Assembly (NCBI RefSeq): GCF_001839655.2
Contig: NZ_CP056087.1
Coordinates: 4,588,001 to 4,652,000, forward strand
Direction: 5' to 3'
DNA length: 64,000 bases
From: Pseudomonas argentinensis
GTDB lineage: Bacteria; Pseudomonadota; Gammaproteobacteria; Pseudomonadales; Pseudomonadaceae
How positions within the stretch are numbered: the stretch's first letter is position 1; every line of letters starts with the position of its first letter. The position numbers were made by a program, and so were the translations under genes. Below the pieces are notes generated by a model that saw nothing but the letters and a program-made list of their open reading frames with translations, was not told the DNA's origin and made no database searches. Of the stretch, positions 1-64,000 are shown one piece after another.

Positions 1-504
1 CTCGAGGTGATCAAGAGCATTTCCCAGCAGACCAACCTGCTGGCGCTCAACGCGGCCATCGAGGCCGCCCGTGCCGGCGAGGCGGGGCGTGGTTTCGCAG
101 TGGTCGCCGATGAAGTGCGCAACCTGGCCCATCGCACCCAGGAGTCGGCCCAGGAGATCGAGAAGATGATCGAGGAGCTGCAGGTCGGCTCCAGCGAATC
201 GGTCACCACCATGACCGAAAGCCAGCTCTACAGCGAACAGAGCGTGCAGGTCGCCAACCAGGCCGGCGAACGCCTGGGCAGCGTGACCCTGCGCATCGGC
301 GAGATCGACGGCATGAACCAATCGGTGGCCACCGCCACCGAAGAGCAGACCTCGGTGATCGAGGCGCTGAACATGGACATCACCGAGATCAACACCCTCA
401 ACCAGGAAGGCGTAGAAAACCTGCAGGCCACCTTGCGCGCCTGCGCGGATCTGGAGCAGCAGGCCGCGCGCCTCAAGCACCTGGTCGACAGCTTCCGGAT
501 CTGA
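1..504 (+). CDS. Methyl-accepting chemotaxis protein, C-terminal part (partial)
   Basis: The reading frame is open at the window edge, so the sensor, membrane and HAMP parts lie outside. The visible 167 residues are the cytoplasmic signalling domain. They start at the hairpin tip, with the near-invariant core [19 protein letters not shown] that contacts CheA and CheW, followed by the C-terminal helix of the coiled coil with heptad spacing. The protein ends in DSFRI without the pentapeptide that tethers CheR in some receptors. Its ligand cannot be told from this part. In PAO1 the gene upstream of the purU-mvaT region is a Pct-type amino-acid chemoreceptor, which would fit by synteny only. A strong terminator follows directly. 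Confidence 0.95.
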
Positions 505-510
505 GTAACG

Positions 511-536
511 AAAAGGGCGCCACTGGCGCCCTTTTT
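511..536 (+). terminator. Rho-independent terminator after the chemoreceptor gene
   Basis: A 7-bp GGGCGCC/GGCGCCC stem with a 3-nt loop is flanked by AAAA on the left and TTTTT on the right. The A tract lets it also end transcripts arriving from the opposite strand. Confidence 0.9.
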
Positions 537-550
537 CATGTAACGGAGCT

Positions 551-718
551 CTATTTGTCGGAGCTCTGCTGCTCGCGCTGCCACAAGGCTTCGGCTCCCT
601 CGAACTCGGTGCCGTCCTCGTCGCTCAACGCATCAGGGTCGTACCGTCGCACGCACCCTTCGCCGAGCGTGGGTGGCGGCTTGGCGGCGCCGGGTTGTGG
701 CGTGTCGTCGTCATCCAT
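551..718 (-). CDS. Small acidic conserved hypothetical protein (55 aa)
   Basis: This short frame starts with ATG (718-716) and ends with TAG (553-551). The product begins MDDDDTPQPG, is rich in Asp/Glu and Pro, and has no signal peptide or membrane segment. It lies 24 bp downstream of purU on the same strand, probably as the last gene of its transcript, and is convergent with the chemoreceptor gene. In PAO1 a small hypothetical gene (PA4313 as I remember) occupies the same place, which supports it being real. No function is recognised. Confidence 0.6.
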   Translation of the reverse strand: MDDDDTPQPGAAKPPPTLGEGCVRRYDPDALSDEDGTEFEGAEALWQREQQSSDK

Positions 719-742
719 CGCAGAGCCCTTGTTCGGCCGGGG

Positions 743-1594
743 TCAGTCGAAGACCACCGTCTTGTTGTTGTGCACCAGCACCCGGTCTTCCAGGTGATAG
801 CGCAGACCACGGGAAAGCACCATCTTTTCCACGTCCTTGCCCAGGCGCACCATCTCTTCGATGGATTCGCGATGGCTGACGCGCACCACGTCCTGCTCGA
901 TGATCGGGCCGGCATCCAGCTCTTCGGTCACGTAGTGGGAGGTCGCGCCGATCAGCTTGACGCCGCGCAGCGAGGCCTGATGATAGGGCTTGGCGCCCAC
1001 GAACGAGGGCAGGAAGCTGTGGTGGATATTGATCACCCGCTGCGCATAGTCCTGACACAATTTGGGCGGCAGGATCTGCATGTAGCGCGCCAGTACGATG
1101 ACGTCCGCCTGGTGCTCTTCGACCAGGCGCGCGACTTCGTCGAACGCCGGCTGCTTGTTCTGCGCGTCCACCGGCACGTGAATGAACGGAATGCCATGCC
1201 ACTCGACCATGCTGCGCAGGTCGTCGTGGTTGGAGATCACGCAGGGAATGTCGCAGTCCAGCTCGTTGCTGTGCCAGCGGTGCAGCAGGTCGGCCAGGCA
1301 GTGAGATTCGCGGCTGGCCATCAGCACCACGCGTTTCTTCTGTGCCGAATCGGTGATGCGCCACTCCATGGAGAATTCCCGGGCGATCGGCGAGAACGCC
1401 TGGTTGAAACCGTCCAGGTCGAAGGGCAACGAATCGGCGCGGATTTCATGGCGCATGAAAAACCAGCCGCTCTGCGTGTCCGAATGGTGGCTCGCTTCGG
1501 TGATCCAGCCGTTGTAGGTCGCCAGGAAGTTACTGACCTTGGCGACGATGCCGGTACGATCAGGGCAGGCGATTACCAGCCGAAAAGTGCGCAT
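743..1594 (-). CDS. purU: Formyltetrahydrofolate deformylase PurU
   Basis: PurU hydrolyses 10-formyl-tetrahydrofolate to formate and tetrahydrofolate, balancing one-carbon pools and supplying formate for PurT. The 283 residues, the usual length, show an N-terminal ACT domain (starts MRTFRLVIACPDRTG, about residues 1-80) and a formyltransferase-fold hydrolase domain with the motifs SNHDD and HHSFLPSF. The ATG at 1594 was chosen over an upstream in-frame start because the ACT domain begins there. It is transcribed away from mvaT, as in other pseudomonads. Confidence 0.95.
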   Translation of the reverse strand: MRTFRLVIACPDRTGIVAKVSNFLATYNGWITEASHHSDTQSGWFFMRHEIRADSLPFDLDGFNQAFSPIAREFSMEWRITDSAQKKRVVLMASRESHCLADLLHRWHSNELDCDIPCVISNHDDLRSMVEWHGIPFIHVPVDAQNKQPAFDEVARLVEEHQADVIVLARYMQILPPKLCQDYAQRVINIHHSFLPSFVGAKPYHQASLRGVKLIGATSHYVTEELDAGPIIEQDVVRVSHRESIEEMVRLGKDVEKMVLSRGLRYHLEDRVLVHNNKTVVFD

Positions 1595-1941
1595 GAACAA
1601 CTCCAGAGAATTAGCGAAGGCGCGCATTTTAGCCAGACTAACGAAAAACTGCAGTATCTCGTGACGGCCGCCATCGACCATCCGGCGGGCGCGGCCCCGC
1701 GCCTGAAAAGCAAGGCACCGGCAGTTGGCTTAATAAATTCCTCCCTGGGTACCGTAACCGGTTAAATACCCATTTTTTAAGTAGTAATTAAATTAAACGC
1801 ACTGAATTGTTGCCGGCGGGGGTGTAACTTTCTTTGTTCAAATACGTCTGTTTACTACAAAACGGTTTACTTAAAACCGGCCGCTGTCTACTATAAGCAA
1901 CACTTGGTCACCCTCCCTCGCATTGCATTAAAGGTACACAT
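1595..1941. promoter_or_regulatory. AT-rich divergent intergenic region, purU / mvaT
   Basis: These 347 bases hold no gene. About 1725-1895 is clearly richer in A and T than the rest of the window, with runs such as TTTTTTAAGTAGTAATTAAA, and contains a palindrome AACCGGTT and an AACGGTTT. It must carry the promoters of purU and mvaT. H-NS-family proteins prefer such DNA, so MvaT autoregulation is a reasonable inference. I could not assign -35/-10 boxes with confidence. Confidence 0.5.
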
Positions 1942-2325
1942 ATGTCGCTGATCACCGAATACCGCAGCCTCGAAGAAAACATCAAAGAACTGCAAGAGCG
2001 CCTGAAAAGCCTGTCGCAAGACGACAAGCTGAAAAAGGAACTGGAGTTCGAAGGCAAGCTGCGCACGCTGATGGGTGAATATCAGAAGTCGCTGCGCGAC
2101 ATCATTGCCCTGCTCGATCCCGAGGCCAAGGCCGGCAAAGCACCGCGCACGGCAGGTAAGGCAGCAGCCACCGGCAGCAAACGCGCACGCAAGGTTAAGC
2201 AGTACAAGAACCCGAACACCGGTGAAGTCATCGAAACCAAAGGTGGCAACCACAAGACCCTTAAAGAGTGGAAAGCCAAGTGGGGCGCAGACGTAGTCGA
2301 AGGCTGGGCCACCCTGCTGGACTAA
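1942..2325 (+). CDS. mvaT: Xenogeneic silencer MvaT (H-NS family)
   Basis: MvaT is the Pseudomonas counterpart of H-NS: it oligomerises along AT-rich DNA and silences horizontally acquired genes. The 127 residues comprise an N-terminal coiled-coil oligomerisation region (about 1-60, beginning MSLITEYRSLEENIKELQER), a basic Ala/Lys-rich linker (about 62-88), and a C-terminal DNA-binding domain with the AT-pincer sequence KGGNHKTLKEW near residue 100. It stands alone with its own terminator. Codon use matches its neighbours, so it is core rather than acquired. Confidence 0.97.
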   Translation: MSLITEYRSLEENIKELQERLKSLSQDDKLKKELEFEGKLRTLMGEYQKSLRDIIALLDPEAKAGKAPRTAGKAAATGSKRARKVKQYKNPNTGEVIETKGGNHKTLKEWKAKWGADVVEGWATLLD

Positions 2326-2354
2326 TGCCCGACCGGGGCGGTGAGTCCATGAAG

Positions 2355-2379
2355 AACGCCAGCATCGCTGGCGTTTTTT
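2355..2379 (+). terminator. Terminator of mvaT
   Basis: The stem AACGCCAGC/GCTGGCGTT with a 3-nt loop is followed by a run of T. It is a canonical intrinsic terminator 30 bp after the mvaT stop. Confidence 0.92.
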
Positions 2380-2456
2380 ATGGGTGCCTTTTCGAATCAC
2401 CGCAATAGAAAGATTTCATTGGTCACACCAGTTGACACAACGTGTGGCACTCTTGC

Positions 2457-3902
2457 TTATCGCTCTTCATGTTGTAGGCCATATCGCTGGCGCAACTGAT
2501 GTGCGTGCTCGATCCAGGCCTGCAATAGCAGGCGCTGACTATCTGTCGCCGCGGTCAGATAAACCGCCATGTCCGCCTCGAAACTCGCCAGCGTATTCGG
2601 CGCACCCAACTCGCTCAGGGTAAGTCGCTGACGGCAGAAGCTGTGCCAGCGCAGTTGCTCTTCGCTGTTCAACGTACCGGGAAAGTTGCGTGCCCGGTAA
2701 CGAAACAGCAACTCGGGCAAACGCGCATCATCGAACGGCCAAGCGTGCGTCGCCAATTGCGCCGGATCGCTGTTGCGTACCTGTTCACACAAGCGCCGAT
2801 CGCGGTCACCTATAAAGCCGTCGTACAACTGCTGTTCTGGATCCATGACCGCTGCGAAACTTTCTTGCGCATAAACCTGCGGCAATTTGTCTCGCCATTG
2901 TTGCTGCGTATCGACCAACCGCTGGGCGCGGACCTGGAACTCGGCCTTGTCCAACTGCAGGCGCTGGCAATCTTCAGGGCGTAATACCCCCAGCGGTGCG
3001 ATCATCGGGCAGCGATTGATATGTATGAGCTTGAGCGGCACCGGCTGCTCGCCTTCAGCCAGCTCATCGCGACGGGTGTAGAGGCGACGGCGCAAGGTGT
3101 CGGCATCCTGGTCAAGCAAGGGCGTGGCGTCGAGGTGCAGGTCGCAAACGATCAGGGCATTGCGGTTGCGCGGATGCCAGGCCAGGGGTAACACGATCGC
3201 CAGGTAATGTCGCGCCCCGGAAAAACGCCCGGATACATGCACCAGCGGCTGCAACAGGCGGATCTGATCGAGCACCTGCTGCTTGTTGCGCAGCCCGTAG
3301 AGGTAGTCATAAAGCTTGGGTTGGCGCTCGCGGATCAGGCGCGCCAGGGCGATGGTCGCCCGCACATCGGAAAGCGCGTCATGGGCCTGGCCATGCTCGA
3401 TGCCGTTGGCCGCGGTGAGCCGCTCGAGCTTGAGGCTGACGCCCTGCTCGTCCCGGGGCCACTGGATGCCTTCGGGGCGCAACGCATAGGCGGTGCGCAC
3501 CATGTCGATCAGGTCCCAGCGGCTATTGCCGCCCTGCCACTCGCGGGCATAGGGGTCGAAGAAATTGCGATACAGGCTGTAGCGCGTCACCTCGTCATCG
3601 AAACGCAGACTGTTGTACCCCACGCCACAGGTACCTGGCCGCGCCAGCTCGGTGTGCACGCGGGTCATGAACTCGGCTTCACCGAGGCCTTCACGGGCCA
3701 GACGCTCCGGCCCGATGCCAGTGATCATGCACGCCGCGGGATGGGGCAGGATATCGTCGCTAGGCTGGCAGTACAGGTTGACCGGCGCCTCGATCTCGTT
3801 GAGCTGCTCATCGGTGCGGATCCCGGCGACCTGCAGCGGGCGATCCCGGCGCGGGTCGATACCGGTGGTTTCGTAGTCGTACCAGAACAGACTGGAAGGC
3901 AC
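2457..3902 (-). CDS. sbcB: Exodeoxyribonuclease I
   Basis: ExoI degrades single-stranded DNA 3' to 5' in mismatch repair and recombination. The N terminus carries the DEDDh exonuclease motif I as WYDYETTG; the SH3-like and helical C-terminal regions typical of ExoI follow. I chose the GTG at 3902 because it is preceded by AGGAG at good spacing and places the first catalytic Asp/Glu at the usual distance from the start. This gives 481 residues, against about 475 in E. coli. An ATG further upstream would add an extension with no family similarity. Convergent with mvaT. Confidence 0.95.
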   Translation of the reverse strand: MPSSLFWYDYETTGIDPRRDRPLQVAGIRTDEQLNEIEAPVNLYCQPSDDILPHPAACMITGIGPERLAREGLGEAEFMTRVHTELARPGTCGVGYNSLRFDDEVTRYSLYRNFFDPYAREWQGGNSRWDLIDMVRTAYALRPEGIQWPRDEQGVSLKLERLTAANGIEHGQAHDALSDVRATIALARLIRERQPKLYDYLYGLRNKQQVLDQIRLLQPLVHVSGRFSGARHYLAIVLPLAWHPRNRNALIVCDLHLDATPLLDQDADTLRRRLYTRRDELAEGEQPVPLKLIHINRCPMIAPLGVLRPEDCQRLQLDKAEFQVRAQRLVDTQQQWRDKLPQVYAQESFAAVMDPEQQLYDGFIGDRDRRLCEQVRNSDPAQLATHAWPFDDARLPELLFRYRARNFPGTLNSEEQLRWHSFCRQRLTLSELGAPNTLASFEADMAVYLTAATDSQRLLLQAWIEHAHQLRQRYGLQHEER

Positions 3903-4091
3903 AGCGGACTCCTGTAGCGAATGAGCGTCGCAGTCTAGGTTCGTTGTCCCCTGACCACAAACCATCAGGGTAGGGAAAAAGCTTGATGGCGTTCACGGCT
4001 GCAGACAAAGTCGGTGAGCCACCCCTTGTTCACTATTTGCAACACCATTAATATCAGGAAACAATCTTATCCCGCTCGCCAAGGAAGAATC

Positions 4092-4847
4092 ATGAGTGAC
4101 GCTACCAATCCCTACGCCGTTCCCACCAGCCAATTGCAGGATGCGCCCACTGGCGATCAGGCACTGAGCGTCGAACAGGCCCTGAGCCGCGGTTACGACT
4201 TCACCATCGGCGGCCTGCTCAGCGAAGCCTGGCAACTGACCAAGGGCACCAAGGGCATCATCATCGGCGGCTTCCTGATTTTCTACGTGGCGATCCTGGT
4301 CGCCTCGTTCGTGGTCGGAGCCGTGCTGGGCATCTTCAGCCTGTTCAGCGACAGCCTGGTCCTGATCATCATCGGTCAGCTGCTGACCACCATCATCGCA
4401 TCCGCGGTGAGCTACCCGTTCTTCGCCGGCCTGAACATGATCGGCATTCGCCGTGCGGCCGGTCAGCCGTTCAGCTTCAACGAGATCTTCAGCCACTTCG
4501 GCAGCCTGGTGCCGCTGCTGATCGCTGCCGTGCTGATGATGGTGCTGATCTACCTCGGCATGATCCTGCTGCTGATCCCGGGCATCTACCTGGCGGTGGC
4601 CTACATGCTGGCGATCCCCCTGATCGTCGAGCGTGGCCTCTCCCCCTGGCAGGCCATGGAAGCCTCGCGCAAGGCCATCACCCAGCACTGGTTCAAGGTG
4701 TTCGGCCTGTTCCTGCTGCTCGGCCTGATCGTCATCGTCAGCGCCATCCCACTGGGCATCGGCCTGATCTGGACCATTCCGCTGTTCGTGATGGTCATGG
4801 GCGTGCTGTATCGCACCATCTTCGGCGTCCTGCCCGTCGCACGTTAA
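4092..4847 (+). CDS. Multi-pass inner membrane protein of unknown function
   Basis: The ATG follows AAGGAAG at good spacing. The 251-residue product has a hydrophilic N terminus of about 45 residues (MSDATNPYAVPTSQ) and then roughly five hydrophobic segments, several rich in Ile/Leu/Gly. NPYAVP-type N termini are common in uncharacterised Pseudomonas membrane proteins. A conserved middle segment near residues 185-215 (ERGLSPWQAMEASRKAITQH) resembles the amphipathic stretch of glycerophosphodiesterase-type or DUF975-like membrane domains, but I cannot assign a family. It lies 90 bp upstream of the RDD/MoxR cluster and may belong to it. Confidence 0.85.
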   Translation: MSDATNPYAVPTSQLQDAPTGDQALSVEQALSRGYDFTIGGLLSEAWQLTKGTKGIIIGGFLIFYVAILVASFVVGAVLGIFSLFSDSLVLIIIGQLLTTIIASAVSYPFFAGLNMIGIRRAAGQPFSFNEIFSHFGSLVPLLIAAVLMMVLIYLGMILLLIPGIYLAVAYMLAIPLIVERGLSPWQAMEASRKAITQHWFKVFGLFLLLGLIVIVSAIPLGIGLIWTIPLFVMVMGVLYRTIFGVLPVAR

Positions 4848-4937
4848 GCAAGTTCAGCCCAGGTCGCGCCCGTGCGGCCTGGTTGCTTCCCGCCCCGCTG
4901 CTGGCTAGCATCGGGCTTTGCTCCTTACGACGTGACG

Positions 4938-5663
4938 ATGCCAGCCTCCTCCGTTTCCCCTTCTTCCCGATCCCAGCAGGCCGTGCTGGACACGCGCTAT
5001 CAGGTGGAAACCCCGGAAGGGATCGACCTCGCGCTGCGTCCTGCCGGGCTGGTGCCGCGCGCCCTGGCCTTCACCATCGACCTGCTGATCCGCGGCGCCA
5101 TCCTGGCTATCGTCTACCTGGTACTCGGCCTGTTCGGCCAACTGGGCATGGGCCTGGCGACCATCGCGCTGTTTCTGGTCACCTGGTGGTACATGGTGCT
5201 GTTCGAGGTGCTCAATCAGGGCCGCTCACCGGGCAAGCAGCTGCTCGGCCTGCGCGTGGTGCATGACGATGGCACGCCGATCGGCTGGCCGGCGTCGCTG
5301 ACCCGCAACCTGCTGCGTTTCGTCGACCTGCTGCCGTTCGCCTATACCCTGGGCATCATCAGCTGCCTGAGCAATCGCGCCTTCAAACGCCTCGGCGACA
5401 TTGCCGCCGGCACCCTGGTGGTCTACCGCGAGCACCCCATTGAACGGCCCAACCTGCCCGAGGCCGATGCGCTGCCCGCGCCCCTCGTGCTGGATTTCGC
5501 CGAGCAACGGGCGGTCCTGGCCTTCGCCGAGCGCGGCGAAGGGTTGTCGAGCGCGCGCCGTACCGAACTGGCGGGCATTCTCGCCGAGCCGCTGCAGGTC
5601 GACGCCAGCCAGGCGGAACAACGCATCAACGGTATTGCCCGCGGCTTGTTGGGCCCGACATGA
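4938..5663 (+). CDS. RDD family membrane protein
   Basis: The 241-residue protein has a central RDD-type membrane domain: the signature Arg/Asp residues fall in RALAFTIDLLIRG (near residue 50), followed by two or three hydrophobic helices and the conserved GRSPGKQLLGLRVV loop. The C-terminal 80 residues are soluble. RDD proteins are small membrane proteins of mostly unknown function; some have been proposed as ion antiporters. The ATG at 4938 was preferred to an upstream one because it leaves a normal short N terminus. It overlaps the next gene by 4 bp (ATGA), the first link of a six-gene cluster. Confidence 0.9.
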   Translation: MPASSVSPSSRSQQAVLDTRYQVETPEGIDLALRPAGLVPRALAFTIDLLIRGAILAIVYLVLGLFGQLGMGLATIALFLVTWWYMVLFEVLNQGRSPGKQLLGLRVVHDDGTPIGWPASLTRNLLRFVDLLPFAYTLGIISCLSNRAFKRLGDIAAGTLVVYREHPIERPNLPEADALPAPLVLDFAEQRAVLAFAERGEGLSSARRTELAGILAEPLQVDASQAEQRINGIARGLLGPT

Positions 5664-6640
5664 AACAGAGCGTTTTCGAAAACCGCCATCAGCCCCAGTG
5701 GCAGGCCTTCGCCGAGCAGCTCACGCGCCTCGAGGCCGGCGGCGGCGACGCGGAAAAGAGCCGCACCTTCGCCGCCGAGTACCGCCGCCTCTGCCAGCAC
5801 CTGGCACTGGCCAGGGCGCGCGGCTACAGCAACCACCTGATCGAGGAACTGCAACACCTGGCCCTGCGCGGCCACCAGCAGTTCTACCGCCACCGCAGCG
5901 CCATCGGCCCACAGCTGATCGGCTTCGTGCTCGCAGGTTTTCCGCGCCTGGTGCGTGAAGAGTGGCGCCTGGTGAGCATCGCCAGCCTGCTGTTCTTCGG
6001 CAGCCTGGCGCTGATGGGCAGCCTCGTCTACCTGTTTCCGGATCTGGTCTACAGCGTCATGGATCCGGCCCGCGTCAGCGAGATGGAGAGCATGTACGAC
6101 CCCGACACCACGCGCCTGGGCCGCTTTGGCGAACGCGACTCGGGGGACGACTGGATGATGTTCGGCTTCTACATCATGAACAACATCGGCATCGCCTTTC
6201 AGACCTTCGCCAGCGGCCTGCTGTTCGGCGTTGGCAGCCTGTTCTTCCTGCTGTTCAACGGCCTGATGATCGGCGCGGTGGCCGGCTACCTCACGCAACT
6301 CGGCTACAGCGAAACCTTCTGGTCGTTCGTGATTGGCCATGGTGCCTTCGAGCTGACCGCCATCGCCCTGGCCGGTGCCGCGGGCCTCAAGCTCGGCTGG
6401 GCACTGCTCGCCCCCGGCCGCCTGCCGCGCGGCGAAGCGCTGCGTCTGGCGGCGATCCGCGCCGTGCGGCTGCTCGGCGGCGCTGCGCTGTTTCTGCTGA
6501 TCGCGGCCTTTATCGAAGCCTACTGGTCATCCATGACCTTCTCCACGCCCGCGGTGAAATACTGGGTCGGCGCGGGCCTCTGGGCGCTGGTGCTGGCGTA
6601 TCTGGGCCTGGCTGGCAGGAGGCACCATGCGCCTGACTGA
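5660..6640 (+). CDS. Stage II sporulation protein M (SpoIIM) family membrane protein
   Basis: The 326 residues contain a soluble N-terminal third (begins MKQSVFENRHQPQW) and about five transmembrane helices, with a conserved NNIGIAFQTFASGLLFG segment typical of the SpoIIM/DUF95 family. Despite the name, non-sporulating bacteria carry these proteins next to MoxR ATPases. It overlaps the RDD gene by 4 bp and the DUF4129 gene by 14 bp, which implies translational coupling. Its role is not established. Confidence 0.88.
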   Translation: MKQSVFENRHQPQWQAFAEQLTRLEAGGGDAEKSRTFAAEYRRLCQHLALARARGYSNHLIEELQHLALRGHQQFYRHRSAIGPQLIGFVLAGFPRLVREEWRLVSIASLLFFGSLALMGSLVYLFPDLVYSVMDPARVSEMESMYDPDTTRLGRFGERDSGDDWMMFGFYIMNNIGIAFQTFASGLLFGVGSLFFLLFNGLMIGAVAGYLTQLGYSETFWSFVIGHGAFELTAIALAGAAGLKLGWALLAPGRLPRGEALRLAAIRAVRLLGGAALFLLIAAFIEAYWSSMTFSTPAVKYWVGAGLWALVLAYLGLAGRRHHAPD

Positions 6641-8189
6641 CGCCAGCGTGGCGATTCGCCCGCGCACCCCCTGGGAGGCCATCGACCTCGGCGTATTGAT
6701 GGCCCGCCAGCATCGCCGCCTGCTGATGGCCAGTTGGGCCGCGGTTACCCTGCCACTGTTCGCCGTGCTCTGTGCGCTGCTGTGGCAATACCCGTCCTGG
6801 GCGATGTTCGCGTTCTGGTGGCTGAAGCCGGCCTACGAGCGGCTGCCGCTGTACATTCTTTCGCGCTCGCTGTTCGGCGACGCGCCGCCCCTCAAGCAGG
6901 CGCTGAAGGCCTTTCCCGGCCTGCTCAAGCCACAACTGCTGGCCAGCCTGACCTGGCGCCGCCTGAGCCCGACGCGCAGTTTCGATTTGCCGGTGTTGCA
7001 GCTCGAAGGCCTCAAGGGCAAGGCGCGCACCCAGCGCCTCAACGTGCTGGCGCAACGCGACGCCGGCGCTGCCACCTGGCTGACCGTGGTCGGCATGCAC
7101 CTGGAGACCGCCCTGTGGATCGGCCTCGGCAGCCTAGTCTATCTGCTCATCCCGACCCAGGTCTCCACCGAATGGGACTGGCAGAGCCTGATCAATGGCG
7201 ATACCAGCGACTGGCTGTGGCTGGAGCACCTGTCCAACCTCGGCTACGCGCTGCTGCTGATTCTCTGGGGGCCGATCTACGTCGCCGGCGGCTTCAGCCT
7301 CTACCTCAACCGGCGTACCGCCCTGGAAGGCTGGGACATCGAGCTGACCTTCCGGCGCCTGCGCCAGCGCCTGACCGGGGTGGCCTATGCCTTGCTGCTG
7401 GGCGTCGGTGTACTGGTGCTGCAGGCCCCAACGCCGGCCTTCGCCGACACGCCTGCCAGTTGCCCGCTGCCCAATGAAGACCCCAATGGGCCGGACGCAG
7501 CACGCCTGCTGGCCCAGCCCCTGACCAGCCAGGCCTCCCGGGAGGCAGCGCTGCAGATTCTCGACGCGCCGCCTTTCGAGAACCGCGAAACGGTGACCCG
7601 CTGGCGCTTCGGCGACGAGGCCAGGAAAGAGGAGCCCGAGCCGCCCGAGAACCTGCAGAAACTGCTCGACATGATCGAGAACTGGGGTGCCCTGAAAGGC
7701 CTCGCCCTGTTCTTCGAGGCCGCCCTGTGGGCGCTGGTGATCGGCGTCATCGCCCTGGTGCTGTGGCGCTACCGTGAATGGCTGGGCACCTTCGTCGGCC
7801 GCGGCCGGTTCAAGCTGCCGCACAGGAACCAATCCCCGGACCAGCTGTTCGGCCTGGACGTGGTGCCGGAAAGCCTGCCGGACGACGTGGCCAGCAGCGC
7901 CGAGCGCCTCTGGGAACAAGACCCCCGCGCCGCCCTGGGCCTGCTCTACCGTGCCCTGCTCAGCCGCCTGATTCACGACCACAAGCTGCCCCTGAAGAGT
8001 TCTCACACCGAAGCCGAGGTGCTGCCTCTGGTCGACGGCCTGGACGATCCGGAGTTGAGCAACTTCAGCCAGACCCTGACGGGCCACTGGCAGAACCTCG
8101 CCTACGGCCATCGCCTGCCACCGGCCGAGCTGTGCCCGGTACTGTGCAATGACTGGCGACGCCTGGTCGAACAAGGGGGCCGCCCATGA
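6627..8189 (+). CDS. DUF4129 domain-containing membrane protein
   Basis: The ATG follows AGGAGG. The 520-residue protein has several hydrophobic segments in its N-terminal half, a Pro-rich periplasm-type stretch around residues 270-350, another membrane helix near 360-385, and a C-terminal cytoplasmic DUF4129 domain with the conserved AALGLLYRALLSRLI and SSHTEAEVL segments. DUF4129 resembles the C terminus of membrane transglutaminases, but no transglutaminase domain is present here. It sits inside the RDD-SpoIIM-MoxR-DUF58 cluster with overlaps on both sides. Confidence 0.88.
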   Translation: MRLTDASVAIRPRTPWEAIDLGVLMARQHRRLLMASWAAVTLPLFAVLCALLWQYPSWAMFAFWWLKPAYERLPLYILSRSLFGDAPPLKQALKAFPGLLKPQLLASLTWRRLSPTRSFDLPVLQLEGLKGKARTQRLNVLAQRDAGAATWLTVVGMHLETALWIGLGSLVYLLIPTQVSTEWDWQSLINGDTSDWLWLEHLSNLGYALLLILWGPIYVAGGFSLYLNRRTALEGWDIELTFRRLRQRLTGVAYALLLGVGVLVLQAPTPAFADTPASCPLPNEDPNGPDAARLLAQPLTSQASREAALQILDAPPFENRETVTRWRFGDEARKEEPEPPENLQKLLDMIENWGALKGLALFFEAALWALVIGVIALVLWRYREWLGTFVGRGRFKLPHRNQSPDQLFGLDVVPESLPDDVASSAERLWEQDPRAALGLLYRALLSRLIHDHKLPLKSSHTEAEVLPLVDGLDDPELSNFSQTLTGHWQNLAYGHRLPPAELCPVLCNDWRRLVEQGGRP

Positions 8190-9408
8190 GCCGCACCTTG
8201 CGCTTCGGCCTTGGCGTCTTGCTGGTAATGGCCCTCGGTCTGCTCGGCAACTATCTGCTGCAACGCGCCGAATCCTACGAGGAAGTGGTCACCCACGGGC
8301 CGTCGCCCGAAGCACGCGCCAATCCCTACCTGGCCGCCGAACAGTTCCTGCGCAAGCAGGGCCTGGAGGTGACCCGCGCCGACAACCTCAGCGGCCTCGA
8401 CAGCCTGCCGAGCCGCGGCCATACCCTGCTGCTGCTCGCCAACCGTAGCAACCTCACGCCCCGGCAGAACGAGCGCCTGCTGGAATGGACGGCCCGTGGC
8501 GGCCATCTGCTGTTCATCGCCGAGCGCATGTGGGACGAAGAACAGGGCAAGAGCGGCGACGGGCTGCTCGACACGCTGAACGTGCAGCAGTATCCGGTCG
8601 AGCAGCTCGACGAGGAAGAAGCCGAGCAGGAAAGCGACAGCGCCGCCGATGAGCAGGACTCGGCGTCGCCCAGCGAGGAAGATCCGGAGGAGCCGGCCGA
8701 TGCCTACCCGGACCTGACCAAGCTGTACCTGGAAAACGAGCAGGCTCCGGCCTATATCGGTTTCGATACCGACTTCCACCTCTATGATGCCAACAACCTG
8801 GCCCATGTCTGGGCCAACAGCGGTGAGGCCACGCACCTGCTGCAGATCTACCACGGCGACGGGCTGATCAGCATCGTCACCGACGCCTGGATCTGGCAGA
8901 ACGCCAACCTGGGCGATTACGACAACGCCTGGCTGCTCTGGTACCTCAGCCAGGACAGCGCCGTGACCCTGGTCTACAACGCCGACCGCGATGGCCTGCT
9001 GACCCTGCTGCAGCGTCATTTCGCACCTGCGCTGCTGGCCCTCGGCCTGCTCCTGGTGTTGACCCTGTGGCACGTCGGCCAGCGCCACGGGCCGCTGCTG
9101 CAGCCGCAACCGGCCAGCCGCCGGCAGTTGCAGGAACACCTGCGCGCCGGAGCCGATTTCCTGCTGCGCCATGGCGGCCAGCAGCGCCTGCTTAGCAACC
9201 TGCAGCAGGACATCCTGCGCCGCGCCCGCCGTCGCCACCCCGGTTTCGAACGCCTCGCCGTGGCCGACCAGTGGCAGATACTCGGCCGCCTCAGCCGTCA
9301 GCCTTCAACAGTCATCAGCCAGGCCATGCGCCCACTGGGCCAGAAACGCCTGTCCGCCAGCGACTTCACCCGCCAGGTCGCCCACCTGCAAACACTCAGG
9401 AATGCGTT

Positions 9409-9412
<4 letters not shown>
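8186..9412 (+). CDS. DUF4350 domain-containing membrane protein
   Basis: The 408-residue protein has an N-terminal membrane anchor (RFGLGVLLVMALGLLGNYLL), a DUF4350 domain with a Rossmann/GATase-like beginning (residues about 40-120), an acidic Glu/Asp/Ser-rich insert near 145-175, and a second membrane helix near residues 275-295 followed by a basic cytoplasmic tail. It overlaps both neighbours by 4 bp (ATGA). DUF4350 proteins co-occur with MoxR/DUF58 systems. I infer that it is a membrane-tethered partner of the ATPase. Confidence 0.87.
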
Positions 9413-10458
<1,046 letters not shown>

Positions 10459-10483
10459 CCGACTCGAACCGGGATAAAGCGGC

Positions 10484-11815
10484 ATGAAGCCCTCCTCCAC
10501 CCTGTTGCGCCTGCTGGCCGGCTTGCTCGTGGTCGCCATCGTGCTCGGCGCGCTGGACGCGCTGTCGGTGGCCGTGCCCGAGCGGCTCGTCATCCTCTGG
10601 TGGGGCGCCCTGCTGCTGCTCACCCTGGCAGCCCTGGTCGACGCACTGCGCCTGCGTCGCCTGCCCTCGCCGCGCCTGCACCGGCAACTGCCGGGCAATC
10701 TGCCCCTCGGCCGCTGGAGCGAGGTGCGCCTGAGCGCCGAACATGCCTACAAGAACGGCCTGCACATCGGGGTGTTCGACCACACGCCCCAGGACATGGC
10801 CGTGGAGCACATGCCGCAGCAGGTCGAGCTGCGCCCCGGCGAGCACACCACCTTTACCTACCGGGTGCGCCCGCTGGTGCGCGGCCACTTCGTGCTGCCG
10901 CGCTGTGAAGTCAGCCTGCCGAGCCCGCTGCGCCTGTGGCAAGCGCGCCGCACCCTCGAGCTGCGCGACGAAACCCGGGTCTATCCGGACTTCGCCCGCC
11001 TGTACGGCGCCCAGCTGATGGCCGTGGACGACTGGATCAGCCAGCTGGGCGTGCGCCAGCGCCAGCGCCGTGGCCTGGGCCAGGCGTTTCATCAGCTGCG
11101 CGAATTCCGCGATGGCGACACGCTACGGCAGATCGACTGGAAAGCCACCGCCCGCAAGCGCACGCCGATCGCCCGCGAGTACCAGGACGAGCGCGACCAG
11201 CAAATCCTCTTTCTGCTCGACTGTGGCCGGCGCATGCGCAGCCAGGACGGCGAGCTGTCGCACTTCGACCATGCTCTCAACGCCAGCCTGCTGCTGGGCT
11301 ACGTCGCCCTGCGCCAGGGCGACGCGGTGGGGCTGATGACCTTTGCCAGCGAGCAGCGCCGCTACCTGCCGCCGGTCAAGGGCCAGGCCCAGGTCAACGT
11401 GTTGCTCAACGCCGTGTATGACCTGCAGAGCAGCCAGCGCCCCGCCGACTACAGCAATGCGGTGGAGGCCCTGCTCAAGCGCCAGAGCCGGCGCGCCCTG
11501 GTGGTGCTGATCAGCAACCTGCGCGACGAGGACGACGAGGATCTGCTCAGCGCCGTGAAGCGCCTCGAGCGCCGTCACCGCGTACTGATCGCCAGCCTGC
11601 GTGAAGATGTGCTCGACCACCTTCGGCACACCCAGGTCAACGACTACGAGTCCGCCTTGAACTACTGCGGTGCCGTGGATTACCTCAACGCGCGCAATAC
11701 CCTGCACGAGCGCCTGGCAGCCCATAACGTACCCGTGCTCGACGCCCGCCCCGGCGAGCTGGGCCCGGAACTGGTCAACCGCTACCTGGCCTGGAAGAAA
11801 GCCGGCGTACTCTAG
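10484..11815 (+). CDS. DUF58 domain-containing protein
   Basis: The 443 residues have two N-terminal membrane helices (about 7-55), a beta-rich region, the DUF58 core around residues 185-225 (REFRDGDTLRQIDWKATAR), and a vWA-like domain behind it. The metal-site motif DxSxS of true vWA domains is degenerate here (LLDCGRRM), as in many DUF58 proteins. DUF58 proteins are the standard partners of MoxR ATPases. The stop codon TAG directly touches the left end of a 213-bp repeat. Confidence 0.92.
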   Translation: MKPSSTLLRLLAGLLVVAIVLGALDALSVAVPERLVILWWGALLLLTLAALVDALRLRRLPSPRLHRQLPGNLPLGRWSEVRLSAEHAYKNGLHIGVFDHTPQDMAVEHMPQQVELRPGEHTTFTYRVRPLVRGHFVLPRCEVSLPSPLRLWQARRTLELRDETRVYPDFARLYGAQLMAVDDWISQLGVRQRQRRGLGQAFHQLREFRDGDTLRQIDWKATARKRTPIAREYQDERDQQILFLLDCGRRMRSQDGELSHFDHALNASLLLGYVALRQGDAVGLMTFASEQRRYLPPVKGQAQVNVLLNAVYDLQSSQRPADYSNAVEALLKRQSRRALVVLISNLRDEDDEDLLSAVKRLERRHRVLIASLREDVLDHLRHTQVNDYESALNYCGAVDYLNARNTLHERLAAHNVPVLDARPGELGPELVNRYLAWKKAGVL

Positions 11816-12028
11816 GACCTGTTCACAGTCTTTTAGGCGACATTAAAGAGACTGCAAAAAGGCAGAAGCGGACATTGAACTTCAAGCCGCAAGCCTCAAG
11901 CTGCAAGAACAAGCTAGAGCACTGCGGACTGCTTCTAACCTGTAGCTTGGGGCTTGCAGCTTGCGGCTGTTTCCGCCACATTGCAGTCAAAACGCTGAAG
12001 GTGGGGCCGATAGATCGTGAACAGGCTC
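11816..12028 (+). repeat. 213-bp terminal-inverted-repeat element, copy A (MITE-like)
   Basis: The element starts at the base after the DUF58 stop codon with GACCTGTTCACAGTCTTTTA and ends AGATCGTGAACAGGCTC, so its ends are imperfect inverted repeats of about 17 bp. If the stop-codon G is counted, the left end aligns with the other copies over 17 positions. Inside is a long imperfect hairpin made from GCCGCAAGC and GCTTGCGGC arms with CAAGCTGCAAG units. Copies B (34879-35092) and C (37313-37525) share nearly the whole sequence. No matching target duplication is seen here (CTA or TAG on the left, TTG on the right). Confidence 0.85.
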
Positions 12029-12142
12029 TTGGACCGAGCGCGCCGTTCGCCCGGCTGCCGTTACTTTGTTACCGGCGGCTGCCCACACGCACGCCATTCC
12101 CTATACTGCGCTCCATCGTTTATGCCCGTGGAGCCTACGCCC

Positions 12143-12436
12143 GTGAACTTTTCGTCCTGGACACCCAAGGAGCGCCTGATTTCCGCGGCCTTCTTCGCCG
12201 TGGCCATTGGTTGCCTGCTGTACGGTTTCGCCTCGGGCGTACCGCCGATGAGCAGCGAGTTCTTCTCGATGTTCGCCGTGGTATCGCTGGTGATCGGCTT
12301 GGCCCTGACCCCGCGCTTCATGCTGCAGCCGCTGCGTGACAGCCTCGGCGCCAACCTCTCCAAGCCACTGCGCATCGCCCTGGGTTTCTTCTGCGCCTTC
12401 CAGCTGATCGCCGTAATCCGGGTGATCGCAGGCTGA
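12143..12436 (+). CDS. Small inner membrane protein (97 aa), unknown function
   Basis: I chose the GTG at 12143 because GGAG lies 9 bp upstream; an ATG at 12122 has no Shine-Dalgarno sequence. The product starts MNFSSWTPKERLISAAFFAV and has about three hydrophobic segments: a first helix (about 12-30), a second (about 38-58) and a C-terminal one. A small membrane protein of this kind follows the MoxR cluster in P. aeruginosa (PA4324 by position, from memory). Here the 213-bp element separates it from the cluster. Function unknown. Confidence 0.75.
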   Translation: MNFSSWTPKERLISAAFFAVAIGCLLYGFASGVPPMSSEFFSMFAVVSLVIGLALTPRFMLQPLRDSLGANLSKPLRIALGFFCAFQLIAVIRVIAG

Positions 12437-12446
12437 GCAGGGCTAG

Positions 12447-12514
12447 GGGCCTGTTAACCCTTCCGCACGACCGCGCCGGAGCCCTTCGGCTTGCGCGGTA
12501 GCGTTAACAGGCCC
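12447..12514. repeat. 68-bp palindromic element with GGGCCTGTTAAC ends
   Basis: It begins GGGCCTGTTAAC and ends GTTAACAGGCCC, a perfect 12-bp inverted repeat. The interior can fold into a GC-rich hairpin (CCGCGC...GCGCGG with a CTTC loop). Its right end touches the stop codon of the transglutaminase gene, sharing one base. The left 40 bp recur at 29089-29127. The ends resemble those of the larger elements (GAGCCTGTTCAC). It could double as a terminator between two convergent genes, although there is no T tract. Confidence 0.75.
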
Positions 12515-13401
12515 TACAGCGGCGTGACCGTCACCTGCACGTCCGGGTCGTGATGGCCGCCGCCGAGAATCACCCCGCGCAGGGGTGAGACATCACCGAA
12601 ATCACGTCCCCAGGCCAGGGTGACGTGCTCCAGCGCCGGCAACAGGTTGTTGGTCGGGTCGAAGTCCACCCAGCCGTTGTGCGGGCAGTACACCGACACC
12701 CAGGCATGGGAGGCATCGGCCCCCACCAGCCGCGCCTGACCCGGCGGCGGCTGGGTCAGCAGGTAGCCGCTGACGTAGCGGGCGGCCAGCCCCCGGGAAC
12801 GCAGGCAGGCCAGCATCAGGTGGGCGAAGTCCTGGCACACCCCGCGCCGCTGTTCGAGCACCGTCAACAGCGGTGTGGCCACCAGGGTAGCGCCCGCATC
12901 GAAGGCGAATTCGTCGTGAATCTTCTGCATCAGCCCCTGCACCGCTTCCAGCAATGGCCGCTGGGGAGGGAAGCAGTCGGCCGCGAAAGCGTCGAAGGCC
13001 GGCTCCAGGCCCACGTAGGGTGAAGCGAATCGATAGCGCACGGCCTCCAGGGCTTCGGCTGGCCAGGCGCGCCGCTGGTAGCGCAGGGCCTGGCGCACGG
13101 CGGTCCAGGGCGGCGAGCCTGGCAGGTCGACCGGGCGGCGCGGCAGCACTTCGACCGTCAGCTGTGCGCGTACGTGCAGGGCATCATGGGGCCGCTCGAA
13201 GGCCAGCCGGGTCAGCGGATTGCCGAACACGTCGCGACCATCCAGGCGCCGACAGGGTGGCGGGCTGACCAGCAGATTCTGCGCCAGGCAGCGCTGCCAG
13301 ATGCAGTCGCGCGGCCCCAGGTGCGCCAGTTGCTGAGCCAGGGAAACCGGCGCCGCGTAGCGGTAATGGGTGTCGTGCAGCACCTGGTAACGCCGGCTCA
13401 T
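12514..13401 (-). CDS. Transglutaminase-like cysteine protease family protein
   Basis: The 295 residues have the N-terminal beta domain of bacterial transglutaminase-like proteins (MSRRYQVLHDTHYRY) and the core domain with a Cys-His-Asp triad: Cys in GVCQDFAHLML, His in DASHAWVSVY, Asp in WVDFDPTNN. There is no signal peptide, so it is probably cytoplasmic. Such proteins act as proteases or amide-bond enzymes; the substrate is unknown. Its start overlaps the stop of the ATP-grasp/alpha-E gene by 4 bp, so the two are translationally coupled and probably cooperate. Confidence 0.93.
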   Translation of the reverse strand: MSRRYQVLHDTHYRYAAPVSLAQQLAHLGPRDCIWQRCLAQNLLVSPPPCRRLDGRDVFGNPLTRLAFERPHDALHVRAQLTVEVLPRRPVDLPGSPPWTAVRQALRYQRRAWPAEALEAVRYRFASPYVGLEPAFDAFAADCFPPQRPLLEAVQGLMQKIHDEFAFDAGATLVATPLLTVLEQRRGVCQDFAHLMLACLRSRGLAARYVSGYLLTQPPPGQARLVGADASHAWVSVYCPHNGWVDFDPTNNLLPALEHVTLAWGRDFGDVSPLRGVILGGGHHDPDVQVTVTPL

Positions 13402-15878
13402 GACGACTGGGTTCCCTGGCTGGCGGCCACATGGGCGAAGAAACGCAGGCTCAGCTGCTCGGAGACGGTGCCGGCGGCCTGGCCGATGGCATCGAGCAGC
13501 CCGGCCAGCCCTTCGAGCACGGCGCGAATGCCGCCGGCACCGAACAAGGGGTTTTCCAGGCTGTGCAGATCGAAGGCGCTCAAGCGTCGTTCGAGCTGCG
13601 CCAGGCCAGGGCTGCCTGGCATATCGAAGCGCTCGGCCAGGCGTTTCAGGGCGCGCAACAGCAGGCGCAGCTGGTACAGCACGGCATGGGGGTTGCGCTC
13701 GTCGAGCAGCAGCAGGTCGAGCACCGGAATCAGCTGGGCGCTGGCCATGTAGCGGGTGCGATAGGTGATCGAGCTGTTGCCCAGTTCCAGCAGCCAGTCC
13801 AGCGCCGCGGCGTCGTCACTGGCGCCGATACGCAGGAAGCCGCCGATGCTGTCGCAGAGAAACTGCAGCCGCTCGATGCAGCGGCCGATCATCAAAAAGC
13901 GCCAGCCATCGTCGCGGGTCATGTCGTCGAGGGCGAAACCGGACAGCGCGGCCAGGGAGATCATCAGCCGGTTGAGCACATCCAGCAGTTGCCCGAGGTC
14001 ACCCTCACGCCCTTCCAGGCGCTGCAGGTCGCGCTGCAGCTCCACCATGGCCTGCCAGTTGGCCTGGGACAGCTTGCCGCGCACGCTGCCGGCCGTCCAT
14101 TGCAGGCGCTGCAGGTTGACGCGCACGCTGGCGGGCCACTCGCTGCCGAGCAGCGCTTCGCGCAAACGCGTCTCCAGGGTGCCGTGGGCCTCATCGGGCA
14201 AGGTGCCGAGTGTCTCGGCGAGCGCGAACATGGCCTGCAGCGCCCGCGGGTCGTCATCGTCATCGACGTAGCGGGCCAGCATGATGCGCAGCAGCCGCGC
14301 GTTGTCCTCGCAGCGCTCGCTGTAGCGCCCGAACCAGAACAGGTTTTCCACCACCCGCGAGGGCAGGTAGGGGTCGCTGCGCACCAGATCGGCAGCGCCC
14401 AGGGCGCGCGTGCCCTGCCAATGCTCACCGGGCGCCTGGCGTTCGCCCAGCACCCAGGTGTCCTTGCTGACGCCACCGCGCTGCATGGACATCACCTCGC
14501 CATCGCTGGCCACGGCCACCCGGGTCAAGCCGCCGGGCATCACCCGGTAACCGTCGCCGCTGGCCACGGCGAACACGCGCATGCCGATGGCGCGCGGCTG
14601 CATGCCCTGTTCGCCGAGCCACACCGGCGCCCGGGACAGCTGCACGGGCGCCTGGGCCACATAGGCCTCGGGGTGTTGGCGCAGGTGATTCGCCAGTTGC
14701 TGCGCCTCCAGATCGCCCGCCTGCCCCGCGATAACAGGTTGCGCCGCTGCACAGGGGCGAATCAGCCAGTTCGGCAGGTCTCCAAGCACCTGCGCCAGTA
14801 CCGGCGCCTCCCCGCACCAGGCACTGGTGATGCCGGGCAACAGCAGCGGCTCGCCGAGCAGGCGCTCGCTGATCGCCGGCAGGAATCCGCTCAGTCCCGG
14901 CGCTTCCAGCAGGCCACTGCCCAGGGCGTTGGCCATCAGCACCCTGCCCTGGCGCACCACCTCCAGCAGCCCGGGCACGCCGAGCGCCGAATCGCTGCGC
15001 AGCTCCAAGGGATCGCAGAAATCGTCATCCAGGCGGCGCAGCACCGCATGCACCCGCTGCAGCCCGGCGAGGGTCTTGAGGTAGAGCGTGGCATCGCGCA
15101 CGGTCAGGTCGCTGCCTTCCACCAGCGGGTAGCCGAGCTGGCGCGCCAGGTACAGGTGCTCGAAATAGCTCTCGTTGAAGCGCCCGGCGGTCAGCACCAC
15201 TACCAGCGGCGTGTCGTTGCCGGCCGGCGCCTGGCTGGTCAGGGTGTCCTGCAGGGTGCGGAAGAAACCGGCCAGGTGCTGCACGCCAAGGTCGCGGTAC
15301 AGCTCGGGAAAGGCCCGCGAGATGATCTGCCGGTTCTCCAGGGCGAAGCCGACACCGGCCGGCGCCTGGGTGCGATCGGCGATCACCTGCCACCGGCCGT
15401 CCGCCGAGCGGGCCAGGTCCACGGCGTACAGGTGCAAATAGGTGCTGCCGGGCGGCTGTACGCCCTGGCATGGCCACAGGAAGCTCTCGTGTCCGAACAC
15501 CAGCTCCGGCGGCAGCAGCCCCTCGGCCGGCAGTTGCTGCGGGCCGTAAAGGTCGGCCAGCACCTTGTCGAGCAGGCCGGCGCGCTGCGCCACGCCCGCG
15601 GCGATGGACTGCCATTCGGCCGCGGGCAGTAAATTGGGCAGCAGATCCAGCTCCCAGGGCCGGTCGGCACCGTCGGGATCGGCGTAGACGTTGTAGGTGA
15701 CGCCGTTGGCCTGGATCTGCCGGGAGACCATGGCCTGGCGCTGCTGCAACTGCCCGGGCGTGCTGCGCCGCAGCTGGCCCAGCAGCGGCCGCCAGTGCCC
15801 ACGCACCTGCCCCTGGCGGTCGAGCAACTCGTCGTAGGCCGCCTCGTCAGGCAGGTAACCGGCAAGCAAGTCAGGCAT
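13398..15878 (-). CDS. Circularly permuted ATP-grasp / alpha-E domain fusion protein
   Basis: The 826-residue protein joins two families that are often separate genes: an N-terminal circularly permuted ATP-grasp module (about residues 60-470; ATP-grasps form carboxylate-amine bonds) and a C-terminal all-helical alpha-E domain (about 500-810, beginning SRVVENLFWFGRYSERCEDN). Comparative genomics links the pair to transglutaminase-like proteins and predicts synthesis or processing of a peptide tag, without experimental proof that I know of. The ATG at 15878 was chosen because similarity starts at MPDLLAGYLPDEAAYDELL; an upstream ATG adds 34 low-complexity residues. Confidence 0.92.
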   Translation of the reverse strand: MPDLLAGYLPDEAAYDELLDRQGQVRGHWRPLLGQLRRSTPGQLQQRQAMVSRQIQANGVTYNVYADPDGADRPWELDLLPNLLPAAEWQSIAAGVAQRAGLLDKVLADLYGPQQLPAEGLLPPELVFGHESFLWPCQGVQPPGSTYLHLYAVDLARSADGRWQVIADRTQAPAGVGFALENRQIISRAFPELYRDLGVQHLAGFFRTLQDTLTSQAPAGNDTPLVVVLTAGRFNESYFEHLYLARQLGYPLVEGSDLTVRDATLYLKTLAGLQRVHAVLRRLDDDFCDPLELRSDSALGVPGLLEVVRQGRVLMANALGSGLLEAPGLSGFLPAISERLLGEPLLLPGITSAWCGEAPVLAQVLGDLPNWLIRPCAAAQPVIAGQAGDLEAQQLANHLRQHPEAYVAQAPVQLSRAPVWLGEQGMQPRAIGMRVFAVASGDGYRVMPGGLTRVAVASDGEVMSMQRGGVSKDTWVLGERQAPGEHWQGTRALGAADLVRSDPYLPSRVVENLFWFGRYSERCEDNARLLRIMLARYVDDDDDPRALQAMFALAETLGTLPDEAHGTLETRLREALLGSEWPASVRVNLQRLQWTAGSVRGKLSQANWQAMVELQRDLQRLEGREGDLGQLLDVLNRLMISLAALSGFALDDMTRDDGWRFLMIGRCIERLQFLCDSIGGFLRIGASDDAAALDWLLELGNSSITYRTRYMASAQLIPVLDLLLLDERNPHAVLYQLRLLLRALKRLAERFDMPGSPGLAQLERRLSAFDLHSLENPLFGAGGIRAVLEGLAGLLDAIGQAAGTVSEQLSLRFFAHVAASQGTQSS

Positions 15879-16146
15879 GTATGTCCCAGAGGAGTCCGTC
15901 GATGGCGCTGCGTTGCCGCGCGCCGTGAAAGCGTAGCTGCTGCCACCCGCCAGGGGGCTGCAGATGGTCAAGAATGCCACCTGGACCAGGCGCTGCCCAG
16001 CTGCCAGGCGCGATCAGCCAGCAAGATGTGCGCCAGTCACGGGTTTGCCGAGGCGACGACGGCACGGGCGAACGGGCCGGACAACGCCCCTTAGCCAGCG
16101 CCTCGCGCTTCCGTTACCATCGGCACACCCAGTAGCGAGACGCGGC
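15879..16146. promoter_or_regulatory. Divergent intergenic region, ATP-grasp gene / cbrX
   Basis: 268 bases without a credible gene. It must hold the promoters of the leftward ATP-grasp/transglutaminase operon and of cbrX-cbrA. I see no clear sigma-70 or sigma-54 boxes. Confidence 0.35.
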
Positions 16147-16323
16147 ATGTATATCTATCGATTGGTTCTGATTCTGGTAGTCGGTATCTACCTGTTCTCG
16201 CCTGCCATCATGGACTGGTGGATCGACCCCAACGGCGCCTGGTACCGCCCCTACATGCTGTGGCTGATCCTGATCGTGGTGACCTTCATCCTGCAGAGCC
16301 AGCGCGATGCCGATGAGCTCTGA
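16147..16323 (+). CDS. cbrX: Small membrane protein CbrX upstream of cbrA
   Basis: The 58-residue protein is almost entirely two transmembrane helices (MYIYRLVLILVVGIYLF and MLWLILIVVTFIL) joined by a loop containing DWWIDPNGAWYRPY. In pseudomonads a small gene called cbrX lies directly before cbrA and affects its expression; position and size fit. In P. putida, as I recall, cbrX and cbrA overlap and are translationally coupled. Here 57 bp separate them, so coupling would have to work differently. Protein function is unknown. Confidence 0.75.
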   Translation: MYIYRLVLILVVGIYLFSPAIMDWWIDPNGAWYRPYMLWLILIVVTFILQSQRDADEL

Positions 16324-16380
16324 ACCGATGCGCCAGCCGACGCCCGCCGCCTCCCCTGAATCGCAGAGCCGTGAATGCCG

Positions 16381-19329
16381 ATGAGCTTTAGCCTCAGCGG
16401 GCTGATGCTGATCAGCGCCGCCTACCTGCTCGTGCTGTTCGCCGTCGCCTGGTGCGCCGACCGCGGCCTGATCCCACGCCGCCTCATCCGCCACCCGCTG
16501 ACCTACACCCTGTCGCTGGGCGTGTACGCCAGCGCCTGGGCCTTCTATGGCAGCGTCGGCCTCGCTTACCAGTATGGCTACGGCTTCCTGGCCAGTTACC
16601 TGGGCGTGACCGGCGCCTTCCTGCTCGCCCCGGTGTTGCTCTACCCCATCCTGCGCATCACCCGCACCTACCAGCTGTCATCGCTGGCCGACCTGTTCGC
16701 TTTCCGCTTTCGCAGCACCTGGGCCGGCGCGCTGAGCACCCTGTGCATGCTGATCGCCGTGCTGCCGCTGCTGGCCCTGCAGATCCAGGCGGTGACCGAC
16801 GCCATTGGCATCCTCACCCGCGAAGCGGTGCAGCCGCAGATCGCCCTCGCGTTCTGCGGGCTGTTCATCCTGGTGACCATCCTGTTCGGCGCCCGCCACC
16901 TGGCCACCCGGGAAAAACACGAAGGCCTGGTGTTCGCCATCGCCTTCGAGTCGGTGGTCAAGCTGCTGGCCATGGGCGCCATCGGTCTGTACGCGCTGTA
17001 TGCGGTATTCGACGGCCCTCGTGAGCTGGAGCAATGGCTGGTGCTCAACCAGGCCGCCCTGGCCAGCCTGCACACGCCCTTGCAGGAAGGCCCATGGCGT
17101 ACCCTGCTGCTGGTGTTCTTCGCCTCGGCGATCGTCATGCCGCACATGTACCACATGACCTTTACCGAGAACCTCAACCCGCGGGCCCTGGTCAGCGCCA
17201 GCTGGGGCCTGCCGCTGTTCCTGCTGCTGATGAGCCTGGCCGTGCCGCTGGTGCTGTGGGCCGGGCTGCGCCTGGGCTCGACCACCAACCCAGAGTACTT
17301 CACCCTCGGCCTGGGCATCGCCGTGGACAGCCCGACGCTGGCGCTGATCGCCTACATCGGCGGCCTGTCGGCCTCCAGCGGGCTGATCATCGTCACCACC
17401 CTGGCGCTGTCCGGCATGCTGCTCAACCATGTGGTGCTGCCGCTCTACCAGCCGCCGGCCGAAGGCAACATCTACCGCTGGCTGAAATGGACGCGCCGCG
17501 CGCTGATCGTCGCCATCATCCTGGCCAGCTACGCCTTCTACAACCTGCTCGACGCCCAGCAGGACCTGGCCAACCTGGGCATCGTCTCCTTCGTCGCCAC
17601 CCTGCAGTTCCTGCCCGGCGTGCTCTCGGTGCTGTACTGGCCGACCGCCAACCGCCGCGGCTTCATCGCCGGGCTGCTGGCTGGTATCGCGGTGTGGGGC
17701 GTGAGCATGCTGCTGCCGCTGCTCGGTACCCTGCCCGGCCTGTACGTGCCGGTGCTGGATCTTGTCTACGTGCTCGATGACAGCAGCTGGCACCTGGCGG
17801 CCATCGCCTCGCTGGCCATCAACGTGCTGGTGTTCACCCTGGTTTCGGTGTTCACCGACTCCAGCCCCGAGGAAGACAGCGCCGCCGAGGCCTGCGCGGT
17901 GGACAACGTGCGCCGCCCGCAACGCCGCGAACTACTGGCCCTGTCCCCTCAGGAGTTCGCTGCCCAGCTGGCCAAGCCCCTCGGCGCCAAGACCGCCCAG
18001 CGCGAGGTCGAACAGGCCCTGCGCGACCTGCACCTGCCCTTCGACGAAAGCCGCCCCTACGCGCTACGCCGCCTGCGTGACCGCCTGGAGGCCAACCTGT
18101 CCGGCCTGATGGGCCCCAGCGTGGCCCAGGACATCATCGAATCCTTCCTGCCCTACAAGTCCGGCAGCGAAGGCTACGTGACCGAGGACATCCACTTCAT
18201 CGAGAGCCGCCTGGAGGACTACCACTCGCGCCTCACGGGCCTGGCCGCCGAGCTCGATGCCCTGCGCCGCTACCACCGCCAGACCCTGCAGGAGCTGCCC
18301 ATGGGCGTCTGCTCACTGGCCAAGGATCACGAGATCCTGATGTGGAACAAGGCCATGGAGGAACTCACCGAGATTCCCGCCCAGCGCATCGTCGGCTCGC
18401 GCCTGTCGACCCTGGCCGAGCCCTGGCGCGAGCTGCTGCAGAGCTTCACCGAGATTCCCGACGAGCACCTGCACAAGCAGCGCCTGGCCCTCGACGGCCA
18501 GACCCGCTGGCTGAACCTGCACAAGGCGGCCATCGACGAACCCCTGGCCCCCGGCAACAGCGGCCTGGTGCTGCTGGTCGAGGACCTGACCGAGACCCAG
18601 ATGCTCGAAGACAAGCTGGTGCACTCCGAACGCCTGGCCAGCATCGGCCGCCTGGCCGCCGGGGTGGCCCACGAGATCGGCAACCCGATCACCGGCATCG
18701 CCTGCCTGGCGCAGAACCTGCGCGAGGAACGGGAGGGCGACCCCGAGCTGACCGAAATCAGCGGGCAGATCCTCGAGCAGACCAAGCGGGTCACGCGCAT
18801 CGTCCACTCGCTGATGAACTTCGCCCACTCCGGCAACCACCAGCAGGCCGACGAGCCGGTGTGCCTGGCGCAAATCGCCCAGGAAGCCATCGGCCTGCTG
18901 GCTCTCAACCGGCGCAGCGTCGACGTGCAGTTCTTCAACCTCTGCGATCCCGCGCACCGCGCCGAAGGCGACCCCCAGCGCCTGGCCCAGGTGCTGATCA
19001 ACCTGCTCAGCAATGCCCGCGACGCCTCGCCTGCCGGCGGCGCGATCCGGGTGCGCAGCGAGGCGTCCGAGCACACTGTCGACCTGATCGTCGAGGACGA
19101 AGGCAGCGGCATTCCCAAGGGCGTGATGGACCGGCTGTTCGAGCCGTTCTTCACCACCAAGGATCCCGGAAAAGGAACCGGACTCGGCCTCGCGCTGGTC
19201 TATTCCATCGTGGAAGAGCATTATGGCCAGATAACAATCGACAGCCCGATCGACCCCGAGCAGCAACGTGGCACCCGCATCCGGGTGACGCTGCCGCGGC
19301 ACATCGAGGCAATGCCACTGGCGAACTAA
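16381..19329 (+). CDS. cbrA: Two-component sensor histidine kinase CbrA
   Basis: CbrA controls use of carbon and nitrogen sources such as histidine, arginine and proline. Domain order in the 982 residues: an SLC5-type transporter domain with about 12-13 helices (1-490), a linker/STAC region, a PAS domain (about 635-740), the phospho-acceptor helix with GVAHEIGNPITGIA, and a HATPase with DEGSGIPKG and GTGLGLALVYS. The start at 16381 (MSFSLSGLML) matches the family; an in-frame ATG 6 bp earlier is an alternative, and neither has a strong ribosome-binding site. cbrB follows after 92 bp. Confidence 0.97.
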   Translation: MSFSLSGLMLISAAYLLVLFAVAWCADRGLIPRRLIRHPLTYTLSLGVYASAWAFYGSVGLAYQYGYGFLASYLGVTGAFLLAPVLLYPILRITRTYQLSSLADLFAFRFRSTWAGALSTLCMLIAVLPLLALQIQAVTDAIGILTREAVQPQIALAFCGLFILVTILFGARHLATREKHEGLVFAIAFESVVKLLAMGAIGLYALYAVFDGPRELEQWLVLNQAALASLHTPLQEGPWRTLLLVFFASAIVMPHMYHMTFTENLNPRALVSASWGLPLFLLLMSLAVPLVLWAGLRLGSTTNPEYFTLGLGIAVDSPTLALIAYIGGLSASSGLIIVTTLALSGMLLNHVVLPLYQPPAEGNIYRWLKWTRRALIVAIILASYAFYNLLDAQQDLANLGIVSFVATLQFLPGVLSVLYWPTANRRGFIAGLLAGIAVWGVSMLLPLLGTLPGLYVPVLDLVYVLDDSSWHLAAIASLAINVLVFTLVSVFTDSSPEEDSAAEACAVDNVRRPQRRELLALSPQEFAAQLAKPLGAKTAQREVEQALRDLHLPFDESRPYALRRLRDRLEANLSGLMGPSVAQDIIESFLPYKSGSEGYVTEDIHFIESRLEDYHSRLTGLAAELDALRRYHRQTLQELPMGVCSLAKDHEILMWNKAMEELTEIPAQRIVGSRLSTLAEPWRELLQSFTEIPDEHLHKQRLALDGQTRWLNLHKAAIDEPLAPGNSGLVLLVEDLTETQMLEDKLVHSERLASIGRLAAGVAHEIGNPITGIACLAQNLREEREGDPELTEISGQILEQTKRVTRIVHSLMNFAHSGNHQQADEPVCLAQIAQEAIGLLALNRRSVDVQFFNLCDPAHRAEGDPQRLAQVLINLLSNARDASPAGGAIRVRSEASEHTVDLIVEDEGSGIPKGVMDRLFEPFFTTKDPGKGTGLGLALVYSIVEEHYGQITIDSPIDPEQQRGTRIRVTLPRHIEAMPLAN

Positions 19330-19421
19330 ATTCCGAAGAACCGCATTCCTGGGAGTGCGCGGCCGGGCTTGGCTGCGGCAACAGGAAGCAGGTTCCGAGA
19401 CCGTCGAGAGAATTCGTTTAA

Positions 19422-20843
<1,422 letters not shown>

Positions 20844-20869
20844 CACGGCGCGCAACGCTCTAGGGCGGA

Positions 20870-20919
20870 TGTTACCGCCATTCATGACAACACGTAACAA
20901 AGCCGGGGTTTACGGTAAC
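20870..20919 (+). promoter_or_regulatory. Probable CbrB upstream activating sites for crcZ
   Basis: TGTTAC (20870-20875) and GTAACA (20894-20899) form an inverted pair 18 bp apart, and another GTAAC lies at 20915-20919. They sit about 75-125 bp upstream of the sigma-54 box, the usual distance for enhancer sites. CbrB sites in pseudomonads are, as I recall, GTTAC/GTAAC inverted repeats. Assignment is inference from sequence and position. Confidence 0.55.
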
Positions 20920-20936
20920 GGAACCCCGGCTTTTTT
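20902..20936 (+). terminator. Terminator of cbrB
   Basis: The arms GCCGGGGTT and AACCCCGGC enclose about 12 nt and are followed by TTTTTT. It separates the cbrAB transcript from crcZ. The third GTAAC motif lies in the loop. Confidence 0.9.
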
Positions 20937-20994
20937 CTGCCCGCTAAAAAGACAAAAAATCACAACCATCTGTTTTTAAAGGAAAAATAAAAAC

Positions 20995-21010
20995 TGGCAC
21001 GGCGAATGCT
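20995..21010 (+). promoter_or_regulatory. Sigma-54 (RpoN) promoter of crcZ
   Basis: TGGCACGGCGAATGCT matches the -24/-12 consensus: GG at 20996-20997 and GC at 21008-21009, exactly 12 bp apart. Transcription should begin near 21020. Confidence 0.88.
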
Positions 21011-21019
21011 TTATTTCTG

Positions 21020-21366
21020 GCACAACAACAATAACAAGCATGACCCACGATAATAAAAATAAGACGCAACGGCTTCAGCACAATAAGAACAAGATCGCGG
21101 AAGGCGCAGCTAACTGATTATTTTGGAGAGGATCGCCTCTCGGCTCCCCAGCCAGACAGACAACAACAATAAATGTCGACGGATACCACCCACGCGGTGA
21201 GATCCAGGGCCCGAGGTAGCGTCAGCATCCAAAATAATCCGTTCGCTCTTGCTCCCAGTCGGGAGGTACTCCGGATCCGATCCGGAAACAGGCATCCCAA
21301 CAAGAACAACAGCCTGCATAACAAGAACGACATGGCAACATTTATGGGGGAGCTTCGGCTCCCCCA
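21020..21366 (+). ncRNA. crcZ: CrcZ small regulatory RNA
   Basis: CrcZ sequesters Hfq (with Crc) and so relieves catabolite repression. This stretch lies between cbrB and pcnB, the position of crcZ in other pseudomonads, and starts behind a sigma-54 promoter. It contains at least five clusters of the Hfq distal-face motif AANAANAA: about 21024-21037, 21055-21062, 21082-21092, 21162-21172, 21299-21309 and 21320-21327. A strong hairpin GGGGGAGC-TTCG-GCTCCCCC at 21346-21365 probably marks the 3' end, although no T tract follows. The predicted length of about 347 nt is somewhat shorter than the roughly 400 nt I recall for PAO1, so the 3' end could lie further on. Confidence 0.88.
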
Positions 21367-21490
21367 GTCGTATCCCGCCCGGCCTGCCCGCCTCCCCGCT
21401 TACGCCTCACTGTCACCTAATGCTAGAATCCGCGCTATTTCTGCGCCTTTCCATTATTCTGGCCGCTCAATTCGTCATACAGTGCCCTCC

Positions 21491-22882
21491 ATGCTGAAAA
21501 AGCTGTTCCAGTCCTTTCGCTCGCCGCTGCGCCGTGCGCACCAGCCCCACAGCACACCGCACGTGCTGAACAACAACCAGCACCCGATCCAGCGCGGGCA
21601 GATCAGCCGCCACGCCATCAGCGTGGTCGAGCGCCTGCAGAACGCCGGCTACGAGGCCTACCTGGTTGGCGGTTGCGTGCGCGACCTGCTGCTGGGCATC
21701 GAGCCCAAGGATTTCGACGTCGCTACCAGCGCCACGCCGGAGCAGGTCAGGGCCGAGTTTCGCAATGCTCGGGTGATCGGCCGCCGTTTCAAGCTGGTGC
21801 ATGTGCACTTTGGCCGCGAGATCATCGAAACCGCCACCTTCCGCGCCAATCACCCGGAAGGCGACGAGGAAGAGAACAGCAACCAGTCCTCGCGCAACGA
21901 AAGCGGCCGCATCCTGCGCGACAACGTGTACGGCACCCTGGAAGACGACGCCCAGCGCCGTGACTTCACCATCAACGCGCTGTACTACGATCCGGTTTCC
22001 GAGCGGATTCTCGACTACGCCAACGGCATGCACGACATCCGCAACAACCTGGTGCGGCTGATCGGCAACCCCACCCAGCGTTATCAGGAAGACCCGGTGC
22101 GCATGCTGCGCGCCGTGCGCTTCGCCGCCAAGCTGGACTTCGACATCGAGAAGCACAGCGCCGACCCCATCCATGACCTGGCGCCCCTGCTGGGCGGCAT
22201 TCCCGCCGCGCGCCTGTTCGATGAAGTGCTCAAGCTGTTTCTCAGCGGCTACGCCATCTACACCTACGACCTGCTGGTCGACTACGGCCTGTTCGGCCAG
22301 CTGTTCCCGGCCAGCGCCGCGGCGCTGCGGCAGAACCCGGAATACACCGACACGCTGATCCGCAATGCGCTGGACAACACCGACCTGCGCATCCATCAGG
22401 GCAAGCCGGTGACCCCGGCCTTCCTGTTCGCCGCCCTGCTCTGGCCGGCCCTGCCAGCGCGGGTGATTCGCCTGCAGGAACGCGGCATGCCGGCCATTCC
22501 GGCCATGCAGGAAGCCGCCCACGAGCTGATCGCCGAGCAGTGCCAGCGCATCGCCGTACCGAAGCGTTTCACCCTGCCGATCCGCGAAATCTGGGACATG
22601 CAGGAGCGCCTGCCACGGCGCAGCGGCAAGCGCGCCGACCTGCTGCTGGAGAATCCTCGCTTTCGCGCCGGCTACGACTTCCTGTTGCTGCGCGAAAGTG
22701 CTGGCGAGCAAACCGGCGGCCTGGGCGAATGGTGGACCGACTACCAGGACGCCAGTGACAGTGATCGTCGGGTGATGATCCGCAACCTGTCAGGCAAGGA
22801 CGAGGCCGGCAGCGCGCCGCGCAAGCGCCGTCGCAGTGGCGGCGCCAAGCGCAAGCGCACGCCCCAGGGCGGCGGCGAGTAA
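21491..22882 (+). CDS. pcnB: Poly(A) polymerase I
   Basis: PcnB adds 3' poly(A) tails that promote RNA decay. The 463 residues show the nucleotidyltransferase signature GGCVRDLLLG at 60-69 followed by the DFD metal-binding motif (74-76), the RNA/head domain (RRDFTINALYYDP), and a basic Lys/Arg/Gly-rich C-terminal tail typical of the proteobacterial enzyme. The ATG at 21491 is right for the family. The frame stays open upstream through crcZ, but that extension overlaps the sRNA and has no coding character. folK starts 3 bp after the stop. Confidence 0.96.
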   Translation: MLKKLFQSFRSPLRRAHQPHSTPHVLNNNQHPIQRGQISRHAISVVERLQNAGYEAYLVGGCVRDLLLGIEPKDFDVATSATPEQVRAEFRNARVIGRRFKLVHVHFGREIIETATFRANHPEGDEEENSNQSSRNESGRILRDNVYGTLEDDAQRRDFTINALYYDPVSERILDYANGMHDIRNNLVRLIGNPTQRYQEDPVRMLRAVRFAAKLDFDIEKHSADPIHDLAPLLGGIPAARLFDEVLKLFLSGYAIYTYDLLVDYGLFGQLFPASAAALRQNPEYTDTLIRNALDNTDLRIHQGKPVTPAFLFAALLWPALPARVIRLQERGMPAIPAMQEAAHELIAEQCQRIAVPKRFTLPIREIWDMQERLPRRSGKRADLLLENPRFRAGYDFLLLRESAGEQTGGLGEWWTDYQDASDSDRRVMIRNLSGKDEAGSAPRKRRRSGGAKRKRTPQGGGE

Positions 22883-22885
22883 CTG

Positions 22886-23368
22886 ATGGAACGCGCCTAT
22901 ATCGGCCTGGGCAGCAACCTGGCCGAACCCGCCGAGCAGTTGCGCCAGGCACTCGTGGCGCTGGAGCAGCTGTCGCACACCCGCCTGGCAGCGGTGTCTT
23001 CCTTGTATGTCAGCGACTCGCTGCTGCCCGGCCAGCCCCGCTACACCAACGCCGTCGCCGCCCTGGATACCGAGCTGCAACCGCTGCAGTTGCTCGATGC
23101 CCTGCAGGCCATCGAGCTGGATCAGGGCCGCGAGCGCATTGAGCGCTGGGGGCCGCGCACCCTGGATCTGGACATCCTGCTGTTCGGCCAGCGGCTGATC
23201 GACGAGCCACGCCTGCGCGTGCCGCACTACCATATGCACGCCCGCGCCTTCGTGCTCTATCCCCTGGCGGAGATCGCCACCGACGATCTGCAACTACCCG
23301 ACGGCCGCCCCCTCAGCGAGCTGCTGGCGGCCTGTCCATTCGAGGGCCTGGAGCGTCTCACGCCCTGA
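22886..23368 (+). CDS. folK: 2-amino-4-hydroxy-6-hydroxymethyldihydropteridine pyrophosphokinase
   Basis: HPPK transfers pyrophosphate from ATP to the pterin in folate synthesis. The 160-residue protein starts MERAYIGLGSNLAEP and contains the family signature GPRTLDLDILLFG with the two magnesium-binding Asp residues. It lies 3 bp after pcnB, so the two are co-transcribed. It is followed by 210 bp before panB. Confidence 0.96.
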   Translation: MERAYIGLGSNLAEPAEQLRQALVALEQLSHTRLAAVSSLYVSDSLLPGQPRYTNAVAALDTELQPLQLLDALQAIELDQGRERIERWGPRTLDLDILLFGQRLIDEPRLRVPHYHMHARAFVLYPLAEIATDDLQLPDGRPLSELLAACPFEGLERLTP

Positions 23369-23578
23369 CGCCAGTGGCCGTGCCCCTAGCGGTAACGTCG
23401 TAACAGCGCGGTAACACATTCGATTGACTTGCGCCCCTGCCATCGGGACTATAGCCACCCATTGCCCCTGCCGGGGCCACATTGAAGCAGCCCCGCTGCC
23501 CCTTCGATGCCAACGTGAACCTGCTCCACGAGAGCCTGCATGAACAGGCCCGCACAGGTTCCGAGTGAGGATACGTTC
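23369..23578 (+). promoter_or_regulatory. folK-panB intergenic region with three GTAAC repeats
   Basis: No gene is present. GTAAC occurs three times in 24 bp (23392-23396, 23400-23404, 23411-23415), followed by a possible promoter TTGACT at 23424-23429 with weak -10 candidates near 23447-23455. GAGG upstream of the start at 23579 is the panB ribosome-binding site. The same GTAAC pentamer flanks the crcZ promoter, which may be coincidence. Confidence 0.35.
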
Positions 23579-24379
23579 ATGCCTGATGTAACCCTGACCA
23601 CCCTGCGCGCTCTCAAGCAGAAGGGTGAGAAAATCACCATGCTGACCTGTTACGACGCCACCTTCGCCGATGCCTGCAGCAAGGCCGGGGTCGAAGTGCT
23701 GCTGATCGGCGACTCGCTGGGCATGGTGCTGCAGGGGCATGACAGCACCCTGCCGGTGAGCATGGCCGATACCGTCTACCACACGGCCAGCGTCAAGCGC
23801 GGCAATGCCGGCGCGCTGATCGTCGCCGATCTGCCGTTCATGGCCAATGCCACCCTGGAGCAGACCCTGCACAACTCGGGCCTGCTGATGCAGGCCGGCG
23901 CCCACATGATCAAGGTCGAAGGCGCCGCCTGGCTGGCCGAGTCCATCAGCAAGCTGGCCGAACGTGGCGTGCCGGTATGCGCCCACATGGGCCTGACGCC
24001 CCAGGCGGTGAACATCCTCGGCGGTTACAAGGTCCAGGGCCGTGAACACCACCAGGCGCGCCAGATGGTCGCCGATGCCATCGCCCTGGAACAGGCGGGC
24101 GCCGCCATGCTGTTGCTCGAATGCGTGCCGAGCGACCTGGCCGGCGAAATCAGCCGCACGGTGAAGGTACCGGTGATCGGCATCGGCGCCGGCCCGCAGA
24201 CCGACGGCCAGGTGCTGGTGCTGCACGACATGCTCGGCCTGTCGCTGAGCGGCCGGGTGGCCAAGTTCGTGAAGAACTTCATGAGCGGCCAGGCGAGCAT
24301 CCAGGATGCCCTCTCTGCCTATGTAAGAGAGGTCAAGGCGGTCAGCTTCCCCGCCGCCGAGCACGGATTCTCCGCATGA
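23579..24379 (+). CDS. panB: 3-methyl-2-oxobutanoate hydroxymethyltransferase
   Basis: PanB makes ketopantoate from 2-oxoisovalerate and methylene-THF, the first step of pantothenate synthesis. The 266 residues have the family motifs [28 protein letters not shown] and [20 protein letters not shown]. The ATG at 23579 was chosen for its GAGG ribosome-binding site; an ATG 39 bp upstream would add residues absent from the family. The stop overlaps panC as ATGA. Confidence 0.97.
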
Positions 24380-25236
24380 ACACCATCAAGACCGTGCGCG
24401 AGCTGCGCGCCGCCGTCGCCCAGGCCCGTAAGGAAGGCAAGCGGATCGGCCTGGTGCCGACCATGGGCAACCTGCACGCCGGCCACGCCGCCCTGGTGGA
24501 AAAAGCCGCGCAGCGCGCCGATTTCGTGGTTGCCAGCATCTTCGTCAACCCGATGCAGTTTGGCCTTGCCGAGGATCTCGACAAGTACCCGCGCACCCTG
24601 CAGGCCGACCAGCAGCGCCTGGTCGACGCGGGCTGCCATCTGCTGTTCCACCCGGATGTCGAGGAAATGTACCCCGGTGGCATGGGCGAGCAGACGCGGG
24701 TCAGCGTGCCCGGCGTGTCCGAAGGTCTGTGCGGTGCCAGCCGCCCCGGGCATTTCGAAGGCGTGGCCACCGTGGTGACCAAACTGTTCAACATGGTGCA
24801 ACCGGATCTCGCCATATTCGGCCAGAAGGACTTCCAGCAACTGGCGGTGATCCGCACCCTGGTGCGCGACCTGAACATGCCGATCGAAATCATCGGCGAG
24901 CCGACGGTACGCGCCGAGAGCGGCCTGGCGCTGTCCTCGCGCAACGGCTACCTCAGCGACGATCAGCGGGCGACCGCCAGCGTACTCTATCGCTCGCTCA
25001 AGCATATCGCCCAAGCCATCCAGGGCGGCGAACGCGATCTGCCCAAACTGCTTGCCGACGCCCAGCGCCAGCATGCCGCTGCGGGCCTGCGCGCCGATTA
25101 CCTGGAAGTGCGCGAGGCCCAGAGCCTGCGCGCGGTCAGCCCTGGCGATCGCGAACTGGTGGTGCTGGTGGCGGCTTACCTGGGTAACACGCGACTGATC
25201 GACAACCTGAGTTTTACCCTGGATCAGGGCTACTGA
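24376..25236 (+). CDS. panC: Pantothenate synthetase
   Basis: PanC joins pantoate and beta-alanine using ATP. In the 286-residue protein the nucleotide-binding [14 protein letters not shown] (HIGH-type) is near residue 27 and [13 protein letters not shown] near residue 150. It is coupled to panB by a 4-bp overlap. In PAO1 panD, which makes beta-alanine, follows panC; here a terminator and then pgi follow, so panD is not in this operon. Confidence 0.97.
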
Positions 25237-25259
25237 AACCGTTCTGCACGCGTACACTG

Positions 25260-25287
25260 AAAAGCCCGGACAATCAGCCGGGCTTTT
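25260..25287 (+). terminator. Terminator of panBC
   Basis: The stem AAGCCCGG/CCGGGCTT with an 8-nt loop is followed by TTTTT, 24 bp after the panC stop. Confidence 0.92.
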
Positions 25288-25340
25288 TAATGCTTGAGTC
25301 TCTAGCAAACCGCCAACCGAAGCCTCAACAAGGATGCCCC

Positions 25341-27005
25341 ATGGCGTATCACCATCAGCCGCTCGATGTTCTTGCCCTTCCCACCTGGCAGGCGCTGCAG
25401 CAGCACCGCCAGGCCATGCAGCATTTCAGCATGCGCGATGCCTTTGCCGCCGACCCACGGCGTTTCGAGCAGTTTTCCCTGAGCAGCTGCGGGCTGTTTC
25501 TCGATTATTCGAAGAACCTGGCCAACGACCAGACCATCGCCCTGCTGATGGCATTGGCCCGCGAAGTCGGTCTTGAGCAGTCGATCCGCGCCATGTTCGA
25601 CGGCGAGAAACTCAATGCTTCGGAAGGCCGCCCGGCGTTGCACACCGCCCTGCGCCGGCCGCTGGGCGACAAGGTGCTGGTCGACGGCGTCGATGTGATG
25701 CCCCAGGTGCAGCGCGTGCTGCAGCAGATGACCGAGCTGGTCGGGCGCATTCACAGCGGCCTGTGGCGCGGCTATACCGAGAAGCCGATCACCGATGTGG
25801 TGAACATCGGCATCGGCGGCTCCTTCCTCGGCCCGCAGCTGGTCTCCGAGGCACTGCTACCATTCGCCCAGCGCGGCGTGCGCTGCCATTACCTGGCCAA
25901 TATCGACGGCAGCGAGTTCCATGAGCTATCGGCCAAGCTGCAGGCGGAAACCACCCTGTTCATCGTCTCGTCGAAATCCTTCGGCACCCTGGAAACCCTG
26001 AAGAACGCCCAGGCGGCGCGCGGCTGGTATCTGGCCCAGGGCGGCTCGGAGGCCGAGCTGTACCGCCACTTCATCGCCGTGTCGAGCAACCGCGAGGCAG
26101 CGGTGAGCTTCGGCATCCGCGAGGAAAACATCTTTCCGATGTGGGACTGGGTGGGCGGGCGTTATTCGCTGTGGTCGGCCATCGGTTTGCCGATCGCCCT
26201 GTCCATCGGCATGTCCAACTTCAAGGAGCTGCTGGCCGGCGCCTACAGCATGGACATGCATTTCAAGACCGCGCCGTTCGAGCAGAACATGCCGATCCTC
26301 CTGGCCCTGCTGGGCATCTGGTACGGCAACTTCTGGGATGCCCAGAGCCAGGCGATCCTGCCCTACGACCACTACCTGCGCAACATCACCAAGCACCTGC
26401 AGCAGCTGGACATGGAGTCCAACGGCAAGCGCGTGCGCCAGGATGGCAGCCCGGTGGGTGGCGCCACCGGCCCGGTGATCTGGGGCGGTGTGGGCTGCAA
26501 CGGCCAGCACGCCTACCACCAGTTGCTGCACCAGGGCACCCAATTGATTCCGGCGGACTTTATCGTGCCGGTGGTCAGCTTCAATCCGGTTGCCGACCAC
26601 CACCAGTGGCTGTACGCCAACTGCTTGTCGCAGAGCCAGGCGCTGATGCTCGGCAAATCCCGCGAGGAGGCGGAAGCCGAACTGCGCGCCAAGGGCATGG
26701 GCGAGGACGACGTGCAGCGCCTGGCGCCGCACAAGGTGATTCCCGGCAACCGGCCGAGCAATACCCTGGTGCTGGAGCGCATCAGCCCGCGTCGTCTCGG
26801 CGCCCTGGTGGCGCTGTACGAGCACAAGGTGTTCGCCCAGAGCGCCATCTGGGGCATCAACGCCTTCGATCAGTGGGGCGTGGAGCTCGGCAAGGAGCTG
26901 GGCAAGGGGGTCTACTCGCGCATGGTCGGCAGCGAGCAAGCCAGCGCCGAAGACGGCTCCACCCAGGGGCTGATCAACTACTTCCGTGGTCGCCACCGCG
27001 GCTGA
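25341..27005 (+). CDS. pgi: Glucose-6-phosphate isomerase
   Basis: Pgi interconverts glucose-6-phosphate and fructose-6-phosphate. The 554 residues, the usual length, include the phosphosugar-binding [14 protein letters not shown], the PGI signature [14 protein letters not shown] and, towards the C terminus, [14 protein letters not shown]. The ATG at 25341 starts [16 protein letters not shown]; an earlier ATG in the same frame lies within the terminator region and is rejected. Confidence 0.97.
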
Positions 27006-27011
27006 TATTTG

Positions 27012-27040
27012 TTGCAGGCGCCCATTGCCGGCGCCTGCAA
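27012..27040 (+). terminator. Hairpin downstream of pgi
   Basis: A perfect 11-bp stem (TTGCAGGCGCC/GGCGCCTGCAA) with a 7-nt loop lies 7 bp after the pgi stop. No T tract follows, so it is either a weak terminator or an mRNA 3'-end stabiliser. Confidence 0.6.
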
Positions 27041-27108
27041 TACGTTGAACCACTCTTGGTCTCGCCCTAAAACTTGGCTGCTACCCTTAGTGTCTATTGC
27101 AGACATAT

Positions 27109-27120
27109 AACAACAAGGGT
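27109..27120 (+). promoter_or_regulatory. Putative Hfq/Crc target site on the acs ribosome-binding site
   Basis: AACAACAA (27109-27116) runs straight into the Shine-Dalgarno AAGGG, 9 bp before the acs ATG. It matches the AANAANAA motif bound by Hfq with Crc in catabolite repression, so binding would block ribosome entry. acs is a known type of Crc target in pseudomonads. The match is seen; its function is inferred. Confidence 0.6.
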
Positions 27121-27128
27121 AACCCGCC

Positions 27129-29066
<1,938 letters not shown>

Positions 29067-29088
29067 CGACCGCTCCCGGGCGCTCTAG

Positions 29089-29127
29089 GGCCTGTTAACA
29101 CTGCCGCACGACCGCGCCGGAGCCCGG
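29089..29127 (+). repeat. Partial copy of the GGGCCTGTTAAC palindromic element
   Basis: About 39 bp match the left part of the 68-bp element at 12447-12514 with only three or four differences, including CCGCACGACCGCGCCGGAGC. The right inverted repeat is missing, so this is a truncated or solo end. CTAG precedes it, as at the other copy. Confidence 0.6.
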
Positions 29128-29207
29128 CATGGAGCGCCGCGATACCCGGCACATCCGCCATTGTGGCCGGACTTGTGGCCAGCATCCGCGCGCATTAGGC
29201 TCGCGCC

Positions 29208-30083
29208 ATGGAAATCATTCGCCGCCGTATCGAACAGCAAGCCCTGAGCCTGAGCGGCATTTCTCTCGGCCAGATCGACTTCGAAAACCCCAAGGGCGAC
29301 CCTGGCCTGTTCGGCCCGGAGGCGGTGTGCTGGCGTATCCACGGCGACTTCACCAGCATGCTGATCGGCGGTATCACCGCCCTGCTATTGCAGGCACTGC
29401 ATCCGCTGGCGCTGGCCGGGGTCTGGGATCACTCCAATTTTCGCGAAGACCTGCTCGGCCGTTTGCGCCGCACCGGCCAGTTCGTTTCCGGCACCACCTT
29501 CGCCAGCCGGGCCGACGCCGACTGGCTGATCGACAAGGTCAGGCGCATCCACCTGCATGTGGTCGGTACCGCGCCGGATGGCCGCCCCTACAGCGCCAGC
29601 GACCCCGAACTGCTGACCTGGGTACACGTGGCCGAGGTGCACAGTTTTCTGCAGGCGCATTTGCTTTATCTCAATCCGCAGATGAGCGGCGCCGATCAGG
29701 ATCGCTACTACGCCGAGATCGCCCTGGTGGCCGAACGCCTGGGCGCGCGCGACGTGCCACGCGACCGGGCGCAGATCGACAGCTACCTGCAGCGCATGCG
29801 AGGCCAGTTGCAGTGCGACGAACGCTCACGGGAAATCCTGCGCATCCTGCTGGCGGCACCTGCGCCCAGCCGGCTGGCCGCACCGGTTGGCAAGCTGTTT
29901 ATGCAGGCCGGTATCGACCTGTTGCCGGACTGGGCGCAGCGGATGCTCGACCACCCCATGACGCCGCTGCGCAGCCGCCTGGTACGCAGCGGCGTGCACG
30001 GCATCGCGCCGGTCATTCGCTGGGCGGTGCGCAGTGGCTCGCTGCACCGGTCGCGAATTCGCATGGGCCTGCCGCCGTACTGA
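29208..30083 (+). CDS. Oxygenase MpaB family protein (DUF2236)
   Basis: The 291-residue protein matches the DUF2236 family, which includes the fungal MpaB and latex-clearing rubber oxygenases. Typical features are VCWRIHGDFTSMLIGG, the conserved QALHPLALAGVWDHSNF with a candidate haem-ligand His, and the later TWVHVAEVHSFLQAHLL with two more His. There is no signal peptide. The substrate is unknown; most bacterial members are uncharacterised. It stands alone between acs and a methyltransferase gene. Confidence 0.88.
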   Translation: MEIIRRRIEQQALSLSGISLGQIDFENPKGDPGLFGPEAVCWRIHGDFTSMLIGGITALLLQALHPLALAGVWDHSNFREDLLGRLRRTGQFVSGTTFASRADADWLIDKVRRIHLHVVGTAPDGRPYSASDPELLTWVHVAEVHSFLQAHLLYLNPQMSGADQDRYYAEIALVAERLGARDVPRDRAQIDSYLQRMRGQLQCDERSREILRILLAAPAPSRLAAPVGKLFMQAGIDLLPDWAQRMLDHPMTPLRSRLVRSGVHGIAPVIRWAVRSGSLHRSRIRMGLPPY

Positions 30084-30179
30084 GCGTCCGGCAAGCCAGG
30101 CATGCAACGGGGACCCGGCAGGCGTTCAATGGATTCCGAGGGTGGTAGACTGCGCGCCCCTTTTCCACGAGTCGCCGCC

Positions 30180-31196
30180 ATGCCGTCTCTCGACCAGGCA
30201 GTGCGCGCCGCACTCGCCAATCGCCAAGCCCTGATCGCCGAACTGCACGGGCAGCAAACAAACTGCTATCGCCTGTTCCATGGCAGCCAGGAAGGCGCCG
30301 GTGGCCTGACCCTCGACCGCTACGGCCCGCAGCTGATGGTGCAGAGCTTTCACCAGACCCTGGGCCGCGACGAGCTGCTGGCCCTGCACGAGCAAGTCGA
30401 CGAAACCCTCGGGCTGCAGACACTGCTGGTCTACAACGACCGCTCCAGGGGCAACTCGCGCGTCGACCGCAGCGACCTGGTGTACAGCGCCGATGACGAC
30501 GCGCTGGTCGACCTGGTGGGTCGGGAATGGGGCCTGAACTACCGGGTTCGCGGCCGGCATGCCGGGCAGGACCCACTGCTGTTTCTCGACCTGCGCAACG
30601 CCCGCGGCTGGGTGCAGCGCCATAGCGCCGGGAAAAGCGTGCTCAACCTGTTCGCCTACACCTGCGGCGTGGGCTTGAACGCCGCCGCTGGCGGTGCCCG
30701 CGAGATAGTCAACCTCGACTTCGCCGAAGGCAACCTGGCGGTTGGCCGGGAGAATGGCGCACTCAACCCGAACCTGCCGGCCATGCAGTACGTGCAATCG
30801 GATTACTTCCCGGCGATCCGCCAGTGGGCCGGCCTGCCCATCGCTGCCCGGCGCGGCCAGAAACTGCCGAGCTACCCACGCCTGGAACAGCGCCAGTTCG
30901 ACCTGGTGTTTCTCGACCCGCCGGCCTGGGCCAAGAGCGCCTTTGGCACCGTCGACCTGCTGCGCGATTACCAGAGCCTGCTCAAGCCGGCGATTCTCGC
31001 CACCACCGAAGACGGCACCCTGGTGTGCTGCAACAACCTGGCGAAAGTCGCCATGGAAGAGTGGCGCGAGCAGGTGTTGCGTTGTGCCGCCAAGCTCGGT
31101 CGCCCGGTACGCGAGTACGAGCAATTGCAGCCGGCGCAGGACTTCCCTTCGCAGGATGGCAACCCGCCGCTGAAAACCCTGGTTCTGCATTTCTGA
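30180..31196 (+). CDS. Class I SAM-dependent methyltransferase (RlmI/RlmK-like)
   Basis: The 338 residues include a SAM-binding Rossmann domain with NLFAYTCGVGLNAAAGG (motif I), an acidic NLDFAEGN, and the catalytic-type DLVFLDPPAWAKS found in rRNA base methyltransferases such as RlmI and RlmK. The N-terminal part (TLDRYGPQLMVQSF) matches the RlmI-type substrate-binding domain rather than a THUMP domain. Probably an rRNA methyltransferase; the modified base cannot be told. The ATG at 30180 begins where family similarity starts. Confidence 0.85.
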   Translation: MPSLDQAVRAALANRQALIAELHGQQTNCYRLFHGSQEGAGGLTLDRYGPQLMVQSFHQTLGRDELLALHEQVDETLGLQTLLVYNDRSRGNSRVDRSDLVYSADDDALVDLVGREWGLNYRVRGRHAGQDPLLFLDLRNARGWVQRHSAGKSVLNLFAYTCGVGLNAAAGGAREIVNLDFAEGNLAVGRENGALNPNLPAMQYVQSDYFPAIRQWAGLPIAARRGQKLPSYPRLEQRQFDLVFLDPPAWAKSAFGTVDLLRDYQSLLKPAILATTEDGTLVCCNNLAKVAMEEWREQVLRCAAKLGRPVREYEQLQPAQDFPSQDGNPPLKTLVLHF

Positions 31197-31273
31197 TAAG
31201 CGGCCGCCTCCCGTGGAACCCAGGCCCCATGCCATAATCCAAGGCACTCCCGCCAGGAAGATGAAGCGAAACC

Positions 31274-34222
31274 ATGCCCAAAGGATTGCGCCGCGCCGCC
31301 ACTGCCCTGTTGATTGCCCTGGGGCTGTACAGCCTGATCGGCTTCCTGATCCTGCCAGGCGTTGCCCTGCGCATCGCCAATCAGCAGTTGGCGAATTACG
31401 CCACCCAGCCGGCGCGGCTGGATCGTCTGCAGCTCCACCCCTTTACCCTGGAACTTAAACTGTGGGGCCTGCACCTGGGCGAGCCCGGCAAGGAGCAGGT
31501 GGCGTTCGAACACCTGACGGTCGACCTGCAGCTGGACAGCCTGTGGAGCGGCGCCCTGCACCTGGCGGACGTGACCCTGGTCAAGCCGCACACCGAGGTC
31601 CGTTTCGCCAAGGACGGCAGCCTGAACCTGGCGCAACTGTTCAAGCTGCCGCCCAGCGAGCCCAAGCCCGACGAGCCGAGCGAGCCGAGCGAGCCGTTTC
31701 CCCTGCGTATCGACCGTATCGAACTCGCCGGCGGCAACCTGCGCTTTCAGGACCTGCGCCCCCAGGAGCCGATCGACATCCACTACGACGACCTGAACCT
31801 CGAGCTGCACAACCTCAGCACCCTGCCGGACGACAACGCCGACATGACCCTGGTGGCCACCGGCCCGGCCGGTGGGCGCATCGATTGGCGCGGCGAGCTG
31901 AGCCTGAGCCCGTTCAGCTCCAGCGGCAACCTGAAGATCACCGACGAGCCCATGCAGGCCTTCTGGCCCTACGTGCGCGACGCCGTACCGCTGGTGCTCG
32001 AGCAGGGCGTGGTGAATCTCGCCACCGACTACCGCCTGGACCTGCGTCAGGGCACCGAGCTGACGCTCAGCAACACCCGTATCAAGGCCGCGCCCTTCGC
32101 CATGAAAACCCCGGACGGCAAGCCGCTGGTCAAGCTGCAAGCCCTGGAGATCAGCGAAACCTCGCTGGACCTGGCCAAGCAGCAGGTGGTGATCGGCAAG
32201 GTGCGCGGGCAGAAGCTCGAAGCCTGGGCTGCCCGCGAAAAAGATGGTGAGCTGGACTGGCAGAAGCTGTTTGCCGGCAAGCCACAGCAGGCGCAAACAG
32301 ACGATGGCAAACAACCGAACGCCGGCGTCAGCGAGAACGACAGCCAGGCCAGGCCAGCCACGAAAGCGCCCGCCAAGCCCTGGCAGGTGCAGGCCAGGGA
32401 CGTGCAGCTGCGCGACTACCACGCCCACCTGGTTGACCGTGTGCCGAGCGAGGAAGTCGCCGTCGAACTCGGCCCGCTCAACCTCGACATGCAGAATTTC
32501 GACAGCCTGGGCACCTCGCCCTTCACCCTCAAGTTGGATACCGGCGTCGGCAAGCAGGGCAAGCTCGAGGCCCAGGGCCAGGTGCAGCTGAGCCCGACCA
32601 CCGCCCGCCTGAAGGTCGCCACCCGCAACCTCGATATGCGCCTGGCCCAGGCCTATATCAGCCCCTTCGTGCACCTGGAACTGCGCAGCGGCCTGCTGAG
32701 CAGCGATCTCGACGTCGCCCTGACCAGTACCGAGCCCCTGGCGCTGCGCGTGCAGGGCAACGCCCAGGTGACCCAGTTGCATACCCTCGACACGATCAAG
32801 GACCGCGACCTGCTGCGCTGGAAGCAGCTCGACCTGGGCGGCATCGATTACCGCCATGGCGAGCGCCTGGACATCGAACGGGTCGACCTGCAGCAGCCTT
32901 ATGCGCGTTTCATCATCAACGAAGACCTCACCACCAACGTCAACGAGCTGATCATCAGGCAGCCGGCCGGCAATGCCGCGCAGGCGCAGTCGTCCGCTGC
33001 GGCATCCGAGAGCAAACCGCTGGCGATCCGCATCGGCGAGGTCAACCTCAAGGACGGCTCGGCCAACTTCGCCGACTTCAGCCTCCGGCCCAACTTCGCC
33101 ACCGCCGTGCAGCAGCTCAATGGCCGCATCGGCACCCTCGACAGCACAGGCAACAAGCCTGCTCCGGTGGATATCAGCGGCAAGGTCGACCGCTACGCAC
33201 CGGTCAGCATCAAGGGCAGCCTGACGCCGTTCGACCCGCTGCAGAGCCTGGACATCGCCACCCGCTTCCGCCAGGTCGAGCTGACCACCTTGACGCCTTA
33301 CTCCGGCAAGTTCGCCGGCTATCGCATCCGCAAAGGCCGGCTGAACCTGGATCTGCACTACCGAATCAACGACGGCAAGCTCAATGCAGAGAACAAGGTG
33401 CTGGTCGAGCAGCTGCAGCTCGGCGAAAAGGTCGACAGCCCGGACGCCGTCGACCTGCCGATCCGCCTGGCCGTGGCCCTGCTCAAGGACACCCAGGGGC
33501 GTATCTCCCTGGAGCTGCCCGTACAGGGCGATCTCAACGACCCGCAGTTCAGCGTCATGCCGATCGTCTGGCAGACCCTGCGCAACCTGGTGCTGCGCAC
33601 CGCCCAGGCGCCGTTCAAGTTCATCGGCGGCCTGGTCAGCGGCGGCAGCGAGATGGATCTCAGCACCGTGCTGTTCACCCAGGGCAGTGCCGAACTGGAC
33701 GGCCAGGCCCGCAAAGCCCTCGACACCCTGGCCAGCGCCCTGCAGGAACGCCCGGCCCTGCGCCTGGAAATCGAAGGCGCCGCCGCCCAGAGCAGCGACG
33801 GCCCGCCTCTCGCCGAACGGCGCCTGGAGCGCGAGTACCAGGATTACCTGTACCGCATCATGCAGCGTCGTGGTGACCAGGTGCCGGCCAGTGCCGAAGA
33901 GCTGGTGGTGCCCGAGGACGAAAAAGCGCCGCTGCTCGAAGGCATCTACCGCGCACGCCTCAAGCAGCAGCCGCCGGCCGACTGGGCCAAACTGAGCGAT
34001 GAAGAACGCACCGCCAAGCTGCACGCGGCGGTGCTGGCATCCTGGAGCGACAGCCGCGGCCTGCAGCGCCAGCTGGCGCAGGCACGTGCGGCGGCGATCA
34101 AGGCCTATCTGGTGGACAATGGCAAACTGGCGGACGAGCGTATCTACCTGCTCGACGTCAACCTGGGCCAGGCCGAACCCGATGGCCGCGTGGCCACCCC
34201 CCTTCATCTGGGCAGCGAGTGA
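31274..34222 (+). CDS. DUF748 domain-containing envelope protein (982 aa)
   Basis: An N-terminal helix (ALLIALGLYSLIGFLILPG) anchors the protein in the inner membrane, and the rest is a long repetitive beta-type region of the AsmA-like/DUF748 class, predicted periplasmic. Around residues 795-845 FTQGSAELDGQARKALDTLA resembles the start of an OmpA-like domain. Relatives of AsmA are proposed to bridge the envelope and carry phospholipids; that role is not shown for DUF748 itself. Its stop overlaps the start of the DUF2845 gene by one base (TGATG), so they are coupled. Confidence 0.9.
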   Translation: MPKGLRRAATALLIALGLYSLIGFLILPGVALRIANQQLANYATQPARLDRLQLHPFTLELKLWGLHLGEPGKEQVAFEHLTVDLQLDSLWSGALHLADVTLVKPHTEVRFAKDGSLNLAQLFKLPPSEPKPDEPSEPSEPFPLRIDRIELAGGNLRFQDLRPQEPIDIHYDDLNLELHNLSTLPDDNADMTLVATGPAGGRIDWRGELSLSPFSSSGNLKITDEPMQAFWPYVRDAVPLVLEQGVVNLATDYRLDLRQGTELTLSNTRIKAAPFAMKTPDGKPLVKLQALEISETSLDLAKQQVVIGKVRGQKLEAWAAREKDGELDWQKLFAGKPQQAQTDDGKQPNAGVSENDSQARPATKAPAKPWQVQARDVQLRDYHAHLVDRVPSEEVAVELGPLNLDMQNFDSLGTSPFTLKLDTGVGKQGKLEAQGQVQLSPTTARLKVATRNLDMRLAQAYISPFVHLELRSGLLSSDLDVALTSTEPLALRVQGNAQVTQLHTLDTIKDRDLLRWKQLDLGGIDYRHGERLDIERVDLQQPYARFIINEDLTTNVNELIIRQPAGNAAQAQSSAAASESKPLAIRIGEVNLKDGSANFADFSLRPNFATAVQQLNGRIGTLDSTGNKPAPVDISGKVDRYAPVSIKGSLTPFDPLQSLDIATRFRQVELTTLTPYSGKFAGYRIRKGRLNLDLHYRINDGKLNAENKVLVEQLQLGEKVDSPDAVDLPIRLAVALLKDTQGRISLELPVQGDLNDPQFSVMPIVWQTLRNLVLRTAQAPFKFIGGLVSGGSEMDLSTVLFTQGSAELDGQARKALDTLASALQERPALRLEIEGAAAQSSDGPPLAERRLEREYQDYLYRIMQRRGDQVPASAEELVVPEDEKAPLLEGIYRARLKQQPPADWAKLSDEERTAKLHAAVLASWSDSRGLQRQLAQARAAAIKAYLVDNGKLADERIYLLDVNLGQAEPDGRVATPLHLGSE

Positions 34223-34518
34223 TGAGCATGAAACGACTGAGTCTGCTACTGGCACTGTGCGCCAGCCCGCTGCTAAGCCACGCCGACACGCTGCGCTGCG
34301 GCAGCAAGCTGGTGAACCTGGGCGATCGCACCTTCGAGGTGATGCACAAATGTGGCGAGCCGGCGTTTCGCGATCCGGTCGGCTACACCGTTGGCCCCTA
34401 CAACCGACGTGAAACCAGTATCGAGGAATGGGCCTACGAGCCCAGCAACGGCATGTTCACCATCCTGACCTTCGAGGGCAATCGGCTGACGCGCATCGAG
34501 CGCAAACGCCGGCAATAA
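34222..34518 (+). CDS. DUF2845 secreted protein, first copy
   Basis: A 98-residue protein with a signal peptide (MSMKRLSLLLALCASPLLSHA, cleavage after SHA) and a mature part starting DTLRCGSKLV with two Cys (LRCGS and HKCGEP) that could form a disulfide, a conserved IEEWAYEPSNGMF and the basic end RIERKRRQ. That is the DUF2845 pattern. The start at 34222 overlaps the DUF748 stop by one base. The next gene is a paralog. Function unknown; periplasmic location is predicted. Confidence 0.87.
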   Translation: MSMKRLSLLLALCASPLLSHADTLRCGSKLVNLGDRTFEVMHKCGEPAFRDPVGYTVGPYNRRETSIEEWAYEPSNGMFTILTFEGNRLTRIERKRRQ

Positions 34519-34520
34519 CC

Positions 34521-34823
34521 ATGATCAAGACACTCATCCCCTGCCCCCTGCTCGTGCTGCTGGCCGGCACCGTCGATGCCGCGACCTGGCGCTGCGGCAG
34601 CGCGATCGCCAGCACCGGCGACACCACGGCCGAGGTGCAGGCCAAATGCGGCGAGCCAAATAACCGCGCGTTCGTCGGTTACAAGGAGCAGACCGACAGC
34701 TATGGCTTCACCCATGAGGTGCAGATAGAAGAATGGAATTATGGCCCGCGCAACGGCATGAACTACTTCCTGCGCTTTGTGGGCAATCGTCTGGAGCGGA
34801 TCGACAGCAAGCGCGGCGATTAG
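34521..34823 (+). CDS. DUF2845 secreted protein, second copy
   Basis: A 100-residue paralog of the preceding protein: signal peptide MIKTLIPCPLLVLLAGTVDA, mature start ATWRCGSAIAS, the same two Cys (WRCGS, AKCGEP) and the motif IEEWNYGPRNGMNYFLRF. It begins 2 bp after the first copy's stop, so this is a tandem duplication inside one transcript with the DUF748 gene. Function unknown. Confidence 0.87.
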   Translation: MIKTLIPCPLLVLLAGTVDAATWRCGSAIASTGDTTAEVQAKCGEPNNRAFVGYKEQTDSYGFTHEVQIEEWNYGPRNGMNYFLRFVGNRLERIDSKRGD

Positions 34824-34878
34824 CTTGCTGCCCTAAGCGGATAGGCGACGACAGAAGGTCGCCGCCGGAGAGATCCTG

Positions 34879-35092
34879 GAACCGGCTCAAAGGCTTCAAG
34901 CCCAGGTTCGTCAATTTTAGCAGCTAAGTGGCGCAAGCAGCTGCAAGCTCCAAGCTCCAAGCTACAGGTTAAAAGCAGTCCGCAGTGCTCTAGCTTCTTC
35001 TTGCAGCTTGAGGCTTGCGGCTTGAAGCTCAATGTCCGCTTCTGCCTTGTAGCAGCCTCTTTCATATCGCCTAAAAGATCGTGGACAGGTTC
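34879..35092 (-). repeat. 214-bp terminal-inverted-repeat element, copy B
   Basis: This copy is inverted relative to copy A. Its right end AGATCGTGGACAGGTTC (35076-35092) directly touches the TAA stop of the leftward gene at 35093. The left end (GAACCGGCTC...) is degenerate. The interior has the same hairpin arms and a block nearly identical to copies A and C (CTTGAGGCTTGCGGCTTGAA and surroundings). Confidence 0.82.
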
Positions 35093-35380
35093 TTAGCCGC
35101 GAGCGGCTTTGACTGCCTGGATATAGGCTTCGGCATTGCGCTGATCCTGGATCAGGGCGATGAAGTCATTGCCGGCGGCGTCCTTGGCATCCAGGTCATA
35201 ACCGGCCTCGACGAAGAAGCCCAGGAAACGCTCGAAGTCGTGATCGCGCAGGCCACGGTAGGCCTTGACCAGCTTGTGCAGCGAGGGCGGCGTGGCATCG
35301 GCCGGTTCCACGGCGAGAAACAGCTTGATCTGCTCATCGCTCACGTCGTCGCCAATCACCTGCTTCTTGTCTTTACGCAT
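35093..35380 (-). CDS. PA4642 family small protein
   Basis: The 95-residue cytoplasmic protein begins MRKDKKQVIGDDVSDEQIK and contains LVKAYRGLRDHDFERFLGFF, matching the Pseudomonas-specific family named after PA4642. No catalytic motif is visible. The stop codon abuts repeat copy B. Function is unknown. In PAO1 the gene lies close to hpt-upp-uraA, as here. Confidence 0.85.
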   Translation of the reverse strand: MRKDKKQVIGDDVSDEQIKLFLAVEPADATPPSLHKLVKAYRGLRDHDFERFLGFFVEAGYDLDAKDAAGNDFIALIQDQRNAEAYIQAVKAARG

Positions 35381-35576
35381 CGCTCACTCCAGCCAACCAG
35401 AACACACGGGGCCGGCAGTGTAACGCCGGCGCTGCAGCCGCTCAACGCACGACGCGAATACCGACTGCAGCCGGTCTTTGTAACACCGCCGCGCCTCCGT
35501 CACCAGCCGACATAGGTCAACACCCAAGCGCCCGGCGCCGCTCTATACTGGCGGCAATCCTCCAGGAAGCGCCACC

Positions 35577-37283
35577 ATGCCCACCCTGTTCGCCGCCTGC
35601 CGCCAGAGCCTGCGTAGTGGCTACTCCTGGGCCAGCCTGCGCGGCGACCTGGGGGCCGGCCTCACGGTGGGCATCATCGCCATTCCCCTGGCCATGGCCC
35701 TGGCGATCGCCGTGGGCGTGGCGCCGCAACACGGCCTGTACACGGTGCTGGTCGCCGCCCCGCTGATCGCCCTGTGCGGTGGCTCGCGCTTCAATATTTC
35801 CGGCCCCACCGCCGCCTTCGTGGTGATCCTCCTGCCGATCACCGGGCAGTTCGGCATCGGCGGACTGCTGCTGTGCACCCTGATGGCCGGGCTGATCCTG
35901 ATCGCTCTGGGGCTGTTCAAGGCCGGGCGGTTGATCGAATTCGTGCCCTACCCGGTCACCCTCGGTTTCACCGCCGGCATCGGCATCGTCATCGCCACCC
36001 TGCAGCTCAAGGACCTGCTCGGCCTGCAATTGGCCGGGCAGCCAAGCCACTACGTACAGCAGCTGCAGATGCTCTGGCAGGCGCTACCCGGCATCCAGCC
36101 CGGTGACAGCCTGGTGGCCCTGGCCTGCCTCAGCGTGCTGCTGCTATGGCCGCGGCTGGTGCCGCGGGTGCCCGGGCACCTGGTGGCGCTGACGGCTGGC
36201 GCATTGCTGGGCATGGCACTGGAACGGGGCGGTCTGCCGGTGGCGACCCTGGGCGAGCGTTTTAGCTACAGCGTCGGTGGCATCAGCTATCCGGGCATTC
36301 CGCCGTTTCTGCCGAGCTTCGCCTGGCCCTGGCAATTGCCGGGCGCCGATGGCCAGCCGCTGCTGCTGTCGTTCGAGCTGATCCGCCAGTTGCTGGCGCC
36401 GGCCTTTGCCATTGCCATGCTTGGCGCCATCGAGTCGCTGCTTTGCGCGGTGGTCGCCGACGGCATGACCGGCAGCAAGCACGATCCCAACGCCGAACTG
36501 CTCGGCCAGGGCATCGGTAACCTGGTCGCGCCGCTGTTCGGCGGCATCACCGCCACCGCGGCCATCGCCCGCAGTGCCACCAATGTACGGGCCGGCGCCT
36601 GCTCACCGTTGGCGGCGATCATCCATGCCGGCGTGGTACTGGCGGCCATCGTGTTTCTCGCACCGCTGTTCAGCTACCTGCCGATGGCGGCGCTGGCCGC
36701 CCTGCTGCTGATGGTGGCCTGGAACATGAGCGAAGCCCATCACGTGGCCCACACCCTGCGCATCGCCCCACGCAGCGACGTGCTGGTGCTGCTGACCTGC
36801 CTGCTGCTCACGGTACTGTTCGACATGGTGCTGGCGGTGGGCGTCGGCCTGTTGCTGGCGGCCGGGCTGTTCATCAAGCGCATGAGCGAGCTGACCGATG
36901 CCCGCAGCCTTCCGCGGTACAGCCATCAGGCGCTGAACGACCTGCCCGAGCACGTGCTGGCGCTGGCCATCCGCGGACCCCTGTTCTTTGGCGCGGCGCA
37001 GCGCACGCTGGAAACCCTGCGCCGCCTCGACCCGCATATCCGCGTGGTGATTCTGGATGTCAGCGCCGTGCCGATGCTCGACATGACCGCCCTCGCCGCG
37101 CTGCATAGCACCGTGCTGGAATACCGCCAGCAGGACATCGCCCTGATCGTCAGCGGCGCCTCGCCGTCACTGCGCCTGAAGCTGCGCCGGGCCGGCCTGC
37201 AGCGAGCCCATGGGCGCCTCAGCTACGCCCGTGATCTAGCCCAGGCACGGGCGATGTGTGAAGGCTGGCCAGGCGACGCCTGA
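35577..37283 (+). CDS. SulP family anion transporter with C-terminal STAS domain
   Basis: The 568 residues have about 12-14 transmembrane segments (1-440), the SulP-typical ATAAIARSATNVRAGACSPLAAIIHA near residues 320-345, and a cytoplasmic STAS domain (about 450-560; DVSAVPMLDMTALAAL). SulP proteins carry sulfate, bicarbonate or dicarboxylates. It resembles DauA-type C4-dicarboxylate carriers in layout, but the substrate cannot be read from sequence. AGGAAG precedes the ATG and a TATACT hexamer lies about 30 bp upstream. Repeat copy C follows after 29 bp. Confidence 0.9.
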   Translation: MPTLFAACRQSLRSGYSWASLRGDLGAGLTVGIIAIPLAMALAIAVGVAPQHGLYTVLVAAPLIALCGGSRFNISGPTAAFVVILLPITGQFGIGGLLLCTLMAGLILIALGLFKAGRLIEFVPYPVTLGFTAGIGIVIATLQLKDLLGLQLAGQPSHYVQQLQMLWQALPGIQPGDSLVALACLSVLLLWPRLVPRVPGHLVALTAGALLGMALERGGLPVATLGERFSYSVGGISYPGIPPFLPSFAWPWQLPGADGQPLLLSFELIRQLLAPAFAIAMLGAIESLLCAVVADGMTGSKHDPNAELLGQGIGNLVAPLFGGITATAAIARSATNVRAGACSPLAAIIHAGVVLAAIVFLAPLFSYLPMAALAALLLMVAWNMSEAHHVAHTLRIAPRSDVLVLLTCLLLTVLFDMVLAVGVGLLLAAGLFIKRMSELTDARSLPRYSHQALNDLPEHVLALAIRGPLFFGAAQRTLETLRRLDPHIRVVILDVSAVPMLDMTALAALHSTVLEYRQQDIALIVSGASPSLRLKLRRAGLQRAHGRLSYARDLAQARAMCEGWPGDA

Positions 37284-37312
37284 GCCGCGCGCCGGCCAGC
37301 CGAAGGGCTTGG

Positions 37313-37525
37313 AACCTGTTCACAATCTTTCGCCTGGACTTCAGCGCTTTGCCTGCAAAGTGGCGGAAGCGGCCGCAAGCTGCAAGCTGCAAGCTACAAG
37401 TTAAAAGCAGTCCGCAGTGCTCTAGCTTCTTCTTGCAGCTTGAGGCTTGCGGCTTGAAGCTCAATGTCCGCTTCTGCCTTGTAGCAGCCTCTTTAATGTC
37501 GCCTAAAAAGATCGTGAACAGGCTC
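37313..37525 (-). repeat. 213-bp terminal-inverted-repeat element, copy C
   Basis: Both ends are well preserved: GAACCTGTTCACAATCT on the left (37313-37329) and AGATCGTGAACAGGCTC on the right (37509-37525), giving near-perfect 17-bp inverted repeats. The right end directly abuts the TGA stop of hpt. The interior repeats the hairpin of copies A and B. Flanking trinucleotides are TTG and TCA, so no target duplication remains. Confidence 0.88.
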
Positions 37526-38083
37526 TCAGAGCCCTTTCACCGCGTAGATGCCCGGGGCGTTGCGCCAGTAGCCCTTGTAATCCATGCCGTAACCGAAGAT
37601 GTAGCGATCGATGCACGGCAGGCCCACGTAGTCGGCTTTCAGGTCGGGGCGTGCCTTGCGGTCGTGATCCTTGTCGATCAGCACCGCGGTGTGCACGTTG
37701 GCGGCACCGGCGTGGTGACAGAAGTCGATGATCGCGCCCAGGGTGTGCCCTTCATCGAGGATGTCATCGATGATCAGCACGTCGCGGTCGATGAACGACA
37801 CCTCCGGCTTGGCCTTCCAGAACAACTCGCCGCCGCTGGTCTGGTTGCGGTAGCGGCTGGCGTGCAGGTAGCTGGCTTCCAGCGGGAAGTCGAGCTGGGT
37901 CAGCAGTTTGCCGGAGAAGATCAGCCCGCCGTTCATCACGCAGAACACCACCGGGTTGCGCTCGGCCAGATCGGCGTTGATGGCCGCCGCGACGCGGGTG
38001 ATGGCGGCCTCCACGTCGGCTTCGCTGTACAGGCAGTCGGCTTCGGCCATTACCTGGCGGATGTGGGCGAGATCGGCAGACAT
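37526..38083 (-). CDS. hpt: Hypoxanthine-guanine phosphoribosyltransferase
   Basis: Hpt salvages hypoxanthine/guanine with PRPP to give IMP/GMP. The 185-residue protein has the PRPP-binding signature VLIIDDILDEGHT, preceded by an EVSFIDRD segment, and NGGLIFSGKLL as the flexible loop region. It is divergent from upp-uraA, with which it forms a purine/pyrimidine salvage locus. The stop codon is followed directly by repeat copy C. Confidence 0.95.
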   Translation of the reverse strand: MSADLAHIRQVMAEADCLYSEADVEAAITRVAAAINADLAERNPVVFCVMNGGLIFSGKLLTQLDFPLEASYLHASRYRNQTSGGELFWKAKPEVSFIDRDVLIIDDILDEGHTLGAIIDFCHHAGAANVHTAVLIDKDHDRKARPDLKADYVGLPCIDRYIFGYGMDYKGYWRNAPGIYAVKGL

Positions 38084-38333
38084 ATCGTGTCCTCATAGGC
38101 GGGCTGGCGTGCACCGCATGGGTGGCCCCGGCGCAGGCATTGATCACCGGGTCAGAAAAAAGCCGGCAACGTTACGCATCCGCCCGACAAGGCGCAAGCG
38201 CCACCGTCAACACGCGACAGGTGGCATAGCCGTTGCTCGGTGATTATCAAAAGTTCCACATCCACAGCGCCAAGTTGCGATGCAATGCTTTAATCTAGCG
38301 TGTTTTTTGCCCATTTTTGCCGGAGACCCCGCA
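38084..38333. promoter_or_regulatory. Divergent intergenic region, hpt / upp
   Basis: 250 bases with no gene. It must contain both promoters; a plausible -10 (TAATCT, about 38291-38296) lies roughly 40 bp before upp. No purine- or PRPP-type riboswitch fold is recognisable. Confidence 0.35.
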
Positions 38334-38972
38334 ATGCCCGTCCTCGAGATCCGCCACCCGCTGATTCGCCACAAGATCGGCCTCATGCGCCGCGCGGATA
38401 TCAGTACCAAGAACTTCCGCGAACTGGCTCAGGAAGTGGGCGCCCTGCTCACTTACGAGGCGACCAAGGATCTGCGCCTGGAAACCTATGAAATCGAAGG
38501 CTGGGCCGGCCCGGTACAGGTCGAGAAGATTTCCGGCAAGAAGATCACCGTGGTGCCGATCCTGCGGGCCGGCATCGGCATGCTCGACGGCGTGCTCAGC
38601 CTGATCCCGGGTGCCAAGGTCAGCGCCGTCGGCGTGGCGCGCAACGAAGAAACCCTGCAGGCGCACACCTACCTGGAAAAGCTGGTGCCGGAAATCAACG
38701 AGCGCCTGGCGATGATCATCGACCCGATGCTGGCCACCGGCTCCTCCATGGTCGCCACCATCGACCTCTTGAAGAAGGCCGGCTGCAAGGAGATCCGTGC
38801 CATGGTGCTGGTCGCCGCTCCCGAAGGCATCAAGGCGGTGAACGAGGCGCACCCGGACGTGCAGATCTACACCGCATCCATCGACCAGCGCCTCAACGAA
38901 CATGGCTACATCATCCCGGGCCTCGGTGATGCCGGCGACAAGATCTTCGGCACCAAGCAAAAGGACGCCTGA
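38334..38972 (+). CDS. upp: Uracil phosphoribosyltransferase
   Basis: Upp salvages uracil to UMP. The 212 residues, the usual length, start [19 protein letters not shown] and contain the PRPP-binding [18 protein letters not shown] and the uracil-binding [15 protein letters not shown] near the C terminus. The ATG at 38334 matches the family start. It lies 3 bp before uraA in one operon. Confidence 0.97.
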
Positions 38973-38975
38973 TCG

Positions 38976-40253
38976 ATGCACGACGAATACAACGATCCGT
39001 TGTGGCGGCAGGTGCTGTCCGGTGCGCAGATGCTCTTCGTGGCCTTTGGCGCGTTGGTGCTGATGCCGCTGATCACCGGCCTGGATCCCAATGTGGCGCT
39101 GTTCACGGCGGGCCTGGGCACCATCCTGTTCCAGATCGTCACCGGCCGTCAGGTGCCGGTGTTCCTGGCCTCGAGCTTCGCGTTCATCACGCCGATCATC
39201 CTCGCCAAGGGCCAGTTCGGCCTGGCCGAAACCATGGGCGGCGTGGTCGCGGCGGGCTTCGTCTACACCTTTCTCGGCCTGGCCGTGAAGATCAAGGGCA
39301 CCGGGTTCATTGACCGCCTGCTGCCGCCGGTGGTGATCGGCCCGGTGATCATTTCCATCGGCCTGGCCATGGCACCGATTGCCGCCAACATGGCCATGGG
39401 CAAGGCCGGTGACGGCAGTGTGCTGCTGCCCTACAGCACGGCGATGTGGATTTCCATGCCAACCCTGCTGACCACCCTGATCGTCGCCGTGTTCGGCCGT
39501 GGCATCTTCCGCCTGGTGCCGATCATCTCCGGCATCCTGGTGGGCTTCGCCCTGTCGATCTACTTCGGCGCCCTCGACCTCGGCCACGTGGCCACCGCGC
39601 CCTGGCTGGCCGTGCCGGCGTTCACCGCACCAGCGTTCAACTGGCAGGCGATCCTGTTTATCGTCCCGGTCGCCCTGGCACCGGCCATCGAGCACATCGG
39701 CGGGGTGATCGCCGTGGGCAGCGTGACCGGCAAGAACTACCTGAAGAACCCAGGCCTGCATCGCACCCTGCTCGGTGACGGTGTGGCCACCTCGGCAGCG
39801 GGTCTGTTCGGCGGCCCACCGAACACCACCTACGCGGAAGTCACCGGCGCGGTGATGCTGACCAAGGCCTACAACCCGAAGATCATGACCTGGGCGGCGA
39901 TCTTCGCCATCGTCCTGGCCTTCATCGGCAAGTTCGGCGCCATCCTGCAGAGCATTCCGGTGCCGGTGATGGGCGGTATCCTGTGCCTGTTGTTCGGCTC
40001 CATCGCTGCGGTAGGGATGAACACCCTGATTCGCCACAGCGTCGACCTCAGCGAAGCGCGCAACCTGGTGATCGTCTCGGTGACCCTGGTGTTCGGTATC
40101 GGCGGCGTGCTGATCGGTACCGGCGATGGCCCTGACGACTTCGGCCTCAAGGGCATCGCCCTGTGCGCCATCGTCGCCATCGCCCTGAACCTGATCCTGC
40201 CCGGCAATGACGGGTGGAAGAAGAAAAGCGCCGACGAAGCGCCCGACGTCTGA
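38976..40253 (+). CDS. uraA: Uracil permease
   Basis: A 425-residue NCS2 (nucleobase-ascorbate) transporter with about 14 helices. The NCS2 hallmark region is present (APAIEHIGGVIAVGSVTGKNY, then FGGPPNTTYAEVTGAVMLT). It imports uracil for Upp, its operon partner 3 bp upstream. A strong terminator follows. Confidence 0.95.
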   Translation: MHDEYNDPLWRQVLSGAQMLFVAFGALVLMPLITGLDPNVALFTAGLGTILFQIVTGRQVPVFLASSFAFITPIILAKGQFGLAETMGGVVAAGFVYTFLGLAVKIKGTGFIDRLLPPVVIGPVIISIGLAMAPIAANMAMGKAGDGSVLLPYSTAMWISMPTLLTTLIVAVFGRGIFRLVPIISGILVGFALSIYFGALDLGHVATAPWLAVPAFTAPAFNWQAILFIVPVALAPAIEHIGGVIAVGSVTGKNYLKNPGLHRTLLGDGVATSAAGLFGGPPNTTYAEVTGAVMLTKAYNPKIMTWAAIFAIVLAFIGKFGAILQSIPVPVMGGILCLLFGSIAAVGMNTLIRHSVDLSEARNLVIVSVTLVFGIGGVLIGTGDGPDDFGLKGIALCAIVAIALNLILPGNDGWKKKSADEAPDV

Positions 40254-40262
40254 GAGAGAAAG

Positions 40263-40294
40263 AAAAATGCCCGGTTCTGACCGGGCATTTTTTT
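40263..40294 (+). terminator. Terminator between uraA and hemH (bidirectional)
   Basis: AAAAATGCCCGG and CCGGGCATTTTTTT form a 7-8 bp GC stem with flanking A and T tracts around a 6-nt loop. It can stop both the uraA transcript and the convergent hemH transcript. Confidence 0.93.
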
Positions 40295-41315
40295 ACACGC
40301 TCTGCGGGGCTCGCTCGCAAAGCCGCTTGAGCGCTGCCACCCAGCTCGGATGGTCGTTCAGGCAGGGCACCAGCTCCAGGCTTTCACCGCCCGCCCCCTG
40401 GAACTGCTCACGGCCGCGATCACCGATCTCCTCCAACGTCTCGATGCAGTCGGCCACGAAGGCCGGGCACATCACCAGCAGCTTTTTCACGCCCTGGGCG
40501 GCCAGCTCGTCGAGGCGCGCCTCGGTGTAGGGCTCGATCCACTTGTCCTTGCCCAGGCGCGACTGGAAGGAGACCGACCACTGCTCCGGCCGCAGGCCCA
40601 TGCGCGTGGCGAAGGCTTCGGCGCTGCGCATGCACTGGGCGCGGTAGCAGGTGGCGAGCACCTCGGGCGACGCCGTGCGGCAGCAGTCGGGTCCGCGCAG
40701 GCAGTGGCCAGTCGCATCGAGCTTGCGCAGGTGCCGCTCCGGCAAACCGTGGAAACTCAGCAGCAGGTGATCGAACTCCTTTTCCAGGTAGGGCCGGGCG
40801 CTGTCGGCCAGGGCCTCGATGTAATCGGGGTCCTGGAAGAACGGCGGCAGGATCGAGAAGCGGATCGGCAGCTTGCGCTCGCGCACCACGCGCTTGGCCT
40901 CCTCGATCACCGTGGTGGTGGTGCTGTCGGCGAACTGCGGGTACAGCGGCGCCAGGGTGACCTGGGTGATGCCCTGCCCGGCCAGGCGGGTCAGCACAGT
41001 GTCCAGGGACGGCTCGCCATAGCGCATGGCCAGCTCCACCGGCCCCTGGGTCCACTGGCTCTTCATCGCCGCCTGCAGGCGCTTGCTGAGCACGACCAAC
41101 GGCGAGCCCTCCGGCCACCAGATCGACGCATAGGCGTGGGCCGACTGCGCCGGGCGGCGGATCAGAATCAGCGAGACCAGCAGCCGGCGCAGCGGCCAGG
41201 GCAGGTCGACCACGTAGGGGTCCATGAGGAATTGATTGAGATAACTGCGTACATCGGCGACTTCGGTGGACGCCGGCGAGCCGAGGTTGACCAGAAGTAA
41301 GGCGTGATCGGTCAT
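40293..41315 (-). CDS. hemH: Ferrochelatase
   Basis: HemH inserts Fe(II) into protoporphyrin IX, the last step of haem synthesis. The 340 residues start [17 protein letters not shown] and carry the signature [13 protein letters not shown] with the catalytic His. The ATG at 41315 was chosen because similarity begins there. The epimerase gene lies 54 bp upstream on the same strand, so the two probably share a transcript. Confidence 0.96.
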
Positions 41316-41369
41316 GCAATATCCCTTGAAGGTGCCACGATCAGGACCCACCCGGATCGCGAACAGGTG

Positions 41370-42269
41370 TTAATGAAGGCTCAACAGGTCGACCAGCGCC
41401 ACGTCCAAGCGGCTGAAGCGGAACTCGAAGCCCGCCTCCTGCGCCCTGACCGGCAAGGCGTGCTGGCCACCAAGCAACAGCAGCGCCATTTCCCCAAGCC
41501 CCGCGCGCAAGGCGAAGCCCGGCAACGGCACGATGGCCGGTCGATGCACGGCGTGGCCAAGCTCACTGGCGAATTCGGCGTTGCGCACCGGGTGCGGCGC
41601 GCACGCATTATAAGGACCGCTCGCCTGCTCACGCTGCAAGAGAAAATCAATCAGGGCGATTTGATCGGCGATGTGAATCCACGGCATCCACTGGCGTCCA
41701 TTGCCGATGCGCCCGCCCAGGCCGAAACGAAACGGCGTGACCATGCGCTTGAGAACGCCGCCGTCCCTGGCCAGCACCAGGCCGGTACGCAGCAACACCA
41801 CGCGGATGCCTAGCGCCTCGGCCTGCTGGGCGCTCTCCTCCCAGGCGATGCACAACTGGGCGGCAAAGTCGGCGCCGGGCTTGGCCTGCTCATCGACGAT
41901 ATGCTCGCCGGCGTCGCCGTACCAGCCCACCGCCGAGCCGGACAGCAGCACTGCCGGCTTCTGCTCGCGGCCCTGCAGCCAGGTCACCAGGCGCTCGGTG
42001 AGCCCGATGCGGCTCTCCCACAAGAGCTGTTTGCGCGCCTTGCTCCACGGGCGATCCGCGATAGGCGCACCGGCCAGATTGACCACCGCGTCGAGCGGCT
42101 CGTCGCCAACCTCCTCGAGGCGGGAGACGCCACGCACCCGGGTTCCGCAAAGCACCGGCACCTGTTCGGGGCGCCGGCTCCACACGGTCAGTTGATGGCC
42201 CTGTTCGGCCCACTGGTGACAGAGCGCCCGACCAATCAGGCCGGTACCGCCAGTAATCAGGATATGCAT
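41370..42269 (-). CDS. TIGR01777 family NAD-dependent epimerase
   Basis: The 299-residue protein starts MHILITGGTGLIGRALC, the dinucleotide-binding GxxGxxG of extended short-chain dehydrogenases, and contains SGSAVGWYGD, typical of the TIGR01777/YfcH family. AGGAG precedes the ATG. Substrate unknown. In many gammaproteobacteria this gene sits near photolyase genes, as here. Confidence 0.92.
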   Translation of the reverse strand: MHILITGGTGLIGRALCHQWAEQGHQLTVWSRRPEQVPVLCGTRVRGVSRLEEVGDEPLDAVVNLAGAPIADRPWSKARKQLLWESRIGLTERLVTWLQGREQKPAVLLSGSAVGWYGDAGEHIVDEQAKPGADFAAQLCIAWEESAQQAEALGIRVVLLRTGLVLARDGGVLKRMVTPFRFGLGGRIGNGRQWMPWIHIADQIALIDFLLQREQASGPYNACAPHPVRNAEFASELGHAVHRPAIVPLPGFALRAGLGEMALLLLGGQHALPVRAQEAGFEFRFSRLDVALVDLLSLH

Positions 42270-42296
42270 GGCAGACTCCTCGTTATTGTGGTCTAA

Positions 42297-42540
42297 GAAC
42301 CTGTTCACGATCTCGCGAGCTAGAGCCATACCAGGCCTAGGCGGCCCCGCAAAAACAGGCGAGGAAGCGGACTGGGCTCGCACGCGAGTTTACGAGCTGT
42401 AAATGAGCATTACTCGCTTCGCTCGCCCCTTCGGGGCCGCACTAAAGTGCGTTAACCGCAAGCGGCTTTCCGACCGGGCTGGCGATCCAGCCTGTTTTCA
42501 ACGCAGCAGGGCCGACGCGCAGCAGATCGTGAACAGGTTC
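42297..42540. mobile_element. 244-bp MITE with perfect 17-bp inverted repeats and TAA target duplication
   Basis: The ends are GAACCTGTTCACGATCT (42297-42313) and its exact reverse complement (42524-42540). TAA flanks both sides (42294-42296 and 42541-42543). The interior, about 210 bp, has several small hairpins (for example CCCCTTCGGGG) and no reading frame for a transposase. Three-base TNA duplications and CCTGTT-type ends suit the IS5 family (IS1031 group), so it probably moved with such a transposase. The ends are the same as those of the 213-bp elements, but the interior differs. Confidence 0.88.
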
Positions 42541-44003
<1,463 letters not shown>

Positions 44004-44038
44004 ACCTGGCAGCGGCGACCGGCTCTGCGCTTACACCC

Positions 44039-44062
44039 TGTACAGGAAATTTGACTTGTACA
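44039..44062 (+). promoter_or_regulatory. LitR-type operator 1, overlapping a sigma-70 promoter
   Basis: TGTACA (44039-44044), 12 bp, TGTACA (44057-44062): a perfect match to the T(G/A)TACA-N12-TGTA(C/T)A consensus I recall for class II LitR in P. putida. It overlaps a promoter with -35 TTGACT at 44051-44056 and -10 TAAGAT at 44073-44078 (16-bp spacer), so a bound regulator would block or reshape it. Confidence 0.75.
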
Positions 44063-44088
44063 AGATCAGGCTTAAGATGAAATAACCC

Positions 44089-44112
44089 TGTACAGAAATA
44101 AATCCTTGTACA
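44089..44112 (+). promoter_or_regulatory. LitR-type operator 2
   Basis: A second perfect TGTACA-N12-TGTACA (44089-44094 and 44107-44112), 50 bp after the first. It lies between the promoter and the ATG at 44135, close to the GAAGG ribosome-binding site. Confidence 0.72.
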
Positions 44113-44134
44113 AGGTCATTTCCGAAGGTGTGCC

Positions 44135-45103
44135 ATGCTCGTCAGCCCGCTCCACCGCAGAAAACCCGCGCTTGGCGTCAGCGCCTGCCTGCTCGGTGCC
44201 GAAGTTCGCTACAACGGCGGGCACAAGGCGTCGAGGCTGTGCCTGGACCAGTTGAGCGAATATTTCGACTTCGTGCCCTACTGTCCCGAGGTCGCCATTG
44301 GCCTGGGTACGCCGCGCGAGCCCATTCGCCTGGTCGGCGACCCTGGCGCGCCGCGAGCCGTGGGCACCGTCCACCCGGATCAGGATCACACCGACGCCCT
44401 GGCGGCCTACGGTGAACAGGTGGCAGCCGAGCTGCCCGCCATCAGCGGCTACATCGTCATGCAGCAATCGCCGTCCTGCGGCCTGGAGCGGGTCAAGGTC
44501 TACCAGGACAACGGCCACCCGAGCGAGCCGAAGGGGCGCGGCATCTTCACCCGTGTGCTCACCGAGCGCCACCCGAACCTGCCCATCGAGGAGGAAGGCC
44601 GGCTAAACGACCCGGTGCTGCGCGAGAACTTCCTGACCCGGGTATTCACCTATTCGCAGTGGCAGACGCTGTGCGAATCGGGTCTCACCCGCGGCAAACT
44701 GATCGAATTCCACGCCCGTCACAAGTACCTGCTGATGGCCACCGACCCGCTGCGCTACAAGCGCCTGGGCCGGCTGCTCGGCGACCTGTCCGGGGAGGAC
44801 CTGGACGAACTGGCCAGCCACTACATCGCCGAGCTGATGACCGCCCTCAAGCGCTGCGCCACCCGCGGCACCCACAGCAACGTGCTACAGCACCTGAGCG
44901 GCTACCTCAAGGGCGCCCTGAGCGCCGAGGAAAAGCAGGAAATGCAGCAGCTGATCAGCCAGTACCGCGAGGGCATCATTCCGCTGGTGGTGCCACTGAC
45001 GCTGCTCAAGCACCATTTCCGCCAGCACCCTGATCGCTACATCGCCCAGCAGGTCTACCTGCAGCCGCACCCGGAAAACCTCAGCCTGCGAAACGCGCTA
45101 TGA
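44135..45103 (+). CDS. DUF523 and DUF1722 fusion protein
   Basis: The 322 residues join two domains. DUF523 (about 10-155) has conserved Cys in GVSACLLGAEVRYNGGHK, YCPEVAIGLGTPREP and QQSPSCGLERVKVY, which could hold an iron-sulfur cluster or thiouridine chemistry. DUF1722 (YbgA-like, about 190-305) has FHARHKYLLMATDP. This fusion is frequently encoded next to phrB. It is the first gene of the predicted light-controlled operon and overlaps the regulator gene by 4 bp. Biochemical function unknown. Confidence 0.9.
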   Translation: MLVSPLHRRKPALGVSACLLGAEVRYNGGHKASRLCLDQLSEYFDFVPYCPEVAIGLGTPREPIRLVGDPGAPRAVGTVHPDQDHTDALAAYGEQVAAELPAISGYIVMQQSPSCGLERVKVYQDNGHPSEPKGRGIFTRVLTERHPNLPIEEEGRLNDPVLRENFLTRVFTYSQWQTLCESGLTRGKLIEFHARHKYLLMATDPLRYKRLGRLLGDLSGEDLDELASHYIAELMTALKRCATRGTHSNVLQHLSGYLKGALSAEEKQEMQQLISQYREGIIPLVVPLTLLKHHFRQHPDRYIAQQVYLQPHPENLSLRNAL

Positions 45104-46044
45104 GCCAGCCGACCTCCAGCGAGCCGGACGCCAGCACCACCCAGGACCTGGTTGCCAAGGGCTACCTGCCGATTCGCGACGTGGCCAGCATCACCGGCGT
45201 CAACCCGGTCACCCTGCGCGCCTGGGAGCGCCGCTACGGCCTGATCGTGCCGCACCGCACCACCAAGGGCCATCGCCTGTACTCCCCCGAACAGGTGCAG
45301 ACCATCCAGACCGTGATCGGCTGGTTGAACCGCGGCGTCTCTGTCGGCCAGGTGAAGAGTCTGCTGCGCGCCGACCAGCCGCTGCCCGCCGAGCAGGCCT
45401 CGCAGTGGCAGGAAAAACGTGACCGCCTGTGCGATGCCATCCATGCCCTGGACGAGCGGCGACTGGACGAGCGCTTCAATGCCGAACTGGCGCTCTATCC
45501 AGTACAGATCCTTTGCCAGCACCTGCTGCTGCCGCTGCTGGTGACCCTCGAAACGCGCTGGCCGCAACGGCCCGGGGCGGCCACCGAACGGCTGTTCCTG
45601 CACAGCTGGCTGCGCAGCAAGCTCGGTGCGCGGGTCTATCACGACAACCGCCAGCATCAGGGTCAGCCGCTGATGCTGATCAACCTGTGCCAGTCACCGA
45701 TGTCGCCGCAGCTGTGGCTCTGTGCCTGGCTGATCGGCACCGCCGGCTGCCCGGTGGACGCCTTCGATGGGCCGATGCCGATCGGCGAACTCCCCCTGGC
45801 CCTCAGCCGCCGGCGCCCGCGCGCCCTGCTGCTGTTCTGTGAAGCCGACTCCAACACCAGCGCCCAGTCGTCGCTGCAACACTGGCTCGACGACCATGGC
45901 CTGCCCTGCCTGCTGATCGGTATCGAAGACCAGCAGGAGGCCGAGCAACTGGTCGCCCGTGCCCCCGTCTCGGCGGATATCACCGTCGTCGCCGACCCGC
46001 TGGCGGCGCTGCAACACCTCGCAGATCGTCATCTGCTCGAATAG
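45100..46044 (+). CDS. MerR family regulator, class II LitR/CarH-like
   Basis: The 314-residue protein has a MerR-type helix-turn-helix at about 20-85 (IRDVASITGVNPVTLRAWER), then a helical and a Rossmann-type region corresponding to the cobalamin-binding half of CarH/LitR. The cobalamin-binding DxHxxG motif is absent (the place reads NLCQSPMS), and the W-x9-EH light-sensing motif is altered (W followed by ER). This fits class II LitR, which does not use vitamin B12 itself and depends on partner photoreceptors. It overlaps the previous gene by 4 bp and precedes phrB by 8 bp. Confidence 0.85.
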   Translation: MSQPTSSEPDASTTQDLVAKGYLPIRDVASITGVNPVTLRAWERRYGLIVPHRTTKGHRLYSPEQVQTIQTVIGWLNRGVSVGQVKSLLRADQPLPAEQASQWQEKRDRLCDAIHALDERRLDERFNAELALYPVQILCQHLLLPLLVTLETRWPQRPGAATERLFLHSWLRSKLGARVYHDNRQHQGQPLMLINLCQSPMSPQLWLCAWLIGTAGCPVDAFDGPMPIGELPLALSRRRPRALLLFCEADSNTSAQSSLQHWLDDHGLPCLLIGIEDQQEAEQLVARAPVSADITVVADPLAALQHLADRHLLE

Positions 46045-46052
46045 GAAGTCCC

Positions 46053-47501
46053 ATGCTGCAACTGATGTGGTTTCGAACCGATCTGCGGGTTACCGACAAC
46101 AGCGCCCTTGCCGCCGCCATGCAGGCCGGGCCGACGGTCGCCGTGTTCCTGCTCAGTCCGGGCCAGTGGCAGCAGCACGACGATGCGCCCTGCAAGGTGG
46201 ATTTCTGGCTACGCAATCTCGCCGAGCTGAGCCGCGAGCTAAAGCGCCTCAACGTGCCGCTGCTGATACGCGAGGCCGATCTCTGGAGCGCCACCCCCCA
46301 GGTGCTCGGCACCCTCGCCCAGGAGCTGCAAGCCACCGCCCTGCACCTGAACGAGGAATATGGCGTCAATGAAAGCCGTCGTGATCAGGCCGTGGCTGCC
46401 GCGCTGGAGGAACTTGGTGTCAACGTTCGCAGCCACCTCGATCGCCTGCTGTTCAGGCCGGGCAGCGTACTGACCCGCACCGGCACCTATTTCAAGGTAT
46501 ACAGCCAGTTCCGCGGCGTCTGTTATCAACGCCTGCACACCGCCCTGCCGGCCCTGCTGCCGCTGCCCAAGGCGCAGGGCAAGCTGAAGATCGCCGCCGA
46601 TTCGCTGCCCGAACAGGTCGAGGGTTTCGAGGCGCCCAGCCAGGCCCTGCGCGAGGCCTGGCCCGCCGGCGAGCACGCCGCCCGCGAGCGTCTGCAGCGC
46701 TTCGCCGACGAGTGGATCGAGGACTACCACGACAACCGCGACTTTCCCGTCCGCCCCGGTACCAGCCAGCTCTCGGCTTATCTTGCCGCCGGCGTGCTGT
46801 CGCCGCGCCAGTGCCTGCACGCGGCGCTGAACGCCAACGCCGGCGAGTTCGAAAGCGGCAGCCAGGGCGCGGTCACCTGGATCAACGAGCTGATCTGGCG
46901 CGAGTTCTACGCCCATATTCTGGTCGGCTACCCGCGCGTCTCCATGGCCCGTGCCTTTCGCCCGGAAACCGAGGTCCTGCCCTGGCGCAGCAGCGGTACG
47001 GATCTGCTGGCCTGGCAGGAAGGGCGAACCGGTATTCCGATCATCGACGCGGCCATGCGCCAGATGCTGGCTACCGGCTGGATGCATAACCGCCTGCGCA
47101 TGGTGGTGGCAATGTTCCTGACCAAGAACCTGTTGATCGACTGGCGCGAAGGCGAGCGCTTCTTCATGCGCCACCTGATCGACGGCGACCTGGCCGCCAA
47201 TAACGGTGGCTGGCAGTGGAGCGCCTCGACCGGCACCGACTCGGTGCCCTACTTCCGCATCTTCAACCCGATCAGCCAGTCCCAGCGCTTCGACCCGGAC
47301 GGCCGCTTCATTCGCCAGTGGCTCCCCGAGCTGGCCTCGCTCAGCGACAAGGCCATTCACGACCCGCATGCCGGCAAGGGTCAGGCCAGCCTGTTCGGCG
47401 GCGGCGTGGATTATCCCAAGCCGATCGTCGACCTGCGTGCCAGCCGCCAACGTGCGCTGGAGGCCTTCAAGAACCTGCCTTCGGCCAGCGAATCGGCATG
47501 A
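46053..47501 (+). CDS. phrB: Deoxyribodipyrimidine photolyase
   Basis: PhrB repairs cyclobutane pyrimidine dimers with blue light. The 482-residue class I enzyme has an N-terminal antenna (folate-binding) domain (MLQLMWFRTDLRVTDN) and a C-terminal FAD domain with TSQLSAYLAAGVLSPRQC, ELIWREFYAHIL, GWMHNRLRMVVAMFLTKNL and NNGGWQWSASTGTD, the conserved Trp-containing active-site region. It is the third gene of the DUF523/1722-LitR-phrB operon, so light-induced expression is likely. Confidence 0.97.
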   Translation: MLQLMWFRTDLRVTDNSALAAAMQAGPTVAVFLLSPGQWQQHDDAPCKVDFWLRNLAELSRELKRLNVPLLIREADLWSATPQVLGTLAQELQATALHLNEEYGVNESRRDQAVAAALEELGVNVRSHLDRLLFRPGSVLTRTGTYFKVYSQFRGVCYQRLHTALPALLPLPKAQGKLKIAADSLPEQVEGFEAPSQALREAWPAGEHAARERLQRFADEWIEDYHDNRDFPVRPGTSQLSAYLAAGVLSPRQCLHAALNANAGEFESGSQGAVTWINELIWREFYAHILVGYPRVSMARAFRPETEVLPWRSSGTDLLAWQEGRTGIPIIDAAMRQMLATGWMHNRLRMVVAMFLTKNLLIDWREGERFFMRHLIDGDLAANNGGWQWSASTGTDSVPYFRIFNPISQSQRFDPDGRFIRQWLPELASLSDKAIHDPHAGKGQASLFGGGVDYPKPIVDLRASRQRALEAFKNLPSASESA

Positions 47502-47506
47502 GCGCA

Positions 47507-47530
47507 ACCGGCGCCAGCAGCGGCGCCGGT
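47507..47530 (+). terminator. Hairpin after phrB
   Basis: ACCGGCGCC and GGCGCCGGT form a perfect 9-bp stem with a 6-nt loop, 5 bp after the phrB stop. No T run follows; possible weak terminator. Confidence 0.45.
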
Positions 47531-47665
47531 AACGCCCTGGCCGAGTGTCTGGTGCTGGGCGAGCGTGACATCTCCTGACACGCCGCTGGCTTGCATGCGC
47601 CTGCGTGGGCCAGGCAACATCGGCGGCCTTTTTCGCAGCCGCCAGGCACCTGACCGGATCCTCCG

Positions 47666-48163
47666 ATGCCCAGACATTCGCTCAACGCTCTGCTGTTTCT
47701 CGTCGGCTGGCTCGCCTGCGTCCTCGGCGGCGGTCAATGGCTGTGGACGGTCGTCGCGGTGCTGCTGGTGCACCTGGTGCGGATCGGCAGTTGGCAGCGC
47801 GAGGGCAGGCTGTTGGTGAGCACTTTCCTGTTCGGCAGTGCCATGGACAGCTTTCTGCTGCAGTTGGGTTTCTTCGACTTCGGTGAAGCGCGCCAACTGA
47901 TTCCGCCGTGGCAAGCGCTTATCTGGCTCTTGGTGGGCACCACCCTCTACCACTGCCTGGCGTGGACGGCCAAACCCTGGTGGCGCGCCAGCCTTGTGGG
48001 CGCCGGCTTCGCCCTGCTTTCCTACGGCGCCAGCACCTGTCTCGGCCTGGTGCGCCTGCCCCATGGCGAGGCCGCCACCCTGGCGCTGGCGGCGCTGGTC
48101 TGGGCCATCGTGCTGCCGCTACTGCACGGCTTCGCCCGGCTCTACGCCGCCCGCCCGATGTAA
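47666..48163 (+). CDS. DUF2878 family membrane protein
   Basis: The 165-residue protein is made of about five hydrophobic helices with short loops (starts MPRHSLNALLFLVGWLACVL; conserved STFLFGSAMDSFLLQLGFF and PPWQALIWLLVGTTLYHC). This is the DUF2878 pattern, another family that clusters with photolyase, DUF1365 and cyclopropane-fatty-acid genes. It lies 164 bp after phrB and may be transcribed separately. Function unknown. Confidence 0.85.
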   Translation: MPRHSLNALLFLVGWLACVLGGGQWLWTVVAVLLVHLVRIGSWQREGRLLVSTFLFGSAMDSFLLQLGFFDFGEARQLIPPWQALIWLLVGTTLYHCLAWTAKPWWRASLVGAGFALLSYGASTCLGLVRLPHGEAATLALAALVWAIVLPLLHGFARLYAARPM

Positions 48164-48203
48164 GGTTTGCTTGGCAGCGCGGCGCCTGGCGTAGACTAGG
48201 CCA

Positions 48204-48515
48204 ATGAGCGATACCCAACGGATTCCCCATACCCAGGTCGACGAACAGGTCAGTTGCAGCACTTGCGCGGCCTGCTGCTGCCAGTTGGAGGTGATGCTGA
48301 TCACCGATACCGGCGTACCCGAGCGTTTTATCGACAGCGATGAGTGGGGCGGCGAAGTCATGCGTCGCCTCGACGACGGCTGGTGCGCCGCGCTGGATCG
48401 CGACAGCATGCGCTGCAGCATTTATGAAGTACGGCCGTTGATTTGCCGCGAGTTCGAAATGGGCGCGCCGGAATGCCTGGAAGAGCGCCGCGGTATCAAC
48501 ACGATCTATCGCTGA
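48204..48515 (+). CDS. YkgJ family cysteine cluster protein
   Basis: The 103-residue protein has the N-terminal Cys cluster CSTCAACCCQLE, a middle Cys in DGWCAALDRDSMRCSIYEVRP and a third group near PLICREFEMGAPEC. Eight conserved Cys in this arrangement define the YkgJ/UPF0153 family, thought to bind zinc or an iron-sulfur cluster. No function has been established. It ends at a terminator shared with the convergent pagL. Confidence 0.88.
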   Translation: MSDTQRIPHTQVDEQVSCSTCAACCCQLEVMLITDTGVPERFIDSDEWGGEVMRRLDDGWCAALDRDSMRCSIYEVRPLICREFEMGAPECLEERRGINTIYR

Positions 48516-48557
48516 CGGCGTTATACATACATAAGAACATGCATAAAAATATGCATA

Positions 48558-48584
48558 AAAAAACCGGACGATGGTCCGGCTTTT
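48558..48584. terminator. Bidirectional terminator between YkgJ and pagL genes
   Basis: AAAAAA, the stem CCGGAC/GTCCGG with a 4-nt loop, then CTTTT. It sits between two convergent genes. Upstream, ATGCATAAAAATATGCAT forms a second AT-rich palindrome. Confidence 0.8.
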
Positions 48585-48600
48585 CTATGCTGCCGCGAAC

Positions 48601-49119
48601 TTAGAAGTTCAGCCGGTAGTGCAGCGAATAGGCTTCGACGCCATCGTTGGGCTGCTTGATACCGGCGTTGGAATAGTGGATTGCACGAATACCCACCTCA
48701 TGACCACCGGCGAAACGCAGGCCCGCACCGATGCGGTCCTCGAACTGGAACGACGAACCCAGGTCGTTGGACTCCAGACGCGTGCTGGAGAAGGCCGCTA
48801 CCCCGATACCGGCTTCCAGATAGGGTTTGACGGTTTGCCCGGCGAATTCGTAAACGAATACCGGCGCGAAGGAAACGCTGTGATTGGTGGACGTGTCATC
48901 CCCCTGCCAGTAGGTGTAACCGGCATCCCAGTAGCCACCGAGATGACCGACGCTGCTTTCGAACCAGCGGCTGTTGAAATCGAACTGAGCACCGAGGCGA
49001 TAAACCATGGTGGAATCGCCAGACTGACCCACGGAAAAGGTCAAACCCGTTGCCTGAGCGGCTGTAACCGATCCAAGAGACAACGCAACTGCAGCGGCCA
49101 AGCCAACCAGCTTCTTCAT
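48601..49119 (-). CDS. pagL: Lipid A 3-O-deacylase PagL
   Basis: PagL removes the 3-hydroxyacyl chain from lipid A at the outer membrane. The 172-residue precursor has a signal peptide (MKKLVGLAAAVALSLGSVTAAQA) and an eight-strand beta-barrel ending in an aromatic residue (YRLNF). The catalytic triad is present in AIHYSNAGIKQPNDGVEAY: His, Ser two residues later, and Glu fourteen residues after His. Its position beside murI is the same as in P. aeruginosa. PagL is PhoPQ-controlled in some Gram-negative bacteria; no such site is evident here. Confidence 0.92.
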   Translation of the reverse strand: MKKLVGLAAAVALSLGSVTAAQATGLTFSVGQSGDSTMVYRLGAQFDFNSRWFESSVGHLGGYWDAGYTYWQGDDTSTNHSVSFAPVFVYEFAGQTVKPYLEAGIGVAAFSSTRLESNDLGSSFQFEDRIGAGLRFAGGHEVGIRAIHYSNAGIKQPNDGVEAYSLHYRLNF

Positions 49120-49219
49120 TGGAGCATCCTTCTAATAGGGACTTATTGGTCTTTTAAGTGCGGCACGGTGAAAACCACAGTTACAGACTTTAGACAAGTT
49201 CCGTTGGTTCTAGAAATAT

Positions 49220-50035
49220 TTAATGGCGTATCGCCCACTCAATATCTTCGGTCATCGGGCTCACCCGTTCGGCGCTGCCCCACAGCTGCGGCAATACGCG
49301 CTGCATGGCCAGCGGATCGCCGCTGCACCAGAACGCATCGGCACCACGGGGCCCGCTAGCCAGCAAATCGCGGCTGGCCAGCAGCCGTTGCAGCTGCCGG
49401 GCCACCGCCGCGCCGGTATCGATCAGGCTGATCGACGGATCCAGCCACTGCTCGAGCAATGGCTTGAGGAACGGATAGTGGGTGCAGCCGAGAATCAGTG
49501 TGTCGCAGCCCTCGGCCAACAAGGGGGCGACGTAACCGCGCAGCAGCCCATGCAACGCTGGATCGTCCAATTTACCTGCCTCGATCAGCTCGACCAACCC
49601 CGGGCAGGGCTGCGTCACCACCCGTACATCACTGGCGAACTGGTCGAGCAAGGCGGCGAAACGTGCGCTTTTAAGCGTACCGGTGGTGGCCAGCACGCCG
49701 ACCACCCCGGAGCGCGTAGCCGCCGCCGCCGGCTTCACGGCCGGCTCCATGGCCACGATCGGCAGGTGCGGATACAGGCTGCGCAGCTCGGCAACCCCGG
49801 CCACGGTTGCGGTGTTGCAGGCCAGCACCAGCGCCTTGGCACCGCGGGCGAGCAGAAAAGCGGCGATGGCCCGGCAGCGCTCGCGAATGTATTCGGGGCT
49901 TTTTTCCCCATAGGGCACATGGCCGCTGTCGGCCACGTAGAACAGCGTCTCATCGGGTAGCAAGGCGCGGATTTCCCGCAATACCGTGAGGCCACCGATG
50001 CCGGAATCGAACACCCCGATCGGCGCCTCAGCCAT
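49220..50035 (-). CDS. murI: Glutamate racemase
   Basis: MurI makes D-glutamate for peptidoglycan. The 271 residues have [14 protein letters not shown] (Asp, substrate binding), the first catalytic Cys in [11 protein letters not shown], and the second in [12 protein letters not shown]. The ATG at 50035 starts [12 protein letters not shown] and overlaps the end of moeB by 8 bp; an upstream ATG would extend deep into moeB. It is the last gene of the prmC-moeB-murI run. Confidence 0.96.
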
Positions 50036-50795
50036 GGGCGGGGTTTCCGCACACGGCACAACCCGGGTCGCGCTTGACCCGCAGTTCACGGAACCGCGAA
50101 CCGAAGGCATCGATCAGCAGCAGCCGGCCGACCAGTGGTTCGCCAAAGCCGGCGAGCAGTTTCAACGCCTCCAGCGCCTGCAGGCTGCCGACCAGGCCGA
50201 CCAGCGGCCCGGCCACGCCCGCTTCGCTGCAGGTCAGCTCGGCCTCGCTGCCATGGCCATACAGGCAGTGGTAACAGGGGCTGTCCTCACGGCGCGGGTC
50301 GAACACCGACAGCTGGCCCTCCAGGCGGATCGCCGCGCCACTGACCAGTGGCCGGCGCGCCGCCACGCAGGCAGCGTTTACGGCTTCGCGGGTGGTGAAG
50401 TTGTCGGAGCAGTCGAGCACCAGATCGACCGCCGCCACGGCGGCAGCCAGGGAGTCGGCATCCAGCGCCTGGCGCTGGGCACGCAGGGTGATTGCGGGGT
50501 TGAGCGCCGCCAGCCGCGTCAGCGCCGAGTCGACCTTGCTCTGGCCGATGCTCGCGCAGTCGTGGGCGATCTGCCGCTGCAGGTTGCTCAAGTCGACGCG
50601 GTCGAAATCCGCCAGGTGCAGCTCGCCCACACCGGCGGCGGCCAGGTACAGGGCCACGGGCGAGCCGAGACCGCCAAGGCCGACGATCAGCACGCGGCTG
50701 CCTTTCAGGCGCAACTGGCCTGCGACATCGATCTGCGAAAGCAGAATCTGCCGGCTGTAGCGCAGCAGTTCCTCGTCGCTCAGGTGTTCATTCAT
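50028..50795 (-). CDS. moeB: MoeB/ThiF-type adenylyltransferase
   Basis: MoeB adenylates the C terminus of MoaD in molybdopterin synthesis. The 255-residue protein has the ATP-binding [21 protein letters not shown] near residue 35 and two CxxC zinc motifs (SPCYHCLYG and GCAVCGNP). The catalytic Cys found in some E1-like relatives cannot be assigned, so a ThiF-type role is possible. The start overlaps the prmC stop by 8 bp and the end overlaps murI by 8 bp, a tight translationally coupled set. Confidence 0.92.
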
Positions 50796-51621
50796 GTGGC
50801 CACCGCCCCAGGCTGATGCGCTCATGATCGGCGAGATCACGGCGGCTGTGAACCTCGACGAAGCCGCGCTGGCTCAACAACTCGCGCACCGCCCCGGCCT
50901 GGTCGAAGCCGTGTTCGAGCAACAGCCAGCCGGGCGCCGCCAGGTGCGCCGGCGCCTGCTCGATGATCACGCGGATGTCGTCCAGCCCATCGTTGCCCGA
51001 CACCAGCGCGCTGCTCGGCTCGAAGCGCACATCGCCCTCGCCCAGGTGATGGTCGTCGCTGGCGATATAGGGTGGGTTGCTGACGATCAACCCGTAGCGC
51101 TCGCCCGCCAGCGCCGCGAACCAGTGGCTCGAGCGGAACGCGGCATTGGCCAGGCCCAGCCGCGCACGATTGCCTTCGGCCAGGGCCACGGCTTCCTGCA
51201 CCCGATCGACGCCGGTGAGCTGCCAGGCGGGCCGTTCGCTGGCCAGCGCCAGGGCGATGGCGCCGCTGCCGGTACCCAGGTCGAGCACCCGCGCCGGGCC
51301 GCCGGGCAGCAGCGCCAGGGAGGTTTCCACCAGCAGCTCGGTGTCCGGGCGCGGGATCAGGGTATGGTGCGCGACGTCCAGGTCCAGGCTCCAGAAGCCC
51401 TGGCGACCCAGAATATAGGCCACCGGCTCACCCTGCCGACGGCGCGCCAGGCTGAGGGCAAAAGCCTCGGCGGCGACAGGCTCGACTTCGCGATCCGACC
51501 AGGTACGCAGGTAACTGCGCGGCTTGCCCAGGGCATGGGCCAGCAGCAGCTCGGCGTCCAGGCGCGGGCTGGGCGAGTCGGGCAGCTCGATGCTGTTGAG
51601 CAGGGATTCGATAGTGGCCAT
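50788..51621 (-). CDS. prmC: Release factor glutamine methyltransferase
   Basis: PrmC methylates the Gln of the GGQ motif in release factors. The 277 residues have an N-terminal helical domain, SAM motif I VLDLGTGSGAIALALA, and the catalytic NPPY in LIVSNPPYIAS. It follows prfA, one of its substrates, by 80 bp on the same strand. Confidence 0.96.
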   Translation of the reverse strand: MATIESLLNSIELPDSPSPRLDAELLLAHALGKPRSYLRTWSDREVEPVAAEAFALSLARRRQGEPVAYILGRQGFWSLDLDVAHHTLIPRPDTELLVETSLALLPGGPARVLDLGTGSGAIALALASERPAWQLTGVDRVQEAVALAEGNRARLGLANAAFRSSHWFAALAGERYGLIVSNPPYIASDDHHLGEGDVRFEPSSALVSGNDGLDDIRVIIEQAPAHLAAPGWLLLEHGFDQAGAVRELLSQRGFVEVHSRRDLADHERISLGRWPHE

Positions 51622-51701
51622 GGGTAGCTTCTTGGGCGGATCGGGGCGCAGGGGGATGAGAACGGCGCCAGCTGCGCGCCCCGATCCACCCCACAGGCTG
51701 T

Positions 51702-52784
51702 TCAGTCGCTCAACGCCGCCAGCTGATCGGCCTGGTATTCGGCGAGCAGCGGTTCGATCACGGCGTCTACGCCGCCGGCGATCACTTCGTTCAGCGAATA
51801 CAGGGTCAGGTTGATGCGGTGATCGGTCACCCGCCCTTGCGGGAAGTTGTAGGTGCGAATGCGTTCGGAGCGATCACCGGAGCCGACCAGCAGCTTGCGC
51901 GTGTCGGAGATTTCCTTGTGGGCGGCGGCATCCTGCTGGTCCTTGAGCTTGGCCGCCAGCCAGGCCATGGCCTTGGCGCGGTTCTTGTGCTGGGAGCGCT
52001 CTTCCTGGCACTCGACCACGGTGCCGGTGGGGATATGGGTGATGCGGATCGCCGAGTCGGTGGTGTTGACGTGCTGACCACCAGCCCCGGAGCTGCGGTA
52101 GGTGTCGACGCGCAGGTCCGCCGGGTTGATCTCGATGGCCATCTGCTCGTCCGGCTCGGGCAACACCGCGACGGTGCAGGCCGAAGTATGGATGCGCCCC
52201 TGGGATTCGGTCTCCGGCACGCGCTGCACGCGGTGCGCGCCGGACTCGAACTTGAGCTTGCCGAACACGTTGTCGCCCTCGACCCGGGCGATCACTTCCT
52301 TGAAGCCGCCGTGCTCGCCTTCGTTGGCCGACAGCACCTCGACGCGCCAGCCCTGCTTCTCGGCATAACGCGAATACATGCGGAACAGGTCGCCGGCGAA
52401 GATCGCCGCCTCGTCACCGCCGGTACCGGCGCGCACTTCGAGAAACACGTTACGGCCGTCGTTGGGGTCCTTGGGCAGCAGCATGCGCTGCAGGCTGTCC
52501 TCCAGCTCGGCCAGGCGCGCGCGGGCGGTGTCGACTTCTTCCTCGGCCATCTCGCGCAGGTCCGGGTCGCTGTCCTTGAGCAGCGCCAGGGCGCCCTCGA
52601 GGTCGGCCTGGACCTTGCGGAATTCGCGAAACGCCATGATCACCGGCTCGATCTCGGCGTATTCCTTGGAATAGGCGCGGAACTGACTCTGGTTGGTGAT
52701 CACCTCGGCGTCGCCAAGCAGCGCCGTGACCTCTTCGAAACGGTCGTGCAGCAGGTCGAGTTTATTGATCAGCGAAGCTTTCAT
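51702..52784 (-). CDS. prfA: Peptide chain release factor 1
   Basis: RF1 releases peptides at UAA and UAG. The 360 residues (standard length) carry the stop-codon-reading tripeptide PET in [12 protein letters not shown], the RF1-type equivalent of PxT, and the catalytic GGQ in [15 protein letters not shown]. The ATG at 52784 ([12 protein letters not shown]) is the family start; upstream in-frame codons belong to hemA. It lies 10 bp downstream of hemA. Confidence 0.97.
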
Positions 52785-52794
52785 TGCAGGCCTT

Positions 52795-54075
52795 CTATTT
52801 ATTGACCAAGCCGGAGGACGCGCCTTCGTCGAGGGCGAACAGCTCCTGAGCCACGCCCAACGCATCGATGCGCCCGGTGGCGGAGAATTTCTTCAGTTGC
52901 ACGCTGGGTGCGTGCAGCAACTTGTTGGTCAGGCCCCGGGCCAGCTGAGCCAGTACGTCTTCGGCGGCGGCGCCATTGGCGAGCATGCGCTGGGCGCGAG
53001 CCAGCTCGTCGTCACGCAGGCGTTCGGCCTGCTGGCGGTAGGCGCGCAGCACATCCACCGCGGCCAGCTCGCGCAGACGCGCCATGAAGTCATCGGTGCC
53101 GGCAGCAACCAGCTCTTCGGCGGCCTGGGCCGCGCCCTGGCGACTCTTGAGGTTCTCGGCGATGACTTCGTGCAGGTCGTCGACGGTATACAGGTAGACG
53201 TCATCGAGCTCGCCGACCTGGGGTTCGATGTCCCGAGGCACGGCGATGTCGACCATGAAGATCGGCTTGTGCTTGCGCTGCTTGAGGGCGCTTTCCACCG
53301 CGCCCTTGCCAAGGATCGGCAGCTGGCTGGCGGTGGAACTGATGACGATGTCGCTGTGCACCAATTCCTGGGGAATGTCGGAAAGCAGCACGGCGTGGGC
53401 GCCGAACTGCTCGGCCAGGCTGCTGGCGCGTTCCAGAGTACGGTTGGCGACCACGATGCGCTTGATGCCCTGATCATGCAGGTGGCGGGCCACCAGGCTG
53501 ATGGTCTCGCCGGCGCCGATCAGCAGCGCCTGGCTGCGATGCAGGTCGGCGAAGATCTGCTTGGCCAGGCTGACCGCGGCAAAGGCCACCGACACCGGGT
53601 TCTCGCCGATGGCGGTGTCGGTGCGCACGGTCTTGGCGGTGCTGAAGGTGGCCTGGAACAAACGCCCCAACAGCGGGCCGAGGGTGCCGGCCTCACGGGC
53701 CACGGCAAAGGCGGACTTCATCTGGCCGAGAATCTGCGGCTCGCCGAGCACCATGGAATCGAGGCCGGAGGCCACGCGCATCATGTGACGAACGGCCGCA
53801 TCGTCTTCATGGATATAGGCGCAGGCGCGCAGCTCTTCGACGCTCACATGGTGGTAGTTGGCCAACCAGCCAAGCACCGCTTCGACGCCCTGGCCGTCCT
53901 GTTCGAGATACAGCTCGCTGCGGTTGCAGGTCGACAGGATCGCCGCTTCGCGGCTTGGCGTATCACGGCACAGCAGCTGCAACGCCTCCACGAGCTGCTC
54001 TGGAGTAAAAGCCACGCGCTCGCGAACATCCACCGAAGCGGTCTTGTGGTTGATACCGAGGGCGATAAAGGCCAT
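52795..54075 (-). CDS. hemA: Glutamyl-tRNA reductase
   Basis: HemA reduces Glu-tRNA(Glu) to glutamate-1-semialdehyde, starting haem synthesis. The 426 residues start [19 protein letters not shown] and have the catalytic Cys in [12 protein letters not shown], followed by an NADPH-binding domain ([19 protein letters not shown]) and a dimerisation helix. The hemA-prfA-prmC order is widespread. It is divergent from the TPR lipoprotein gene, with 274 bp between. Confidence 0.97.
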
Positions 54076-54349
54076 GCACGTCGCTGACAGGGGTTGGAAG
54101 CCGACAATTGTCCTACTTCGGCCGGTGCAGGACAACCATTGCACCGTGCATGGCGACGATAGCGAGGGCTGATAAGCGGCAACGACAATGACTTCGTCAG
54201 CACCACAAGGGACCCTCTGGATTGGATGCAACCCACCCAGGCTTCGGCAGTCCAACTCCACATCGCCAGGACACAGGGGCTGCCCCATGGGCTTGCCCAA
54301 CGGCTTGTGTCATGATGGCCAAAACCGCAGGTTAGTCGCATTTCCTCTT
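54076..54349. promoter_or_regulatory. Divergent intergenic region, hemA / TPR lipoprotein
   Basis: 274 bases without a gene. It must carry the promoters of hemA (leftward) and of the TPR-lolB operon (rightward). I see no clear boxes or operators. Confidence 0.35.
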
Positions 54350-56080
54350 ATGAATAGATCCATCGCGTTGCTCACCGCCCTGGCCTTGCTGGGTGGTTGT
54401 CAGACTTTTGCGCCGTCCGCACCGGATGGCAACGTTCCCGTGGAGGAACCGGGCACCGAGGCGACCGCCGAGGCACCGGAAAGCTACGGCTCGTTCAGCC
54501 AGGAAACCCTGCTGGCGCTGCTGACCGCCGAACTGGCCGGGCAGCGCAACCGCTTCGACATCGCCCTGAGCAACTACGTGCAGCAGGCCAATGCGACCCA
54601 GGATGCCGGCGTCGCCGAGCGCGGCTTCCGCATCGCCGAATACCTGGGCGCCGAGCAGGAAGCCCTGGACACCGCGCTGGTGTGGGCCAAGAACGCCCCA
54701 GATGACGTCGATGCCCAGCGCGCCGCCGCCGTGCAGCTGGCCCGTGCCGGCCGCTACGACGAAGCCATGAGCTACATGGAGCGGGTGCGCCAGCGCCAGG
54801 GCAACACCCATTTCGACTTTCTCGCACTGTCCGCCGCGGAAACCGACCCGGACACCCGCGCCGGCCTGCTGCAAAGCTTCGACCGCTTGCTCGGCAAGTA
54901 CCCGAACGATGGCCAGCTGCTGTTCGGCAAGGCGCTGCTGCTGCAGCAGGACGGCCGCGCCGAGGAAGCCCTGAAGCTGCTCGAGACCAGCGAGGCCAAG
55001 CAGGATCAATCCGCCCCCCTGCTGCTGCGCGCCCGCCTGCTGCAGAGCCTGGGCCGTGGCGAAGAAGCGCTGCCGCTGCTCAAGCAGGGCATGGAGCGCA
55101 ACCCCAGCGACAAACGCCTGCGCCTGACCTATGCCCGCCAACTGGTCGAGCTGGGCCGCATGGACGAAGCCCGCGGCGAATTCTCCTCGCTGCTGCAGCA
55201 ATTCCCCGAAGACGACGACCTGCGTTTTTCCCTGGCCCTGGTGTGCCTGGAAGCCGAGGCCTGGCGCGAAGCCATCGTCTACCTGGAAGAACTGATCCAG
55301 CGCGACGCCCATGTGGATCCTGCGCAATACAACCTTGGCCGCGCCCATGAAGCCCTGGGTGAGGTGGACGACGCCCTGCTCGCCTACTCGATGGTCGGCG
55401 GCGGTACCGACTACCTGCCCGCCCAGGCGCGCATGACCGACCTGCTGGTCGCCAATGGCCGCGGCGCCGAGGCGTCCAGGCACCTGGCCGAAGCCCGTGA
55501 CAGCGAACCGGAATATGCCCTGCAGCTGTACCTGATCGAAGCCGAGTCGCTGTCCAAGCAGAACAAGGCCGACCAGGCCTGGGATCTCATCCAGCAAGCC
55601 CTCAAGCAGTACCCGGGCGACATCAACCTGCTCTATACCCGCGCCATGCTCGCCGAGCCGCGCGGCGACCTGAAGCAGCTGGAGCGCGACCTGCGCCTGA
55701 TCCTCGAGCGCGAGCCGGACAATGCCATGGCCCTCAACGCCCTGGGCTACACCCTGGTCGATCGCACCGATCGCCACCAGGAAGGCCTCGAGCTGATCGA
55801 GAAGGCCCACGACCTCAACCCGGAAGACCCGGCCATCCTCGACAGCCTCGGCTGGGCCAACTACCGCCTGGGTAACCTGGCCGCTGCGGAGAAGTGGCTG
55901 CGCCAGGCGTTCGAACGCTTCCCGGACCACGAAGTCGCCGCCCACCTGGGGGAAACGCTGTGGGCCCAGGGCAAACAGCGTGAAGCCCGGAAGATCTGGC
56001 GTGACGCCCTGAAGGAGCAGCCGGAAAGTGAAATTCTGCGCAGCACCGTGCTGCGCCTGACCGGATCGGAGAAACCCTGA
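54350..56080 (+). CDS. TPR-repeat lipoprotein (PA4667-like)
   Basis: The 576-residue precursor has a lipoprotein signal ([17 protein letters not shown], lipobox LGGC; the Cys is at residue 17) and then about ten or more tetratricopeptide repeats to the C terminus, for example [20 protein letters not shown] and [20 protein letters not shown]. Gln at +2 after the Cys suggests outer-membrane sorting. In P. aeruginosa the homologue beside lolB is, as I recall, connected with envelope and c-di-GMP phenotypes, but its function is not settled. lolB starts on the last base of its stop (TGATG). Confidence 0.9.
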
Positions 56081-56700
56081 TGTCGCTTCGCCCCCTTCTC
56101 GTACTCGCCCTGGTCACCCTGTTGGCCGGCTGTTCCGGCCTGTCCACCCGCGAGGCGGTGGAACAGGGCCTGGGCGATCCCGCTCGCTGGCAGGCACACA
56201 AGCAGCAGATCGGCACCCTCGATGGCTGGCAGATCAACGGCAAGGTCGGCATTCGTGCCCCGCGCGACTCGGGCAGCGGTACGCTGTTCTGGCTGCAGCG
56301 CCAGGATTACGCCGATATCCGCCTGTCCGGCCCCCTCGGTCGCGGCGCTGCACGGTTGACCGGCCGCCCCGGCAAGGTCGAACTGGAAGTCGCCAACCAG
56401 GGCCGGTATCAGGCCGAGTCCCCGGAAGGGCTGCTACAGCAGCAACTGGGCCTCAACCTGCCCGTCTCGCACCTGCTGTGGTGGATCCGTGGCCTGCCCG
56501 CACCGGACAGCAAGAGCCGCATCACCCTGGACGCCGACAGCCGCCTGGCGCAGCTGAGCCAGGATGGCTGGGAAGTCAGCTACACCCGCTACGCCGAACA
56601 GGATGGTTACTGGCTGCCCGAGCGCCTGCGCCTCGAAGGCCACGATATCCAGGTGACCCTGGTGATCAAGGACTGGCAGCCGCGCCACCTTGGCCAGTAA
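56080..56700 (+). CDS. lolB: Outer-membrane lipoprotein receptor LolB
   Basis: LolB accepts lipoproteins from LolA and inserts them in the outer membrane. The 206-residue precursor has signal and lipobox [18 protein letters not shown], and the mature protein has [20 protein letters not shown] and the hydrophobic-cavity strands of the LolA/LolB fold, including [14 protein letters not shown]. It overlaps the TPR gene by one base and belongs to its operon. Confidence 0.94.
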
Positions 56701-56715
56701 TCGCTAGCCCTCCGA

Positions 56716-56739
56716 GCGCGATGCCTTACCGCATCGCGC
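56716..56739 (+). terminator. Hairpin after lolB
   Basis: GCGCGATGC and GCATCGCGC form a 9-bp stem with a 6-nt loop, 15 bp after the lolB stop, followed by GACTTTCG. Probably an intrinsic terminator with a poor T tract. Confidence 0.55.
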
Positions 56740-56764
56740 GACTTTCGTGCCCGCCATTCCCCGC

Positions 56765-56839
56765 CCCGTAGCCTGCGGCTGAGCGCAGCGATACCCAGGA
56801 CGACCTCCCGGTGTCGCTGCGCTCGACCCGGGCTACGGG
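56765..56839. repeat. 75-bp REP-like inverted repeat (GTAGCC family)
   Basis: CCCGTAGCC at the left and GGCTACGGG at the right enclose GAGCGCAGCGATACCC and its imperfect complement GTGTCGCTGCGCTC, so the whole unit folds into one long hairpin. CGTAGCCCGGG...GAGCGCAGCGA palindromes are common intergenic repeats in Pseudomonas genomes. It lies between lolB and ispE. Confidence 0.75.
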
Positions 56840-56889
56840 CTGCGCTAGCCTGCGCGCCTCTCTTACCCCCTTTTGGCAGCCATTGCCCA

Positions 56890-57765
56890 ATGACCACTCA
56901 CGCCATCCCTGCTGACGCCGAGCTGACTCTGCCGGCTCCGGCCAAGCTCAACCTGATGCTGCATATCCTAGGCCGCCGCGACGATGGCTATCACGAGCTG
57001 CAGACCCTGTTCCAGTTTCTCGACCACGGCGACGAGCTGGGCTTCAGGCGCCGCGACGACGGCGTGATCCGCCTGCATACGGATATCGTCGACGTGCCCC
57101 ACGACAGCAACCTGATCGTGCGCGCCGCCAGACAGTTGCAGCAGCAGAGCGGCACCCGCCTGGGTGCGGATATCTGGCTAAACAAGCGCCTGCCCATGGG
57201 CGGCGGCATCGGTGGCGGCAGCTCGGATGCCGCCACCACCCTGCTCGGCCTCGATCACCTCTGGGAGCTGGGCTGCAGTGAAGATCGCCTGGCGGCCCTG
57301 GGCCTCGGCCTGGGCGCCGACGTGCCGGTGTTCGTGCGCGGCCGCGCGGCGTTCGCCGAAGGCGTCGGTGAAAAACTCACCCCGGTGGAGCTGCCGGAGC
57401 CCTGGTTTCTCGTTGCCGTGCCGCAAGTGCTTGTCAGTACAGCAGAAGTTTTCTCCGACCCTGAGTTGACACGCGATACGCCGCCCATTAAAGTTCGCAG
57501 CCTTCTTGAGGGGGGTGGTCGTAATGACTGCCAGCCGGTCGTCGAGAAGCGTTACTCAGCTGTTCGTAACGCGCTGATCTTGCTGAACAAATTCGTTCCG
57601 ACAAGATTGACCGGCACTGGAGCTTGTGTGTTTGGGAGCTTCCCAAACCGGGACGATGCTGATAAAGTCGCCCGCCAACTTCCAGCCACACTGCCAAGTT
57701 TTGTTGCGCAGGGTGCCAACGTTTCGATGTTGCACCGCAAGCTGCAAGAACTGGCCAGGAAGTGA
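56890..57765 (+). CDS. ispE: 4-diphosphocytidyl-2-C-methyl-D-erythritol kinase
   Basis: IspE phosphorylates CDP-methylerythritol in isoprenoid synthesis. The 291 residues start [20 protein letters not shown] and show the GHMP-kinase ATP motif [18 protein letters not shown] and the substrate-binding [22 protein letters not shown]. The ribosome-binding site is weak. Two tRNA-Gln genes and prs follow, the PAO1 order. Confidence 0.96.
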
Positions 57766-57790
57766 ATGCGTAGCATCGGTTATACGTTAC

Positions 57791-57865
57791 AGGGGCGTCG
57801 CCAAGCGGTAAGGCACCAGGTTTTGATCCTGGCATGCGTTGGTTCGAATCCAGCCGCCCCTGCCA
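57791..57865 (+). tRNA. tRNA-Gln(TTG), copy 1
   Basis: A full cloverleaf can be drawn: acceptor AGGGGCG/CGCCCCT, D-loop with AAGCGGTAAGG, anticodon stem CCAGG/CCTGG with loop TTTTGAT (anticodon TTG), T-loop GGTTCGAATCC, and encoded CCA (57863-57865). Confidence 0.97.
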
Positions 57866-57924
57866 TAACCACCCAAGGGTGGCTCGTACTACCGAATTGA
57901 GCAGCATTGCGTCACACACGATAC

Positions 57925-57999
57925 AGGGGCGTCGCCAAGCGGTAAGGCACCAGGTTTTGATCCTGGCATGCGTTGGTTCGAATCCAGCCGCCCCTGCCA
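57925..57999 (+). tRNA. tRNA-Gln(TTG), copy 2
   Basis: Identical over all 75 bases to copy 1, 59 bp downstream. Only 3-4 bases immediately upstream (TAC/TACA) and the short TGCCAT after the body are shared outside the gene, so the duplication is confined to the tRNA itself. Confidence 0.97.
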
Positions 58000-58043
58000 T
58001 TTTTATACTCATCCAGGTTACCCTCAGCCGGCAGGTACTGCGC

Positions 58044-58985
58044 GTGTCCAAGATGATGGTCTTTACGGGGAACGCTAACCCCGATCTGGCGCGACGTATC
58101 GTTCGTCAGCTGCACATCCCCCTCGGTGATGCCTCGGTCGGAAAATTCTCCGACGGCGAAATCATGATCGAAATCAACGAGAACGTCCGCGGTAAGGACG
58201 TTTTCCTGATTCAGCCGACGTGCGCGCCAACCAATGACAACCTGATGGAACTGGTGGTGATGGCTGACGCCTTCCGCCGCTCCTCAGCAACTCGAATCAC
58301 TGCAGTCATCCCCTACTTCGGCTATGCCCGCCAGGATCGCCGCCCGCGCTCCGCTCGCGTGGCAATCAGCGCCAAGGTGGTGGCCGACATGCTCACCGTG
58401 GTAGGCATCGACCGGGTTCTCACCGTCGACCTGCACGCGGATCAGATTCAAGGCTTCTTCGATATTCCGGTCGACAACATCTACGGCTCGCCCGTACTGG
58501 TCGACGACATCGAAGATCAGCGTTTCGACAATCTCATGATCGTTTCCCCGGACATCGGCGGCGTGGTGCGTGCTCGCGCCGTGGCCAAGAGCCTGGGCGT
58601 CGATCTGGCGATCATCGACAAGCGTCGTGAAAAGGCCAACCACTCCGAAGTGATGCACATCATCGGTGACGTGGAAGGCCGTACCTGCATCCTGGTCGAC
58701 GACATGGTCGACACCGCCGGCACCCTGTGCCACGCGGCCAAGGCTCTGAAGGAACACGGCGCTGCCAAGGTGTACGCCTATGCCACGCACCCGGTGCTGT
58801 CGGGTCGTGCCATCGAGAACATCGAGAACTCGGTACTGGACGAACTGGTGGTGACCAACACCATCCCGCTGTCCGCCGCCGCGCAATCCTGTTCGCGCAT
58901 TCGTCAGCTGGACATCGCGCCGGTTGTCGCTGAAGCGGTACGCCGCATCAGCAATGAAGAATCGATCAGTGCGATGTTCCGCTAA
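58044..58985 (+). CDS. prs: Ribose-phosphate pyrophosphokinase
   Basis: Prs makes PRPP from ribose-5-phosphate and ATP; PRPP is used by the hpt and upp products encoded 20 kb away. The 313 residues show [13 protein letters not shown], the Mg-binding [15 protein letters not shown] and the PRPP signature [18 protein letters not shown]. The GTG at 58044 ([17 protein letters not shown]) fits the usual 313-residue length. A longer open frame runs back through the second tRNA-Gln and is rejected. An internal ATG at 58053 is the alternative start. Confidence 0.96.
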
Positions 58986-59009
58986 CCCGGAACAGCCCTG
59001 ACGAAACAT

Positions 59010-59033
59010 GCCTGGCCATCTGGCCAGGCCTTT
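59010..59033 (+). terminator. Terminator-like hairpin after prs
   Basis: CCTGGCCA and TGGCCAGG pair with only a 2-nt nominal loop (4-6 nt in practice), followed by CCTTTC. It is the likely 3' end of the prs mRNA, although the T tract is short. Confidence 0.55.
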
Positions 59034-59097
59034 CACCGAACCGCCCCGCCGCTGGTCGCAAGCGTAACGGGCGGTTTGGTTATTCTGGAGAAGTGAA

Positions 59098-59724
59098 ATG
59101 ACTGCTGAATTTACCCTGAATGCCGAAGCGCGTTCCGACCTGGGGAAAGGTGCGAGCCGCCGCCTGCGTCGTAACGCTAGCCTGGTTCCTGCCGTGATCT
59201 ACGGTGGCGACAAGGCTCCCCTGTCCATCAGCCTGGTTGCCAAGGATTTCGCCAAGCTGCTGGAAAACGAAGCAGCCTTCAGCCACGTGCTGAACCTGAC
59301 CGTTGATGGCAAGAAAGAAAACGTCCTGATCAAGGCCCTGCAGCGCCATCCGGCCAAAGGCTTCGTCCTGCACGCTGACTTCATCCGCGTGGTTGCCGGC
59401 CAGAAGCTGACCGCACACGTTCCGCTGCACTTCATCAACGAAGCTAGCTCCGTTGGCGTCAAGCAGAAAGGCGGCGAAGTCCTGCACTCGCTGAACGAAG
59501 TTGAAGTTTCCTGCCTGCCGAAAGACCTGCCGGAGTTCATCGAAGTCGACTTCGCCAACGTCGATCTGGATCAGACCGTTCACCTGTCCGACATCAAACT
59601 GCCGAAAGGCGTTGAGCTGGTTGCCCTGGCCCACGGTAGCGATCTGCCGGTTGCCAGCGTCCACCTGCCGCGCGTTCGTGTAGAAGACGCAGCTGAAGGC
59701 GAAGGCGAAAGCACCGCCGAGTAA
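59098..59724 (+). CDS. rplY: 50S ribosomal protein L25/general stress protein Ctc
   Basis: L25 binds 5S rRNA. The 208-residue long form has an N-terminal L25 domain (starts [22 protein letters not shown] minus its last residues, about 1-90) and a C-terminal TL5/Ctc beta domain with an acidic tail ([11 protein letters not shown]). GGAGAAG lies directly before the ATG. It probably shares an operon with pth and ychF. Confidence 0.96.
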
Positions 59725-59763
59725 TTCCGGCTCGCTACGCCTGCTTCAAGAAAGGGCTCCTGT

Positions 59764-60354
59764 ATGACTGCCGTACAACTGATCGTTGGCCTGGGTAACC
59801 CGGGCCCCGAATACGACCAGACCCGGCACAATGCAGGGGCCCTTTTCGTTGAGCGCCTGGCGGAGCGCCTGCGCGTCAACCTCAGCGTTGATCGCAAGTA
59901 TTTCGGCCTGGTGGGCAAGTTCAATCACCAGGGCCGCGAAGTTCGTCTGCTCATCCCCACCACCTTCATGAACCGCAGCGGCCAGTCCGTGGCGGCGTTG
60001 GCGAATTTCTTCAAGCTCAAACCCGAAGAAATCCTGGTGGCCCACGACGAACTCGACATGCCTCCCGGCGTCGCCAAACTCAAACAGGGTGGCGGGCACG
60101 GCGGGCATAACGGGCTGCGCGACATCATCGCCCAGCTCGGCAACCAGAACAATTTCCACCGCCTGCGGCTTGGCATCGGCCACCCCGGGCACGCCAGCCT
60201 GGTCTCCAACTTCGTGCTCGGCCGCGCGCCGCGGGGCGAGCAGGAATTGCTGGATACCAGCATCGGCTTCGCGCTCGACGTCCTCCCGGAGATCCTTGCC
60301 GGTGACTGGACGGTGGCGATGCGCAAGCTGCACAGCCAGAAAGCCACACTCTAA
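59764..60354 (+). CDS. pth: Peptidyl-tRNA hydrolase
   Basis: Pth frees tRNA from stalled peptidyl-tRNA. The 196 residues have [20 protein letters not shown] with the catalytic His, HDELDMPPG with the conserved Asp, and [13 protein letters not shown]. It lies 39 bp after rplY and 34 bp before ychF, the usual order. Confidence 0.97.
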
Positions 60355-60388
60355 TTTCAGCTACCGCCATTGGCGCGAGGGATACACC

Positions 60389-61489
60389 ATGGGATTCAAT
60401 TGCGGCATCGTCGGCCTGCCCAACGTCGGCAAGTCCACCCTGTTCAATGCCCTCACCAAGTCCGGCATCGCTGCTGAGAACTTCCCGTTCTGCACCATCG
60501 AGCCGAACAGCGGCATAGTGCCGATGCCCGACCCGCGCCTCGATGCCCTGGCGGAGATCGTCAAGCCCGAGCGGGTAATCCCCACCACCATGGAATTCGT
60601 CGACATCGCCGGCCTGGTGGCCGGCGCCTCGAAAGGTGAAGGCCTGGGCAACAAGTTCCTGGCCAATATCCGCGAGACTGACGCCATCGCCCACGTGGTG
60701 CGCTGCTTCGAAGACGAGAACGTCATCCACGTCGCCAACAGCGTCGACCCCAAGCGCGACATCGAGATCATCGACCTCGAACTGATCATGGCCGACCTCG
60801 ACAGCTGCGAGAAGCAACTGCAGCGCGTTACCCGCACCGCCAAGGGCGGCGACAAGGAAGCCGTGGCGCAGAAAGCGTTGCTGGAAAAGCTCATCCCCCA
60901 TTTCACCGAAGGCAAGCCGGCGCGCAGCCTGCTCAAGAGCCTCGGTGACGACGAGAAGCGTCTGGCCAAGACCTTCCACCTGCTGACCACCAAGCCGGTG
61001 ATGTACATCGCCAACGTCGCCGAAGACGGCTTCGAGAACAACCCGCTGCTCGACGTGGTGCAAGCCATCGCCGACGAGGAAGGCGCCATCGTCGTGCCGG
61101 TGTGCAACAAGATCGAAGCCGAGATCGCCGAGCTGGACGATCTGGAAGAGATGCAGATGTTCCTGGAAACCATGGGCATGACCGAGCCTGGCCTGAACCG
61201 CGTGATCCGCGCCGGTTACTCGCTGCTCAACCTGCAGACCTACTTCACTGCCGGCGTGAAGGAAGTGCGCGCCTGGACCGTCAAGGTCGGTGCCACCGCG
61301 CCGCAATCGGCTGCCGCCATTCACACCGACTTCGAGAAAGGCTTTATCCGCGCCGAAGTCATCGCCTACGACGACTTCATCCAGTACAAGGGCGAAGCGG
61401 GCGCCAAGGAAGCCGGCAAATGGCGCCTGGAAGGCAAGGAATACATCGTCAAGGACGGCGACGTGATGCACTTCCGCTTCAACGTCTAA
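60389..61489 (+). CDS. ychF: Redox-regulated ATPase YchF
   Basis: YchF (OLA1 family) is a translation-associated Obg-type P-loop protein that prefers ATP. The 366 residues start [19 protein letters not shown] (P-loop), the switch has [20 protein letters not shown], the nucleotide-specificity motif is NVAE in place of NKxD, and a TGS domain ends the protein ([19 protein letters not shown]). GAGG precedes the ATG. Terminated by a strong hairpin. Confidence 0.97.
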
Positions 61490-61511
61490 GCCCACCCTGC
61501 ACGACACCAGG

Positions 61512-61544
61512 CCCCTCCAGAGCATGCTCTGGAGGGGTTTTGCG
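61512..61544 (+). terminator. Terminator of ychF
   Basis: CCCCTCCAGAG and CTCTGGAGGGG form an 11-bp stem with a 4-nt CATG loop, followed by TTTT. Confidence 0.92.
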
Positions 61545-61627
61545 TTTGCAGGCCCACGAAAATCCAAACACCTGGGCGCAAATCCTCTCTATTAAGGTGA
61601 AGCCATTGCCTCGAGAGGGCGCTTGTC

Positions 61628-62194
61628 ATGGATATGCTTTCCCACCGTTTGATGCTGCACTACCTCGCCAACCTGGGCGAAGCCTCTGGCGACTTCGCTG
61701 CATCGCCACACCGCGATCACCCCTCGGAACACATCGAACGGATAGTGCTGACGCGCAACGACTGGATGCCGAACAACGGCAACCACCCCGTCCTGCTCTA
61801 TCGGCAGGCGCTCACGGATAAAGGCCTGCCCGACCCAGCCGGCACGCAGCAGCTGTTCAAGGCCCATGGCTGGCCCGCCCAGTGGGTAGACGGCATCTAC
61901 CCCTACCACCACTACCACAGCAACGCCCACGAGGTGCTGGGCGTCATCCAGGGGCACGCACGGGTAATGCTGGGCGGACCCGACGGCCACGAGCTGAGCG
62001 TGCAGGCAGGCGACGTGCTGGTGCTACCCGCCGGTACCGGGCACTGCAACCTTGGCAGTAGCGATGACTTCCTGGTGGTGGGCGGCTATCCAGTGGGGCA
62101 GGAACCGGATCTCTGCCGCACTGCACCAACCGACGCGCAACAGCGCGGCATCGAACAGACGCCCTACCCTTCCACCGATCCCGTTCTCGGCTAG
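61628..62194 (+). CDS. Cupin domain protein (YjlB-like)
   Basis: The 188-residue protein has a single cupin barrel with the metal-binding YHHYHSNAHEVLGVIQGHA (His/Glu) and the second motif LPAGTGHCNLG (His), as in the YjlB family. The N-terminal 80 residues (NDWMPNNGNHPVLLYRQAL) belong to the same family. Cytosolic; substrate unknown. It sits between ychF and tRNA-Met and could be core or carried in. Confidence 0.85.
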   Translation: MDMLSHRLMLHYLANLGEASGDFAASPHRDHPSEHIERIVLTRNDWMPNNGNHPVLLYRQALTDKGLPDPAGTQQLFKAHGWPAQWVDGIYPYHHYHSNAHEVLGVIQGHARVMLGGPDGHELSVQAGDVLVLPAGTGHCNLGSSDDFLVVGGYPVGQEPDLCRTAPTDAQQRGIEQTPYPSTDPVLG

Positions 62195-62279
62195 CAGCCG
62201 ATTTCGCGTTGCGCCAGGGCCGCTGGAGTGAGAAACAGCTAAGCGGTTGAAAGTCCGTAAATTTATTCTGCACCGGGGC

Positions 62280-62308
62280 TTGACACACCCCCAGCAGATA
62301 CGGAAAAT
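62280..62308 (+). promoter_or_regulatory. Probable promoter of tRNA-Met
   Basis: TTGACA (62280-62285), a 17-bp spacer and GAAAAT (62303-62308) lie 12 bp before the tRNA. The GC-rich stretch after the -10 resembles a stringent discriminator. Confidence 0.55.
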
Positions 62309-62319
62309 GCGCGCCACTC

Positions 62320-62396
62320 GGCTACGTAGCTCAGCTGGTTAGAGCATAGCATTCATAATGCTGGGGTCCGGGGTTCAAGTCCCTGCGTAGCCACCA
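62320..62396 (+). tRNA. tRNA-Met(CAT), elongator
   Basis: 77 nt: acceptor GGCTACG/CGTAGCC, D-loop AGCTGGTTAGAGC, anticodon stem TAGCA/TGCTG with loop TTCATAA (anticodon CAT), T-loop GGTTCAAGTCC and encoded CCA. The D-loop and acceptor are of the elongator type, not initiator. Its 3' half is the likely attachment site of the element that follows. Confidence 0.96.
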
Positions 62397-62405
62397 AACA
62401 AAACA

Positions 62406-62437
62406 AGGGTTTACCGAAAGGTAAGCCCTTTTTTGTT
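62406..62437 (+). terminator. Terminator after tRNA-Met
   Basis: AAGGGTTTACC-GAAA-GGTAAGCCCTT with an imperfect 10-bp stem and a GAAA tetraloop, followed by TTTT. Confidence 0.85.
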
Positions 62438-62479
62438 TGCGCCGGTGACTACAAAGTGACTACGGCGTGTCCACTACGA

Positions 62480-62899
62480 TCAATCGACCCAAGGGTTTAT
62501 GACGCTAACCCCCAGGTGATCGAAGTGCCGAACATTACGCGTAGCAACAGGCGCATCGTATAAAGCCGCAATGGCAGCGATCTGCGCATCGGCCATATCT
62601 GCCACTCTTCCCTTCGCCTCACTGGCTGCAGCCAAACTGGCATAGCGAATCGCCGCATCGGTATCGAACGGCAGAATTCGTCCCGCAAAATCCTCATCAA
62701 ACATCAGCTTCGCCAGATCGGCGAAAGCAGTCTTGCGCTTTCCATCCGGCAGTCGAGCGATGCCATAGAGGATTTCAGCCACGGTGATGGAGCTTATGTA
62801 AAGCTGTCCTGCAGGCTGCTGGTCGACCCATGACAGAACCTCTACCGCTGGCTTCGCTTTCATCAGCTCCGAAAGCACGTTGGTATCAATCAGGATCAT
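62480..62899 (-). CDS. PIN-domain toxin, VapC/FitB type
   Basis: The 139-residue PIN ribonuclease shows the acidic residues of the family: Asp5 in MILIDTNVLSELMK, Glu in VAEILYGIARLP, and Asp in VADMADAQIAAIAA. RNVRHFDHLGVSVINPW is typical of FitB-like VapC toxins. It overlaps the antitoxin gene by 4 bp. It lies between tRNA-Met and the integrase gene, i.e. inside the integrated element, and is probably a stabilising module. Confidence 0.92.
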   Translation of the reverse strand: MILIDTNVLSELMKAKPAVEVLSWVDQQPAGQLYISSITVAEILYGIARLPDGKRKTAFADLAKLMFDEDFAGRILPFDTDAAIRYASLAAASEAKGRVADMADAQIAAIAALYDAPVATRNVRHFDHLGVSVINPWVD

Positions 62900-63141
62900 T
62901 CGTCGAAGCTCGCAGCCCTGGCTTTAGTGTTTCGCTCAGGCACTTCAAGGTCAGCGCCACCCACTGCAGAAAAACGGGCATGGATGCGACTACCTAAGCC
63001 ACCTTTCTTATCTTGCTTGGTCAGCGCTTGGCGAATGATCAGTCTCGCCTCTTCTTCCATGGAACGCCCGTGGCTAGCGGCAACGACGCGCAGCATGGCC
63101 TTGAGGTCATCATCCAGATTTCGAATAGTGATAGTTGCCAT
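62896..63141 (-). CDS. Ribbon-helix-helix antitoxin, FitA type
   Basis: The 81-residue protein has an N-terminal ribbon-helix-helix (MATITIRNLDDDLKAMLRV, GRSMEEEARLIIRQAL) and a C-terminal tail that would wrap the PIN toxin. The ATG at 63141 is preceded by GGAGG. It is the first gene of the pair and would repress its own promoter, where an inverted repeat is seen (63184-63205). Confidence 0.92.
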   Translation of the reverse strand: MATITIRNLDDDLKAMLRVVAASHGRSMEEEARLIIRQALTKQDKKGGLGSRIHARFSAVGGADLEVPERNTKARAASFDE

Positions 63142-63183
63142 GAGACCCTCCAAATGAAATCAATGCAGTCATTGCTATCATAC

Positions 63184-63205
63184 GTGCATGCATGTGGACA
63201 TGCAC
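63184..63205 (-). promoter_or_regulatory. Operator-like inverted repeat upstream of the antitoxin gene
   Basis: GTGCATG (63184-63190), 8 bp, CATGCAC (63199-63205). Read leftward, TATGAT (a good -10) follows directly, so FitAB-type binding here would cover the promoter. Confidence 0.6.
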
Positions 63206-63211
63206 ACATGT

Positions 63212-64000
63212 TTACAGGCCAATGGCGTAGCTGCTCTGCTGCAGCGGCGACAGACGAAGGGCCGAGGACAGGTGATCAGGCGACAGGTGTGCATAGCGCA
63301 TGGTCATCGCAATGGACGAATGCCCCAGGATGCGCTGCAAGCTGAGAATATCCCCTCCCCCCATCATGTAATGGCTGGCGAACGTGTGCCGCAGAATGTG
63401 AGTTAGCTGCCCCGGTGTGTGGAAGCCGCAACGCTGGTACGCACTACGGAACGCAGCCCTGCAGGGCATGAATAGTCGGCCAGATCCTGGCATCGCAACC
63501 GATAGCGCAGCCTCCTCAACTTCCTTCGGTATCGGCACCGACCGGGACTGACGATTCTTTGTCCGGTGGAAGTGCGCCTTTCCGCCGAAGAGGCTAGCGC
63601 GGCTGAGGCTTTCGGCTTCATCCCAACGAGCACCAGTGGCCAAGCAGATCAGGGCGACCGGGTAGGTATGGTTGTTGGACGACTTGCGGCACTCATCGAG
63701 CAGCAGGCCGACTTGATCCAGGGTCAGAAACGTCAGCTCGGTCTGGTCGGTTTTGATCTGCCGGATCTTGGCCAGCGGGTTAACGCCATGCCATGCGCCG
63801 AGGCGGATCAGCTCAGAGAAAACAGCCGATAGGTAGCGCTGTTCATGGTTGACCGTGTGGGGCGAAACGTCCTTCAGACGAGACTGCCGATAGCGAGCCC
63901 AGGCGAGCGCATCGAACTGAGAGGCCAGAGGGTTACCGAGGCGTTCAACGACAGCCAGGGTGCGAGAGAGTCGGCCCTTCACGTCCTTCAGGCTGCTGCC
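63212..64000 (-). CDS. Tyrosine recombinase/phage integrase (N terminus outside window)
   Basis: The visible 262 residues contain the core-binding domain end and the whole catalytic domain: Arg in ATGARWDEAESL, HxxR in THILRHTFASHYM, His in ILGHSSIAM and the nucleophile Tyr in RYAHLSPDHL. The frame runs on past 64000 without a convincing start, so it is partial. The gene is transcribed toward tRNA-Met, 816 bp away, which suggests that the element uses this tRNA as its attachment site. The length suggests a phage- or island-type integrase of about 320-400 residues. Confidence 0.93.
   Translation of the reverse strand, partial: GSSLKDVKGRLSRTLAVVERLGNPLASQFDALAWARYRQSRLKDVSPHTVNHEQRYLSAVFSELIRLGAWHGVNPLAKIRQIKTDQTELTFLTLDQVGLLLDECRKSSNNHTYPVALICLATGARWDEAESLSRASLFGGKAHFHRTKNRQSRSVPIPKEVEEAALSVAMPGSGRLFMPCRAAFRSAYQRCGFHTPGQLTHILRHTFASHYMMGGGDILSLQRILGHSSIAMTMRYAHLSPDHLSSALRLSPLQQSSYAIGL

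Follow-up and report, generated by a model that had tools for sequence, protein, structure and literature searches.

The repeats that adjoin three stop codons in a 64,000-nucleotide stretch of the Pseudomonas argentinensis genome (the window, meaning the whole stretch of DNA analysed here) are MITEs: they carry the TIRs GARCCTGTTCACGATCT(T), contain no gene, and are bounded by a 3-bp duplication of a TNA target that lies within CTNAG. These MITEs are very probably non-autonomous members of the IS5 family whose insertion at CTNAG duplicates TNA, such that their association with stop codons mostly reflects the choice of target combined with survival.

In the proposed mechanism, a transposase supplied in trans would insert the MITE at CTNAG, duplicate TNA, and so rebuild the stop. 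Insertions within or before genes would mostly be lost, and copies would persist where a GC-rich genome has its short 3′ gaps; stops are presumably the commonest target there. The target copy that serves as a stop would be kept by selection on the gene, and the far copy would decay; no function of the element itself would be required.

A simple palindromic target word together with survival can in this manner mimic stop-codon targeting, which calls for caution when function is inferred from gene-end repeats. Since the duplication rebuilds the stop, a compact GC-rich genome can carry dozens of gene-end elements with its proteins unchanged. In addition, the MITE family, whose ends are present in several beta- and gammaproteobacterial genera, gains a partner transposase that can be tested.

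Repeats at gene ends in the window

On re-reading the sequence, the coordinates that the initial annotation gave for the three repeats are correct to within 1 bp, and the junctions that it described with TAG, TAA, and TGA stops are real. Copy 1 of the 213-bp class (11815 or 11816 to 12028, plus strand) adjoins with its A-arm the stop of a DUF58/VWA gene (10484–11815, plus strand; identity computed); the G of this TAG (11813–11815, plus strand) is also the first TIR base as aligned, and the far flank, TTG at 12029–12031, has decayed. Copy 2, of the same class (34879–35092, minus strand), has its A-arm at the stop of a PA4642-family gene (35093–35380, minus strand; NF038106). Here, the TAA stop (35093–35095, minus strand) is the near target copy, the far TIR is decayed, and the far flank (34876–34878) reads CTG. 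Copy 3, again of the 213-bp class (37312–37525, minus strand), meets with its A-arm the TGA stop (37526–37528, minus strand) of hpt, the gene for hypoxanthine-guanine phosphoribosyltransferase (37526–38083, minus strand; identity computed); this stop is the near target copy, and the far flank (37309–37311) reads TTG. With 20-bp flanks, the three copies form an alignment of 255 columns with a mean column identity of 87%.

With up to 2 mismatches allowed, the TIR core CCTGTTCACRATCT matches the window 8 times versus 0.46 expected, far above chance. A fourth element, overlooked in the earlier reading, retains both TIRs at 42297–42540 (244 bp, no strand assigned), and its interior is different from that of the 213-bp class. 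It sits off stop codons, between the 5′ ends of two genes, within a perfect duplication of TAA (42294–42296 and 42541–42543, plus strand). An Rfam search gave no match on the window elements; the sRNA CrcZ was found by Rfam search.

The element family and its target

A 213-bp query finds at least 70 matches in the P. argentinensis genome (best 40 of 134 candidates scored), and 57 (27 + 30) are found with the TIR core when up to 1 mismatch is allowed; the reversed core, used as a control, has no match in this genome. The element list draws on 528,574 examined bases and 58 automatic TIR pairs, from which 17 were dropped (12 longer than 260 bp, the element at 4331815 being excepted, and 5 poor pairs) and 4 were re-paired by hand. 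The resulting curated set of 45 is made up of elements with two recognisable ends, those with a single one being excluded. These copies measure 139–254 bp, save one of 501 bp; they are short, multicopy, and without a transposase gene, the features by which a MITE is recognised.

A second collection, the mixed-genus set, was obtained from an exact-TIR scan of named bacterial contigs that returned at least 120 stretches. Among the 80 stretches whose titles are listed, many are beta- and gammaproteobacterial (Comamonas, Acidovorax, Chromobacterium, Pseudogulbenkiania, and Xanthomonas), some are Pseudomonas, and a few are MAGs from other phyla. The set comprises 49 distinct elements, and 75 loci were without a TIR pair. 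Across the genus of P. argentinensis, exact TIRs are present in 15 of 119 genomes, P. argentinensis included.

The mixed-genus elements bear out the TNA-type target that had been suggested for the window copies: the 3-bp flanks are identical in 42/49, TNA stands on both sides in 46/49, and a 4-bp match is found in 0/49; the full arrangement C-TNA...TNA-G is perfect in 22/49. The P. argentinensis copies are older, with identical 3-bp flanks in 12/45 and TNA on both sides in 18/45; C is found at -1 in 39/45 and G at +1 in 33/45.

A candidate autonomous partner in the IS5 family

The IS5 family has subgroups (IS427, IS1031, and ISL2 among them), and TNA targets occur in some subgroups. When a 141-bp MITE of the genus was compared with plasmids, its first 21 bases matched Xanthomonas records with an IS5 family transposase (E=1). 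The IS on Xanthomonas campestris plasmid pXcc1 (AP019683.1, 43197–44045) is 849 bp long, has two ORFs, and carries TTA on both sides; its TIRs equal the MITE TIRs over 18/18 bases at both ends. The ORFs match PF13340 and PF01609 (DUF4096 and DDE_Tnp_1). Relative to the cut-off of NF033580 (NCBIfam, IS5 family), the C-terminal ORF scores above and the N-terminal ORF below (94.9 versus 110 bits). ISs with the same TIR, including those at loci L233, L277, and L291, measure 845, 849, and 892 bp; relatives share 68–87% protein identity over aligned pieces, and a 691-bp relative exists too. The target copies are TTA/TTA, TCA/TCA, and TTA/TTA for three copies and TCA/TTA for L233.

The MITEs and the autonomous IS5-family elements (AP019683.1, L233, L277, and L291) have both their TIRs and the kind of target duplication, TNA, in common, the two signs by which a MITE is tied to an IS. 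They differ in content: the ISs span 845–892 bp and hold two transposase ORFs, whereas the window elements are without transposase. A matching transposase sequence lies in 25 of the at least 120 exact-TIR stretches, a count made on transposase sequence, irrespective of an adjacent TIR.

At E≤1e-5, neither P. argentinensis nor its close relative G001 has a match to the Xanthomonas transposase, with 3/3 control genomes positive; at E≤1e-30, 0/298 genomes of the genus match. Mobilisation in P. argentinensis and G001 is taken to be historical, because the transposase is undetected in both. PF13340 has no match in P. argentinensis, and the one PF01609 match, which has no MITE TIR nearby, was set aside. 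A Methylomonas plasmid element (L193) was likewise rejected as a partner, given one good TIR and no clear second.

Stop codons as insertion sites

Checked genome-wide, as the initial annotation had advised, 31/45 curated P. argentinensis elements lie on a stop codon (within 2 bases), and 23/49 do so in the mixed-genus set. The random distances and orientations that were to count against a link with stops are not what the genome holds; placement is non-random, mainly because of target choice. In the 31 on-stop elements, the stop is the flanking trinucleotide itself in 25 and is shifted by 1–2 bases in 6. They comprise 16 TAA, 10 TGA, and 5 TAG, and all 417 called P. argentinensis stops comprise 110 TAA, 251 TGA, and 56 TAG; gene calls in this genome are based on codon usage, and their starts are unreliable.

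On one strand or the other, the target word holds stops of its own: TNA is TAA or TGA on one strand. Since the first base of the element is G and the last is C, each junction again reads CTNAG; TAA, TGA, and TAG where it is part of CTTAG are therefore restored, and the encoded protein stays the same. At locus L296, where two convergent genes have overlapping stops, one insertion at CTTAG restores both stops, TAG for one gene and TAA for the other. The hpt site is occupied in P. argentinensis and G001. In 20 other genomes, relatives that lack the element and in which no TIR within 600 bp at hpt scores above 13 of 18, the stop is at the same aligned position in 17/20 and 1–2 bases off in 3/20, and the stop therefore predates the element.

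The earlier proposal that stop trinucleotides are targeted survives in its TNA part; targeting of stops as such is hardly needed once target supply is weighted. The case-control tests, which we weigh most, compare motif-weighted sites within 50 bp after genes. With 354 control stops in P. argentinensis, stops make up 64% of weighted sites and 31/38 elements are observed on them (P=0.014); with 217 control stops for the mixed-genus set, the figures are 61% and 23/34 (P=0.28). When CTNAG sites alone are considered in P. argentinensis, the odds ratio is 3.0 (P=0.12). The unweighted P. argentinensis test expects 44% (P=1.8e-6), and because this excess is strong, the conclusion depends on the weights given to CTNAG, which were derived from 14 non-stop elements. 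A null of all non-coding TNA sites, flank-weighted, expects about 20% on stops against the 31/45 observed (P about 1e-12); it is not relied on because intergenic space includes missed genes and because it ignores survival mainly in 3′ gaps.

Within-gap tests cover 40/45 P. argentinensis and 33/49 mixed-genus elements (those with a 3′ neighbour and within limits), and their nulls may lean the opposite way because the regions were chosen for holding an element. After weighting, convergent gaps hold 17 on-stop elements versus 14.6 expected in P. argentinensis (P=0.08) and 10 versus 11.9 in the mixed-genus set (P=0.98); for tandem gaps the values are 14 versus 10.0 (P=0.005) and 7 versus 3.3 (P=0.006). 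With both sets restricted to 50 bp or less from the stop, 48 are seen versus 44.9 expected (P=0.15); the unweighted P. argentinensis test gives P=3.2e-7. Convergent gaps as such are over-represented: they contain 23/45 P. argentinensis elements, and their share of the weighted sites is 24% (P=1.4e-4). Where gaps are free of elements, the weighted sites that fall on stops amount to 36% in convergent and 31% in tandem gaps; the on-stop shares of 17/23 and 14/18 (14/17 tandem in the within-gap test) exceed these values, which points to some extra preference or to gene-call error.

Taken together, target supply and survival account for most of the stop effect, and any preference for stops themselves is slight, if it exists at all. 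In P. argentinensis, a two- to three-fold, at most few-fold, residual preference may remain; near stops in the mixed-genus set, it is not seen.

Alternative explanations

An active preference for stops or gene 3′ ends beyond CTNAG, whether mediated by a host factor or by some DNA feature at the ends of genes, would accommodate the on-stop shares of both sets, the P. argentinensis excess at P=0.014, the tandem-gap excesses (P about 0.005 and 0.006), and the fall in P. argentinensis cases per weighted site from the stop outward (0.35, 0.17, 0.11, and 0.02). We consider it improbable, because the mixed-genus set yields, per weighted site, 0.67 cases at the stop and 0.62 at 3–25 bp, its 23/34 is close to the 61% expected, convergent gaps of both sets together yield 27 versus 26.5, and 10/49 mixed-genus and 4/45 P. 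argentinensis elements have no adjoining gene 3′ end at all. Chance as the source of three junctions in one window has almost nothing in its favour beyond the fourth window element, which is not on a stop; the on-stop shares across the P. argentinensis genome and the mixed-genus set speak against it.

The initial annotation had also suggested that copies are retained as transcription terminators or 3′-end structures of the upstream gene, a role that we regard as very unlikely. The gene-end location and the favoured convergent gaps suit it, and copy 3 folds strongly (z=-6.0), but any TIR-bounded palindrome folds well, and a simple consensus scan finds no intrinsic terminator (GC-rich hairpin plus T-run) inside the four window elements. 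Nor is orientation to the stop fixed: the observation that the same element end meets the stop is confined to the three window copies, and a hand count of 18 GCAAGC-type on-stop copies gives 11 versus 7 (P=0.48), with neither end preferred. The internal hairpin had been read as a sign of such a role; at shared sites, the interior is replaced, hairpin included.

Shells and possibly exchangeable cassettes

Ten sites common to P. argentinensis and G001 were found, with flank identities of 85–97%, in a comparison that covered the 45 P. argentinensis elements and, in G001, 30 of 108 TIR matches (up to 2 mismatches allowed) and four further loci. At the shared sites of the 140-bp class, the interior is kept in 3/3 (139/140, 136/139, and 134/140). 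At those of the 213-bp class, the site and the arms (judged by eye) are kept and the cassette is different in 7/7, with P. argentinensis/G001 lengths of 208/518, 210/542, 214/533, 214/509, 211/201, 219/194, and 221/215. The difference is located between GTGGCGnAAGC and CCGCTTnTGCCTT.

In P. argentinensis, the cassette is a GCAAGC repeat; in G001, it consists of REPIN-like pairs, which by eye fill three shells, or of a repeat of roughly 400 bp. The GCAAGC cassette is present in 24/45 P. argentinensis elements, a count inflated because a cassette-containing query supplied part of the list, and in 0/16 G001 elements found by TIR. A 3-kb query gave 17 matches in G001 to genes or shell arms and none to the cassette alone (best 10 of 417 candidates), and cassette matches in 11/17 other genomes of the genus among the matches listed.

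From these sequence comparisons it is conceivable, if doubtful, that elements of the 213-bp class consist of a fixed shell, made up of TIRs and of arms of about 60 bp that meet in a AAGCGGCC/GGCCGCTT stem, and of an exchangeable cassette at its apex. The hairpin tip may be broken and then repaired from another shell, which is a guess, or palindromes may be inserted. If true, cassette exchange in conserved shells would be an unusual turnover route for bacterial repeats.

Relation to known repeats

REP and REPIN sequences of Pseudomonas are palindromic and intergenic, like the window MITEs; they are defined by hairpin ends without IS-type TIRs and by the lack of a fixed target duplication. The outer element is unlike them in its conserved TIRs and 3-bp target duplication, and identity with REP/REPIN was rejected on its IS5-type TIRs and TNA duplication. 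MITEPsy1 of Pseudomonas syringae is a MITE that its authors list as "IS5?" and whose target resembles CTAG or YTAA; unlike the window MITEs, it is 100 bp long, with a different TIR and a 4-nt target, and stop codons are not mentioned in the accessible part of its account (PMC3189936). ERIC, Correia, and RUP resemble the window MITEs as small, gene-less, intergenic elements with TIRs and a target duplication; in the part of the source available, they are set apart, by description only, through TA-type ends and other TIRs (PMC2229807). The accessible portions of PMC2229807, PMC10969869, PMC3189936, and PMC4853030, in a literature that included few subscription papers, describe neither this MITE nor any MITEs on stop codons. 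The TIR core string itself is present in one paper of the literature covered, as a PCR primer.

Conserved shells and differing cassettes

The 213-class elements consist of a shell, formed by terminal inverted repeats (TIRs) and arms of about 60 bp, and a central cassette. At all 7 examined sites common to the P. argentinensis genome and that of a close relative (G001), the site and the arms are kept and the cassette is different. Sites with a differing cassette are found in the window at 34879-35092 and 37312-37525, and in the complete genome at 479470, 1498814, 1672530, 1764266, and 4124618. The shorter 140-bp class retains its interior in 3/3 elements common to the two genomes. Separately, 518-bp elements of Pseudomonas sp. 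URMO17WK12:I2 and G001 (stretches L245 and L170) are identical in ends, length, and flanking trinucleotides, so G001 may belong to this species or to one close to it.

Among the GCAAGC cassette copies examined in the P. argentinensis genome, 15 lack recognisable TIRs; many have ends near GTGGCGGAAGC and GCTTCTGCCTT, and part of this set look like shells whose TIRs decayed.

TIR variants and distribution

A TIR variant, GARCCTGTTCAAAGTCT, is present in the P. argentinensis elements at genome positions 4271430, 2118699, 4133508, and 2112098, occupying both ends in two of the four. This variant suggests a second subfamily, perhaps served by a different partner insertion sequence (IS).

The family's main TIR also occurs in other bacteria. 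At L296:2132-2272, a single element lies at a CTTAG where two convergent genes overlap: the target duplication and the element's terminal G together restore both stops. In Xanthomonas oryzae, the PCR primer T679RIGHT (PMC4853030), which marks the edge of a tandem duplication 212 kb long, includes this main TIR in its sequence; therefore, a copy of the IS5-family element with these ends, or a relative, may sit at the duplication junction.

Other features of the window

A single TIR-like match at 41354-41367, with 2 mismatches and its partner end absent, is either a decayed element end or a chance occurrence. The window also contains CrcZ (21022-21395), a small RNA that is a Pseudomonas marker.
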